A DNA stretch of 64,000 bases from contig OX387197.1 of assembly GCA_947561715.1 (NCBI GenBank), positions 23,958,266 through 24,022,265 on the forward strand. The letters are read 5' to 3'. Origin of the DNA: Ascidia mentula. Taxonomy: Eukaryota; Chordata; Ascidiacea; Phlebobranchia; Ascidiidae. A program made the translations under genes and the position numbers. Positions within the stretch are counted from its first letter, which is position 1. Every line of letters begins with the position of its first letter. Positions 1 to 64,000 of the stretch are shown here, piece after piece. The notes below the pieces were generated by a model, which did not search any database, was not told the origin of the DNA, and saw nothing but the letters and a program-made list of their open reading frames with translations.

Positions 1-561
1 AGTGGAACATTCATTAGTGGGGTTACAGTTTCTTTTTGTTAAACTTTCAACACTATTTTTACCAAGTAGTTCACAAGCAAGGGTATTTCAACATTAGAGC
101 CTTGATTGGAATTATTGACGTAGGCAAACCATACAAGAATGTGTTAATGTTCAGAGCGTCCACGCCTCTTCGGCGTTTTCGGCATTTCACTTTTGGAAGT
201 GTTGTCTGCTGTTGCGCTTTATTCGTGAACTTTATACACTGCCGAATTTAAACAGTTTCTTGCTACAGAAAGAACAAGCGTGTCCTGACTCCCATATCTT
301 CCTGTTTCCTTAACGGGGCATCGTCTGCACAGCATGCTGCTGCTGCATTTCCCTGGCTTCCAACAATCAGTGTAAAACAAGTAATTTGGTGCGTCGCCTA
401 TGTTGGTAGGTCCTTTGGTATTGGTGTAGCGAACGGCTCGCGTTGAAAGGTTGTTTCCAGCTGAGGCGTCACCAACTTTGCTGGATTTCTTGTAAACGTA
501 GATAGCAGTTCTCTAAAAACGTGTCTCGTCTCAACTGCTGATATTATTTATTCTATTACAC

Positions 562-743
562 CAGTGGTTCCCAACTCTTATGACGCAATTCATCCCGAAA
601 AATGTTATAATGGCGCAAACGAGAAATGTTGACCTTTTTGGAGACGAATTCGCTTGCGTAATACAATAATTTGCTTTTTTATGAGTGCGACAGCTTAACG
701 GTGTTATTACGTGCGTGTAAAGCAAATGGTCATAAAACCACTG
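562..743. mobile_element. hAT-like nonautonomous element (MITE), degraded
   Basis: The left end reads CAGTGGTTCCCAAC, the typical start of hAT-superfamily terminal repeats. The right end carries the exact inverted 8-mer AACCACTG at 736-743. The element is about 182 bp, close to the 177 bp of the clearer copy at 14748-14924. Beyond the outer 8 bp the right repeat is poorly conserved, and the flanking 8 bp do not form a convincing target duplication. It may be an old copy or a chance pairing. Confidence 0.45.
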
Positions 744-2575
744 TAAAAAGGACTATTTGTATGTGAACACTTATCTATGGTTGCATTTATCGGTTTTGGA
801 TCTAAACAAGTAATTGTTCAAACTTTGGTCCTTTCTGCTGTTGCATAAATGGGTGCTACCAGTAATCGGTAATGACGGATCAAAGCAACTGCTTAAGTTG
901 CTTGCAAACCCAGCGGAAACCACGAATACTTTTCAGTCAGTGCACGTCGAACGTTGATTATTTTTGTGGTAGAATTAGTTGAAAACAAAGCTTAAATTTA
1001 ACGCCGTCATGGTGTTGACTCTTTGCCAATTTAAACCCTTGTAAACTTTTCTGTGATCGTCCGAAGTTGCCCTTATTCGAACTTGCAATAGACCGCTATT
1101 CAACTTCTTGTTGTTACTTATTTAAAGCCTTATAAGGTCGTGCGGACGCCGCAACGCGTTGCCCTTCCTCCATTGGTGTTACTGTGGGTCACGCATTGCA
1201 CAAGCCAAAGCACGCTCCGGCCGGTGTTAAGTTGTATACAATACATGAACTCTTGCCGTCGTCTTTTTGACATCGCATGGAACTACTATCGCAGCCTTGA
1301 ACTTGGAGCGAATACATGCAGAGGATTGCAACACGCATCTATACTTACTTGCTTCGTTTTTTTAGCCTTCATTATCGAAATCCCCCTCCCGATCTGGCGT
1401 AACGGGAAAAAAACAAAACATTTTTTCTATGCTTAAATATTGCGTGGTTAACGCGATTCGAGTTTCAAGAGATTTTGACACGGAACGCAACAACAGATTT
1501 AGCTGCTTTGTCACAACCACTGACCGTATGGCGTTTGCGACGAACTGGGGGGAATTTTGCCGCCTTTAATTAAAGCTGACGATTAGAGATAAGTTTATTG
1601 TCTAACAGCGTTGCCACGCAACGTTCTGTCATGTGTATAATCCCAACAAACGCCATTGATTGCGACAAAGACAAATTTTGATGAAGTTCATTTCGTCCAC
1701 CCACCACTTCTCATGTGACTGTGAAGTTTTTTGAAGCTTCTATTAAAAGGTTGTTGCGTCGACTCAAAAAGTTCCTTGAGATTGGTCCGCTGGATGGTCG
1801 ATGGTAAAATCGTTAATCGAGTAATTTGGGAAATTTGTTCCCATCAGGGTTCAAAACTCTTGCTGCATTCCTCTTACTGTTACATAGATGAGAGCAGCAC
1901 ATCGTGTGGAAATGTCGTACATACGCAACGTCAATGCGTGACCGCACGAATTACAATGTGCGTAGCCGCCTCAGACGAGGAAGTCCTGCTTACATTATTC
2001 GTTTTTTTCTGTCTTGCTTGGCTTTCACCACCAGTTAATTTGCATAGCGGTGGAAGTGAAAGTGTCGCGCGCTCCTTCGCCTTCTGTCACGTCACTGACG
2101 GCGGTTTCGCGAACAGTGGTTTTGCATGTGGGTTTTTCTCGAAAATTTAAATTCGATGATCCTGGTTTTTTTTCTTGGACTTTGTTCTAAACAGTAAATT
2201 AAATGCGTCTTGTGACCGAGAAAGGTTCGAAGTGCAATAATCATAATATGGTGTCTGTCCAGGAATGGTTGCTCCTTCGGTCGCTAGTTTGCATCTGCAG
2301 TCACGTATTGGTGAAGAATGTTACGCATACGTTTTTTATGTGTTTATTTTGTTGGTGTTGAATTAGGCGGGTAATGATCTGCACTCGCCACCAATCGAGA
2401 TGTTTTTTTTTCGGAAAAATATGTGAGGAAACGTTTAACACGTCCCGAAATTATCCCCACTTTTTGTAAACACGAAATTTGGCAAATCCTACACATTAGC
2501 TTGTAACAAAATGTCGAATTAAGGCTGCACCACATTCTGAAAAAATCGGGCCCCGAAACAGATAATTTTTTTCCT

Positions 2576-2583
2576 TGACGTCA
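2576..2583. promoter_or_regulatory. CRE palindrome TGACGTCA
   Basis: Exact CREB/ATF consensus in the intron before the first visible ERC exon. A second copy lies 102 bp downstream at 2678-2685. Binding is inferred from the motif only. Confidence 0.4.
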
Positions 2584-2677
2584 TTTTTACGTGATACCCA
2601 AATACCACCGTAAATAACCTTCTCAAAAATGTAGCGCGCATTTTCATGAACTTTTGTTCGAAAACTTGTTCACCGAG

Positions 2678-2685
2678 TGACGTCA
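2678..2685. promoter_or_regulatory. CRE palindrome TGACGTCA
   Basis: Exact CREB/ATF consensus 27 bp upstream of the ERC exon at 2713, paired with the copy at 2576-2583. Confidence 0.4.
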
Positions 2686-2712
2686 TACTAAACCCACTCG
2701 TTTGTTTCCCAG

Positions 2713-2867
2713 AATGCTGCAGGACGACAACGATAGGTTGGTTCGAGAGAATGAACTCCTTCAAAGAACGATGGAGGAAATGGAAACCAGGATCGAAGCC
2801 CAACGTCAGACTCTCGACACTCGGGACGAATCTGTCCGAAAACTCCTCGAAATGCTTCAATGCAAGG
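2713..2867 (+). CDS. ERC: ERC exon A (first exon in window)
   Basis: 155 nt. The acceptor is TTTCCCAG and the donor is AAGG|GTGAG. The exon starts on the third base of a codon and ends after the first base of a Gly codon. It encodes coiled coil with RENELLQRTMEEMETRIEAQ and RDESVRKLLEMLQCKG, a block strongly conserved in all ERC proteins (about residues 1-52 of the visible part). Confidence 0.95.
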
Positions 2868-5800
2868 GTGAGATTTTGGTATATTATCACTTGTACAAGA
2901 CGGTTCTTCTCGCAGCTAGGCTGGGCTCATATGTCTAGCAGCATCAGCAATGTATTGTTTGGGTAAATTGGTTGTATTGTAAAACAAAAAAGGCTCTTGG
3001 CCAAAATAGCCTTGTTTATATCATGAATAACCCTCAGTAGCAGAACTGGTTATATTGGTTTTGGGTAAACGGCATTAAATAGTCTTCATTTTTTTACATA
3101 AACGTTTTGGGCATTGTTGTTTATTTACACTATCTGTTTATGATTCGGATACCCAACTTTCGCTTGGAATCTACCTTTAGGTCTTGTTACCTATAATGTG
3201 TTTTTGAACTGTTTCCCAAACACCTCTTGTCGGTATTGCTGGTGGTGCGGTTTGTAGTGAGCAACCCTTGTTACCGACAAAAACTAAAAATGAAAACTAA
3301 ATGTATAAAAAGCAGGCAAACATGTTTGACTCAAAGCTTGTAAAAATACGACATGTGGTGAGATTTAATGGAATATGTATTTTACCCACTTTCGTCGACG
3401 GACGTATGCGGTTGCGCCTGACCAAAAAGTTTAATTTTGCTTTGTTGTGTCATAAAACATCGAAAAAGACAAATTGGTCTCAGAGTTTGTAAACACACAA
3501 GACATGTTGTAATATTTCCTATTTTAATTGGGTTAATGCTTCACGCATTTTGCGTCGATGCGTTATGTGGTTGCGCAATTCCAAGTCATCGTCGTATATT
3601 TAACGACCTAAAATACCCCTTATAAGCGAACGCTAAAAATACGCGGAGATTACGCAAATACTTCACATACAGTCAGCAAACAAATCGACCAGTGGTTTTT
3701 ACCTTCGAAAAACTTCCCTACTGAGAAACATTTCTCGTTCCCAGCACAATCCACCCTCCCGTGATTGTTACGTCACGGAGCGTGCCCGCCCCATCGCTAC
3801 GTCACAAAACTTCCCCGCAATAACGTTTGGGATTGTTTTGTTATTTGGTCAGTCACGCCTTTCCAGTGTCATAGAACGTTTTAATTAGGATTGCGATGTA
3901 AGTTTGCGGTGAAACTGTTTTTGCGAACGGAAATGGGACCTTTTCTCGCCCTGCGGAAAATTTGACAAAGTTTTGGTTTTGTTTCTCAACTAATTTTGTT
4001 TTTCAAGGGCACAAATTCAACTTGGCAGTTGGTTTTCAGTACATTTTCACAAAATCGATTTTATATTACACGAAAAAACTGTCCTGTTTTACTATTGCTT
4101 TTACTGATACTCTTTTGTGGGTAATATATAGAGTTTTTTGCATCATATTTCTGCGAAAAGTAATCGTCCGTATTTCAATTGTTGTCGTAACGTCATGACA
4201 AAAACTTTGGTGTTAAATCGACAATTAATCAAAACCACGTGATTGGGGTGGATTCAAAGGCGTCACCGCCTTAATTGAGAGTGATGCGAGCATATATTAT
4301 CCTTGTCATCGTAATCTGATATAACATATTCGTTGGCATGGAAAATGCAGATGTTTTTCCTATAGTGGGTTAAGCAGCCTTTTAAATGTAGTGTCTCAGG
4401 TTACAAACTATATCAAAATGTCAATGAATTGGCTTGTCAACCGTTTTGTGTGTAAAACAATGTAATAGTTTTGATTACACTATACACAGAGCGTTAAAAT
4501 ACGACCTCTTAAAACATTGGACGTGCCGTGGGTATTCCCCGGAGGTTGTCTACCCCTGACCTAAGCTTAACATTTCCGATATGACTTGAGGCTGCAATGC
4601 ATGTTAATAGGGGATATCCACTTTTGGTTCTTAACGTTCCAGCAAATATTTCTACCCTCGTTCTTTAATGCTCAACAGGTTTGTCAAAATCGGACGATTT
4701 GAGTGTTGTGGCATCGGTGGAAATGGACGCCCTCCGAGTACAGGTTTCCGATTACGAAAGTCGACTCGCACACAGCGACTTGCTGCTCAGTGAGAAGGCA
4801 CGAGAATTGCAGAAGCTGAGGATGGTGGGTTCAAATCTCGGCGTCAGCATGTCGAGTTGTTTTGGATGAGGCCTTTTAAAATCCCGTATTTTCGCTAAAA
4901 GTCATTGTAATATCGGTAACTATCTGATCGAATTTTGAAAAAAATATTTGTTCTTTTCGCATCATGCAATTAATTATGGCTGCAGTCTGAGTTCGTAACG
5001 GAAAAGTGTTATGGTATTTTATTGACTGTTTAACTTTCGCTCTTTGAGTGTTATAAAGTGCTATCTGTTTTTAGTGATAGCTTTATTTGTTTTTATGTCA
5101 TGGCCGCAACTTTTTTAGGATGCTGAGGTTTTCAACAATTCCCCGGGAAAATCTAAAGCCATGAAATCTGCTTTGGAAGCAAAGGTTGGTTCATGTTCGT
5201 ATTATAGACGAGGTTTCTTGCTGTAACTCATAACACTTACAAAGCTTTTGTATTTTAAGCAATAAAGCCAATATTATGTTTAAGTGATTAAGCTGGCCTA
5301 TCTCATTAGTGGTCCTGTGTGCAGCTCATTTAAAACACTTTGTATTTAATGCAAATTTTCGTTGCATTTACCAGTGTTATTCGCACAGAGCTATTAGATA
5401 TACAAATGGCTGCTTTTTTACCAGTAAAATGAAAATATACCCGACTTCAATGCGTTATTATTTACCAGTAAACCTCTTGTAACAAAACTGAGGTGTTGTA
5501 TATGGTTGCTACAGGATACGAAGATTGCGTCACTGGAGCGAATAATCCGAGAGTTGGAGGAAGAAGTGAACTTGGCAAGAAGCGATGGAGCGATATCGAG
5601 TGCGGAAAGACAGGAGGAAATAAAACAACTAGAAGTTTACAAAAGTCACTCCAACTTTATGAAAACCAAGGTTGGTACAATATCGCGATATACGTTATTT
5701 TTTTAAACTTCTGTTCAGTTTTTTTTTTCAGTTGTATATGAGCACTTATATTCTAATATTTGAAATTAAAATTGCCTGAATGTCATTTTTCATTGACATT

Positions 5801-8800
5801 GTCTGGTTTGGCGGGACTTTCCTAAATGGATGGCGGGACTTTTCCTAATATTAAGTTAAGCCAAGTATAAATTGACAAACCAACCATTTTGTCATATAAC
5901 TACGATTTGCCAATCACTTCATGCTCAATTCCACTACTGGTCTTCAATTCCTTCGTTCTTGCTCTAAACCTACCACAACCAATTGACATTTCTTCCATTT
6001 TTTCCACGTTTACCAGATCGAGCAACTGAAGTCGGATCTTCAGAAAAAGGATACGGAAATGGTTTCTCTGCAGACGAGGTTGGACACTCTGAACAACCAG
6101 CAGTCTGACAGCAGGCAGCATATAGATGTATTGAAAGAGTCTCTCACCGCTAAAGAACAACGGGCCGCAATTCTTCAATCAGAGGTTAGCGTTGGAGATG
6201 AGCTTCGTATTTTTAAGCGGCTTTACTGCAAGTCGTTGTTGATGAAAAAGCCATGTTTCTAAAAATATGTTAATTTTATTTGCACGAAATAGCGCGCATT
6301 TTGGTTATTGCGTCTAACTTCTAAATGTTTGGTTATAGTGGCGATTAACTGGTTTCTAATTTCACTGTTGGGTTACAAATTTAAGGAAATGTGGTTGTAT
6401 AGCTAGGTGCACATTTTATTATTCGTCCGTGCAGCAAATTAATCCCAGAAGTAAACCAAGACTCTCAACAATCCTTTTATTCTATTTCTTACAAAAGCCC
6501 TTGATTTTCAATTCCGTTTCCAAGCAACGCGTATTGTTGCCAAGCAACGCCTGTTTTCTTGCTCACCAGGTCGACTCCCTGCGTTCCCGTCTGGACGAGA
6601 AGCAGAGAGTGATCGACCAGAAGCAGGAGCATCTTTCCCGCCTCCAGGAGGAAAGGAGCAGCAACGGATCTGAACTCTCCCACCTCCGAGACACTCTGGA
6701 TGTCAAGGATCGGAAGATCGCCGTCCTCCATAAAAAGGTCGGAGAAATGTTCTGTTGCGAAATTTTTTATTGTCGAATTGGTTTGAACAAATTTAACAGA
6801 GTTTGTTTATAAATTATTTTTTTTGCAACAGTATAACGTAGTTAGATCTGTTACTATTACCAGATTGAGAGCCTTGCGGAAGTGGTGCGGGAAAAAGATC
6901 GTCAAATCGCCGCCAACAGCGAGCGACTCACCGCCCTCCAGCAGGACTCCTCTACGAGCGATTCTGCACTCTCCACAATGGAAGAGGCTCTTACCGAAAA
7001 AGTAAATTGTTGTGCTCTCTGTTTCTTACCCGATGTAGAATCGTGGGCATAGAATTTGGGTACAAGATTATTCACAGCTTGATTTATTCAGTACTTGGAA
7101 GTCGTTTTGAACGCACCAGATATTATTGGCTGCTAGGGTAGTTTGCGTCCATTGTAAGTGTAACAGCAATTACCACCAGACCACCAATCTTATTAAAGTA
7201 TAACCAATTTACCGACCAATATACCAAGAAAAAAAACGATTGTCTGCAATTCTGGGTTCGAATCCCGGTGTGGTAAAAAAATGAATTGTGTTTTGGGACT
7301 TTTCCACCAAAGCTGTGTTTTCTCGGCCATTCGTTTTATCATTATTTTTATTATTAATTTTCAAGGACAAGGTCATAGAACGACTCCGCACCTCTCAAGA
7401 CTCCACCGATGAGAAATACAGGGAAGAACTCGAGGATTTAAAGAAAGCGAAACGAGCGCTCGAGAAGAGACTCGAAGGATTGCAGAAGAATCTTGCCGAG
7501 AAAGAGGTAAATCCCCCCATGTGAAACCACTCCCATATTCACAGAATATGATTGAAACAGTTGTTGCGTTTTGCTTTTAGACTGAAATCAGATGATATGT
7601 TGTAGTTTGTTAGTTGTACCGTTGTACGAAGTTTTTCTGTTGGCGGATTTTCCAAGTATAATTTATTTTGTACTGGTTTTCCTAATATTTGTAAAAAATT
7701 CCGACAATCACCGAAAACGACTGGAAAAACGAAATTGTTTGCATCAAGATCAAATAAATACTGCATAGAATTCCGCTACCCTGCATTAGGTCAACTCTTG
7801 TTATTATTTTCTCCAGTCTTCACTTGCTGAACTGCAGGAACACGCATCCTCTCTCGCCTCATCCGCTCTAAAGAAAGACTCGAAGGTGAAACAGATCGAA
7901 ATATTCCTCCAACAGAAGACGGAGGAAGTTGCTCGAATTTCCTCCCAACTTAAAAAGGTTTGCTAAGTTGCTCTCTACCGCCCCCAGCAACTAACAGATT
8001 TTTATGTATTCTAGGATTTTTCGTTAGGTTTGTAGTTGTTAGTAAAGAGAAAATAGCGGTGGCTATTCATTTTGAGGGATAGATTTTGCTTAATTTAAAT
8101 GCGTTAGTCCAATACTGATTTAAGTAAGATACACAAAATCTCTTTCACCTAAAAGCGCCAAGGATGATATCAATATGTTGTCGAATCTGCACCAGAATAA
8201 ACGCCCATCGTACGAGGGTTGCGTGTAAAGTTTCCCATCTACTCGAGTTGGTTAACGCCGTGGGTGCCAACCTATAGAGGCATGGTTCCAGGGTGTCCGT
8301 GAATAAGCGAAAGCAGTCTTTCCAACTGAAATTTACCCTTCATGCTTCCCAATTGTTACAGTTTTTATTAAATCGAAATTTGACAACTGTTGCAAGAGCT
8401 TAATCGTAATAATAATTAGGAGGTCCGCAGAAGGTCCATGAGCACAAAACGGTTGAAATACTCTGGGTTAATGTAACCACACCATCTGGTGGCGCTGTTG
8501 AGGCGTTTACCATAGCACACCAAGTCAGGACTGACGATTGGCAACACCATCAAGCGTCTAACCCATGTACCAAGATAAAAACCTAAACAGGATTTCTGCC
8601 CAGGATATCCTGGGTTCGAATCACGGTGTGGTCAAAACAATTTATAACACGGTCAATTTGGTGTCGTTAAGCCAAACGTTTCTTTAACCAATGTGAATTA
8701 CAGACCTCCGAGGAACACGAATCTCTTCAAGTAAGAACGCTTTGCTGACAGCAATGAATTGTTTTTTTAGCTCTTTGCTCTGCGAGTAGTTTGCAGTTTA

Positions 8801-11800
8801 ACAATTTGCTTTTTTTCAAGGGTGCCGCATTAATTTTGATTAGTTTTGCTTGATTTCTATGGTTTGCCGGTGCGTTTGAATACTTTTGACTTTGAATTAC
8901 TTTTAATCTTTTATTTATTTATTTCCTTTGTTTGGCAATAACACGTACAATGGCATTGTAGTTAAATGCGTTTTTTCCTGCATGCAATAAAAATACTTAC
9001 ACGTTTTAAGTTAATTTTATTGCTAACATTTGTCACCACTCAGTGAAACACACGCGATTATCGTAACCATTCCAATGCACTAATTTTCCTAAAAATAATC
9101 TTCATTTGCTCCACCAATGCCCCTGCGCTTTAACAAGCAATTGTACCGACTTTGGCCTTACTGACGTCATTGTGTTACGTCACACAGGCTCAACAGACGT
9201 CAGCCTTGGCGAGGACGAAGGAGGAAAACAAGGAGAAGATCGAAAAGCTTGAAAAGTCGTTGGCGGAAAAGACTGAGGAGGTAAAATTGAATCAAGCTTG
9301 TGCAGATAAAAGTCTTCGGCTTTTTTGCTTATTGCTTTGTTGTTTTCGTTGTCAAGGTGACGAGAGGGCAGGGTGAGCTCGATAGACTTCTGGAGATTTT
9401 GAAAGAAACCGAAAACGAGAAACACAATAAGGACAAGAAAATCATCGCCCTTGAAAAGTGAGACAATAGTTTCTATGTCACCACTGTTATTTTTTTATGG
9501 TGTTAAGCAGTGGTTTTTATGCTTCGGCAACTACACAACAAATATATCAGTTTTCAAATTCCCTTTGTTTGGGCGAGATCCAAACCTTACTGAAACATTG
9601 GTGTTGAGCATAATATGTGTGAGCATGGTATTGAGCATGGACAAAAGCAAGTGATTGGGGCGGTTTTAAACCAACGAACCTGTTATGTTTATCATCAGGC
9701 AAACCCGGGATCTTCAAGCTCAGATTAAATCCCTGAATGCGCAAATGCTTGAAGAGATAAAGAAAAAGGGAGCTGCCCAAGACAAAGACCTCGCAAAACT
9801 ATTGGTGAGTTTCATCCAATATTTTTTCCCTTACGTTCACTTACGCATATCTCTTGACAATTATGCGTTGTTCCAAATTTCCACGTTATGACAAAAATAA
9901 AAGAAATACGACACTTACACCACTCCATACGGTTGTATGTCATACTGCGCAATCTGCAACAACCATAATACGCAACCAGTTAAGAATATTTTTTGAATTT
10001 AATTATCATTTCTTTGCTTCTTCATACTGCTACGTGTGTACATAACACGTTGGACAACATGACACGCTCTTTTAACCACCAGCGTCAAATGAAAACGAGA
10101 GATGAGAGGATTGATGAGCTGGAGGAAGCTCTCCGTGAGAGCGTGAGCATTACAGCCGAACGGGAGGTCGTCCTCAGCAAGGAGGAAGATGCGAGACACA
10201 AAGTTGAAAAGCAGGTAAGAAAGAAGAAGGCAGAAGTTTTAAACGACCCGGATATTTTGCTTCTGTTGCTACCGAGCTTTGTATAATATCCAAGTGCTGA
10301 CTGTATTTAATTAAACCGATGGCTTCCCTGCCATATGGTTTAAATGTCGGATGGCTTGTGCCGATTACTCGGATATTAACGTTGTTTTTCGCACATTATT
10401 CTGTAACGTTGTCAAAAAAAACCTTCCTTTCTAACAAAGGTGTTTGTTTTATTGTTTTTTCACCCGTTGTATGTAAAGGTCAGTAATTTATCAGACCGTT
10501 CACAGTTTTATTATGTGGCGTTGGCGGTCGATTTTACAGTAAGGGGTTATTGTGACATCATAGTTACAGCTAAACCGGTCTTGTGCTTCTACGACCACAA
10601 AAAAAAGATCGGGTTGGACTTGCAGAGTCTTGACTCACGAAAATCCATGAAATGTCCCTTTTATATCAGTGTTACAAATTGCGTTTTACACAGAACGTTT
10701 AAACGACGCTTAAACTTCTGTTGTTCCGAATCCACAGATGGAGGAGTTAGTCCGGGAGTTCGAACAGACGAAAACGATCCTCAATCAGACAGGAAGCAAA
10801 CTCGCCGCATCGGAGGCATCACTCCATGAGAAGGATCGTTGCATCCAACAGATGAGGATCGAAAGGAGGAAGAATCTGGAAGAAGCGTTGGATGTAAAGT
10901 AGGTGTTACCGTAGATTCAAGTAGTTTTTGAACACGGTCTGGCCTCGCCAACCCAAACACCCAGAACCGACACAAAAATTATCAGGAATTTATGTATTTC
11001 CGTGCATTGGCCCCTGCAACTTTCCGATTTCGTAAATTTGCCATAATGTGACGAAGCAAAATAAATAAAAGAGGTCTGACTGTATGTGGAAATAATATTA
11101 ATTCCCTTGTTTCAATATAATTAGCTCATTTTTACAGATTTGTGCGATGAAAAAATGAAAAAAAAATGACTGGTGCATATTATTGTGGGTGACTTTTTTC
11201 TCGACCCAACTTTATTTATATAAAAAGCTTTGCTTTGTGTGAGGCCGAAGGCAAAAGTTTATGAAATAAGGACAGAATTTTTGAAACAAATTGGTCCCTA
11301 TACCGAATTACCCTATACCGATACATTTAACTCTGTCCTTCGTGTTACCAGGCAACAAGCGCTGCTGGCTGCCATCAGTGAGAAAGATGCCAACATCGCA
11401 TTACTCGAACTCTCCCAGTCCCGGAAACGCACGAATGCGGACGAAGTTTGTCTTCTGCGCAGAGAGAAGGACAAACTGGTCCAACAACTCAAACAACAGG
11501 TGACTATGGAACCGAAACATTCCGCACATTGAACAAATTTGCGTGTTTGCAACAATCGGAGAGTTTTGTTCGCTTGGTGGCAGGCGCAATCTTTGAAGAG
11601 TTCAGGCTGTGCGTTGTTGGCTTGCTGTGTTACACACGCACGATGAAACGTCGAGCGAGGTTGTTTTACTTTGCGTGCGAAACTACCGTCAAAATGTGTT
11701 TTACTGCGTTGGGACCGGGCTTTCTCTTTAAGAGGGGTGCTACGATCCAAAACCACGACAGACGAGGATATGGTCGTGAGTGCGCCAGATAAAGCACCCT

Positions 11801-14800
11801 GGTGATGGACCAAAAATTAATCTTAAGCAACCACCATATCTGTCACTGCAGCGTTTTTTGCTGAAGTCCTGTAACTTGTTCTAGGGGGCGATCTCACCCT
11901 CCTGAATTCGCCACTGCTTGCGATGTGCCATACTCCCTATTTTTCAAGGCCCACTCGCCTCTTGTCATAGGTGCTTTACTACCAGAGGCCGTTGACTTGG
12001 CTGTAACAATTGCATTAGCCTGAACTAAGTTCGTTGGAACAAACCAACTTAGCGCTGTGAGCTTTGAGCGCTCGTTGCCTTAATGCAATCAAAACCCCAC
12101 AAGGTCGAGTGCACGCGGCGTGGGAAGCGACCAATTTCCGTCGAACTGTCACGTGAGCTATGACCTTGACTTGCACGTCGACCTTGGGGAAGCGCATGCT
12201 GTCGCGGAACTGAAATGCGACTGCAGACTGGAGCTGGATTACCGGCCACGGGTATTTTAAGGTCGCTCGGCGGGCTTTGAACGTCCGTTTCCCACGACGA
12301 ACACCTGCATCTTTAAGCTAATTGATATTGCCCGGGATAATCGTCCCTAGACAAGCGTTAGCCGCAATGCTGTTTACCTTTGTCTGGGTCTAAGCATGGT
12401 CGATTGGAAAGCAAGTTTCTTTTGCATGGTAACGACATCGCCGACGGATGGATTGAATTGACGTTTTTCAGTAAAGATAATAGCCGACAAAATTTGTTAA
12501 CAGGACACCTATCCCTACTTGACTGTAAGCCCATATTTGGGCATCAACGTGAAAAGGATCGTAGCAGAATAATATTACTTCTAGGGAACACGTAGGCTCG
12601 TTCTTCCGTCGGCAGCCGCACAAGTGCGCGTTTCCTCGGCAACCTCTTCACCCTGCCGCGGGCAAATCACGAATCCCGGGCCGGCAATTACCGCATACCG
12701 GACAACGTGCACGCGCCCCACGTTTGGCCGGGTTTCGATACTCGCTTTTCCGCGCGACACCTTTGCCTTTTTCGGCCTCCTGTGTAACCTCGGAAACACC
12801 GGTCACTTGGCCCGCTAGGCTGTTATTACCTAAATGCAATTGGTGAGCATTGTGCGGGTAAGTCGTGTTACGGCACCTGGTCTCACCAGCGCAGCATCAA
12901 CATGTAATCATTAAATTCAGTGTTTGGCTTTGCCCGTGGGATTTCATCAATTGTCGGGTTGATTGTGTGCAGTTACTCCGTCTTGTCCTCGTGAACCCGC
13001 AAAAGACTCGACATCACAAATTATTACGAGTTGGTAATTGTTGGTATGGTGACCACGTTCTGGTTCAACACAGCATGAAAACTGCAACCAAACTGCCCCT
13101 TTGTGGTGGTTAAAAGAATACTTGACCAGGAAAGGTGCAGTTAAGCTATTTTGCTTGGCTCGTGCCGGAAAGATGGAAACAATTACATGAACTTTATTAT
13201 ATTTGGTTTTACTTCAAGTCTTTTTTGGATACGTTTTTCTTGAGATTTTCGATTACATAACACTGATATCAGTTTTAAGTGCAACGTTGTTGCAGTTTAT
13301 ACTAACGGCAAGTGATAAAATTAAAACATTTGTCAGTTAAAACGCTCCAGCTACAATTAAACTTACTTTTAAAGCTTAACCAAACCAAAGCAAACCGTTA
13401 GATTCAGCTGGAACAGGTTAGGCCAATGTCATCCAACTGTATATGTTCAACCGCTAATGGCAGCACAGAGCCAATGACCCTTCAAGCCTATTTTGCAGTT
13501 ATATTATAACAAAAAATTGCACAGGCACCGATATAACCATAAAAGTTTATTAAGTCAGGCGCCCATAAACAAACCAACTAAAGAAAGGTCGCGACGAAGT
13601 TATAATGCACGAATATGTACTCGCTGTACTGGAGATGGTGCGTCCTAAAGTTCACGCACGCAGCAATTATTCTCGACGTAACTCTCCTCGGCGAGCAATT
13701 GACAACGGGATAAACCCTGCCCATATTCAAGTGCGTAAACGATTTCACCATTGTTAAAGCGATCGTCGAAACAATAGGAGCTCTTTGTACCTGACGTGTA
13801 TTAAGATTCGGTATGTGAGAGCTGATTGAAATAAGTGGCGGCTGTACGTTACTTTCGCGTCGTTGCTCAGGCGTTTCTATGTGATAATGGTCGTGCGGAA
13901 TTTTTGGAGTTGTTAAATTGCTGGGTTATGTAATGTGGTTCATGGGAGGTATAAAAACGGTCATTGGTGGCATACGAACGTGTATTCTTGCTCAGGTCCT
14001 CGGCCAATTCTAGTATTTGTCCACAATAATGCACAATTAAACGGCGGTATAGCGGATTCTTTTTCTTTTTGTTAATCTTTATTTTATGTTGAAACCTTAA
14101 TTTTTGTGTTGCTGTTAGTGCCAGGCTTGTTGTAATTACAGAGAATCTGTTCTTCTGGCACAATTAAATGTAAACTTTTTTCACGGACATTTCTTCTGTT
14201 ATACAACAAGAATTTATCATGCTGGTAATGGCGCGGCACACAAACAAGTCCCACCATAAACGCAAAAAAAACACAAGAAAAAGAAACGCTGAGACCGCTT
14301 GTAGCGGTCACGTGATTGTACAAGGAAACGCGAAAAAAAAAAATTTAAATTTTTTTTTTCTCAGACTCAAAACCGCCTCAACCTGCTGCAGGACACTTCG
14401 GACACGCCTCCTTCACACCCCCAACAAAGCGGCAAATCCCAGCAAGGAAACGGGAAACCTCGATACAAACACGATAACGGAGAGGTAAGATAAAAAGTTT
14501 CTGTTTTTTTTTGCACTGCAGTGGTTTGACACAACTTGCTGACCGAATCGAATCAAGCCGCACGTACACTTCCACACTATTGAATACTGACGGGGATACG
14601 TAATGTCCAGGCTAAGGATGATAAAAAATTGCGTTTAGGTTATAGTTCTTTCCAGGTGACCATTCAATTTGTAATTGGACATACATTATGCTTAACAGCA
14701 TTGCTTTATTGCGGGTAAATAGATTTTCCAAATTTTGCTATCTAAACCAGTGCTTCCCAACCAGTGGGTCGCAAGGCATTTCTAAATGTTACAGTTTTCT

Positions 14801-15923
14801 ATTAGATCACAAAATTATTGCATTATAATTGTTTTTCATTTGTTTGGTCATATCTCATTGTGGGTCGCACAATAAAACCTGTATTAAAAGTGGTTTGCGA
14901 ACTGGAAAAGGTTGGGAAGCACTGGTTTAAACTATGCGTTTTTGCACGCGTGATAATACAATAATATTGGACAGAGGATTTTCTGCAAGATTGGTCGAAA
15001 GTTTTTCCCCATTAGCAAAGCTCACAACATTCACAACCCAACGTACGATTCTATTACGTTATCTGGCATAATAATGTTAACCTGGAATGGACAACCGCGG
15101 TCATTACGCGTGACCGACCGCAACTTTTTCAAAGAAACTGTCCCCGTCGCTAGGTAACACCGAACCATTCAACTTAGAATTCCCCTGCCGAGCGTGGCAA
15201 CGAAATAGGCGGTAATTTGGTGAGCAATTTTCGGCGCATTGTGGCGATTCGTCCCGAAATAACCACCTCACGTATCCAATTAACCCGCGCCTGAACCCGA
15301 AGCTCGTCTTGTTTACGGTGAATCGTGGGATTGGCGCGCGTTGAAATAATGGAATAATTAGCTTCGGTTCGGTATCGCGATTGTTTGATCTTGACTCGCG
15401 ATTGAATGACGTGTGAGATTTATTCGGGAACGTCAACGCCATTTCACAGTGCGTATAACTTATTCGTGCTTCGCGGTGTCACTATATATACGTATGACCT
15501 GATTTATTAATAGCGACATTTTTACGGTTATGAAAGAATTGTTTTTTTTGCTTTCAGCAATGATGCAAAATGATGCATTTGATTTTGTGGTGGTAAAAAT
15601 GATGAATAACCCAATACTAGGTACAGCATTTGCAGCACCGCCTTTCTTGTCTTGCAACCCGAAACATAAAATTGCATTTTGTTTGGTTACATTGTGATAT
15701 GGAAATAGCCGCCAAAATATTGTCTGTTTGACATGGTCAGCAAGTTGATTTTAGTATATTGTAGCTGCATTTGCACAGCAGCAAAACTCCGCAAATGCAA
15801 GAAAACAAGAAAATGATCAACTCTAAAGTTTCGACAATTGTCAACGCAGTAAATTGTTATTTGCCCAAATCTAAACTTCCGATGTTTCTTTTATAGGATG
15901 ACGGCGAAGGCATATGGGCGTGA
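2713..15923 (+). CDS. ERC: ERC/ELKS/CAST active-zone scaffold protein, 3' part of gene (18 exons, 5' partial)
   Basis: ERC proteins are presynaptic active-zone scaffolds that bind RIM, liprin-alpha, Bassoon and Rab6, and act at cortical secretion sites in other cells. Eighteen exons join at 2713-2867, 4679-4824, 5119-5184, 5515-5670, 6017-6184, 6570-6737, 6864-7001, 7366-7506, 7817-7957, 8704-8730, 9188-9280, 9357-9457, 9699-9804, 10083-10214, 10738-10898, 11352-11499, 14365-14484 and 15897-15923. Every intron is GT-AG, phases agree throughout, and the total (2194 nt) is one leftover base plus 730 codons and a TGA stop. The product is nearly all coiled coil, with family hallmarks such as RDESVRKLLEMLQ, LKESLTAKEQRAAILQ, LAAISEKDANIALLELS and the C-terminal IWA. 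Vertebrate ERCs are about 950-1100 residues, so roughly 230 N-terminal residues lie upstream. Family assignment is very secure. ERC1 versus ERC2 cannot be assigned, as expected for a single invertebrate gene. Confidence 0.96.
2868..4678 (+). other. ERC intron A-B
   Basis: A 1.8-kb AT-rich intron. A CpG-containing stretch near 3730-3800 has two ACGTCAC half-CRE motifs. There is a CACGTG E-box near 4238. I see no exon or repeat. Confidence 0.7.
4679..4824 (+). CDS. ERC: ERC exon B
   Basis: 146 nt. The first two bases complete the Gly codon from exon A, and the exon ends in phase 0 at ATG|GTGGGT. It encodes LSKSDDLSVVASVEMDALR and SEKARELQKLRM, aligning with the human segment before the ERC 'KALQTVIEMK' region. 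It is less conserved than its neighbours but has the right length, phase and heptad pattern. Confidence 0.88.
5119..5184 (+). CDS. ERC: ERC exon C
   Basis: 66 nt, phase 0-0, acceptor TTTTTTAG and donor AAG|GTTGGT. It encodes 22 residues (DAEVFNNSPGKSKAMKSALEAK) matching the ERC stretch that follows the variable linker. It could be skipped without a frameshift. Confidence 0.9.
5515..5670 (+). CDS. ERC: ERC exon D
   Basis: 156 nt, phase 0-0, acceptor GCTACAG and donor AAG|GTTGGT. It encodes DTKIASLERIIRELEEEV, SDGAISSAERQEEIKQLEVY and KSHSNFMKTK, near-identical to the ERC core where vertebrates have SMERGLRDLEEEI and YRSHSKFMKNK. Confidence 0.97.
6017..6184 (+). CDS. ERC: ERC exon E
   Basis: 168 nt, i.e. 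56 residues or eight heptads, phase 0-0. It encodes QTRLDTLNNQQSDSRQHIDV and LKESLTAKEQRAAILQSE. The latter is almost invariant from tunicate-like animals to human ERC1/2. Donor GAG|GTTAGC. Confidence 0.98.
6516..6550 (+). promoter_or_regulatory. tandem RFX X-box-like motifs
   Basis: GTTTCCAAGCAAC (6516-6528) and GTTGCCAAGCAAC (6536-6548) sit 20 bp apart. CCAAGCAACGC is repeated exactly. The second fits the RFX X-box consensus GTNRCC-n-RGYAAC. They lie 20-55 bp upstream of exon F, so they could also contact the splice-site region. Confidence 0.35.
6570..6737 (+). CDS. ERC: ERC exon F
   Basis: 168 nt (eight heptads), phase 0-0, acceptor CTCACCAG. It encodes VDSLRSRLDEKQRVIDQKQE and RDTLDVKDRKIAVLHKK, aligned residue-for-residue with the human VDALRLRLEEKE block of the same length. 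The donor AAG|GTCGGA is a weak match to consensus. Confidence 0.97.
6864..7001 (+). CDS. ERC: ERC exon G
   Basis: 138 nt, phase 0-0, preceded by a 126-bp intron. It encodes IESLAEVVREKDRQIAANSE and STSDSALSTMEEALTEK, matching the ERC coiled coil around TALTTLEEALAEKE. Donor AAA|GTAAAT. Confidence 0.95.
7225..7300 (+). repeat. tRNA-derived SINE-like repeat, copy 1
   Basis: The intron between exons G and H contains a Pol III B-box, GGTTCGAATCC (7255-7265), followed by CGGTGTGGT and an A-rich tail, and preceded by ACCAAGA. The copy at 8565-8645 has the same order of blocks. No A-box or cloverleaf is visible, so it is not a tRNA gene. Ends are approximate. Confidence 0.55.
7366..7506 (+). CDS. 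ERC: ERC exon H
   Basis: 141 nt, phase 0-0, acceptor TTTTCAAG and donor GAG|GTAAAT. It encodes DKVIERLRTSQDSTDEKYRE and LEKRLEGLQKNLAEKE. It corresponds to the ERC stretch around KERTIERLKEQRD through LLQGDLSEKE. Confidence 0.96.
7817..7957 (+). CDS. ERC: ERC exon I
   Basis: 141 nt, phase 0-0, acceptor TTTTCTCCAG. It encodes SSLAELQEHASSLASSALKK and VARISSQLKK, nearly the vertebrate DLKEHASSLASSGLKKDS block. Donor AAG|GTTTGC. Confidence 0.97.
8565..8645 (+). repeat. tRNA-derived SINE-like repeat, copy 2
   Basis: Shares ACCAAGATAAAAA, TGGGTTCGAATC (B-box, 8611-8622) and CGGTGTGGT with copy 1, followed by CAAAACAATTTA, which resembles the AAAAAAATGAATT tail of copy 1. It lies in the intron before microexon J. 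The left boundary is unclear. Confidence 0.55.
8704..8730 (+). CDS. ERC: ERC microexon J (27 nt)
   Basis: Nine codons, TSEEHESLQ, flanked by TTACAG and GTAAGA, phase 0-0. Its position falls between QLKK and the next coiled-coil block, where vertebrate ERCs have a variable linker. Splice signals and composition support it, but the exon is too short for homology to prove it. The flanking exons are both phase 0, so the frame is kept with or without it. Confidence 0.7.
9188..9280 (+). CDS. ERC: ERC exon K
   Basis: 93 nt, phase 0-0, acceptor CACACAG and donor GAG|GTAAAA. It encodes AQQTSALARTKEENKEKIEK and LEKSLAEKTEE, coiled coil aligned with the SDRIQHLEREITRYKDE region of vertebrate ERCs. The next intron is only 76 bp. 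Confidence 0.9.
9357..9457 (+). CDS. ERC: ERC exon L
   Basis: 101 nt, starting in phase 0 and ending after two bases of a Lys codon (AA|GTGAGA). It encodes GELDRLLEILKETENEKHNK and DKKIIALEK. This matches the vertebrate EVDRLLEILKEVENEKNDKD block very closely. Confidence 0.97.
9699..9804 (+). CDS. ERC: ERC exon M
   Basis: 106 nt. The first base completes the Lys codon from exon L, and the exon ends in phase 0 at TTG|GTGAGT. It encodes QTRDLQAQIKSLNAQMLEEI plus a Lys/Asp-rich tail, aligned with the ERC segment around QVKDQNKKVANLKHKEQ. Confidence 0.9.
10083..10214 (+). CDS. ERC: ERC exon N
   Basis: 132 nt, phase 0-0, donor CAG|GTAAGA. It encodes RDERIDELEEALRESVSITA followed by EREVVLSKEEDARHKVEKQ, close to the vertebrate KDDRIEELEEALRESVQITA block. 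Confidence 0.98.
10738..10898 (+). CDS. ERC: ERC exon O
   Basis: 161 nt, phase 0 start and two-base end (AA|GTAGGT). It encodes MEELVREFEQTKTILNQTGS then ERRKNLEEALDVK, matching the vertebrate VEELLMAMEKVKQELES to RRKHLEEVLEMK region. Confidence 0.95.
11352..11499 (+). CDS. ERC: ERC exon P
   Basis: 148 nt, acceptor TTACCAG, phase 2 to 0. It encodes QQALLAAISEKDANIALLEL and REKDKLVQQLKQQ, one of the most conserved ERC blocks. It is followed by the longest intron seen inside the gene (2.9 kb). Confidence 0.98.
11500..14364 (+). other. ERC intron P-Q with CpG-rich patch
   Basis: A 2865-bp intron. A patch at about 12590-12830 is markedly GC- and CpG-rich (contains CCCGGGCCGGC and ACGCGCCCC). 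It is open in several frames but shows no recognisable protein, so it looks more like a regulatory or CpG patch than an exon. The 3' end is an A/T palindrome that forms the polypyrimidine tract of exon Q. Confidence 0.6.
14333..14364 (+). promoter_or_regulatory. A/T palindrome at the exon Q 3' splice site
   Basis: Eleven A, TTTAAA and ten T run directly into CTCAG at the exon Q acceptor. The polypyrimidine tract can therefore pair with the A-run in the pre-mRNA. That could occlude U2AF binding and make exon Q inclusion sensitive to structure. The sequence is directly visible; the splicing effect is inference. Confidence 0.45.
14365..14484 (+). CDS. ERC: ERC exon Q (C-terminal linker)
   Basis: 120 nt, phase 0-0, donor GAG|GTAAGA. 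It begins TQNRLNLLQD, matching vertebrate TQNRMKLMAD, then becomes a Pro/Gln/Ser/Gly-rich linker (TPPSHPQQSGKSQQGNGKPR) instead of coiled coil. Vertebrate ERC isoforms diverge just after this point. Nothing like the ELKS FIP-RBD segment is seen here. Confidence 0.95.
14485..15896 (+). other. last ERC intron (Q-R)
   Basis: A 1.4-kb intron carrying a clear hAT-like MITE (14748-14924) and a CpG-rich segment at about 15090-15440 with TAAT homeodomain-type cores. The latter resembles a regulatory patch and shows no recognisable protein on either strand. Confidence 0.6.
14748..14924. mobile_element. hAT-like MITE with terminal inverted repeats
   Basis: The ends are CAGTGCTTCCCAACC and GGTTGGGAAGCACTG, perfect 15-bp inverted repeats of hAT type. 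The 177-bp interior is AT-rich, has no coding capacity, and carries subterminal GTGGGTCGCA on both sides. Flanking octamers ATCTAAAC (14740-14747) and GTTTAAAC (14925-14932) agree at 6 of 8 positions, consistent with an aged 8-bp target duplication. Confidence 0.8.
15897..15923 (+). CDS. ERC: ERC terminal exon R, PDZ-binding IWA tail
   Basis: Acceptor TTTTATAG, then DDGEGIWA and TGA. It matches the CAST/ERC C-terminus (DDEEGIWA in vertebrates as I recall it), whose last three residues bind the RIM PDZ domain. The position, phase and exact IWA make this short exon convincing. The stop codon is also the first three bases of a CRE palindrome. Confidence 0.95.
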   Translation, partial: DDGEGIWA

Positions 15924-15928
15924 CGTCA
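15921..15928. promoter_or_regulatory. CRE palindrome overlapping the ERC stop codon
   Basis: TGACGTCA begins with the ERC TGA stop. It is an exact CREB/ATF consensus; function is unknown. Confidence 0.3.
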
Positions 15929-16253
15929 TCCGGCATTATTAAAAACGAACAGCAAACAGCGCCACCTTGGGGAGCGCTGGTTCTCAGTGCAAGCACAGTC
16001 CAATCATCCACTTACTTGCAAGCCAGTTCAGTCCACTTTTAAAGCATGGTTTTTAGGTCCTTCATTGGTACTCGATTTCTTTTTCTCAGTTTTTTATATG
16101 TTTATGTCGCTTGGTTGCACTTCTCTGCCTTGCTTTAAAGTTAGGCCTCCGCAACGTTTTCGCAGCACCATCCTTTGAAAGCCCGTAAAACAACTTCGCT
16201 TTGAACTATGTGTCTTTGAAATTCGCCTCAAAATTCTCTTGCTACCCACACAG

Positions 16254-16383
16254 ATACCTGTTGAATTTGCCGAATTGTTGCGCGAATTTTTTTTCGTCAG
16301 CCGAACGCTCACCTACCAAGAAACCGACCTCAGAACACGCGCGCAGTATTCGCCATTCATATACCTTTGTTCCGAAGTACAAG
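16254..16383 (+). CDS. weak candidate exon of unknown product
   Basis: An acceptor-like CCACACAG is followed by 43 open codons and a donor-like CAAG|GTGTGT. The conceptual peptide begins IPVEFAELLREFFFVSRTLT and looks helical and protein-like. I cannot name a family and see no partner exon nearby. It could be an alternative ERC 3' exon, an exon of an unrecognised gene, or chance. Confidence 0.2.
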
Positions 16384-16934
16384 GTGTGTTAGTTGACTTA
16401 CCATTCTTCCCACGCAAAGCGCAGTTCGACTTCAGTGTTGGCCCAAAGTTCTGTGCCATGTAGAAATAGTTCTTCCTCGCATATCTGATATGCTTTCGTC
16501 AAGACTGCCGGAGTCATTGGCGGGAAACTGCCCAAGTGATTCTTGAAACCGCTTTTGACGACATTTGGTAGCTCTCATGGGATCAAGTAGCAAATTTGTA
16601 ATAACTGCGATCTGCGGAACGGTGCAGTAAAGTTGAAACAAATGCACTGAGTGGGAATTGAACTAATATGTCATATTTTCTTTGCCTGTTTTTGTTGAGT
16701 TTTGCTGTGCTTAGATTTCTTCCATTATTTGAGACCAAACTATGAAAACATCGCCACATTATTACGTCACAAAGAAACTATACTGGTGCGATAAATTGAA
16801 TCGATTCTCACAATTCGATCATTGGCCCTCGCGATATACCAGAATACACGTTCCCGTATAATACAAATGTGCACCACCTTATTGAAATTAAACTTTTTTT
16901 CACCGCGCTTTTGTTCTGTCTTCGCATTATTATG

Positions 16935-16955
16935 TGACGTCATGCAATGACGTCA
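16935..16955. promoter_or_regulatory. paired CRE palindromes, 13 bp apart
   Basis: Two exact TGACGTCA sites at 16935-16942 and 16948-16955, separated by only 5 bp and starting 13 bp apart. This is the densest CRE cluster in the window, about 1 kb after the ERC stop. Confidence 0.45.
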
Positions 16956-17202
16956 CGCACCCACTTGCGCAACCGATCATGGCGTCGCTGCATTTTTTCC
17001 TGCAAACGCATGTTAAATGTTTATGCGTCAGTAAAAGTTGTCGACTTCAGACCACGTGATCGTGATTCTCTCTGGGAATGGGAGTAGGTCAGGTTTTAGA
17101 GGCAACACGTGACCATGTAAAATCTTGTCCAATTGAATGACTCTCAGGTTCTACAGCCGTGGTTTTGACAGCCACGATTATTGTAATCAGCCTATATGCA
17201 AT

Positions 17203-17208
17203 AATAAA
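17203..17208 (+). terminator. candidate ERC poly(A) signal
   Basis: AATAAA about 1.28 kb downstream of the ERC stop, the first canonical hexamer I find on this strand after it. Such hexamers are frequent in AT-rich DNA, so support is modest. Confidence 0.25.
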
Positions 17209-19871
17209 GGTGGCGCTGAAAAAAAATGGAAGCTCAGTATTTAATTGTCGCAGTTTCTGGGCAACCTATATAATATCTGGTGAGATTGAAGTTTATATTT
17301 GACCTTACAAGTGTCAAGTAAAGCTTGAGAAACAAAATATATATATTATAATTGTTTACCAACTGAGGAGGTGTTTTCAAATCACCAGACCTTCGGGGAG
17401 CGTTACAGGAGAAAGTTTGAGAAACATTAAAACAAACCCCCCAACTATAACAATAAGCCGTGGAAAATTCTGACGCAGTTCGCTTTAGAAAACATCGTAA
17501 ATTGCAGCGTTCGCGTTAGAATAAACATCGTTTCGCTGCCCGTCATCCCCCAAATTTGAATTCCGCAGCGTCAACTTCAAACTGTCCCCGTAACCCGAGC
17601 CGTGCTGTTTTGAAATGATCGACTGTCACGCGAGGTCGCTCGTTACCGTCGCGTTTCGGACCTGCGCGAAACGCGACACCCCATATAACAGTTCGTGCGC
17701 AAAATGCCGAATTGCGAAGGAATTTGGAATTGCGGTGTTTGGTGATCTGATTACTGGGGAAAACACGCGAGGTATGTTGTGCTTGTGCTCGCTTCGTTTA
17801 ATGTGTTGTCACATGTTGCGTTTTTCTGCGGTAAGTCTGTGGTGTTCGCAAGTTTTTGTCCTGTTCTTTTCCACAGTTGCGAGGGAGGGCTTTAATGAAC
17901 CTTCAGATCGATAAACCAACCTGATCGTGTATATGCGAAAAGTCAATCTTCATGTCAATCTTACTTACGTTAACTCACCGGACAAACCATTTATTTGCTT
18001 GACATGCAACAAACGGTACAGTTTCGTGTCTGTGTCGGTGTGTTGGTCATAACAGACGACTTCATCATATTGCTTTTTCCAACCTTTTTTTTTAATAACC
18101 CAAGACAAGTTACCCTCTAAGTGCAATTGCTTTTTGTCTTCACCACAACTTGCATAGCTTGGCTAAAATTGAGCAACTTTTTAAGGTTGGTCTGGGAGTT
18201 ACGAATAAGTCGGGACCGCTGGGCGCCCGCAACCCGCCTGGCGTCGCACTGAAGCCCAACTTAAATGCCGCCACACCAATGCAAACGCTTTAAGAGCATT
18301 AAATGGTCGGAACGCCAGGCGTTTGGGACGCTCGGCTGCAAAACACAAACACTGAGTTTGGAAAACAGCGTTAACAGACTTCTGAAATCATGAGCCGCCT
18401 TTTCCTATTTAGGATTGCGGGAATTTTTGCCCTACCCCGTTCCACTCGTAAACCGTTCCGCCGCATTTCCGAAGGGCAAGGCCCGGGCGAGGGTTCGGGC
18501 TGTGCTGGGTAGACTCAAGTGTAAACGTGGACGTATCTCTGTACAAATGAGTAGCTTGTTGTGGCTCAGCTGTGAACACTTCGCCCTGCCAGTTTCCGTT
18601 TGCGACAAGAGCCCTGTTAGTTTAAGAACAACAACTTTTCGTATTTGCGCCAGGTCAAGGGTTTCGGGGTCAAAATGTCATTCCCTTAGGTTCTGGTGGT
18701 GTATTTTAACTGATTGAAAATGTCGAAGTCTGCTTTGGTTGTCTTTGTGAGTCACTAAGTAAAAATATTTCTATGAAAACCTGGTCATATCATGAAAAAA
18801 AATCAGCTTTTCGTAATTTTTTCAAATCCTCGAATTGTGACCAGTTTGGCTCCTTGCATTTAGCGAAAATCGCTCTGTATACATCAAAATGTAAACTTGC
18901 GACCAATCGCTAATCCGGAACAATGCCACAGTTTATACTGATTTAGAATTCATCTTTTCAGCAATTGATGTTTTGCCAGTAATCCGTCTTTTAATCGAAT
19001 ACAATGGCGCCATGCACAGACCCGACAATAAGGTATAAGTGTCGTCTATTTTGCCCTGATTGACGCGTTTGATTTTCAGACAAGTGGGCTTTGAGGATTA
19101 ACAAATGACTTCAGATGCCGCTTAGTCAGATTATTTCATTTTCTGCCTGACAGGTGTAAAATGTTTTCGACAGAATTTGTTCTGTTTGTTCCAAACAGCA
19201 TTCAGCTTGATGTGTATCTCTGAACTGTTTCGTTTCAGTGATTGAACGGTGAAAATTGCTTTTGTCCATTTAAAAGCGCGTTTCAAGGCAGTTTAAGATG
19301 AGCTGTGGGGCTGGACAAAGGACCTCCTATTTTTAAAAAAAGCACTTGCGCGCGTTCGGGTGTCTCTCAGTCCGACGTGTGAATGACATGCAGTTGGGAC
19401 ATTTTATACATGTATTCTGGAATATGACTTATAATCTCCTTCACTTGACACGAAGATGATTTATTGAAACCTTATTACTTAACAAAATAACACAAAAACC
19501 CTCTTTCTTCGGCCTTTCACCCAACTAATGTTTTTAAAGCACTGAATATAGGTGATATCTAAAATGTTTCAACAATTGTCACAGACACGTTTGTGGTGTT
19601 AATGATGGAGAGCCTCTAAGTGAGCTGCATACAGTGCACACAGTGAGTTGGCAAAACTCCCATAGTCAACGCAAGCTGCAATGATAAGACGTTAACGAGT
19701 CGAAACAGTGTGCAATGTGTGCAGCATGTACAGTATCGGTAGAGTTTCTTGTGTTCCGATCACGGAAATCCTGTTGACGATCTCCCACCGCGAGAAACGG
19801 AACAAGGCCCTTGGCGCATTAATCTTTAAGTCCTTCGCCTTTTCCATTAATCCGATTCCGGGCGCCGACAG

Positions 19872-19883
19872 TGCGCATGCGCG
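19872..19883. promoter_or_regulatory. NRF1-type palindrome
   Basis: TGCGCATGCGCG matches the NRF1 consensus exactly, in a short CpG-rich stretch. NRF1 sites usually mark promoters, but no gene start is apparent here. Confidence 0.3.
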
Positions 19884-21230
19884 AGACCACCTTCAAAGGA
19901 GCAATCCGCTAACGCCGTGATGGATGCCAGCGCACTTGCTATGTATTTAAGCTGGCTAGTGCCAGGCGCGAGAGAGGCCTTAAATTGAATCAAAGCGCAG
20001 CGCCAGGCCGGATTAAGCCTGACCCACGACCTGTTTTATCACAGACTACATGTAGCGGGTCTTGGTGGGCGAAAGATCTTTGTTGACGCTCGCATTGGTA
20101 CTGCTAAAAAGATCGACGTAATTCAGTTTGGGATTCTAGCAGGGGAGTTTAGGTTTCCAAATTACAGACACAAGGGAATGTCGTTTGTATGGGTGCACGC
20201 CGTAAGTTGGTTAGCTTTGATCTCGCATTCTAACCACGACGAGTAATGGATTGGCTAAGAAAGATAACGATTTGATGTATGTATACCGGCGAACCCAAGT
20301 ATTCATTCGTTAACACCATGCGAACCCAAAGGGTGAATGTGGTCGACAAGCATGAAACAAATGACATCCCAAGGAATTCTACACAACGAGGTTGTATTTC
20401 ATAACTGTGACGTAATGTAATTATTGGAGAAATCCAATCATTTGTGCACAGGCGCGGTTTTAGCGGGAAAATGTCACAGATTTACGACCGATTTAATTTT
20501 TCATACGATCTGTTTACTCTGTAGCTGCGAACTAACGCTTTGTAAGACGGCGTTTTAAGATTTGACGCCATCCATCAACCGCTCGATTCGAACGTCACGA
20601 TCAAAATTCCGCGGCTGTTGAACTTCAACCATTTCCGAGAAACCACTTTCCGCTAGGTTGCGCACGTGGCCCGTCTGAAGTTCGAAAAGTCCGCGCCTGC
20701 GGCAAACCAAGACATGAAATGGTTCTGAACCCTCGGAAAAAATTGAAAAGCACATGAGCCCTTAAAAATGTTTCAAATGTGCCACAAATTTTGCCAAACA
20801 CTAAACTCAATGCTTTTTCATGTCACCAAATAATCAACTGTTTTCACAAAACTTTCTGGTTTTTGGAAAAAGTTTTTCTCAATCTTGATTACGACTCCTA
20901 GGGTCTTCTTATCAGAGTCAGTGGGTTTAAGTAAAAAACATAGCCCCGTAATACTCGTTCATCCTCGGGGTAGGTGGCAAGGTCGTTCGCCCGGCATGTA
21001 TTTACAACCACAACGACGCTCAACTAATGATTTTAGGCACGGCAATAACGCCAGAGTAGCCAGCAAGCTTGTTGACGTGCTCCGATGCGTTATTTGTTGA
21101 TAAACACCATCACGGCCCAGCTGGCACCGAATCCACCCTCGTTAAGTCCACCCCTCGCCCCCTTAAATGCTTCCATATACCCTTAAGACTGCTCCCCTAA
21201 ACCCCGGTCACGATTAAAACGCACGCTATG

Positions 21231-21238
21231 TGACGTCA
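21231..21238. promoter_or_regulatory. CRE palindrome TGACGTCA
   Basis: Isolated exact CREB/ATF consensus in the intergenic interval. Confidence 0.3.
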
Positions 21239-22624
21239 TAGGGGTGATTGGCGTGGATTTATCTCCTCACGTATTGGGGATGGCTGCTTAAAAAGGCCGA
21301 GGTTTTTGCGTTGCGTTTTGCTGCTTGCTGGTTCCGTAAACTTCTTGTGTTGAATTGCAGTATAGCCCTGTGATTACGCACCAACCTGACAACGACAAAT
21401 ATTTTCTACCCTGTCGCATCACAATATAACCAAGTACAGCCAATAATATGTTTCAAACTAGCTGCAGACAGGGCCACTGTTTTAGGTCTCATTAGTGCAG
21501 CTTGGTGACTGGTAATAATCTTGTCTGCCAATAAACGGCCAGGCGACGACCTGTCGTATTGCAGTTCGCGGTTATTTGAACAGTTTCAACCACGGAAATA
21601 GCCTAATGACAATGGGTTTATTTGGCCCTTCTTTTCGCCTATTGTATCATATAATTACCCTTGGCGTTGTCGGCATTCCAGAATTGTCCTTGTTTCTCCT
21701 TACAAACAAGAGTCCTTCCTGTGTCTGCTAGGTCAAAAATAACGAACCTTGTTACGCACATCAGAATATCACGTTTCAAGTGCTACCGTGTTTTGTGGAA
21801 GTGTGGTGGAAGCCAGGAGATGACTTACCGCAAACACATTTGTTGTAAAAACGTGCTATTTACGTAACTGGACGGGATTAGAAATTATTCATTTCCGCAC
21901 GAGATTCTCCCTATGAAACCTTGGCCATTGTCCGTTTAACCGCAAGGGGTTTTCGAGACCCCGGAGCGTTTAAATTCCTATTCGGGTCGCGGGATCCACG
22001 TGGGTCGGTAAATTCACATTCTGTCTATCTCTCCTAGTTTCATGAAATTTTCGCGAGAAACTTTAGCATGCCTTAAAGTTTTATGCAAACACACGTGTAA
22101 TTGACATAAATATCGGTTGAGGAGCAGAACACTTACAAGTAGCGCCGCAGTGTCTCTTATTTATTCTTTAATGTTTACGTGATGTTTGGAAAACCAAGGA
22201 CAAGTCAACATGCACATTGCAGACTTAGTATGTAGTAGCCCGACATGTTACAAACAATAACTACGATTTGCCTTTAATTCAACGCCAGCACTTTACTCTG
22301 TTCAAAGCACTCAATCCGCATAGTCCTATGATTAGTCACAAGTAAGGCGGTACGGTGTTTGCCAAGCGAATCCCAATTTTAATGACACTTATGTCTATTC
22401 CTGAAAAAGGTCCTACCAGATGACCCATGACACGTGGCACTACATCACAGTCTGACAGGTGGCAACAATTGGTAACGTCGTGATGTCAGGCAGTGCTCGG
22501 GGTTTGGTTTCAGTTCTTGGCTTCTCCCTCGAATAGCTTTCGACCCCTCAGCTGATAATCGGCACCCCCCCGCCGCGACCCCACTCGAATAGACAAACCC
22601 TGTGACGTAGGGCTTGCGTGGGCG

Positions 22625-22632
22625 TGACGTCA
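22625..22632. promoter_or_regulatory. CRE palindrome TGACGTCA
   Basis: Exact CREB/ATF consensus at the edge of a CpG-rich stretch (22480-22640). Confidence 0.3.
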
Positions 22633-25600
22633 TTAAGTGCGCAAGTCAAATTCCGCCGAAAAGCCTCCTGGGACCTTTGCTTGTTTTGTTATTCGTGATA
22701 TTTATGCGATCCCGGTGGATTAAAGCGATTTGGTGGGGCAGCGGAATGCTGGTTCGTAATAGAATCGCCTCCGCAAGCTGACGAAAAAACTTTGATTCAC
22801 CGAGGACAGACCTTTTTGAATAGGAATAACTCTATAACGTAAAACCCGTCGAAGTACCGGGGTTTTCTTACAAACCATGTGCATGTATAAAATCATATAA
22901 AATGGGATTCCAATGGTTGGTTACAGGAAATTCACGTTCTCCTCACTTGTATATTCAACAATTAAAATAGAAAGAAATAAAGATGCCAGTTAGAATTTTT
23001 GCCAACCACTTGGCCTTAACAGGCTAGTATCGAAGCTTATTAGAATCGTATTGCTAACATTACCTACCGTGTACCATGTCGTGGCGACAATGCAATATTG
23101 CAGTAGCAGACGCTCCACTAATTTCCAGAGCCCTGCAACCGTATTAGCAAAATGCCGCTCAGACCACAACGTTTACCCAAGCAATCCGCAAAGCTTTCCG
23201 TTTATCAACATAGCTGATGTTTACCAACAAATCCGTGGTGGTTGGGTGCAAAGACCTAAATCCTAAAATGGATTGCGGTCGTAAGCTTGATAATAACGTG
23301 GCGGTGTACGGGGGTGTCGAATGTTTTTTCTGCTAAATACCGCCAGTTTATCAACATTTGCTTAGCTGTGAGGGAATTTTTAAATTATTTCAGACTTGCT
23401 GTAATTTTGAGACGTGAAATATTCGTTCAAGCAACATTTTGATGTGAACCGTATACTTTGGTATATGGTGTTATAGCCTACTTGAAATACTAAGCGTAAC
23501 GCAAGTAAAATTTAAATCTTGTTGGTTGGTTCAGAAGATTTGTCATTTTCTCCAAATCATTATCAACATCACGTTTTGTCAAAAATAGAGTTAATATGAT
23601 TTTTCGTTAATTGCAATCAGTGACATTTTCAAAGGGCCAAACAATTAAAGTAGTCTTGGATTTACGCATTCCCCTTGTTCATTAGACGTGTGTAACCAAG
23701 CCTTGGAAGAGGCAGGTGCTTGTAGGAGTGGCAAGATGACCTTGACAGATTGCATCACTCAAGGTTAGTGTCCTGTCCAAGACAGGTGCATTCTGTTCTC
23801 CAGTTACCTAACGGGAAAGTTGCTGGGGTGTAGCGGCCTCAATAAACGCACGGATTAGTCGAGACAACAACGGCAGTGGACAATGGATCCCAAACTCACC
23901 TTTTTGCCGTACTGCGTCACACTCTCAAGTCCAAGCGACCTTACGGTGTCTGTCCAGTATCGGGTTGCTGGGGGCAAGAATCGCGCGCGCCGCTAAGCCG
24001 ATGTTTGGCACTTAAAACCTCGCGTGAGTGACCGTCGTTTGGCGGAGCCCACTTTGACCCCACGTTATTGGAACGTGCACAGACGAGCGTAACTCGAAAC
24101 CGAACAGAATCTATCAAGTCGCGATCGAACTCCTCTGATGCGACGTTCGTGTTTGCGCAGGGGGCGACGAGCAAGCAAATAATCCTAAAAACGTATAACG
24201 CCGTGCAGTGCCAAGGGAAAAAATCGGCAATTCCAGAAATGCTTTGATATGAATGGCGGCGTACTTTTTTCTCAGAGTGCTAAGGTTTGTTTAACATTCA
24301 AGGCATTTTTGACTAGTGGGCATCCACCTCGTCGCAAAAATGTTTGCAAAGAAGATTACATACTGATTGCCCTGAAAAAAATGTAAAAATACCCGTATCT
24401 ACTACCTTGACATTTACATGTCCGACGAAGTATCCTACTATTAAGTCATCTCCTCGACCGACAAAACTTGAAGTTATTTTTTAAACAATATCAAATACAC
24501 CTTACGCGGCAAATGAAGCGAATACAAACACTTCCATCAAGTGTTTGGTTTTCTAACCGCTTTCCGCGGCGATAAAATGGTTGTTTCGAAAATGCATGAA
24601 CGAAGCTGTCACGATTTTCTTACATTTTGGCTTTTGCGTTCGCATGAGAAACGGATTTGTCGTTTTTATTTCGTCACTGATCCTTGAAACCGTACAACAA
24701 CTTGGAAGTGGACAAAGATGGGCTGTTTTTCGGTTTTAAAACGACGAAGGCATCATCACACATGTGATGTGAGGCGCAGACAAATAATGCAATCCTGCCA
24801 GTAAACACAAAGCTCAGGAAAAAGGAGCATTTCTGTATATTTCTGGGTGAAATATGTCAAGGACAGCAGGATTTTTACCTCTTTCTGTTCGAAGGAGACA
24901 AGATACCCTGGGAAAATTTATTGCAAAACTTGCCAATGTTGCTGTTTTGGTAAACACCTTGTCAACCACAAATCCAGCCCGTTGCTTGAAAAATAACTCT
25001 GTCAGCGCTTCGAACTGTCCTCATTTGCACTTGGTCTGCCTGGTAAACATCTGCTGTCAATAGCCAGCACCTTGAAACAATCGACATTTCACACCCAATA
25101 AACTCCTAAATGTGTTGTCACAATTGACAAAACAAAACCAAATGACAGCGTAATTCTTGGGGTCAAGTGCACCCTACTTGTTACAGTTTCGCAGCGAGGC
25201 AGATGTGACAGTTGAAGTAGTTGAATGTACGTGTGAACTGTTTTGTACGTGTGAACTATATTTTTTGCACTGAGAGTTAGATTTTCTTATCCCAAATTGA
25301 TTTTTTGCTGATTGCTCAGGCATGATAATCCCATATTCGGACACCCTTGCTGACAAGGCCTAACTTTGCAGTAATATTAATGATAAATTTAAAGTAACAT
25401 TAGAAAAAATAAGTAATATGAAAAAAATACTAACTTGTCATAACTCTGTGCAACGTTCTAATTTTAGTGATACGCGCGCATCACACCTATAAAACGTAAG
25501 TGTTTATTGTGTTTCGAGTTATTGTAGGCAGTTCCACGGTATTCCTAACGTTTATTGCCAAAACCTGATTAAATGTTCAATGTATATCTTAATAAGCATA

Positions 25601-27614
25601 ACACATACCTGTTTGAAGTATTCCTTCGATACAAATTGAATCGGATTTGTTAAATTTCAGTGGTTTCTGAAGGCGTATTTTGTTATCTATGTGTGTAGCC
25701 AGCAGCTTAATAAGATTAGTAGGTTTTATGTGATTGCCCCATGCAAGAAGACTAAATCTGGCGCCAAGTTTAAAAACTCCAATCTAATTCCAGTAAACAC
25801 GTTTTCTAGCAACAAGTTGTGTATTTGTGACATCATAATCGCATTTGTGAAAAGATCGAAGAGAAAAAGCAACGGCCATTGTTACTGGTGTTTGGTACGC
25901 CGGATTTGATGCTGCATAGTTACCAATGACTTTTACCAAAGTGATGTCAGTCATGTACATAGTGGACGATTATCCATATCCCTGCCAGCTGTTAAAAAAT
26001 TCTTTAAATCGTGCTGTCACTGACTTTAATTGAAGACAAATCTTTGGTCGGTCTGTAATAACAACAGCATCACTGTCTGGTATTCTAGCGCACCTAGTTT
26101 TAAAGACATGGTAAATAATGAGCTCATACATTTTCATGGCGTGAAGGTCGCCTATTGATGACTTTCCATGCGTAGAAGGATGGTATGACTAGGTGGTCTG
26201 AGATGTCAATGTTTGGGAAGAAATCGGGTCACCTGGGGTCGCTGCTTGTGACCACGTCCAACGTCAGAGCTAAATGCCAAGTCAACATTATGTCAGCTAT
26301 AATGCGATTTTGAAATTGGACTTCATGGGATTTCAGTAAGTTTTCAATAATTAGGTTTTATGTGAAGAAATTGTGATAATTGAACTGCAGGCAGTATTGC
26401 ACACTGCTTTGGCCTGCAAGGTCCCATTAGTGTACCTGGTGACTGTAGGTCTTTTGCTTCTGTAATTTATGACAGTTTTGGGAAAAGGTCCTGATTAAAA
26501 CGAGCTTGGGTGTTGGAAGTCGTTTTCGTTCAGTTTTAAGGTGTTTTAGCGAAGACCTGTAATAAAATTAGTTAAAGACAAATTTACTTCAAGATTACGT
26601 TTGCTAATTAGTGCAATGTAGGTACAACGAACTGACGCCTATTTAGTGTGTGCGTTTACATTTCACGAAGCATATTACGGTGACGAAATAATTTGCTTGG
26701 ATTCTGTTCGTCAATGAAGTAGCAAAGACAGATTCTAAACGAGTTGTTATGTGAGAAGGGTAAGCTTTTTGTTGTTGGTTGTGGCGCTCTCCATTTAATC
26801 GCAGTCACAACTCTGTCCTGTGGATGTGACACTTGTAATGTGTTTTCACAGGAACTTTGAACAGTCAGTCAACCCACGGAGTCTGATCCCAGAAACCTTT
26901 TTTGTTAAGGCGACAGCTTACTTAAACGGCCGCGTTGTTATTTTAAAAAACGACGCATATATAGTCGCTTGGCTGGCTGGATTAAAGGCGAACATTTTCC
27001 TGTAAAAAGTTTTACTGGGCTCTGACATAAATATACAATTCCCGAAATCATGACCTAGATCAACCTAAGTTCAGCTCAATTGTGTGTAGCTGACACCGCG
27101 GTTCACAGTTTACTTAACTTTCAAGTGGCGTCATTAGCGTAGCCGATGAATGCCCCCTGCTTAGCTGTAGGACAACATTACGCGGAATCTTTTCTTCGGC
27201 CCGTATTTCTAGGCTTCGTAAGCCTCGCTCGTATGTCATCCCAGAAATAATCCTCGCCGCCAGAGTTTTAACTGAAAGTTGTCTACCCCGAAGGCCTTTG
27301 GTGTCAAGCGCCAATGATATATATATTAGGTTCTGTTTATACAATGAATGTACACATGGCAGAAAGAGGAAGAATAACTCTTATCCTTCTCAGTGCAAGA
27401 TCATTTGGCTGGCGGGTTTTCCACAGTGCGACGCTCTTTTCGGGTTAAAGATTGAATTCGTTTCCAAGTTAAACTGGAAAGTTTGTTTTGGTGAAATGGT
27501 ATGTTATATGGAAGTTGTGCGGAAAATGCACGTTTTTGGAATTATAATAGTGTGCAAATATTCGCTATCATTGCTTCCAAATTAATTTAAAAAATACATT
27601 TGTACTCACACACA

Positions 27615-27634
27615 CCATATATATATATATATAC
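27615..27634. repeat. (AT)n microsatellite
   Basis: About ten AT units directly after a short CA run (CACACACAC). A simple repeat with no associated element. Confidence 0.9.
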
Positions 27635-28439
27635 AGGGTTGTTTGCGATATCACGTAAAGACCTGCGCCAAACTTACAAATCAACCTCATTCGCAAGGAC
27701 CAGCACTGTGTTGATATAAGGGTCGATACTCAAATATTAACCTCGACTCAAATCAACCTTGATTCCCGCCTGAGCCCGAAATGACGCATCTCTTTTTCCG
27801 TGGGCCCAATTGCGAATGATTTATGCCGTTTGATTGGTTTATATTCCGTGCGTCATATTTTCTTCTTGATCGAGCAGTGCCGTCGAAGGCCAGCCGTCTA
27901 AATCAACGCGCCCGCTCTAGCTTTGTTGCTTGCCGCCCTTTCCGCCTATCCAAGTGACGCGCAAGACTCGATATCTGTTTGCAAGGCACACAACTTTTTC
28001 CGGCATAACACAAGAGTTAATAAAGCGCACTCCTCGTGTGCTGTTTGCCTTTCCGCGATAATAACGACCGCTTTTACCTTAGCGGTGTTGTTTAGAAACG
28101 GAAAACGGCGATGGGGAGTTTTTGTCTGGTTGCAATGCAGTGCAAAGTCGGCATAAGAAAACATGTGCAGGCTGCGAAAATGTAAGTGTTGTTGTCTTTA
28201 AATTTTCTCTACATATAGTTTGTTTCATGCACAAATGTTGCACGAATTTGATAATTCTCTTGCCATCGAGACTATAGTTTGTGCTTGAACATGAAAACAG
28301 AAACAGAATTTAACAATGCAAATATTACTAATCAGAAATATATGAAATTCTCAGTACAAATCATAAACAATTACTCAGCGGAATCTGTATACCGTTGAAT
28401 CCTGTTCGTTTTGTGTATTACCATGTTGTTTTGCCACTA

Positions 28440-28920
28440 AGTGGCGCAAAGGTGCTGGATGGGGTGGTTTCGAAAGTTAAGTTCGGTCCAACAGTCCATG
28501 TCCGTTGAAGCGCTAACCCCTGTCAAGCCCATACAGCAGTGTATACAAACTAGGTGTGATGGACCATCCGCGGCGAAATGTATTCCACTTAGCGCGACGT
28601 GTTGCCCAAATAAAACGCGCGCGAAGACAAAAGACGAACCGGGCAAACAAAGGTTTCCGACCTCGGCCGATTGTCCCAGAAACAATCGCGATCGCGTCGC
28701 ACCTTAGTTTTGATTCGCGACATTTTGTGCGAAATGGGCGGCGCTGGATGAGCGCGAATTGACTGATTGTGACGCGCGCGCTCGATGTTCCAAAAGACGC
28801 AGCTGGACGCCGGAAGTTGTCACCTGTCGTCCACGATTGTGTAACGAATTTCGATAACGTTCTGGACGTTTTGTAAACACTTAACACGACTCGCGCGCCC
28901 GCGATTGCCGCCATTGATCA
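28440..28920. other. CpG-rich patch
   Basis: A dense run of CGCG, GCGCGC and TCGCGA words (for example ACGCGCGCGCTCGATG). It could be an unmethylated promoter or enhancer, or a conserved element. No gene start is evident. Confidence 0.4.
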
Positions 28921-31900
28921 GAAATGCACACACAAAGTTTAAAAAATTAGACTAATACAAGGGTTGACGTCGCCAAATGTTGTCGTAAACTTCTCACAAG
29001 TTTTACCTCGTACATCAGGAACTTATCATGTTAGTGTTAATCTACTTATCGTGTCGTGTGTTTGTGATTGTGGGTGGGATTGCGAGAAAAATGGTATCCT
29101 ATTAAAACCCGGAACTGTTTATTGAAATTTGCCGCACAGGACTTTAAAACGGTTTAATTCTCTCGGAGGAATTTATAGAACTAATTGCGTTTTTGCCACT
29201 TGAAGTGGATAACCCAACCATTTAACGTAAATTGAAACGCCACAATTACACGGTTTTGAACTAAAAATATACGATTCCTCGGAAGGGGAAAATATAGACT
29301 GGTAACAACCAGTTTTTACTCTATGTCTTGAAGCGGCGTTGGTCTGTCAAGTTTTAAAAGGGCCGTTTGGTAAAATCTATTTTTTATGACCCTGGAGACT
29401 GGTGTCTCAGGATAAAATGTAAATGGGTTACCTTGTTTACTTTCGTCACGAATCGTGGTATGGATTACAGGACTACCGGGTATGGCAAAGTGGATTATGT
29501 CCATTTTGAGCCAAGTAATCCAGCAACTTTCTCACTCCATAGTTCCATGATGAATGATGTTTTGATGTGATTTTACGTGATAACATGTAATTGCGAAACC
29601 ATGGCAAACTGGTCCATATTATTGTTAAAATGGCAATCGGTGACGATGTTCCAACTTGATTTTTGGGGCCACGAATTTCAAACGCTTCACCAGGCTGAAG
29701 TCTGTTTATTCAGTGCAATCAAGTGTGTTCTGCTGTTACATGTAAGCCTGTATATGTGCTGTTGAAAGTACAGTTTCACGTTTGACGAAACGTGTGACCA
29801 TGGAATTTGTCAAATCGTGTTGTGTGAACAATGTTGTTGATCCACAATAAGCAGTCGGCGAAAGTTGCAACTCGATAATCTTCCCAAGTTCACAGGGCGA
29901 CAGAATTGTCTTTTTAGAGAGAAACAGCGCGCAAGCAGAGTTGCGCCAACCCGGGAATTCGAAAACTAAATTAGGTTGACCTGTTTGGCCGACAAGGCGT
30001 TTGCTAATAAAGCGACAGGCGCTTTTATTTTGATTGATGATTAATCTGTTTCGGGGATGCGCCATGAAACTGATATGTTTACCAGTATTCGGTAACAATT
30101 GCGTTTGTTCGCTTGTAAACAAACTGACGCAGATTACTCGCTGCCAAAATATTCAGCAACTTGTAAAGGCTGCTGATACAGAAGTCCTCATTCAGCAGAT
30201 GAAGTTTTTTTGCCGTTTTTTATTGCAGAAAATTTTGTAGCGTTTTTGTGAGTGAAGTTTGATGTACTTTGAAGAGCCATGTAGCAGTTGTACCGAAACT
30301 CAGTAAAAAGTTACAGAACAGCCAGAACCAGGACAAGGAAAAGATAGCTTGAGACAATTTTGCTCAATGTATTTGACTTCGCATAGTAGATATTTTTCTT
30401 TGTATTGCGATGTATCATCTGTGGAAAACACGTCACTGCTAGAAAAAAAACTGCCATTCGGTGTTTGTCTCGGCCATCTTCAGTAATCTTGTTTTCCGAT
30501 TTTCTTGCGACAATAGCCTCCATTTCATTTGCGATTAGATTCAAATCACGGTCGCCAATTGGCGAACCTATCGACGGCGGTGCTGTGAATGCAATCGCCG
30601 TAATAAGACGTGGCTGTTCTAGATTACGGAAACTCAAGCACCGTATATGTTTGCGGTTGCTTTGATGCTGATTTCATGGGCGATTGGCCCCTTTGACCCT
30701 CCGGGGCACCCTTGGCCGTTTCCTCAGCAGGGCCTCACTGTATACAACAACTATCGTAACGCCAAAAATCGTGGACTTACGCATCGCGTTATCTTGGTGT
30801 AGATCACCTCGTTACTGTCGCTTTGACAGTCGCCTACGTCAAAGTGGTTCGCGCGGGATTGGTAAAGCAATCGGTGATGTAATTAGGTTTTTTTTCGGTT
30901 GCTCTTTGTGGATTGTGTGGTGAGAAAGGTTATCAGCAGGTTTTTCTTGCGTGTAGCCCACCCTTTGCAGAAAACACAGCACAAATGTGCTGTACGCTGA
31001 AAGCATGCGTATAAATTGAAACATTTCGCCTTTCAAGGCCATAAGTAATTCTGTTTGTACAATTTTAAACGACAAACGCATATCATTTCGAACTGTTTTT
31101 CCTAAAGGTAACTGATTGTGAATGATTTTTTTTACAGGGATGAATAAAATTTGCTGATTTTACAGCACTTCGGACATTGTCTGATGTCTTGCTGCCTTAT
31201 TGTCAATATTTCCAAAGTTTGTCGATATTTGTGACTTGGGGCAATTAGTTTCTCCCTTTTGAAACAGCCCTAGCGTTTGAAACTGACTACATTCTGTCGT
31301 AATTTTTGAAATCAGTCTCCGAGTGCACGAATGACGTAACCGCGCGCTTGGCGCCCCGGGCCAGGCCGCACGTCGGAAGTGCAAAACCCGATCAAAGATA
31401 GCCCAACTGTTGTGCCAACCATCTAACACTTCGCGATAATATCAAAAAGACAATAAGCCTTAATAGCCAGGACGTGACTACGAGTGCTCGAGAGCGGTTG
31501 CGCTCTATTAACGGACTGTTGCTTATAGGGATAAGTAGTTCCATGTGTGGTTCAAATTCGCTTTCTGATTTTGTCCTGAAAATATTTATTAGCTGTTACC
31601 AACGCCAAAACATAGTGTTTTTTCATGTTGATTTTATTAATTTGTGCAAATGGTAATGATAGTTTCTCAACCACTGCACTTGTTCTGACGATTTGTTTAA
31701 ACTCGTATTAACTTCGATCCATATGTAAAGTTGGGCTTTAACGCCTTTTCAAAATATATCAAGTTCTTATTTTCGCACATTTAAATTTTCTAGCTCTGCG
31801 CACGTAAAAAAACACCTAACCCTTAACGTAGCGATGCAAGCATTTGCTTTTTAATTTGATTCCCTTCTTTTATCGTTGTTATAGATGCCATGAGATAGTA

Positions 31901-34900
31901 TCTGGTTTTGCCAGAAGCCATTCATCATAGATGTCGGCATATTAACTTCACGTTTTTCAACGCCTATGAGCCATAACTACGTATAGCATCGCCGAATTTT
32001 CATAGCAGCACAGCAGTACACTGGAATCTGGGCGCGGTCCGCCCAATCGAAACGTTGGTTCAATAAACCGTTTGCAACGCGGGCCCCAAACGTTGCGGTC
32101 GTTTCCTGTTGGTTTTGCACGCGACGGGGGCAGAGGCCTTGATCCGGTGCGTCTTTAAAAACACTGGGGTCAAATGACTCGAACCCGAATATATATAAGA
32201 CGGGAAAGGTCTTGGTGTAAATTATCGCAGGGGATTGAACTTTCACCTTGGCATTTACGCCTGGAGTGTTTGAGTTTTAAATTAGTTTAAACTCGACGAA
32301 CTGTGGTGAAGATGTTGGTAATAACTTTACAGCTATACGGGTGTGGAAGTTCAACGTAATCAACCTGAAAGCGAAGAAGTTTATGAAAGGGTGTGTGCGG
32401 TGTACGGGTAAACACCAGAAACAGAAATCAATATACCGGTTGGCTAGTCTTCAACGCTCACGGGTGGCTACATTTGTTACGACACCCGAAGGCGATGTCC
32501 CTACGTTATTTTCCACCCAAACATCGTGACTCCGCGTTAGTTAAGGCTGCGTAACGAGGCTTGCTTCTGTGGAGACCACCCGGATTCACTGCTGGTCATT
32601 CAGATTTCGGTTTTGACTCATTGCGCCTTGTTACGTAATTAGGGCACGCAGTGGATTTGGATGTTTGAAGTTATTGTTAACGTTAGTAAACCCGGCTCGG
32701 GATGTCGTGTCTTCTGTGTTGTCAGACATGGGTCTGTTTAATCCCGGAACTGCATTGCAAATGAGTAAAGTGGCGAAAGTACACGTTTTTCATTAAATGG
32801 ACCGACGTGTGTGGCTTTCGTGACTAAACCCTTTTTATTTCACATTTCTGTCCGTTAACGATTTGTTTATACGTGAAAAGGGTTTACCAATTTCGCGAAA
32901 CAAATAAATGTAGAACCGAACATGGATTACAGCAACAAAGTGAATGGTTGTGGCGGATGCAATTCAATGGCGAAGAAAGGCGCAAATGAAGTTCATTATT
33001 TTTAATAAAAGTTTAAAAGACAACGGTTACAAGCAAAGTTTATTTAAAACTGCCAACACTGCCCCTTGACAACTTCATTGGCAATGCCTTAAAAATCCCG
33101 ACATGTCTGCAGTTGCCACGGATTTCCGTTCGACATAAGCAACCGACTAGAATAATAATAGACTCAAAAGCTTACGGCATTAAGGGAGCGCTGGGGATTC
33201 GCATCACCTGAAATGCCCTATACCCCAACCCCCCTAGGCCATATAACTGACCAAAACAAGCGGCGGGGCCTTCGTTGGCGCGTGGCAAGCCTTTCGCACA
33301 CATAGGACCCTTAAACTAGGGTCGTGTCCGCAAAGGGGGGTCGAAACCACGTGACCCAGGGTAACTCGTAATAAAACCCCACGGAACTGCGTGACGGAAT
33401 GCTCTGTGGTTGTGACGATGGCTTCCTGTTTGCACTGCCAGGGTAAACGCTCCCCGTTCCGGATTTGCCGTTGTTTTTGTAGTTGGGTGCGTCCGGCATT
33501 TAGAAAACGTTCCGTTTGTGTCGATCTTGTGGCGATTTCAATATTCCACTGTAGGGATGTCGAAATGTTCTGTCAGTGTATCTCATGACAAAGAAAACTC
33601 ACAAAAATCTCTTTTCAACATCCCAAGAATATGCAGTTGTATATTTACTATTGTCAATGGCACTTTTAGCACTATTTGAGTATTTCTTTTCCATGGCACA
33701 GTAATAAAGGTTCCGTGCATGTGGAAATATTCGGAACGTTTTTGCGGTAGAATCATTTCTTTCAAAATAAGAAGCCGCATTTAAAAAAGTAAGAATAACC
33801 ACAATACCCTGGGTGCATGTGACGTATCGCGTACCTTTTTGTCCCAATCTCTTTGTCTTATGAGTTTATATTATGTAAGATGCCACAGGTTTCGAAGAAA
33901 GTCATTTGGAGCCGACTTTTACATCTGGAAACGCTCAAGTCCTTTCTGCTTTTCTGCGGTTCCGCGAAATTTGTTTTTCCAACTCTCATGTCGGAATGTC
34001 TTGTTTCGTTGTTTCAGGGAACCCGCACGAAATGCTCTGTGCTGATGCAGCCGACCTCCGTTGAGCGGTAATCGCCCGGCGGTTGTAAGCTCAAACATAA
34101 ACCCTTACCTCACCCACACAAAAGCATGCGCGCTTATGCTGGAGGCTGCACACGGCGGCAAAGATTAATGGCGTAAGACAAGTCAAGTCGAACGGACAGA
34201 TCCAACACGTTGGACAAAACTTTCATCCAATTACTCGCCGCGCGCTCAACGGAGGCATTGTTGCACCGAGCGTGGGCTCGCGTAATAATGACACTGCTTT
34301 TACGCAGATTTTCCCCAAAACAAGCGATGGACGTTCCCAAATCGGTATTTTTGCAGCCTTGTTGCTATTAAGCCTTGTAACGTGAGAACGAGGCATTGAT
34401 GTTTGGTCTCCTGGCGTCTGCACACACGCTTGCATCTTTAACCCATAATGCTTATCTTTAAACCAGATCGTAACATCAAACAATCTACAGGGAGCAATAC
34501 GAAATGGGCTCTCTCTAGTGTGCAAGTATGGGGATTCTTATTCAGAGTTTGTCAATATTCCGAGTTTCGTGAGTTCGTAAACGGATTTGACAATTGAATA
34601 TAAGTTTTATGACTGATTTACGTTTGGGGAGTATTTTGCATGGGCATTGCATTGAGCTTGTGTTGCATCGCAGCACTCATGGCACCAGGTTCCATGTTTA
34701 AAGTGTGGAAGCATGAGCGGCAACATATGCTACCCTCCCGCAATTTGCACAGTGCCTTCAAGTTACCTTGACCTGGGTATCAACCATAACTAAGCATAAG
34801 CAGTAAAACCAATAATGTTTGTAGCTCACTGAAAAATGACTACAAGTAACCAGCCCCGGTCCATTGGACGCCATTAACCACGAAAGGCATTTTGCTCAAA

Positions 34901-37220
34901 TCGAATTTTTTCTTTCAAATCGTTCTCACGACTGCACTCTTCGTGAGCCACGCGACTGCCAGTTGTCAGTAGCAACAAGGCCACATTCCAGTCGAAAGAA
35001 ACCACAAAATAGCGCCACAACATTCCACCATGCCAGTCGCGGGTTTGTGTCCGCAAACAGGTGACGTCCGTATGTTCTGCTGCCAACAGCTTGCTTCCCG
35101 TCTGTTGGTCTTCAACAATTGGCAGCGGAATTCTATGTTTCGCTTGCGTATCACATCACGCCATGATGGGTCTGGTGTTGGGACCCGAGAAGTATCTTTG
35201 AGAGCTTTGGTTGTGGTTGTCGGGCCGTGCTGTTGGTTTGAACCAAGAACGCTTGAGAGTTCCACAAAGGGTCGGTTTTCTTGTACGCTGTTTATGGGCG
35301 ACTAACCGCAAGCTTTGATTTCCCGACACTCCGTATCCTTTACTTTGCTGGGTCTGATCTAATTGCAAATGGTCTGCATGTATTGACACTGAAGCTTTGT
35401 TTAGTGGTGCAATTAAGTTCAGGTTGTGCTCGTTTTGATTTGTGGCTCATATACAGAATATCGTTACTTGGGTTATATTTTTTTTGTGAAAAAAAAGCCA
35501 AAGTCAATATATATGCTACTCGCATGTCGAAACAGACGTTTCCAACACCATTGTGGTCATCATAATTTTTTGTTTGACTTTGTGTTTGTGCAATGACCAA
35601 ACCTAAGTAATTGTTTTTGATTGGCAAACTACAGGCTGTTGTTTGAACATAGTCTTTTTACAGTAATGTCAGCGATGCAATGATTTTGCTACAATCCTTT
35701 CTTTCCATTTTCGCAGCAGTCATTGCTTGACTTTTTCCGGCGCTTGATTTTTCGGCATGATTGGTGTCCAGTGTCGTCGCGAATGCAATTGTCCTATAAC
35801 GGCGTCCGAAATTCGAGTGTAGTGACGCAACAAACAGAGGCATTGTTGTGTCGGGCGCCCGGGGCCCGGAAAGGGGCGGGGAAGTGCGTCAGAGAGGAGC
35901 AAGAGGGTCACCGGGGTCAGTTTGCATGAGAACTTCCCCCCTTTCTTGCAAATGACCCAAACGACAGATGCGTTTCCGCCCAAACCGGATTTTGATCCAG
36001 CATTCGGTTCACTGTAATGACTTTTCAACACATTTATCCGAATAAGAACCGTTGTATCCTGGCCCAAATGCAACAGTTGCACTGAGTATTATGTTTGCCG
36101 AGTGACTTAAGGCATTAACAAACGATATACCTACTCGTTAATCAGTCTCCATGTCCCTAAGAAAAGCCTCTTAAAAAAATTAAAAATGCAACGCACGGTA
36201 AAAGAAACTGCAAAATAATAGACTTTTCCAAAAAAGATTGGTCTGGCTGCAATTTTCTCTTGGTCCGCTGGCGAACTTGAAATATTTCAGTGCTACGAAA
36301 ATAAACATTTGTCGTTTGATCTTGCGACTAACTCACAGCGAAGCAACTGAAACAACAACTCGGTTCTTATTAACTGATAACTCCCGACCGCGACTCTCGG
36401 CCAATTCACAACGTTTTACATAGGACAGTGGAAAGTCGTCTGCACTTATCGCATTCTCCAAATATTGACATTTGTCCAATTACACGTGGTATTCGCGTGA
36501 CTTGTTTGTAATGTTTGAACTCAAAGGCACCCGGTTTGCACGTAGGCCACTTTCTGTTAAACCGGAGTGATCCTGCAGACCCTGCAGAGACAAACCTTCT
36601 GACCACGACCGCATTTCACAGGGCAAATTGTTGTAGCTTGCAAGTTTTGTCCTCCATTCAGTTATGTTATTAAACTCCGAAGTAAGTATTCCAAGGTAGA
36701 AATTAAAACAACATTATAGGAGCTTGTTCCTTATGACCGGTGAAAGGGTTAGTTTCAGAATCGCAATTGATTTTAGTATTTTTTTTACTGACATTAACTT
36801 CAAAGAAAACATCACGCGGCTTATTGGCCAACCTTTTTTTGACCGGGTTTTTTCCCTTTCTAGTTGTAACAACAATTTTACAGATCTTAAGCTCGGAATT
36901 ATAATTATAGGTTGCAACACAACAATTCCTGATTAGTAATACTAATGCGTTCGCAACTTCTGGGGTTAAACTTTGTCTCCTTATCGTAGGCATTTTAACC
37001 GAGGTCATCTATCTTTCTTCAAATGATCGCAATACAAAGTCTAGCGGGATCCTTGGATTCGTTTCATACTTGTTTGATATCAAAACTTAGCTTTACGCCT
37101 TGCGAGAATGCTGTGTAGGCTCTGCTCCCTTTGTGTCGGTGGAATTTGTCGCGATAATGACAATTCTCGAGTATTCTATAGTCTTCATACAAACCGCCAT
37201 ATCAAGGTACTGACCACATT

Positions 37221-37244
37221 GGGGATCGTAATGGGGATCGTAAT
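37221..37244 (+). repeat. exact 12-bp tandem duplication
   Basis: GGGGATCGTAAT occurs twice back to back with no mismatch. Confidence 0.9.
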
Positions 37245-40200
37245 GTCAACAAATATTCAGTTTAGGCGCCTTAGCGTCGACCCGTCTTGCGTCCTCGTGT
37301 TTTTCGAATTCTACTTGTGATCTCAGTTCAACTAACTATGTTTTGAACCTACAGCGGTGAACGTTGTTCTTCACTGCGTAGCTGGCAGAGAAAATAGGTA
37401 ACAATTCGATGGATACAAATGTTTTGCACACAACCTGCCATATACGATTATCTTCACAAGGTGGTTCGTATTTGTTGTCTTCACAATATCAACGGTCTGA
37501 ATGACCACGAAATTTAATACATAATTGACCTTTTGCTTCTTCACGATGTCTTCTCACGTGAACAAAACGTCCATGGGATCTTTTTTATGTTTCTAAAGGA
37601 TTTAATAATTACGATATGACCTTTGTGTGAGACGATGGGGTACAATTCACCCGTCAATAGCCACTGAACAAAAAGACATTGTAAGCCCAGGCGGAAAACA
37701 GACTTTAAGTGTCGCCCTCGTTTGATTAGGGATTAGCAACGTTGGTTGTTGCCAGCTGCGCGAACTCATATCAAAGCGATGCCGCCTGCTCCCAACTCCT
37801 ATTCGTTGTGCGTTGGGATCAGCTCGCTTAGTCTGCAGGAGGCAATGTAGGCATAGGCTTGGAAACAGAGACTGCGCGAGGCGCGGACCCCCGCTGTGGT
37901 TTGTGTTTGCACTTGTATTTAGCGCCTTGACTTGAAAAGAGGACATCCGATTTGACGCGGCCCACCTCCGCGCCCGCATTCCCATTCATATACGGACTGG
38001 GGCCGTGTTTGGACCGCCGGGCCGGTATGAATTTTACGATACGTCACTTGTTTGATCTCCGCCTGTTCTGCGAGTCACACTGGATTCCGCCAGGGCGCTA
38101 TTATTTTTTGCCAAAGTATTTTCAAATTTATAAAAATTTAACGTGAAAATAAATGAATTTTTATCAAATGTTTTGAAAATTTTAGAGCCCTGTATTTTCA
38201 TAAACAATGCACTAAATTGCAGGCTACAGAAATCGTAGAAACCGCTAACCTCAAATTGGTGTTTTGACATGAAGCGTGTCATGTCATAGAAGTGTTTTGC
38301 CGCCTCAGCCGTCCAATGAAAACCAATTTCTCCCGTCTGTTCTCGTTACTATATGTTTTGATGGTGAGTCAACCAAGAATACTTTCGTTAGGAGGAACTC
38401 GTTCGAACCGCAATACCGAAGAAATTCAAACGCCGACAATTTGCGACATTATTACTTCACTTTCTGATTCACCTAATATCGTAAATTGTTTTATCGGCGT
38501 CTGCTCGGCGACGTTGTCTTTGATCAACCACACTGTACTTATTGAAAGACGGTAAAAGTCGTCAAATACTGTGGCCAAGGTCACGGAAAGGATGTGATGC
38601 GTTAATATTGCCAACCTCGCCCGCGTAACCCAGTAGTCCCCCGGCTACACCCATCTGCAAATCGCGTGAAAGTCTAAAACGATCCCACGGTCTCGCATGC
38701 ATCGTGTTTGTATTCATGCTATCGATGTCACCCGTGGCCTTTGATCTGCTCCACCGTCGCACGGCATTCCACGGCATGACAATGGGGTCGCGAAGGCCCC
38801 GCGCCGCCCGTTTATTACAACGCGGAACGCGACCGCACGGTGTTATTGGCCGTCTGCGCGCGCCCCTGTGCCGAAGCATCACGCAACAGGCTCCCCACCT
38901 GGCCATTACATTCGTAATTGAGCCCTTGGCATCTGTTCTTTATTGTCTGTGTACAGTGAGGTGACACGCTTATGATACTATTTTTGCGTTTTTGGTGTTT
39001 CTCGCGTGTGGCGCCTTCTGTCGCTGATTCCCGAATGTGGTGTTTTTGGAAGACGCGATTATCGTACGTGCGATATGGTTGCGCGACGTCGTCGACGATC
39101 GCACGTCATGTCCATTGTTTGTGGCGCTGGAATTCGTAATGAATATATCCAAAACATTCTGAACGACGGAGTAGAGAAGCCTTGACGTTTACAACGTAAA
39201 CCTGGTGACATTCTGGGGCGTATTGCTCGGTAACAGCATTTTCTTCATTCGAAAATCATAAAACGCCTGTGACGAAATGGGGATATTCTTATAAGCTCTA
39301 TCTTCTGATCGTTGTGTGCAAAAAAGGATTTTCCAATAATGTGCGAAGAAAAGGTGACAATACTATGCTAGGCTGGCTGTTACGATTGGGCAATATTTGG
39401 AAAAAAATTGGAAAATTTGACAATCTTCTGTAGGTTATTGTGATGTTTTTGATGCAACGCCTTGACCTAGTTGGCCAAATATTACGAATTACACACCAGA
39501 GCCCCAATTATCATTCCAGAGGAGCTGCACAATTGCCGAGGAAAACGTATTTGCGTCCAGTGAACGCCCGCACGCTATTGATGCGGTTCATATTGATAAT
39601 AGAAGCCGATTTTCTCTTCATGACGTGTGCAAGCAACGTCATTGGAAGTGTCAATTTCGAGCGTGATGCAACGGGTTGAAAAGGAGGGTCGGCGTATTCA
39701 GTTTTGATACAACTGGTTTTGTGTTTCGGGGCGTTGTCCGGCTTCCGTTAATCCCGCGGCCCTTCATTATCACCTCTCTCTGCACGCAACCCCGTGTGTA
39801 CGGTTCTGTAGCAAATACGTTTTTCTGTTTTGGAAACGGGGTTTGTAGGTGAAGTGTGTGTGTGGCCACTGTGCGAGTAAAAAGCTGCCGACCGATGGTT
39901 TTTTTCACTTGTTACTGGATTTCAGGTGTCATGACAGGTCATTGCAATCATTACTGTTTTACTGCTGAAGGTTGAACTTAATTTGGACGCTGAGATCTTC
40001 TTAAACCTTACGGAAGTAAGCTGCCAGTTGAAATACTAATTATTCCCTTCTCTTATATCATTTATTCACAGTCTTGAGTAACAACTATTCTTTCCTTTGC
40101 TTTATGTTATATGAAAGTGGCACAAACCAGAGCGTTGATAATAATGAACACGTCGGAAAGCTGCGGAGAAATCCGGCTCTATGTGGTAGAAAACCACTTT

Positions 40201-41663
40201 AACATGTCAGTCACTTTGCACTAAACTATTCCTCAGCCCTTTGTAATAGCCAGTGTTTCGTTCTGTGGCCGGACCTCCAAAATTAACGAGGGCAGTTATT
40301 ATTTAACCGGAATCCAATACAACGCGCAGTAATTTGCATGGATAACTGAAATGTGGTCGTTAAAGTTCCTTCCGAGTCCCGTGTGTCTCGTGGTGCGAAT
40401 TCCAAGAGTAGTTGTGTTCTATTATGCATATACAGCGGTTTGAGTAGTATATGTACAACTCCGGCGCCAAATAACGTATCCTCGTTGCTGCGAATCGTAT
40501 TAGGCCGTCATATTTTCTGTGTAATTGGAACAAGCCATGCAGTAAATCTCAACCAAGACCTGTGTATTCGTTTCTTGGTTAAATCGACCGCTTAATGTAG
40601 ATTTTCTGTCGCACGAGAAGGGAATTCTGCCGGAATCACAAAATATTTAAAACTTAGTTGACACACTATATACACTTCCACCGTTAAAGTAACAACAAGG
40701 CCCCAAAAAACAAAAAAATTGTGGTTTAATGCCTTGGTATACTTTGAATTCCAATAAAGAAAGACGATTGATATCTCTTTGAAACATCAGGTTTTTTAGT
40801 GTTTCCCACTGCCTGCAAAGATGAAACGACGTTTGCGAGCGCATCGACCAATCAAAATGGAACCCAGTCTCGGAGGGAGACAGTTTTGGTTGGCCGGACT
40901 TCAATGCCCCTGAATTTAATCCCCGACCAAGTCGGATTGGAACTCTTTCTGTTTGGTCGCGCATAAATCTTGCCCCCCCCGACGCTCGGGTCATCAGCCC
41001 CCCATTTCGTTTATGCCGCCCACGATTTCGCGCCAATTGTTTTTTCACAAAGGCGACGGCGCGGCGCGGCGCCAAAGACGAACTTGGGGCCGGCGGCATT
41101 GTTTTATCCGACCCATTAAAGATTGGTTACGCATGCGAAAATAAACGTTTTTGTGTCTGGTATTTTTGAAAATGTCATTAAACAATGCGGGGGCTGGCTG
41201 AAATTTTGCAGATTTCTTGTGGTTTTCAAGGGTCATTGCAGATTATTTTGTTTCAAATTGCATTGCATCTTTTATGGAACTCATGAAGGAGTTGCACGAA
41301 AAACTCTCTGACACAAATCCCCATCTCGGTTCAAACAACGTTACCAAATTTTCTCAAAAATGTGGGTCGTCCGCATCAACACTGTCTGCTGTCGATCTAA
41401 CGAGGCGAGATTGCATGAAACAGATACACCTGATCGCCTGGCAGATGAAAGCGTGCCGTGTCTCTTCGCGGAAACGAACTTCACACCATCAACTTAGACG
41501 ACTGAGATGGCGGCGCCCCAATTTGGACGCGACGATTTTTCGCACTGTTTTATTTTTCTCGACTCAAAATTAACAGCGTGACTTGTGGTTGGCTGATGGA
41601 GTGAACGAGAAAATGAAGTTATCAATGTTTTTCTGGAAACAATGCATATATTTGGGTGCGAAA

Positions 41664-41699
41664 TAAGTGGAGTTAAGTGGAGTACTACCCAGTAGTACT
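41664..41699 (+). repeat. 10-bp tandem duplication with NK2-type cores, plus hairpin
   Basis: TAAGTGGAGT is repeated exactly (41664-41673, 41674-41683). Each copy contains TAAGTGG, close to the NK2 homeodomain core. It is followed at once by the inverted repeat AGTACTAC-CCA-GTAGTACT (41681-41699). Confidence 0.6.
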
Positions 41700-41769
41700 G
41701 ATGATGAACCAAGTATAGGTTGGAAACGTTTACTAAAAAATGATTAACAGCATCTTAGCTTTGGCTTTT

Positions 41770-41775
41770 TTTATT
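41770..41775 (-). terminator. candidate poly(A) signal for minus-strand ORF
   Basis: AATAAA on the minus strand, 50 nt beyond the stop codon of the candidate exon at 41825-42061. The spacing is ideal for a terminal exon. Confidence 0.35.
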
Positions 41776-41824
41776 GAAAATGCATATATTTGCATACATA
41801 TCTGTCTGACAAATACAGTTTTGT

Positions 41825-42061
41825 TTATAAAACTTCTCGTCCGTATTTTCCGGCTTTCTTCACGCTCCATGTGACCTGGTCCTGAAAGAACGTTCTTGTC
41901 ATAAATGTGGCTCCCAGTATCGAAGGTCCTTGTAATAAGAGGTCCGTTTGCACTTCCGTGGTTATGTCGGCATTAACTGTCATTTGCATATGTATTTTCT
42001 TTTGCGTTTGAGTGAATTTTGGAAATTGATCGGTAAGCATACGTGTTAACAGTTTCTTGTT
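41825..42061 (-). CDS. candidate terminal exon, hypothetical minus-strand protein
   Basis: On the minus strand a strong acceptor (a T-rich tract then TTGTTGTCTCAG) is followed by 78 open codons and TAA. The peptide is Lys/Thr/Gln-rich, for example TDQFPKFTQTQKK and DITTEVQTDLLLQGPS, and ends KKAGKYGREVL. A canonical poly(A) signal follows at 41770. I do not recognise the protein. A further open frame on the same strand lies upstream (42397-42675), but I could not find a clean splice between them. Codon use looks protein-like; chance cannot be excluded. Confidence 0.33.
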   Translation of the reverse strand, partial: NKKLLTRMLTDQFPKFTQTQKKIHMQMTVNADITTEVQTDLLLQGPSILGATFMTRTFFQDQVTWSVKKAGKYGREVL

Positions 42062-42396
42062 CTGAGACAACAATAAAAAAATGAATTTTCGGTGCGACCT
42101 ACATACTAATTACATTGGGGCAAACAATTTGGAGTACGTTGGTTGCTACAAAGGCCTCTTTTCCCGAAATTACTTTAAACCATTTAAAAAGGTAATTTGA
42201 TGTTTTTGCCAAAATGGAAATACATATGTTGAAATTTTGTTGCGTTGTGGCCACAAAGATGTAATTTAGTTGAAATATTTGCTTTTCAGTAAGTTTGCAA
42301 ACCGCGGAGTTCAGTTATGTGTTGCCCAGTAGCTGTTGTTGGTGACTCAACTATATTAGACACGCTTTGTTGCAAAATCCAGTAAGCCATTTGCAC

Positions 42397-42675
42397 TCAT
42401 TTCAGGTTGTCGGGGAGATGCGCGCAAAATCGTTTCAGATTTAGTTTCGATGTTAAAGCGAATTGCCCTGACTCAGCGCGAAAACATTTTAATGGCGTCT
42501 GGAGGGCGACATATTGTCTTTGTGCGGTGAATTGCACGATATCCACTTTGTGTTCCTCGTCTTTCACAAGTGCTTTAAACAGCGTTTTTTTTGCCTCACG
42601 CAACCATTCGATGTGTTTTCGGCCTGATTTAAGGATTTTCGTCTTCCCGGGGTAAAAGCACCAAACATAGATCAT
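42397..42675 (-). CDS. candidate hypothetical minus-strand ORF
   Basis: 92 codons from an ATG; the frame is closed just upstream by TAA. The peptide has GKTKILKSGRKHIEWLREAK and LVKDEEHKVDIVQFTAQRQY, basic and helix-like. It may belong with the candidate exon at 41825-42061 or with an open stretch at 43359-43553. The family is unknown. Confidence 0.25.
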   Translation of the reverse strand: MIYVWCFYPGKTKILKSGRKHIEWLREAKKTLFKALVKDEEHKVDIVQFTAQRQYVALQTPLKCFRAESGQFALTSKLNLKRFCAHLPDNLK

Positions 42676-43358
42676 CTTACAATGGCCGAAACAGTAGTGA
42701 TTTGTATACAGCTCACAGAATTCTTATTTATGACAAAGTGTTTATAATATGATACATCATGTTATGTTAAGAAATTATGATGGATGCTATTGTTTTGGCC
42801 ACTGTGTATTAAGAAAAACGTGAGAAAGATTTTAGTTTTCTATTGTGATTGATGGCTGTTGTTTGTTCGTAAAGGTGACTGGAGTCCCTTTCCGCTCGTT
42901 GCTTCCGAGTCCCCACCTGTTATGAGGACAGCCAGACCAGGAGCTGGAATTTTCTGGTGAGCCAAGCGGACGGGCGTGAAATTTCGGCCCCAGTGATTCT
43001 AGGCAACTCGTTAGCGTCTGTGTTTTGGGCCGAAATTAATCAATTTGCGTTACGAAAACACAAAACTCAAGTGCTTAACCCTTCCCAGCCTGTTCTTATC
43101 ACCTGTGGTCTGTCCACAGGCGGTGGGAACTGAGATAGACGCGTTACGATCGAAATGTGAAAGCTGGTTTTGGCTTCAGAACAGCGGAAGGTGTTTTTTG
43201 TCGAACTCGGCTAAGTTAAACCATTCGATCATTTGTCCGTCTGGTGCCGTGTATTTTATGAAAAGGGCGAATAATGTACCAAAAGTTTTAAAAATTAATT
43301 GCATTTTTTCATAGTTCTCTTTTTAAATCTATCCGATGGATTTGGGTCCATTTGGTTG

Positions 43359-43545
43359 TCAAAAGATGTAGTGCATACCGTGATGGGGTTCCTTATATTC
43401 CTTTTGCAGGTAATGCTTTTCTGACACAAACAAAAAGTTACTTGGGTCGGTTTGGACGGCAGTAAAATATCCTTCAAGCAATTTATTTACAAACTTACAC
43501 AATGATAGACAGCCCGAGTTTTCAAAAACACGTGCGTTCATCCTA
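43359..43545 (-). CDS. candidate hypothetical minus-strand exon
   Basis: A T-rich acceptor (GGTTGTTTTTTAG) is followed by an ATG and an open frame containing NKLLEGYFTAVQTDPSNFLF and SEKHYLQKEYKEPHHGMHY before a stop. There is also an internal GTAAGT donor, so the exon could be much shorter. It is the third of three protein-like stretches on this strand within 1.8 kb. Confidence 0.22.
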
Positions 43546-46500
43546 AAAAACAACCGAATCTTTCGTCACTTTTCACCATCTTAACACAGTAAACTCTGCC
43601 ACGTCATTTCAACTCCAAACGAGCATCACACCAAACTCTGGCCATGTTTACAAAACACATCCTCCGCTTTTTCCTAAGCAAGTAACTCAATAGCGCGTCC
43701 TAAGACTCGATCGACAATCGTGACGGGGTTCGTTGCAATCTCACGGAAAAGTTGTTGCCCTCGTAATGCTCAAGTGTTGTGCAGTGGGAACGAGGGACTG
43801 CACGCACCTGCCCGTTTTGCACGGTTAGTGGTTGTAGTGTTGTGGGTCAAATATGTTGTGCAGGCCTTGTTGGAGAGGATATTTGTTCTACAGTCAGTTA
43901 GGCAACATAGGTTCAGTTACACTGCTGTACATTTTCATCAGGGTTTCGAGTACGTTGGGCCGTTTTATTCAAGTTAGTGTCATGTGTGAAGGCCATACCA
44001 CTAGAAAGTGAAGGTGAAATACGGTAATTATAACTCTCAAAATAGCTGTGTTCGGTATTGTATCCACCTACACCCTTCGAAATGAAATTTGATCAGAAAT
44101 TTTTTAACAGTCTTGCAGGCATTGGTTCTGTAGCGATGGAATCTCCGTCTAACGGCGATGTTTCCAATAAACTATACTTTGTTTAACCAAACTACAGGTG
44201 TAGATTAAGCTTAGCTATAGAAGCATCAGAGTGTGCGAGTAAACAGTAGCGTCAATTAAACTGCAATACATCAAACACGACGGGCCGACTATTAGCAAAT
44301 CCAAAGGAACCAGAAGTAATACCACGCTTTCGCATAGCATCAAGGCGGGATCGCCCCACTGCGCAGGCCCTTTATATTCCAAAGGAACCACTGTCGTATT
44401 CGTTCGTTGACCTCCACACATCACCTGCGGTTTGCCCTAGTGTTCCGATGTGTGAATAGACCTCCTAATCCACCACGTCTGGAGTCCGTCTAAGCGCTTA
44501 GCTTCCCGGCACGCCGTGGTTTAACCGGGATCTAATGTGGCCGTCGAGGGCATTTGATCCTTTGTCGGGTGCCGTACACCTCTGAAAACGGTTCTATAAC
44601 TGACACCAGAGTGTTTTAAGGTTTAAGCTCGTATGAGAAAGGAAAGGGCGGCTGTTGACATGCGTACGTAAGTTAGGAATGTATGTTTGTTTATAGGGAT
44701 TATGTGTACTTGTTCATGAATGTGTCATACGGTTTTATATAATAGTAAAGAATTTTGCGTAGAAATTTAAACAAGGGACTTTGGTGCATTCCATGGAAAT
44801 GTGACACCGAATTTTACATGGAACGTTTCATATTTTTTTACGAAACCAACTTTGGATATCGCTGATTTACAATAACGCAGTGGAATTTCGTTTAAAGCTT
44901 TGGAATTCGGTGCAGCAAAACTTTACGCAATTGTTCTTGGAATAAGTACGTCTTAGGATATAAGCATGGAGTGGTAACCCTCGTTATAAAGGGTGTCGGA
45001 TATTAAAGTAGGTTTCGTATTTGTTGTTTGGAAATTTTGAATCATCGACAGAATCCTTGTTTTTGCGCAACTTGCCGTCGTGTGCACGTAAGCAAGCTGC
45101 ACGGGCTACGTTGTATCGCAACTATATGGGACCTCAGGCTTAAACTAACTAAATTGTCAATTAACATTCATAGTTATTCGCTTAAAACCAGCCTTAAACC
45201 GGCGAAACAATTCTCGGGTCTTCTGTTTTCTTACTTGCTCCCTTACTTTACAACGGTCCCTTCAGTTCGCACAGTCTTGGGTATAGAGAGTAGCGCGGCC
45301 TTCGGCAACTCGTCGTAACTCAATATCCAAGCAATCTATCACGTTTACGTTACTAAGCCGTCCAAACACTTTGTAGTGCCGACAGCGATGGGGGCGGTTT
45401 TTTGTCATGTCGTCCCTCTCTAGCGGATGTCGAGTTGCTTTGGAACGGATATTTTATGTAAACCTGACGCCAAACGGGGCCGCTCGGCCTCCCGAGTCAA
45501 TTTGAAAGCCGGGAATGGAGAGAAACTTTTGCGTTTGAGGTCGAGCAGATATTGGATTGCTTGTTGGAAGGCATTAGCGGATGCTGCGTTGCTCTCTTTC
45601 ATCAAGCTGGGGGTCGGGCTGGGCGGGCAAACGGAGGGCGGGCGATTTTGTAAAAACCTTGTTTTAACATACAGTGATCTAAGTCAGGCCCTGGCTTTTT
45701 GATCTAGGGGCCCATTAAAATTTTTACTTCACCATGAAAGGGCCGGCACGCTTCCAGGGGCTATGAAGATAGCACAAACCTTGACTCACAGATTTACTTG
45801 GCTTTGTACCTTACATTTACCGACAAAGGGTTATCTTAACGTTTTTATAAACGCTGTTACTTAAAACGCCTATTTTTGAAACTCACTACTGGATGTAAAA
45901 GACTATTCTTGGTATTCGCGGCTCCTCCAAGTGTTTGTAAACTATGCTGACCAAAACTTACAATCGAGCTATTAACGAACGTAATTTGCTGTTTCAACTT
46001 AATCTCCGGACTAGCGTTAGTCTTGGCACTGGGTCCAGTCCAGGAATGCGATAGCGATTAGCGCAGGTGGCGTTTCTGATGTAAGGCGGCCTCTCGCCGA
46101 AACGCCTTGACAGTTGTTCAGTGGAACTTGTGCGACCCCTTGCCATGATTAACTGGTTTTCCGCGACTTAAACGATCATTTGTAAAGCTCGTACACTGTG
46201 TTTAGGCGTTACGTTTATCCGGCTGAGAGTAAACGTGGACATTTTGCCACGTCGTTAAGTTATTAGTTGGGTTGTGCGTGTGAATGTGCGTGACGTCCAC
46301 GGTGCTGGTGTTCAGTGGCAAGCTTTTGTTGGACAAATATTTGCGTCACATAATTGGGGTACATCCGGGTGCTTCAATTCCTTATGGAAGGCTTTGAAGG
46401 ACAAAATAGAAAGTAATCCACCCGCATTGAAAAGCGGATTTTCTCACTCTGTAAGTTTTTCTCATCCTGTAAAGAAGTGGTGTTTAACCCGCTCAAAAAT

Positions 46501-49500
46501 GTCGATCTTTCCTTTAATAACATGCACCACAAAGTCAACGGTCAATGTGCGCAATTTTTGTTCGTTTTGTGTCTATTTCGAGCGCAGTCGCGTCACGTGT
46601 TAACACCCCGGACAACTTAATGACCGCTTGCCGCAAAACGAGAGTTGGATCTCTTTAAACTACAGTTGTGTGAAAATTGCCATCCATCCCGTCTTCACTT
46701 AACACCGCATTTAGCACCAACATACTTACCTTGGGCTAGACGTCATGGCCACATAAAGATACAATTACGAAGTGTGTAGGAGATAGGATATTACGCGTTC
46801 CAAGCAAGAAACCTCTGCGCCACAAAGGCTGACCCCTCGGCGATGTCACGCATCCCAAAATCGTGATTGCGGCCTTGGGAAAAGTTTCAAGGGATGGCGG
46901 TTTTTGGCCGAAAAGCGCAGGTATGTCAGGCGCAAAACGAACCACAATCGCCATGTTTGGCTTCTCGCGGGCGCGAGTTGTTCGCGAAGTGACAATTACC
47001 CGGTTTCCGTTCACACTGAATCACAGCGTACGCGAGCTGATCGTATTCCTTGTCGGACATCGCCCGTGCCATTGTACGGCCTTGCTAATCCCTTTCTGGA
47101 GACCGGGTGTTAGCGTAACCTAGACCACTGTTGCAAGAGCCCAGACAAAAATAGTGACTTCGTCGTCTGTAATCGTTCTGTCCCGCCGGTTCCGGTTTCG
47201 CTAATTGCAGGTTGCTGTGAGCTATATGGCGTTATGGCATTGAGAAGTTGTGGTGGTGAATGGAAAAGATTGCGAAATCATAATGAATAAATTCCTGCTC
47301 TCTGTAAGCCTATGTGCAGATGCTGTTTAAGAATTTCCGATAGAATAGAGAATGTCTGGATAGACTGGCGTTTTGGTTCAGGTAGTACGTGTGACACAAC
47401 TTGGTTTGTGAAAGGTTTTATAAAGCAAAGCGGAATTGACTTGGTCCTTGGTTTTTCCGCACTTCTTTCACCAATATCAACATGCTCTAAATTCCATTTC
47501 CCTTCAGTAATCCAATGTTCGCAAAAACACACGAAAATATGAAAACCAAACACCTAACGTTGGCTGGACTCCAAAGCCACTTACTTTGATTAAATGAGAA
47601 ATACCGAAAAGTCGGTATACGTTGGTAGAAACCCACACATCATTTAAATGCGGGTTGACAGGCTCCTGGGTGGTTCAAAACGCAACTATATCGTTAAGGT
47701 TGCTCTTTGTCCTAAAGCTCGCCCAGGTGCTTCACATTCCTCAGTCGAACTTGGCCTATTAGCTCTACTTTAGCGGCTGCATAATGTAAAGCAGAATGTG
47801 CTTGCAGCCCCCCCCCGCGCATAACATAATAAGAAGCCAGTTCAAAATGAATTGGGGTGTCAATCAGTGCCGCGGTTTTGAGTGCAGAAGTCGACAAGAG
47901 GAGAGAATTTACGCTCCGACGAACGCCGCCGTCTGTTGGTAATGACCAACTTGTTTATGTTGAAACAAATTACTGGCCGTATCGCCTAGGTAGATGTTCG
48001 TAACTCAATCTTTTAGGCCACTTGTCTCCGCATCGGAACGGCTTTTTCCTCCCGCAAAGTCCGGCTCCCGCGATTTCGGATGTTGTTTTCAAATGGCGGC
48101 GATGACGCTTCACCATTTGACGCCATCAACCAATTTTGCTGTCTTCGTTATAGATGCCAAAATAGTTGATTATGGATTCGGATGTCCATTCGAGTTGTTT
48201 TTATTCTATTTTACAACGGCTCAGGGTCCGTAGAAGACGTTTTTAAAACCTCCGGTGTGCGCGTGTGAGGTTGTGTTATATAACGACAAAAGGCGAACCT
48301 CTCGGATTGACCTCCGGTGCAAAGCTTGAACTTTAAAGTTCATCTCACAATAACAAGCGGAGTGCGTGGACAGATAAAAGCCGTCAAAAATATACTTGTT
48401 CACTGCAGGTCAGGATATACGGTTTCACTGGATGGCGGCGGATAAATGGATTCAACCTGGTCTTTACTTTCCGGAGGTTGATCCAATTATGCAAGGTTGC
48501 AAACTCCCTTAAGTGGAAATGTACTGGGTTAAAGGTTGGCGATTACTGCACCCTCTTTGTTAACGTCGCGTTGTTCCGTTTGTGGACCCTAATATTTGCA
48601 CAAGATTCTATTACGCTTTCTAACAGCTGTAACTAAGACACATGTTATGCATCGGAGCGGAAGGTATCGCCGCAATGTATCGCGTACCGACATGCGGTAT
48701 ACCTTGCAGTGTATTTATGAAGCTTTTGTAATGCAGTACTGCGCCGGATTCATCAGTTCAAAGCTTTTCTGCAGTTTCCAAGGCACGAGCTGGAACATAT
48801 TTTAATCAGAACATATTACTGTGGATAACAATACATTCTGCGGTATTGCAAAACGCGACCGGATCTTGACAGAGTCTTGTATCGGACACTTTGGACAACA
48901 TTATAGGTTGATTGAACTGACCTGACATGTAAATGGTGGTTTGGATTTATGGAGTACGTTTATTTGATGCAAAATCGCGTTAAACAAATGATGTTGTTGC
49001 AGTTAAGGTTGCTAGTATACTTTGTGGTACACATGAGCCGAGCACCGATTTAATACAGGTGTATTCAGCTTAGCAATATTTTTATCTGATCAGGCCTTGC
49101 ATTTCATAGGTCCGGCCCTTGTGTTGGGTGCATAAAAATACTTTCCAAGTGTAATGCTATGCAAAAAAACAATCCCAATAATATCTTCCTGCAACCTTTG
49201 TACGATTGTGCCCCAGGGGTGAGGGATCCAAACACGGTAAGGTTGCCCACATGAGAACGAAGGTTGGATACGAAAACGTTGATTTAATTAAACGAGGCTT
49301 CGTGCAAGTCCCGCCCTGGGATGCCTGTTGTCCCCGGGTGCGTTTCGTGCAAATCCGACGACGTTTGCGCCATTCCTAATAAGGCGTGGGGACCTGAATG
49401 CCAATGTTTCCCGTCAATACGAAGCCGGCACGCGAGTGGTCTCTGACTTCTGTGTTGCTTCCATTTCGTTCGAGGTTGGTTGTCTTTGAAGCAAATGGGT

Positions 49501-50979
49501 TCATGGACTCGTCAAGGATTCATGCAGGTTTGGAAATATCACGGAACAAATGGTATTTTAATAGGGAGGTCGAGGTTTTGTGTTCTAGGGTTATATATCG
49601 GGTGATGGTTTGTGGTGTTATAGATTGGTTTTTAAAGTGAAGTGATTTTAGGTATATGTGAACTAGCAACGGTATTTTGTTTTTTCCATCCTTTATGCTT
49701 GATCCAAATAACGATTTTTCAAATAGCCAAATTGTTGAAACCTTGTTTCGCGTTTCGTTCGTGGCGTAGTAATTGATTCCAGAATGTTGTTAACTTCGCG
49801 GTTTCGCTGATAAATGCGCAGCCCGCGTTCGTATTTTGGCAATTTTTGACTCGCCCATAATTGCGCTCAGTCCGTTTTACGATGCTCACCGAACTTGGGC
49901 GTTCATCAATTAACGCGGACACAACTCGCCTACTCAAACCCAGGTTATACTCAAATGGGGTCGAAAATACATTAACGCCATGATTGCCATTTTGCCGTGC
50001 CTTGGGTTTAAACGTATTTTGCGGGTTCGCAAAGCTTTCACCGACCTCTGGCAATTGCCACTTGTCTTTCCAAGGGTTTCAACGTGTCCGTATCGACCGG
50101 GAGTGCTAATCCCCCAAGCAAGCAGTAAATCAATTCTTGTCCCGCTAAAAAGTGTTGATGAAACTCAAACCCAAAAAAGAGTTTTCATGTAAGTGTTAGA
50201 AAAATTTTAAATGCTCCGTAATGGAAAATTCGCAGACGTTAATATAATAGTGGTTAAACTTTCTCTTAACTGCCAATACAAGTTAAGAATCAAAGTGTAA
50301 AATAAGTAGCAACTTTGTTTACGACTTTGACAACCCTTTCAGACAGACAACTACTGGTACACAATGCAGTTTGGGTTGAAAGTCTCGTAGGATAGACGCT
50401 ATTCCCCAACGCCGTGCAACCACACCCGATTCTTTATAAAAATGCCTGGATTCTTCTGGACCACTGCTTCAATCATGCCGCGCATCATTTTGTATCGCTA
50501 ATTGTTGTTTACGATCGCTACGGAAGTGGTGATGAAAGGTTGCAGCTAGAAAGCGGCCACGAGTGTATTTGTCGCAATTGGTCGTAAAACGTTCGCGTCC
50601 CAGCCCATAGAAGCCGCCCGATGACGCGAACGCGGGCGGTGTCAGTTTCTATTAAAACGCTGTAAATCAACCTTTTCATATCCGCTGTTTGTCAGATTTT
50701 ACGTAAGGTGTGTTGGGCCTTCGTCGACGCGCACTCCCTAGTTCCCTTCAATCGTTCTAATCGATGACGTAGCGGTTACCCCGTCAAGCACGCTTGGCCT
50801 CATGGTTTATACAAATACAGGTTAACGCAAATGTTTTTGTTTCAAACGTTTTGTTTAGGTGGTTGGTAGTGCAGAATTTATGGTATTACAATATGTATGG
50901 CTTCGCCATATGACTTTGGTCCTAGTTAAATTAAACATCCGTTTTTATCGAATTATAATCACCGTTCGCGATATTGCGG

Positions 50980-51184
50980 CAAATTGCAACTGACTTTCTG
51001 TAATATAGCGGTATCGCAGACCTAATTATAACTAAGAGTGATGTTTAAACGAATCCAAGTCATGGCCGCGTCTACAATTCCTTGCGTTTCTGACCGCCAT
51101 ATTCATATATACTTTTAAGATCGTTATTCGAAAGCCGGAATTAAATCTTCGTGCGGCAAGTTCCGGCCGCAAATTACAACTGAC
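50980..51184 (+). repeat. spaced direct repeat of CAAATTRCAACTGAC
   Basis: CAAATTGCAACTGAC (50980-50994) and CAAATTACAACTGAC (51170-51184) differ at one base and are 190 bp apart. Both sit in a stretch with TAATTATAA and CCATATTCATATATA motifs. This is suggestive of a cis-regulatory module. Confidence 0.4.
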
Positions 51185-51589
51185 CGACCGAGATATGTAC
51201 GTCTTTCTTGATGCAGAAACACCAAAAAATTAACCAGAAATACAAAGCACTAAGCAAATTGCCCACCTCCCACTACACTTAATTGCTTCGCCTCCAACGT
51301 CGTGCGTTATCTTGAACTTGAGCGCCGGGTAATTACCCAAACACCAAGTGGTTGCGAGTTGAAAAGGTTGATTCGTTTGTCTTTTTGAGAAACGTCCCAA
51401 AGTTGTTTCCCACTAGCGAAAGTAACTGGTAAAGTAAGCATCGCGTGCCTAGATGCGTTGCGTATTTGGCAATCAGCTTCGGGAAGGATAAAACGCTGAT
51501 AGACGAAAGCTCTTTTTGTCTTACGCCACCGCAGAAGCGCAAAAAAAGTGAAAGAATGAAAATCTTTCTTTGACACGTATTGATGTGCT

Positions 51590-51597
51590 TGACGTCA
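51590..51597. promoter_or_regulatory. CRE palindrome TGACGTCA
   Basis: Isolated exact CREB/ATF consensus in the intergenic interval. Confidence 0.3.
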
Positions 51598-53659
51598 CCT
51601 CGGGGTATGCTGCAATGCATCCTGTACAAAGTGTGAAACATTTTAAACGGTCTTCAAATGCTTACTGAGAGCCCATATAATCTTGCCCACGCAAAAATGC
51701 TTATTTGAGTCACGGAAGTTTTTTTTGTTTTGGTAACTAGTGTTGTTAGTTTAAACTCGTTAGGAAACAGATTATTTGACTTTTGGAGACCAAACTTTTA
51801 AATTCCAGAATGACGGTTCAGGTATTTTTCAATAAAATACGATGAAACTTCACAAATCACTACTACGTTCCTTTTTCGAACCGAATGTTTTCTGTACTTC
51901 TTTCTTTTACCCCATGTCCACTTGCATAAAAAAACACTTGGTGACAGTTTACTTTTCATCTAATGCTCACAAAAAATGGATAGACAACTCCATGTTTAAA
52001 ATCGTGGCCCTGGCCGAGAAGATCAACGGATTGCGGCCCTGCTGTTTAGGAGGCCACAGTCGACCTTTGGTACAAACGACATTAAGATATCAACAATAAA
52101 CATGCACGCCTTATCGGCGCGTCCCAAGCAAGCCGCACAAAAATAGCAGCTCTGCTCTTCTGGCGAAACAATTCTCCTTCAGTGCTAATAAGGCAAAACC
52201 GTCGGATTCTTGAAAGCATGATCCTCTACGAATTTTCGCGAAGAACGGAGATAATCCATTCGATCGTCGAAACATTTCGAAAACACGTTTTGAAATCCGT
52301 GCCCGGATCAAGAACGGTGGATGATCGAAAACACCGCCCACTCCATCTACCATCTCTACCGAATTTGCATTTTGGGATTGCTTGAGTGGTTTGATGTTGA
52401 AAACTTGAATAGATCTGAAATTTGGGTAAGAAACTAAGGATGCTTTTCTTCAAATCGAAGTATATATGTCTTATATATTAAAACTGACTTGTATTAACCT
52501 GGAAATTAACGTTTCCGTGATTGTGGTATAGTTCTGAAACCGTAACAATTTCTGGGGTGCATTTTGGTGCAAGGTCGCTTTCTAGAGATTGCTATTTATG
52601 TGGGAATGCCAGACATGTTAGAACGATAAAGCTCTCTATGTGTTCCTTGCGTTGACCTTCACCTCCATTACTCGTGTGCGGCCAAGAGGCGAGATGGGGG
52701 GGCATTGAAATAACGACACAAATTGTATAATTGGGGCTGTAATTGTCGGACCACCTACAACCCGTGTGAGTATATAGTTAACTATTTAAGGTATAATTGC
52801 TGCTAAAATGGGCTACGTGCACGTTTTGTCGATCGGTTCCTGGTATTGCGGTCTCCATGTGCAGCCTGCTGGGTGGAACCTGGCATAAGCATCGCCAACT
52901 TGAAGAAAAACAAATAGGTTTGCGGCAAAAACGTTGGGTTCTTGCGATATGCTTGTGTTTTGTTAAGGTTGGATTTCAGTGCAAGAGATATATCTTCGTT
53001 TTTTTGGGCCATACTTTTGTTGTATAGTTTAATACTAAGTGATTTATCTGAGAGCTTTCCTATTTGCAAAGCTATATGCCACACATACTTTATAATGTGA
53101 GAGATACAATGTTGCTGGGAAAAGAGGGTATAGTTGATACGTATAAAACTCGGGATACTCCGGTCCGTCAAGAAAAACATCCGGCGACCTGGTCACCCCG
53201 CCCCGGGCTAATGGGCGGTTCGGACAGAAATAGATTCCCCTCGACGACCTGCAACAACATAAATACGCTCCAACAAAGGCAACACAGCGCAGGGCGAAGG
53301 GGTATGACTCCACTTGACGCAATAAATTAAGTTAGGCAAGCGCAAATGTCGTGGGACTCCCAACTCCAAGCCGTGCGAATAAAATGCTGCGGTTGCGTCA
53401 CACTGTAACGACCGGGGACTCTATATCACAGGCGAACATTTTCTCCAGGCCCAACCCAATTGACGAAGTTTTGCCGGCCCTGCGGCTTTGCCTAATAATA
53501 CACGGGAGGACCTTCCGTGTGGCAATTTCTGAATCGCGTTGCGGTCGACGCGTATTCCACGCCTAGCGTCTGTATTAAGCCCCGGCGGTTGTGTGGTAGA
53601 GTCCCATGCTCGTCAGATGGGGCACATACCAAGTGTTGGAGTGCGAAACTGGTTATTTA

Positions 53660-53667
53660 TGACGTCA
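53660..53667. promoter_or_regulatory. CRE palindrome TGACGTCA
   Basis: Exact CREB/ATF consensus about 100 bp downstream of a CpG-rich patch. Confidence 0.3.
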
Positions 53668-54216
53668 CACTCGCCTTCTCTTGATGCCTCGGCACGACAG
53701 TAACAATGCATTCTGTTGGCGGGGTATGCGAAAAATGCTACTACGCCCCCTGTTGTACATATCGCACCCCCTTATTGATGACGTAAGGCGTTACTATTTG
53801 CGCTCGGATGCATTCGAAGGCAGATGACATCATACTTGGTTTGGTTTTGTTTGTCCTTGTGGGAAAACCGGCGGAAAAGGAATTTCTGAATGTTGTTGGG
53901 CGTTTAGAAAACGGGCGTTGTACTTTCATCTTCGGGTGTGAATTATGTTTACGCATCTCTTGCGAGTTCCAATTCCATCAAGACATTTTCAACCATTTGC
54001 ATCAATGAAACGTCGCGCTTCGAATGAACTTGTGCTGACCCGTTCGAAAATGCTACAGATCTGTGGAAGTTTAAATTGCACAATACAAGAACATACATTG
54101 CATACATGTAGCCAGTTTCGAGCGCCGTAAAACTTTACCATGCTTTGTAGGACAAACGAATGCCATAGAAGCCTTTTTGCATTGTGCTTAAATTGCACAT
54201 GGTATAATTTCCTATG

Positions 54217-54245
54217 AACGAGCATCTGGAGAGGAGATGCTCGTT
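54217..54245. other. perfect 11-bp hairpin
   Basis: AACGAGCATCT, loop GGAGAGG, AGATGCTCGTT. Two wobble pairs extend the stem. It is too short for a microRNA precursor and could simply be a chance inverted repeat. Confidence 0.6.
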
Positions 54246-54756
54246 TGGCGTTTTGACAAATGTTTGCCCGATTCTTGGAATTCAGAAAATCTCTGTTGAA
54301 CCTTTGAAACGGCTTCCTCCAATCTTAGGTGTTCGATTGAACTCAGCCTTAAAAGCACATATATGGTGTAGCCTATTTTGGGAGTTTCCTAGCGACGTTC
54401 TCCTGCAACTTTTCCCTCATAATTATACGTCGCAAATACGCTGCCCGTCAAAATGACTCCGACGTCGCCCGACTCGCGATATCGCATTGTGGTTTTTCGC
54501 ACACTTTCCGACATAGTTGCGAAATGCGGCGTCGCCTTTGCGGTGATACGAAGGAAGTGTTTATGCAGGATTTGCTTCGAAACTTCGCGTGGTTAAAGCA
54601 CGATAATGTGGGGCCTTTGGCGCCACTTTGCCGAAATTGCTGCAAAAAAACGTAGTGTGTTGACGTGTTTGTTGGATGTTTGCGGCGGCGAAGACCTCCG
54701 GCGTGTTTATGATGGAGATAAAGAGAAAGATTTTTTTTCGGTTTGTTATTTGTGTG

Positions 54757-54788
54757 TTTTAGCACGCTTCAAGCATGTTGTGCTAAAA
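54757..54788. other. 9-bp inverted repeat with nested GCATG motifs
   Basis: TTTTAGCAC and GTGCTAAAA flank a 14-nt loop. GCATG/CATGC words in and after the loop allow alternative pairings. Confidence 0.5.
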
Positions 54789-56752
54789 ACATGCAAATCA
54801 TGCTAGCTTGATACAGATTTCATCAATGTTTATGTGAATTCGGCGTGTTATCGGTGTCCAAACAAACACACCCACGAGAGTGGCCCAAGAGATTGTCCGA
54901 CAGTCGCCTATAACATGTACGCTTTTATGCCCTTCGACCTTGCAAGAATACGGTCCCTATTTTCTCAAACAAGTCCCGCGTTATCTGCTTAAAGCCGATT
55001 CCTTGTCGGAGTCGCTAATTTTCACCTCCAGTACAACAAGTAGAGATTTCATCATCGATCGAAATCCCATCACAAACAACCTGACCGTTTTCTCTCGAAG
55101 AACGCTGGGTCTATTTTGGTCCGTGCGTCTCATAGCTCCCGTTTCTGTCCGGAACGCAAGTGATTGCCATTGAGGGAGGATACATAGGCGGGAATTATCT
55201 TCGAGTTTCCATTGTCTTTTACCAGCTTACCTTACCCGATTTCGAGTGGATCGGTAGGTTGGGCCTCTTCGAGAACGATCGTTATCGTCGCTTCCGTCGA
55301 TCCCGCACACGTTTCAAGATTTCCCGTTTTCACTCGGGCCGCATTTTTTGTTGGATCTCAACTGAGTTTTTGATTTACAATGGAATTGATCTTCCGGCTT
55401 AAATTAACGTGGTTTATTTCTCCGACGCTTCGTCTGCCATACACAGCAAGGCTTCGTCACGGTTTAACACCTGGTTGCAGCACACCTGGTAGCAACAACA
55501 GCACAATAGTTTTTAATTGTTTTTGTCGAAAGTAAACGCGAGATACACATGGTATAAACATTTTAGCAATATAATCACATTTATTGTAAAAAAATCTATA
55601 CTTTATCATAGATACTGCTGCCAGAACTAATCCAACTAAAAATTTGTCGAAAGTCACTCATCGATTTCGAGGTACTTAAACCTAGCAGCAATGTTTTTGT
55701 TTTGTACCGTGTTGTACTTCCACAGCAATGCTATGTTAAAGTTCCACAATACCAGTCTGCATTGGTTATAGCGCATTATTTGGCAAATTACCGCCATGGA
55801 TTAGTGTTCTATTGTTTCGGTTGATTCAATGTCGTCATGTTTGAAGCGGTTTCATAAGGCTTGTGTAGACTGGTGCAGTAAACCTGGGACTGATTTTGAA
55901 AAAGTCAAACGTGAATTTTTTATCGCTGATATATCGCTGAACGAAACGCTATATGTGAGAAACGGAACAACGTCCAATAACATACTGGTTTTCAAAATCA
56001 AATTAGGCCCAAGCGAAATAGCCTAGAAAGGAAACATCGTGACAGCTTAATCAAGATTTCCAATCCAGACCGTGCACTATCTTGTTTGTAAGTTGCCAAT
56101 TGGCCGTGAAGGTTGCAAAGACACGTTTGATGGTACCATATCTTTCAGCTTGCAAATTATACACTTGGAACATGTTAATTTTAGAATCGTATATTGAAGT
56201 TATCAGCAATGCTAAACAAGATTTTCTGTAACGAAATATTGGTAAAAATGTTCTGTGACGACCGAGTTCCATAAAATACATAACAAACATTTCAGTGTAC
56301 AATTCTTCAACGTAGAATTTCAACGTGTTATTCAGATTTTCAATCGTGGTTCGCAGAAAGGTGCCTCGGAATGTAAATCGTTGTTTTGGCGAATATCGCC
56401 GTTCCATCCATACCATTATAGCGCCATTGTTAACTTCATTCCAGTCATACCTCAGCAATTGTCATTACCGCTGTACAACTGAGATCTGGCACCCTACTTG
56501 TTAAGCGGACGGCCCTAAATCGTTTCATAGAAGCTCTCGGGCTAATTACTCCAGTTCAAGCGCAAAGCGAGGCTAAAGTATCGATAAATATCGCCAAATT
56601 AAAAGCGTTTAGGGGTTCTCGAGGGCACTCGAGTCTCGATGGTGGGCGAGATATTGAACTTGATGTTGTTGTGGTTTGCGTTAAAATTCTTGAGGGATAT
56701 CTCTTGGCCCATTACAGACAAAATCGCGTCAGGTTTCGTTTCGAAAGCTTTG

Positions 56753-56788
56753 CCACGTGTACTGGATCATCCACGTGTGTTGGATCAT
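56753..56788 (+). repeat. 18-bp tandem duplication with E-box-like words
   Basis: CCACGTGTACTGGATCAT is followed directly by CCACGTGTGTTGGATCAT, with two mismatches. Each unit begins with a CACGTG E-box. Confidence 0.75.
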
Positions 56789-59700
56789 CTGTTGTTGTGC
56801 AACAATAAAACGGCGGAACAACGCGTAAACCTGAATATGTTGAATGGTGCCAATGTTGAAAAGTAAGCATGTGCGTTTGGTGGCGTGTGGAACAGTTTCA
56901 CCTCACTTCAATATACGTGACTACTTTGTCCCGTTCGCAAACAATGCAAAAATGCTTCTTTCCACCTTTAAGCGTTTCTTGTTCAACATGGTGTCTCAAG
57001 TTTTTGTTCCCTTACCGATATTTAATTCGAAGCCGAAAAAGAAAAGATTATATTTTAGGCCTGGTAGCAATATGCGTTGAATGGTCTTCTTTGCCAGCAT
57101 CTACTTCATACGGCGGTTTTGCGAAATGCGCAACTCGCCGGTGGTGAATGAGGCGTATCAAAAGAATGTGTCCTTTTTTTCGACAGTGGTTTACAACAAA
57201 TTTGAGCTGGATACTTGAGGTCCAAGCTGTCTTCCTAGAAGAGATTTCGGAGGGCTTCGCGTAATTGCTTGCCTGGTCGCTCGAACGAGACAAGAAAACG
57301 GCGAAACGGCCGACTCAAAATCGTTGCACTTTAAATTAACAATGGGCCACTTGTGGTATCTTAGTGTTTGCGCCTTTATGTGACTCTTGTTTGGAAGGTT
57401 TCGACCATCGGGTCATTGTCTGGGTCTCGTATCTGCAAAGTGCAAGGCAAGGCACTGCGTTTTCCAGTCGCAAATGGCTGACAAACATGCGCCGGGAGCT
57501 GACATGGGATGAACGTTTGTCAAATACTTCGATCAAAGAAATCATGTTGGCCTAAAGCACAGAGCGAGGTGGTATAGAAATGAATGCGTTCGCCGCACTT
57601 TAAGCTCTTCAAATACAAATCACAACAGATTCCCCCATTAATGAGCTTGTACACGGAAACATCCATAGTCACTATGAGTCGTAAAAACTCGAGTCTAGCC
57701 ATATCGTCAAAATCATCAAACTAACTATTTCCGATACTGCGAGCCTGCAACGGACAACCTCGTGGGAATTTGGACGTATGCAGTCAGTTCCACGCCTATC
57801 GGCCAATCCCAAGTGTGTTCTTAATTCAAGGCACCAAAAATAATTCAAATTACCGCCCGCTCATCGGGTTTGGTCCGCGACGGGAATTTCCCGGTGCGCA
57901 GAAATTGATATTGAACATATAAGTGGCGAAAGTCTCGTCCCCGGCGCCCGGGTGTTATTGTTTGCTCGGTTAATTGCTGGGCGGTTTGCTTTTCATTCGC
58001 TGTGGTGAGTCGAAATTATAACATGATCGATTGCTCATGTGAAGGATGGTCGAACTGGTTGAAACGGGGGACTTTTTTCTTTAAAGATTCAAGGACCGAT
58101 TTCTAAACAGTTTTCCTTTTTCTCAGAACCATTCACAACATACAGCTACAGTTCACACAAAATATCTGAAGCATTTCACACCAGTCTTATAATTGTATAG
58201 AAATGATTCTTTAAAAAACATCAAAAACTTTTCTATAACATTTAAATTCAACGAGAAAAATCGTTTTTTAGTGGGTTCCAGGTCGGTGAAAACTTTGCAT
58301 AGCAGTAAACGTCCTAGTAAACCATTTAATACCACCAACTATTTTACGCACGCACCTCCTATTTAGGTGTTATGAAGTATTTATCAACCATTCTTAGTAA
58401 TGCCACCATCTAGGCACCCTCTAGGAAAAGGTCTTGCGCCCCTGGTTAAAAACCTCTGTTCCAGAGCAAAATCACGATATCATAAGGTTTTCCAGACAAT
58501 GACCGAAATCATTGACAATTCTTTTCCTCCAAATGGTCCAAGTGCGACTTAAAGGAAACGTGCAGAGATTCAGACTTGCACAGATCAAATTGTCGGCTTG
58601 TGAGCGACTATTATCGAGTCACCATTCTTGCTGAGGTCTTGCAAAGTGGCAATAACTCCGCCCACCCATCTGCCAAATCCGTATACCAAGCTGCTGGCAT
58701 TTAAACCAATGTCGCGAGTTGCTTTCGGCGTTCTCCACCTCCGGCAGTCCATCACACACCTGCTAGCAGAAGTGATTGTAACGGTTGTTACAAGTTTTTT
58801 TGTACCTTTGCTGAACGATTTTGAAGTGTTTTTATTAAAGCGCAGATGCCGAACGCCGCTGGACAAATTAATTCCATGACAAACTGACTAATGGCGGTCT
58901 AGTTAAAAAGGTTATCGGGCCGTGCATTTTTTCATATCCAAGCAAGTATTGTAGGATATACGCACAAGAGGTTTAGGTGGCGTCCATTTAAACAGGTCAT
59001 GTAACACATCAATATGAAATTATTTTTCTTTTGAGAGATTGCGATATATTGTCTGTTCTTACTGGTTTGTTCCTGTAAAGTGCAATCTAGGTGGACGTGA
59101 AAACTAGTCAAGCACACAGCAAATACTTGTAAGTATTTCGGTGCGTTGTCCACGGACCTTTGCCTTGAGAGATCCTTTCCCTGTCGAAAACGCGTTGAAC
59201 GCGGGTGACTTGACTTGTTAATACGCGACGAAACATTTTAATCCGCCGCTTTCTCCTGCTCTGAATCGCGCACTTGATCAGGCCTGAACGTGGCAAGCTT
59301 TTAGCGAGGCGACTCAAATAACAAAACACACCGGGCGTAAGGGCCGGGCCGCCGGTCGGAAGGCAGCGATATGGGCGCAATGGGCCTCTAATTTCCAGAT
59401 GCCCTTCCAATGACCTTGGATCTAAGAGATGCGCGAAATGCCATTTGACTAACTCAGCTATGGTCTACCGGTCGTTGAACGCTGTAGATCAGTTGCAAGG
59501 CGGACGGTTTGGTCAAGAGGGTTCTCCAGTGAAGACAGAGAGGAAGCATCTCATTAGGTTTTGTGTTTTGCCTTAAAGCAGTAAACTTTGGAAACGTATA
59601 TTTGAACACCATGTGAATGTTGTTCAATTACCTTTTTACTGTCAGTCCCGTATATACAACAGACATGCGTCACAAGTCTCAGTCGGTTTGTCTGTGTGTG

Positions 59701-60075
59701 TTTTGGTGGTTGCACAAAGTATCCAGAGCTATGGTTGCTGGTCTCTGAGTTAAAATTTAGTTTTGACTGAGTATTCTACAATTTTTGAGTGGCCGAGGCA
59801 TATTTGGAATTTGTCAAAATTATCTACTGGAAAAGTGCTCGTATTGGTATTCCGCGTCATTGACTAAAAAACACTTGTATATGTTTTAACATTAAACAAT
59901 GAATCATTATGATCGAAAAATTGGCCAACGTTTTTATCATCTAATTATGATCCCATCATCTAATGCTGGATAGGGGTAAGAATTACGCCCGGAGAATATT
60001 CTTCTGTGCGGGTGGAAGCCACCGTCCCCAAGGTGAGAGCGAGGGACCCCAGGAGTGCAAATTACCGGTGTTTCG

Positions 60076-60085
60076 GCGCATGCGC
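60076..60085. promoter_or_regulatory. NRF1-like palindrome
   Basis: GCGCATGCGC inside a CpG-rich stretch (about 60000-60200), 3.4 kb upstream of the Wnt5 start codon. Confidence 0.3.
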
Positions 60086-61829
60086 GTCAGGTACGAAGTC
60101 TGCCGACGCACCCCGGGGAGATCTTGCATGAATCAACCGGGGAAGTGCGAACCCCCCCTGCGAGTTGACTCGGAGCCAAATCGGTGCAATTACACGCTTT
60201 TTCATGTGTATCCGAGGGTATATATTTGCCCTTCTCTGCTACGGTTGTCATTATCGGTGGAGGAGCACAGGAGAAAGTATTCAATGCATGAAAAATGTGT
60301 TTGCGTATGAGCTTAGAAAACCACGCACTAAAACAACCAATCAAATAATTTACAGTTATATTACAGAAGCGAATAGTTTGTCGCTTTATAGACGTAATGG
60401 TTTTGTAAAGGAGACAAAATAGCGTTTCAGATCACAAAGGCAGAAGGAAATTTTGAACAAAAAAATATCAAAACGAGTAAAAGCATCTTTGTTGGACGAC
60501 AAAAAACTTGGAAGTTATTGTGGCCGTGGTTGGCTTCTAATGTTGCCGCTTGAAATCCTAAATACTCATTTCGCTTAAAATTGTAATTGCTTTTCTCACG
60601 GGCGATGAAATACCATCATTAGCACGTGACAGAAACGTTAATTTGCGCACTTTCAGTGTTTACCTGCGTGATAGTGCATATACGCACCATAGTGCACTGG
60701 CCACTGATGTTCTGGGCAACCGCCATTCCGACGCATCAGAACAGTTACTTGGCAGCCACGAACGGTTGTGGCAACCTGGGCAGAGGCATCGTAAAAGCAC
60801 GCGTAATATCAGGCGAGGTTCGATCGAGTGTAACGCGTCACCTTAATTCGATCTTGTATCGTTACAGACGAGTGCGATATTGCGATCCAAACCGTGTTTA
60901 ATCTATGGATGACTCGATCCTGGGAATTACATAATTTTCCCCGTTATTTTTCCTTGTGGTTCTTAGTTTTAAAGGTGTTGTTAACCATTAACAAAGCATT
61001 GGTAGAGTGTCAAAGCTCTGGAATAACACTTTTGGGTCGCAGGACAGTTGTGAACGTAATATAGAATTTCGAAGGCAAATATTGAGCCTAGTCAATTGCA
61101 TAGCACGGGAAAAAAGCGAAAAATCGGCACGCATAAAGCAAAGGTGAAAAAGCGTAGGCTTGCCCGGGCGAACTTGAAATTGACTCGAAAGGTTCAACGT
61201 AGCCTCAGTGTCAAAATTCCTGCGCTCAGTGCGGAGGTAGATGAGGTTTAGGCGAAAGGGTAATTTTCATTCCTTTGCCGAGGCAGTCATGTTTGTTCAA
61301 AGTAAGCAAGTCCTGACGGAAAATCGAGTTTTAAGTCAGCGTGAGTGGAATCTTCACAGATTAGAGTATGTCCAAGCAAGTTTTGAATAGTTTTTTTGTG
61401 GTAGTTTAAAAACCGATGCAAAATGACAGTATTGTTTTAAACCAAGGATAAGTGAATGAAACATTTCTGTTCAGTAAAGCGCTCGGGCAAAATTTAGATA
61501 CCATGTACATTCTATGGGGCATTTTAATATTATTATAGACGAAACCAATGCAGAACCAAGCAAGTTACATTGGCCAATACGTTCATACACAGTAGCTTTT
61601 ACGGCAAAAATGCAAAAGTTGGAGTCGGCGTTGATACCGGCCGGCTGTTTTGAACATCAAACAATCACATTAAATCAAGGTTGGTGGAAGTAATCGCGAC
61701 GCCGGTAATTGTTATCTGTTCCAGACATCGCGTTTAGGAATCGAAACGGCGGTAACACATGCTCTGACACATTGTCCAAGTTTTAACAAAATTTCAAACG
61801 CGGCCGATGCAAAAACTGCCATTTCCGTG

Positions 61830-62300
61830 TTTCTAGTGCGCCACAAAGCGGAGAAAATGACCGGCTGCGGGTGCATGAAGGGCTCGGGACGTTTATGACG
61901 TCACCAACTAGCCATTGTTACGTTTCCCCTTCGGACAACTGGACACCGCAATGACGCGAATGGGAAGTTGCACAAATTGTGCGCGCGGGGGAACAATGCC
62001 TGCATGCGGGTTCCCGCAGTTGCCATAGCGCCCCGGGGACTCGCTATCAATGTGTTGGGAAAACAGCAGCGGCGGCGAGCGGTGGCCATTATACCACGTT
62101 GCCGGGCGGAGGATCGCAGATGGCAGAGAATGGAAATGGAAGGTTGTAAAAAAGTTGTCGCTCCGCTGTCGGGCCCTTTTTATGCGCTCGCCAATTTCTC
62201 TAGGTTGTAAATCAACGATACCGCTGTCGTTACATGTTGTTCTGCAGCAGCCGAGGGGCTTATCTCCGGCAGTGTGAAGACAGCGCAGACGCGTGCTCTC
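61830..62300. promoter_or_regulatory. CpG-rich patch upstream of Wnt5
   Basis: GC- and CpG-rich DNA (for example GCGCGCGGGGGAAC, GCGGCGGCGAGCGG) carrying a CRE palindrome at 61896-61903. It lies 1.1-1.6 kb upstream of the Wnt5 start codon and is a plausible proximal regulatory region or alternative promoter. Confidence 0.4.
61896..61903. promoter_or_regulatory. CRE palindrome TGACGTCA near Wnt5
   Basis: Exact CREB/ATF consensus 1.55 kb upstream of the Wnt5 start codon. Confidence 0.35.
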
Positions 62301-62639
62301 GGTAAAGCATTTAATCAGTTGTTAAGAAAAATTTGCCACGCCGAGACGTACTGGATAAGACATTAGCTGCTGTACCGAAGTGCACCAGCCGCGTTTTAAA
62401 CGACTGATATTAGCTACCTTTGCTGGTTCGTTTAACCGGACCTTTCAGAGGCTAGTGTGGTTCAACAAAGCGTTAAAATCGTTTCGAACGTAACTTATTG
62501 TGTTCGGAGATGCAAAGCACACATACAAGCTAGAGGTCAAACACCGCGTGGAATTCGGCCAAAATGGAATTCCAAAGCGATAAAATATTGACATTGACTT
62601 GAAAAGAGCGAGGAGTCGGGTTGAGAAAGTTGACAAGCT

Positions 62640-62952
62640 CGCGGGTGGAAAACATGTTGAACTTGTAACGAATTCGCGAGATTAAGTGGACAATTACGCT
62701 CGATTCGGGGTTCGCGTGCGCGACATCGGGCTCCCGCGCAGCATGGCGTCGTGGGAATGGCAACAGTGGCGGAGAGGGTTTGTGTCGACTCTCCAACTCG
62801 CTGCTTTTCACACCCAGCTGGATGCGCGGCGAGCGAGAGATGCGGAGAAAAAAGCGCGAGGCGCGAATGCCTACCGTCCTCGAACGTTGTCGCATTGTCA
62901 GAGAAGTGAGGGGTAGGCTGGCCGCCGGACGTGTTTCGTATCTTCTCCAGTT
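62640..62952 (+). other. probable Wnt5 promoter/5' UTR exon
   Basis: A CpG-rich stretch ending in a strong donor, CCAGTT|GTAAGT (62953). A strong acceptor follows at 63295-63296, so a 344-bp 5' UTR intron is likely. The transcription start cannot be placed; no clear TATA box is seen. An upstream ORF lies inside. Confidence 0.5.
62743..62916 (+). CDS. upstream ORF in the Wnt5 leader (57 aa)
   Basis: The ATG in GCAGCATGG is a strong Kozak context. The frame encodes MASWEWQQWRRGFVSTLQLA and a basic, Arg/Ala-rich tail, and stops 36 nt before the proposed donor. It matches no family I know. If the leader is transcribed from upstream, it would sit in the Wnt5 5' UTR and could damp translation. It could equally be a meaningless frame in CpG-rich DNA. 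Confidence 0.3.
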   Translation: MASWEWQQWRRGFVSTLQLAAFHTQLDARRARDAEKKARGANAYRPRTLSHCQRSEG

Positions 62953-63296
62953 GTAAGTGTTGAAAGATTTAGTGACAGACGCGGTGTTCTTGATTTTGTG
63001 TAGGCGTTGGAAAGATGAGGCTTGCTGCATTGTCTTGAATGCAATTTCAGCAGTTTATCTAAAACAAGATATAAAGCCAGTTGCTTCTTGGCCTTTGCCT
63101 TAGGCGTGGCGTTGAAGAAATTTCAAACCGCAAGTGGTATAAGGTTGTATCCCTTGTAATAGCTAGGATAGTTTACATTAGAAATGGGAAATATGTCTGG
63201 TTTTAGGTCAAGCTTCTCTTTTTATTGTGATGGCATCAGTGGGTGAAAGTTTAAAAAATGATGATCTTAACGATTCTTACCTTCTTGTTTTCGCAG

Positions 63297-63444
63297 TGCA
63301 TTGTAACTGTAGCATAAGAAGTATTTTCTTGCTTGATCGAGCTTCCACAACCAGGCAAAACTAGAAACGAGTGGATTTACGTTTGCCAGCAAAAGGATTT
63401 ATTATTTTTCCCCCGTCGATAACGAAGATACTTCAACGTCAAAC
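63297..63444 (+). other. Wnt5 5' UTR, second leader exon
   Basis: It starts after a strong acceptor, CTTCTTGTTTTCGCAG (AG at 63295-63296), and runs to the Wnt start codon. It contains no upstream ATG in frame with the Wnt sequence. Confidence 0.5.
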
Positions 63445-63536
63445 ATGCGTCTGATCTCCCGCGGATGTCTGAAATTTTTCCCGGTCTTCGCAGTCATGGC
63501 AGTTGTCTGCCTGCCGAAGGCGCATTCACATTGGTG
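63445..63536 (+). CDS. Wnt5: Wnt5 first coding exon, signal peptide (3' partial)
   Basis: Wnt proteins are secreted, lipid-modified Cys-rich ligands for Frizzled and Ror receptors; Wnt5 mainly drives non-canonical polarity signalling. The ATG has A at -3. It encodes MRLISRGCLKFF, then a hydrophobic core (PVFAVMAVVCL) and KAHSHWW, with the last Trp codon split TG|G by a good donor, GTAAGT. A signal peptide followed by WW before an intron is typical of the Wnt5 and Wnt2 first exons (vertebrate Wnt5a NSWW, Wnt2 SSWW). Wnt5 is favoured by linkage to ERC. The Cys-rich body lies beyond the window, so this assignment rests on about 31 residues plus synteny. Confidence 0.78.
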
Positions 63537-64000
63537 GTAAGTGTTGTGGCAGAATGTAACAGCTGTACGCGCGGAATGCTGAATTCAATTAAACTTTACA
63601 TTCAAAAAGTAATTATGTCAGCGGTTTGACAAAACGCGCGGCGTGCAGATCTAGTTTGTCATCTTGTAAATGTCAGCAATTGTTACCGCGTATTGTGTGA
63701 CAATATCCAGCGAAAGGCTGCCGAAACACTAATTGAAAAGGCGGAAGGACTTCTTTCATGTAGCTTCAGAATTGTTTTATTGTCGAGGCGTCGGTCGCGT
63801 TTACCTTCCAGTAACTCGCCTCTTTCGAACAATGAGAGTCACTATGACATCACAATGCCTTGCAAACGCGCTGGGGACACCGCAATCGCCATGATTTACG
63901 TTCGATCTGCCCCCCTGGCATGGCTGCCTTATTTGTTTGCGCAAGCACGCGGAGATATGCCAGTCGGTAAACTGCGGCTGGCTCAAAGCTCCTTGGATGT
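63537..64000 (+). other. start of Wnt5 intron 1
   Basis: Intronic sequence after the GTAAGT donor, continuing past the window end. No second Wnt exon (expected to begin with the final G of the Trp codon, then a Ser-Leu-Gly-like stretch) is visible. Confidence 0.6.

Follow-up and report, generated by a model that had tools for sequence, protein, structure and literature searches.

A same-strand gene pair in the ascidian Ascidia mentula: ERC upstream of Wnt5, with no recognised gene in the 47.5-kb interval

The ERC and Wnt5 genes

The stretch of DNA analysed here (the window) comprises 64,000 nucleotides of chromosome C1 of Ascidia mentula (C1:23958266-24022265). It carries an ERC (ELKS/CAST) gene and, downstream on the same strand, the first coding exon of a Wnt5 gene, with no recognised gene between them. 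The features are listed in Table 1.

The whole genome (195.8 Mb in 79 contigs) was searched with the Cast profile, PF10174. This gave at least 12 matches, a lower bound, and 12 of the 12 lie on the + strand within C1:23953832-23969770 (best E 7.5e-30). Among the matches listed, this gene is the sole ERC locus of the genome. Its matches span profile positions 21-761 of 766. Two of them fall upstream of the window, so the gene starts before base 1 and the window holds most of it. When the joined exon peptides were compared with solved chains, ELKS/ERC1 chains scored best, at 132.9 and 69.8 bits, followed by ERC2 at 50.9 bits; the fourth match, MRPL38 (24.5 bits), is unrelated. The last exon ends in IWA, which we take to be the C-terminal PDZ ligand of ERC proteins and, presumably, the ligand that binds RIM. 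We also assume that the frame with MKTRDERIDELEEALRESVSITAEREVVLSKEE, entered in Table 1 as a probable exon, resembles human ERC.

Table 1. Features of the ERC-Wnt5 locus. Positions are those of the window, counted from its first base; Cast coordinates are positions in PF10174.
Feature	Position	Strand	Basis
ERC exon, Cast 120-172	2714..2872	+	PF10174 match, translation
Probable ERC coiled-coil exon with MDALRVQVSDYESRLAHSDLLLSEKARELQKLRM	4669..4869 (extent of open frame, not exon ends)	+	By eye from ORF list; no profile match of its own
ERC exon, Cast 237-294	5509..5682	+	PF10174 match, translation
ERC exon, Cast 289-352; best Cast match of the genome (E 7.5e-30)	6011..6211	+	PF10174 match, translation
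ERC exon, Cast 340-404	6549..6743	+	PF10174 match, translation
ERC exon, Cast 402-448	6861..7001	+	PF10174 match, translation
ERC exon, Cast 448-496	7363..7509	+	PF10174 match, translation
ERC exon, Cast 494-547	7811..7972	+	PF10174 match, translation
ERC exon, Cast 575-608	9360..9461	+	PF10174 match, translation
Probable ERC exon with MKTRDERIDELEEALRESVSITAEREVVLSKEE	10074..10235	+	Open frame; codon score 12.8 bits, inside shuffled range
ERC exon, Cast 643-710	10696..10899	+	PF10174 match, translation
ERC exon, Cast 710-761	11350..11505	+	PF10174 match, translation
Last ERC exon, DDGEGIWA and stop	15897..15923	+	Search for IWA and stop; AG acceptor before exon
ERC-Wnt5 interval, 47,521 bases, no recognised gene	15924..63444		Pfam, Rfam, codon and repeat scans
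Wnt5 exon 1, coding part; signal peptide, split Trp codon at end	63445..63536	+	ORF 63337-63540; ATG at 63445; GTAAGT donor after 63536

The remaining exons of the Wnt gene lie beyond the window. On the same strand, the wnt profile matches four exon stretches between 3.6 and 9.0 kb beyond the window (C1:24025839-24031257). With the splices placed by eye, the protein has 363 residues, a signal-peptide-like start and a VCK end. The solved Wnts available for comparison covered Wnt3, 3a, 5a, 7a, 8 and WntD, and among these the best match is Wnt-5a (370 bits), followed by Wnt-7a (286), Wnt-3a (279), Wnt-3 (274) and Wnt-8 (225). In the reverse direction, human WNT5A picks this gene first among the 11 Wnt loci of the genome (322 bits versus 276 for the next). 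The two proteins also have in common eight extra residues after FAKEFxDARER that are gapped in WNT7A and WNT3A; this insert is presumably absent from Wnt2 as well. The columns distinctive of Wnt5 mildly favour the same class (25 of 127, versus 18 and 17).

Trees were built with Wnt3a, 5a and 7a as references, the classes without a reference being Wnt1, 2, 4, 6, 9, 10, 11 and 16. The window Wnt joins human WNT5A at 80/94 (nine rows), which is below the tool's mark for strong support (95/80). When a long-branch locus on contig C67 is added, this locus, the window Wnt and WNT5A group at 92/97 (10 rows) or 81/85 (14 rows), both again below 95/80. The window protein was joined by hand because the splicing script misplaced several splices at its locus. 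The models of the ten other Wnts are script-spliced and approximate, and 3 of the 10 contain an internal stop (entered as X in the trees). As far as the available reference classes tell, the gene is probably a Wnt5, with moderate tree support. Its assignment to Wnt7 was considered and ruled out, since Wnt7 is the locus at C1:18.23 Mb by reciprocal best match.

The initial annotation, made from the window alone, had proposed an ERC gene ending in IWA, followed on the same strand by a Wnt signal-peptide exon. The Cast and wnt profiles and the splice sites confirm this, and the downstream exons that it expected were recovered and give a protein closest to Wnt-5a. Its placement of the gene with Wnt5 is supported as far as the reference classes reach; in the trees, the grouping with WNT5A was obtained at a support short of the strong mark and with three reference classes. 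It had also suggested that the DNA is from a tunicate, which is borne out by two features of the genome. The open stretch around COX1 on contig C79 fits the ascidian code (table 13): it contains 18 AGA/AGG codons, of which 16 fall within COX1 itself as judged by eye, and several of these codons sit, we presume, at glycines of COX1 motifs. In addition, the glycoside hydrolase family GH6 (PF01341) gave two matches above the cut-off (E 9.2e-6 and 1.1e-4). To our knowledge, tunicates are the only animals with GH6.

The divergent Wnt locus on contig C67 (C67:6974660-6975520) has few or no introns. Among solved proteins it is closest to Wnt-5a (158.8 bits, versus 119.5 for Wnt-3), and it joins Wnt5 in the trees by a long branch. 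Its distinctive columns show no preference for Wnt5 (13 versus 14 and 13 of 107). It is perhaps a fast-evolving or retroposed relative of Wnt5.

Pfam searches of the flanks identified several other genes. Upstream (C1:23908266-23958265) there are a neutral ceramidase (+) and Cast, with ESSS as a weak match (0.0026); a MAGUK-like set of L27, PDZ, SH3 and guanylate-kinase domains and GT61 are encoded on the - strand. Downstream (C1:24022266-24072265), the genes recognised past Wnt5 are on the - strand and include a propionyl-CoA-carboxylase-like set, RRM and ABC_tran. In this flank, 511 codons are also open at C1:24047259-24048791, and this stretch has a codon score of 16.3 bits.

The interval between the two genes

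The initial annotation had described the genome as compact. The locus does not fit this description, as 47.5 kb separate the ERC stop from the Wnt5 ATG. There are no N bases in the window or in the surrounding 164 kb, which rules out a scaffold join as the source of the pairing, and both genes are strong family matches, so that chance resemblance is not an issue.

No Pfam family was found at E <=0.1 in 18 translations covering the six frames of positions 15930-60931 (45.0 of the 47.5 kb). As a control, the same method applied at E <=0.01 to 50 kb on each side recovered known genes, including wnt (3.5e-64) and Cast. Rfam gave no match in the whole 64-kb window. The interval contains no repeat pairs of 60 bases or more, no repeat families and no inverted pairs at 60 bases; four short tandem repeats were found in the tandem-repeat scan. 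Its GC content is 0.434; the corresponding values are 0.412 for the ERC part and 0.401 and 0.417 for the upstream and downstream flanks.

Coding potential was also assessed with a codon score, for which the ten other Wnt loci supplied 2,911 training codons and ten shuffled copies served as the comparison. The best score in the interval, 11.5 bits, lies inside the range of the shuffled maxima (8.2-13.9). The sensitivity of this score is low. For example, the best ERC exon scores 14.8 bits, and three Wnt5 exons reach only 12.7-13.6. The shuffled range is exceeded by only two stretches (17.3 and 16.0 bits) in the upstream 50 kb, where Pfam recognises genes, and by one (14.8) in the ERC part, although three large exons downstream reach 38.7-45.5 bits. 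As few known genes exceed the range, the score must be regarded as a weak test.

These scans bear on whether a gene lies hidden in the interval, in which case ERC and Wnt5 would be near each other but not adjacent. Pfam and codon scores can miss small or fast-evolving exons, the Pfam scan ended at 60931, and in gnathostomes Fbxl14 is the neighbour of Wnt5b, Erc1 being close to it (PMC2922100). The absence of any Pfam family from six frames of 45.0 kb, by a method that recovered the known genes of the flanks, nevertheless makes such a gene unlikely, and the codon score, weak as it is, points the same way. A hidden gene would be compatible with any of the explanations considered below. As far as can be seen, ERC and Wnt5 are adjacent. 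The length of the interval may itself be unexceptional for the region, since beyond Wnt5 no strong codon signal follows for 35 kb.

Published linkage and the other members of the Wnt5-7 block

The linkage of ERC and Wnt5 is not new. The initial annotation had allowed for this, and three papers already describe it (PMC2922100, PMC8851819, PMC9750109). Kapasa et al. (2010, PMC2922100) report for Ciona and fruit fly that Wnt5 has Erc1/2 and Fbxl14 in its vicinity, in a text that does not say which gene was found in which species. For vertebrates, the same paper has Erc2 adjoining Wnt5a, and Fbxl14 adjoining Wnt5b with Erc1 close by in gnathostomes. Of the human layout given in the initial annotation, ERC2 beside WNT5A agrees with that paper; that ERC1 sits just upstream of WNT5B is a loose statement, because Fbxl14 is next to Wnt5b.

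Two studies from 2022 (PMC8851819; SYNPHONI, PMC9750109) assign ERC1/2 and Wnt5/7 to the same old block of bilaterian genes. Its members, as given in PMC8851819, are wnt5, wnt7, fbxl14, atxn10, erc1/2, cacna1d, cacna2d, ninj1/2 and dcp1a/b, and it is described there as gene-poor in most bilaterians examined. The linkage of ERC1/2, FBXL14 and WNT5/7 is treated in PMC9750109 as the older and firmer part. These reports, together with PMC2922100, agree with the proposal of the initial annotation that the pair is ancestral, and the Ascidia mentula pair can be considered old. Tunicates have lost 95% of the bilaterian-novel blocks in the sample of PMC8851819, a figure that concerns blocks and not pairs.

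The other members of the block were sought in the genome. The Wnt7 orthologue is at C1:18228234-18232894 (-), identified as a reciprocal best match with three human-type references and supported in trees at 94/98 or 96/98. Wnt7 and Wnt5 thus share chromosome C1 at a distance of 5.8 Mb, and close linkage between them is absent. The ATXN10 profile, which we take to represent the C-terminal part of the protein, has one match in the genome, at C1:18226244-18226318 (+); in the fetched locus it matches in two stretches (E 3.9e-13). ATXN10 and Wnt7 are arranged tail to tail, their nearest profile matches being 1.9 kb apart. They form a second old bilaterian pair surviving on the same chromosome. With ERC-Wnt5 and ATXN10-Wnt7 both intact and 5.8 Mb apart, the break in the block fell between the pairs and split neither of them.

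FBXL14 was searched for with an approximate query, which gave five weak leucine-rich matches genome-wide (best E 2.1e-7, 31% identity). Three of the five are on C1, 12-19 Mb from Wnt5. Neither the 45.0 kb scanned within the interval nor the 50 kb on either side yielded an F-box or LRR family, by a method that had no LRR control. Loss or strong divergence of FBXL14 in Ascidia mentula is possible. The Ninjurin search is uninformative: it returned no match genome-wide and no control matched either.

Other neighbours have moved. Both DCP1 matches are on C52, none of the eight HlyIII/ADIPOR-type matches is on C1, and of the two CACNA2D matches one is on C69 and the other on C1 but 3.9 Mb from Wnt5. 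Such dispersal speaks for passive inheritance, in which ERC and Wnt5 would be an old pair that has by chance stayed unbroken in this lineage, with nothing holding the genes together; the evidence comes from one genome and therefore provides no rate of loss. On the other hand, both of the pairs that were sought survive while the other members tested lie elsewhere, the 47.5-kb interval is a large target for breaks, and related pairings are reported across bilaterians (PMC2922100, PMC8851819, PMC9750109). We regard passive inheritance as a serious rival explanation, with a substantial chance of being correct that falls somewhat below even.

Why the pair persists, and comparison with known systems

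The explanation that we favour, to which we would give about an even chance, is that an old bilaterian pair, seen here in its ascidian form, is a genomic regulatory block in which putative control elements of Wnt5 hold ERC as a bystander. We infer this from the length of an interval in which no gene was recognised, the survival of ATXN10-Wnt7 and the published argument for a regulatory block at wnt7-atxn10 (PMC8851819). The control elements of Wnt5 would be located in the interval and perhaps also in the introns of ERC. A break between the two genes would part Wnt5 from these elements, and ERC would be retained as a bystander without any need for Wnt5-like expression of its own.

An alternative, suggested in the initial annotation, is that ERC and Wnt5 are kept linked by shared expression or a common control region, as their common strand and long-term linkage might suggest. 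However, a common promoter is not favoured by the head-to-tail arrangement, in which the ERC stop and the Wnt5 ATG are 47.5 kb apart, and the role of a synaptic scaffold differs from that of a secreted signal. That the Wnt5-7 block mixes unrelated genes has also been read as showing no co-expression constraint (PMC8851819). Shared expression is thus less likely than either a regulatory block or passive survival, and we consider it very improbable.

A bolder form of the regulatory block is that, in this ascidian, ERC-Wnt5 and ATXN10-Wnt7 are the two indivisible units to which the Wnt5-7 block has been reduced, breakage having stopped where the control DNA of each Wnt begins. We offer this tentatively and think it more doubtful than the simple block. 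If it is true, the units left unbroken in tunicates would mark the smallest stretch needed for each Wnt gene, and the controls of Wnt5 would lie within 15924-63444 and ERC.

The present analysis adds a Wnt7 orthologue on the same chromosome, about 2 kb from ATXN10, and hence a second old pair that has been kept. The locus also provides a bounded interval of 47.5 kb in which to seek Wnt5 control elements in a chordate. Reporter tests are routine in the ascidian group. Pairs that survive in tunicates are good candidates for linkage under selection, given the 95% loss of blocks reported there (PMC8851819).

The locus can be compared with three known systems. With Erc-Wnt5 of Ciona (PMC2922100) it shares the proximity of ERC to Wnt5 in a tunicate; it differs in coming from another ascidian, with no convincing FBXL14 near Wnt5. 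With the Wnt5-7 microsyntenic block (PMC8851819, PMC9750109) it has in common wnt5 with erc1/2 and wnt7 with atxn10, whereas here 5.8 Mb of a single chromosome separate the two pairs, DCP1 is on another chromosome and FBXL14 is unrecognised. Finally, although its regulatory elements are putative, it shares with the genomic regulatory block model, as argued for wnt7-atxn10 (PMC8851819), a signalling gene beside an unrelated gene and a long interval without a recognised gene.
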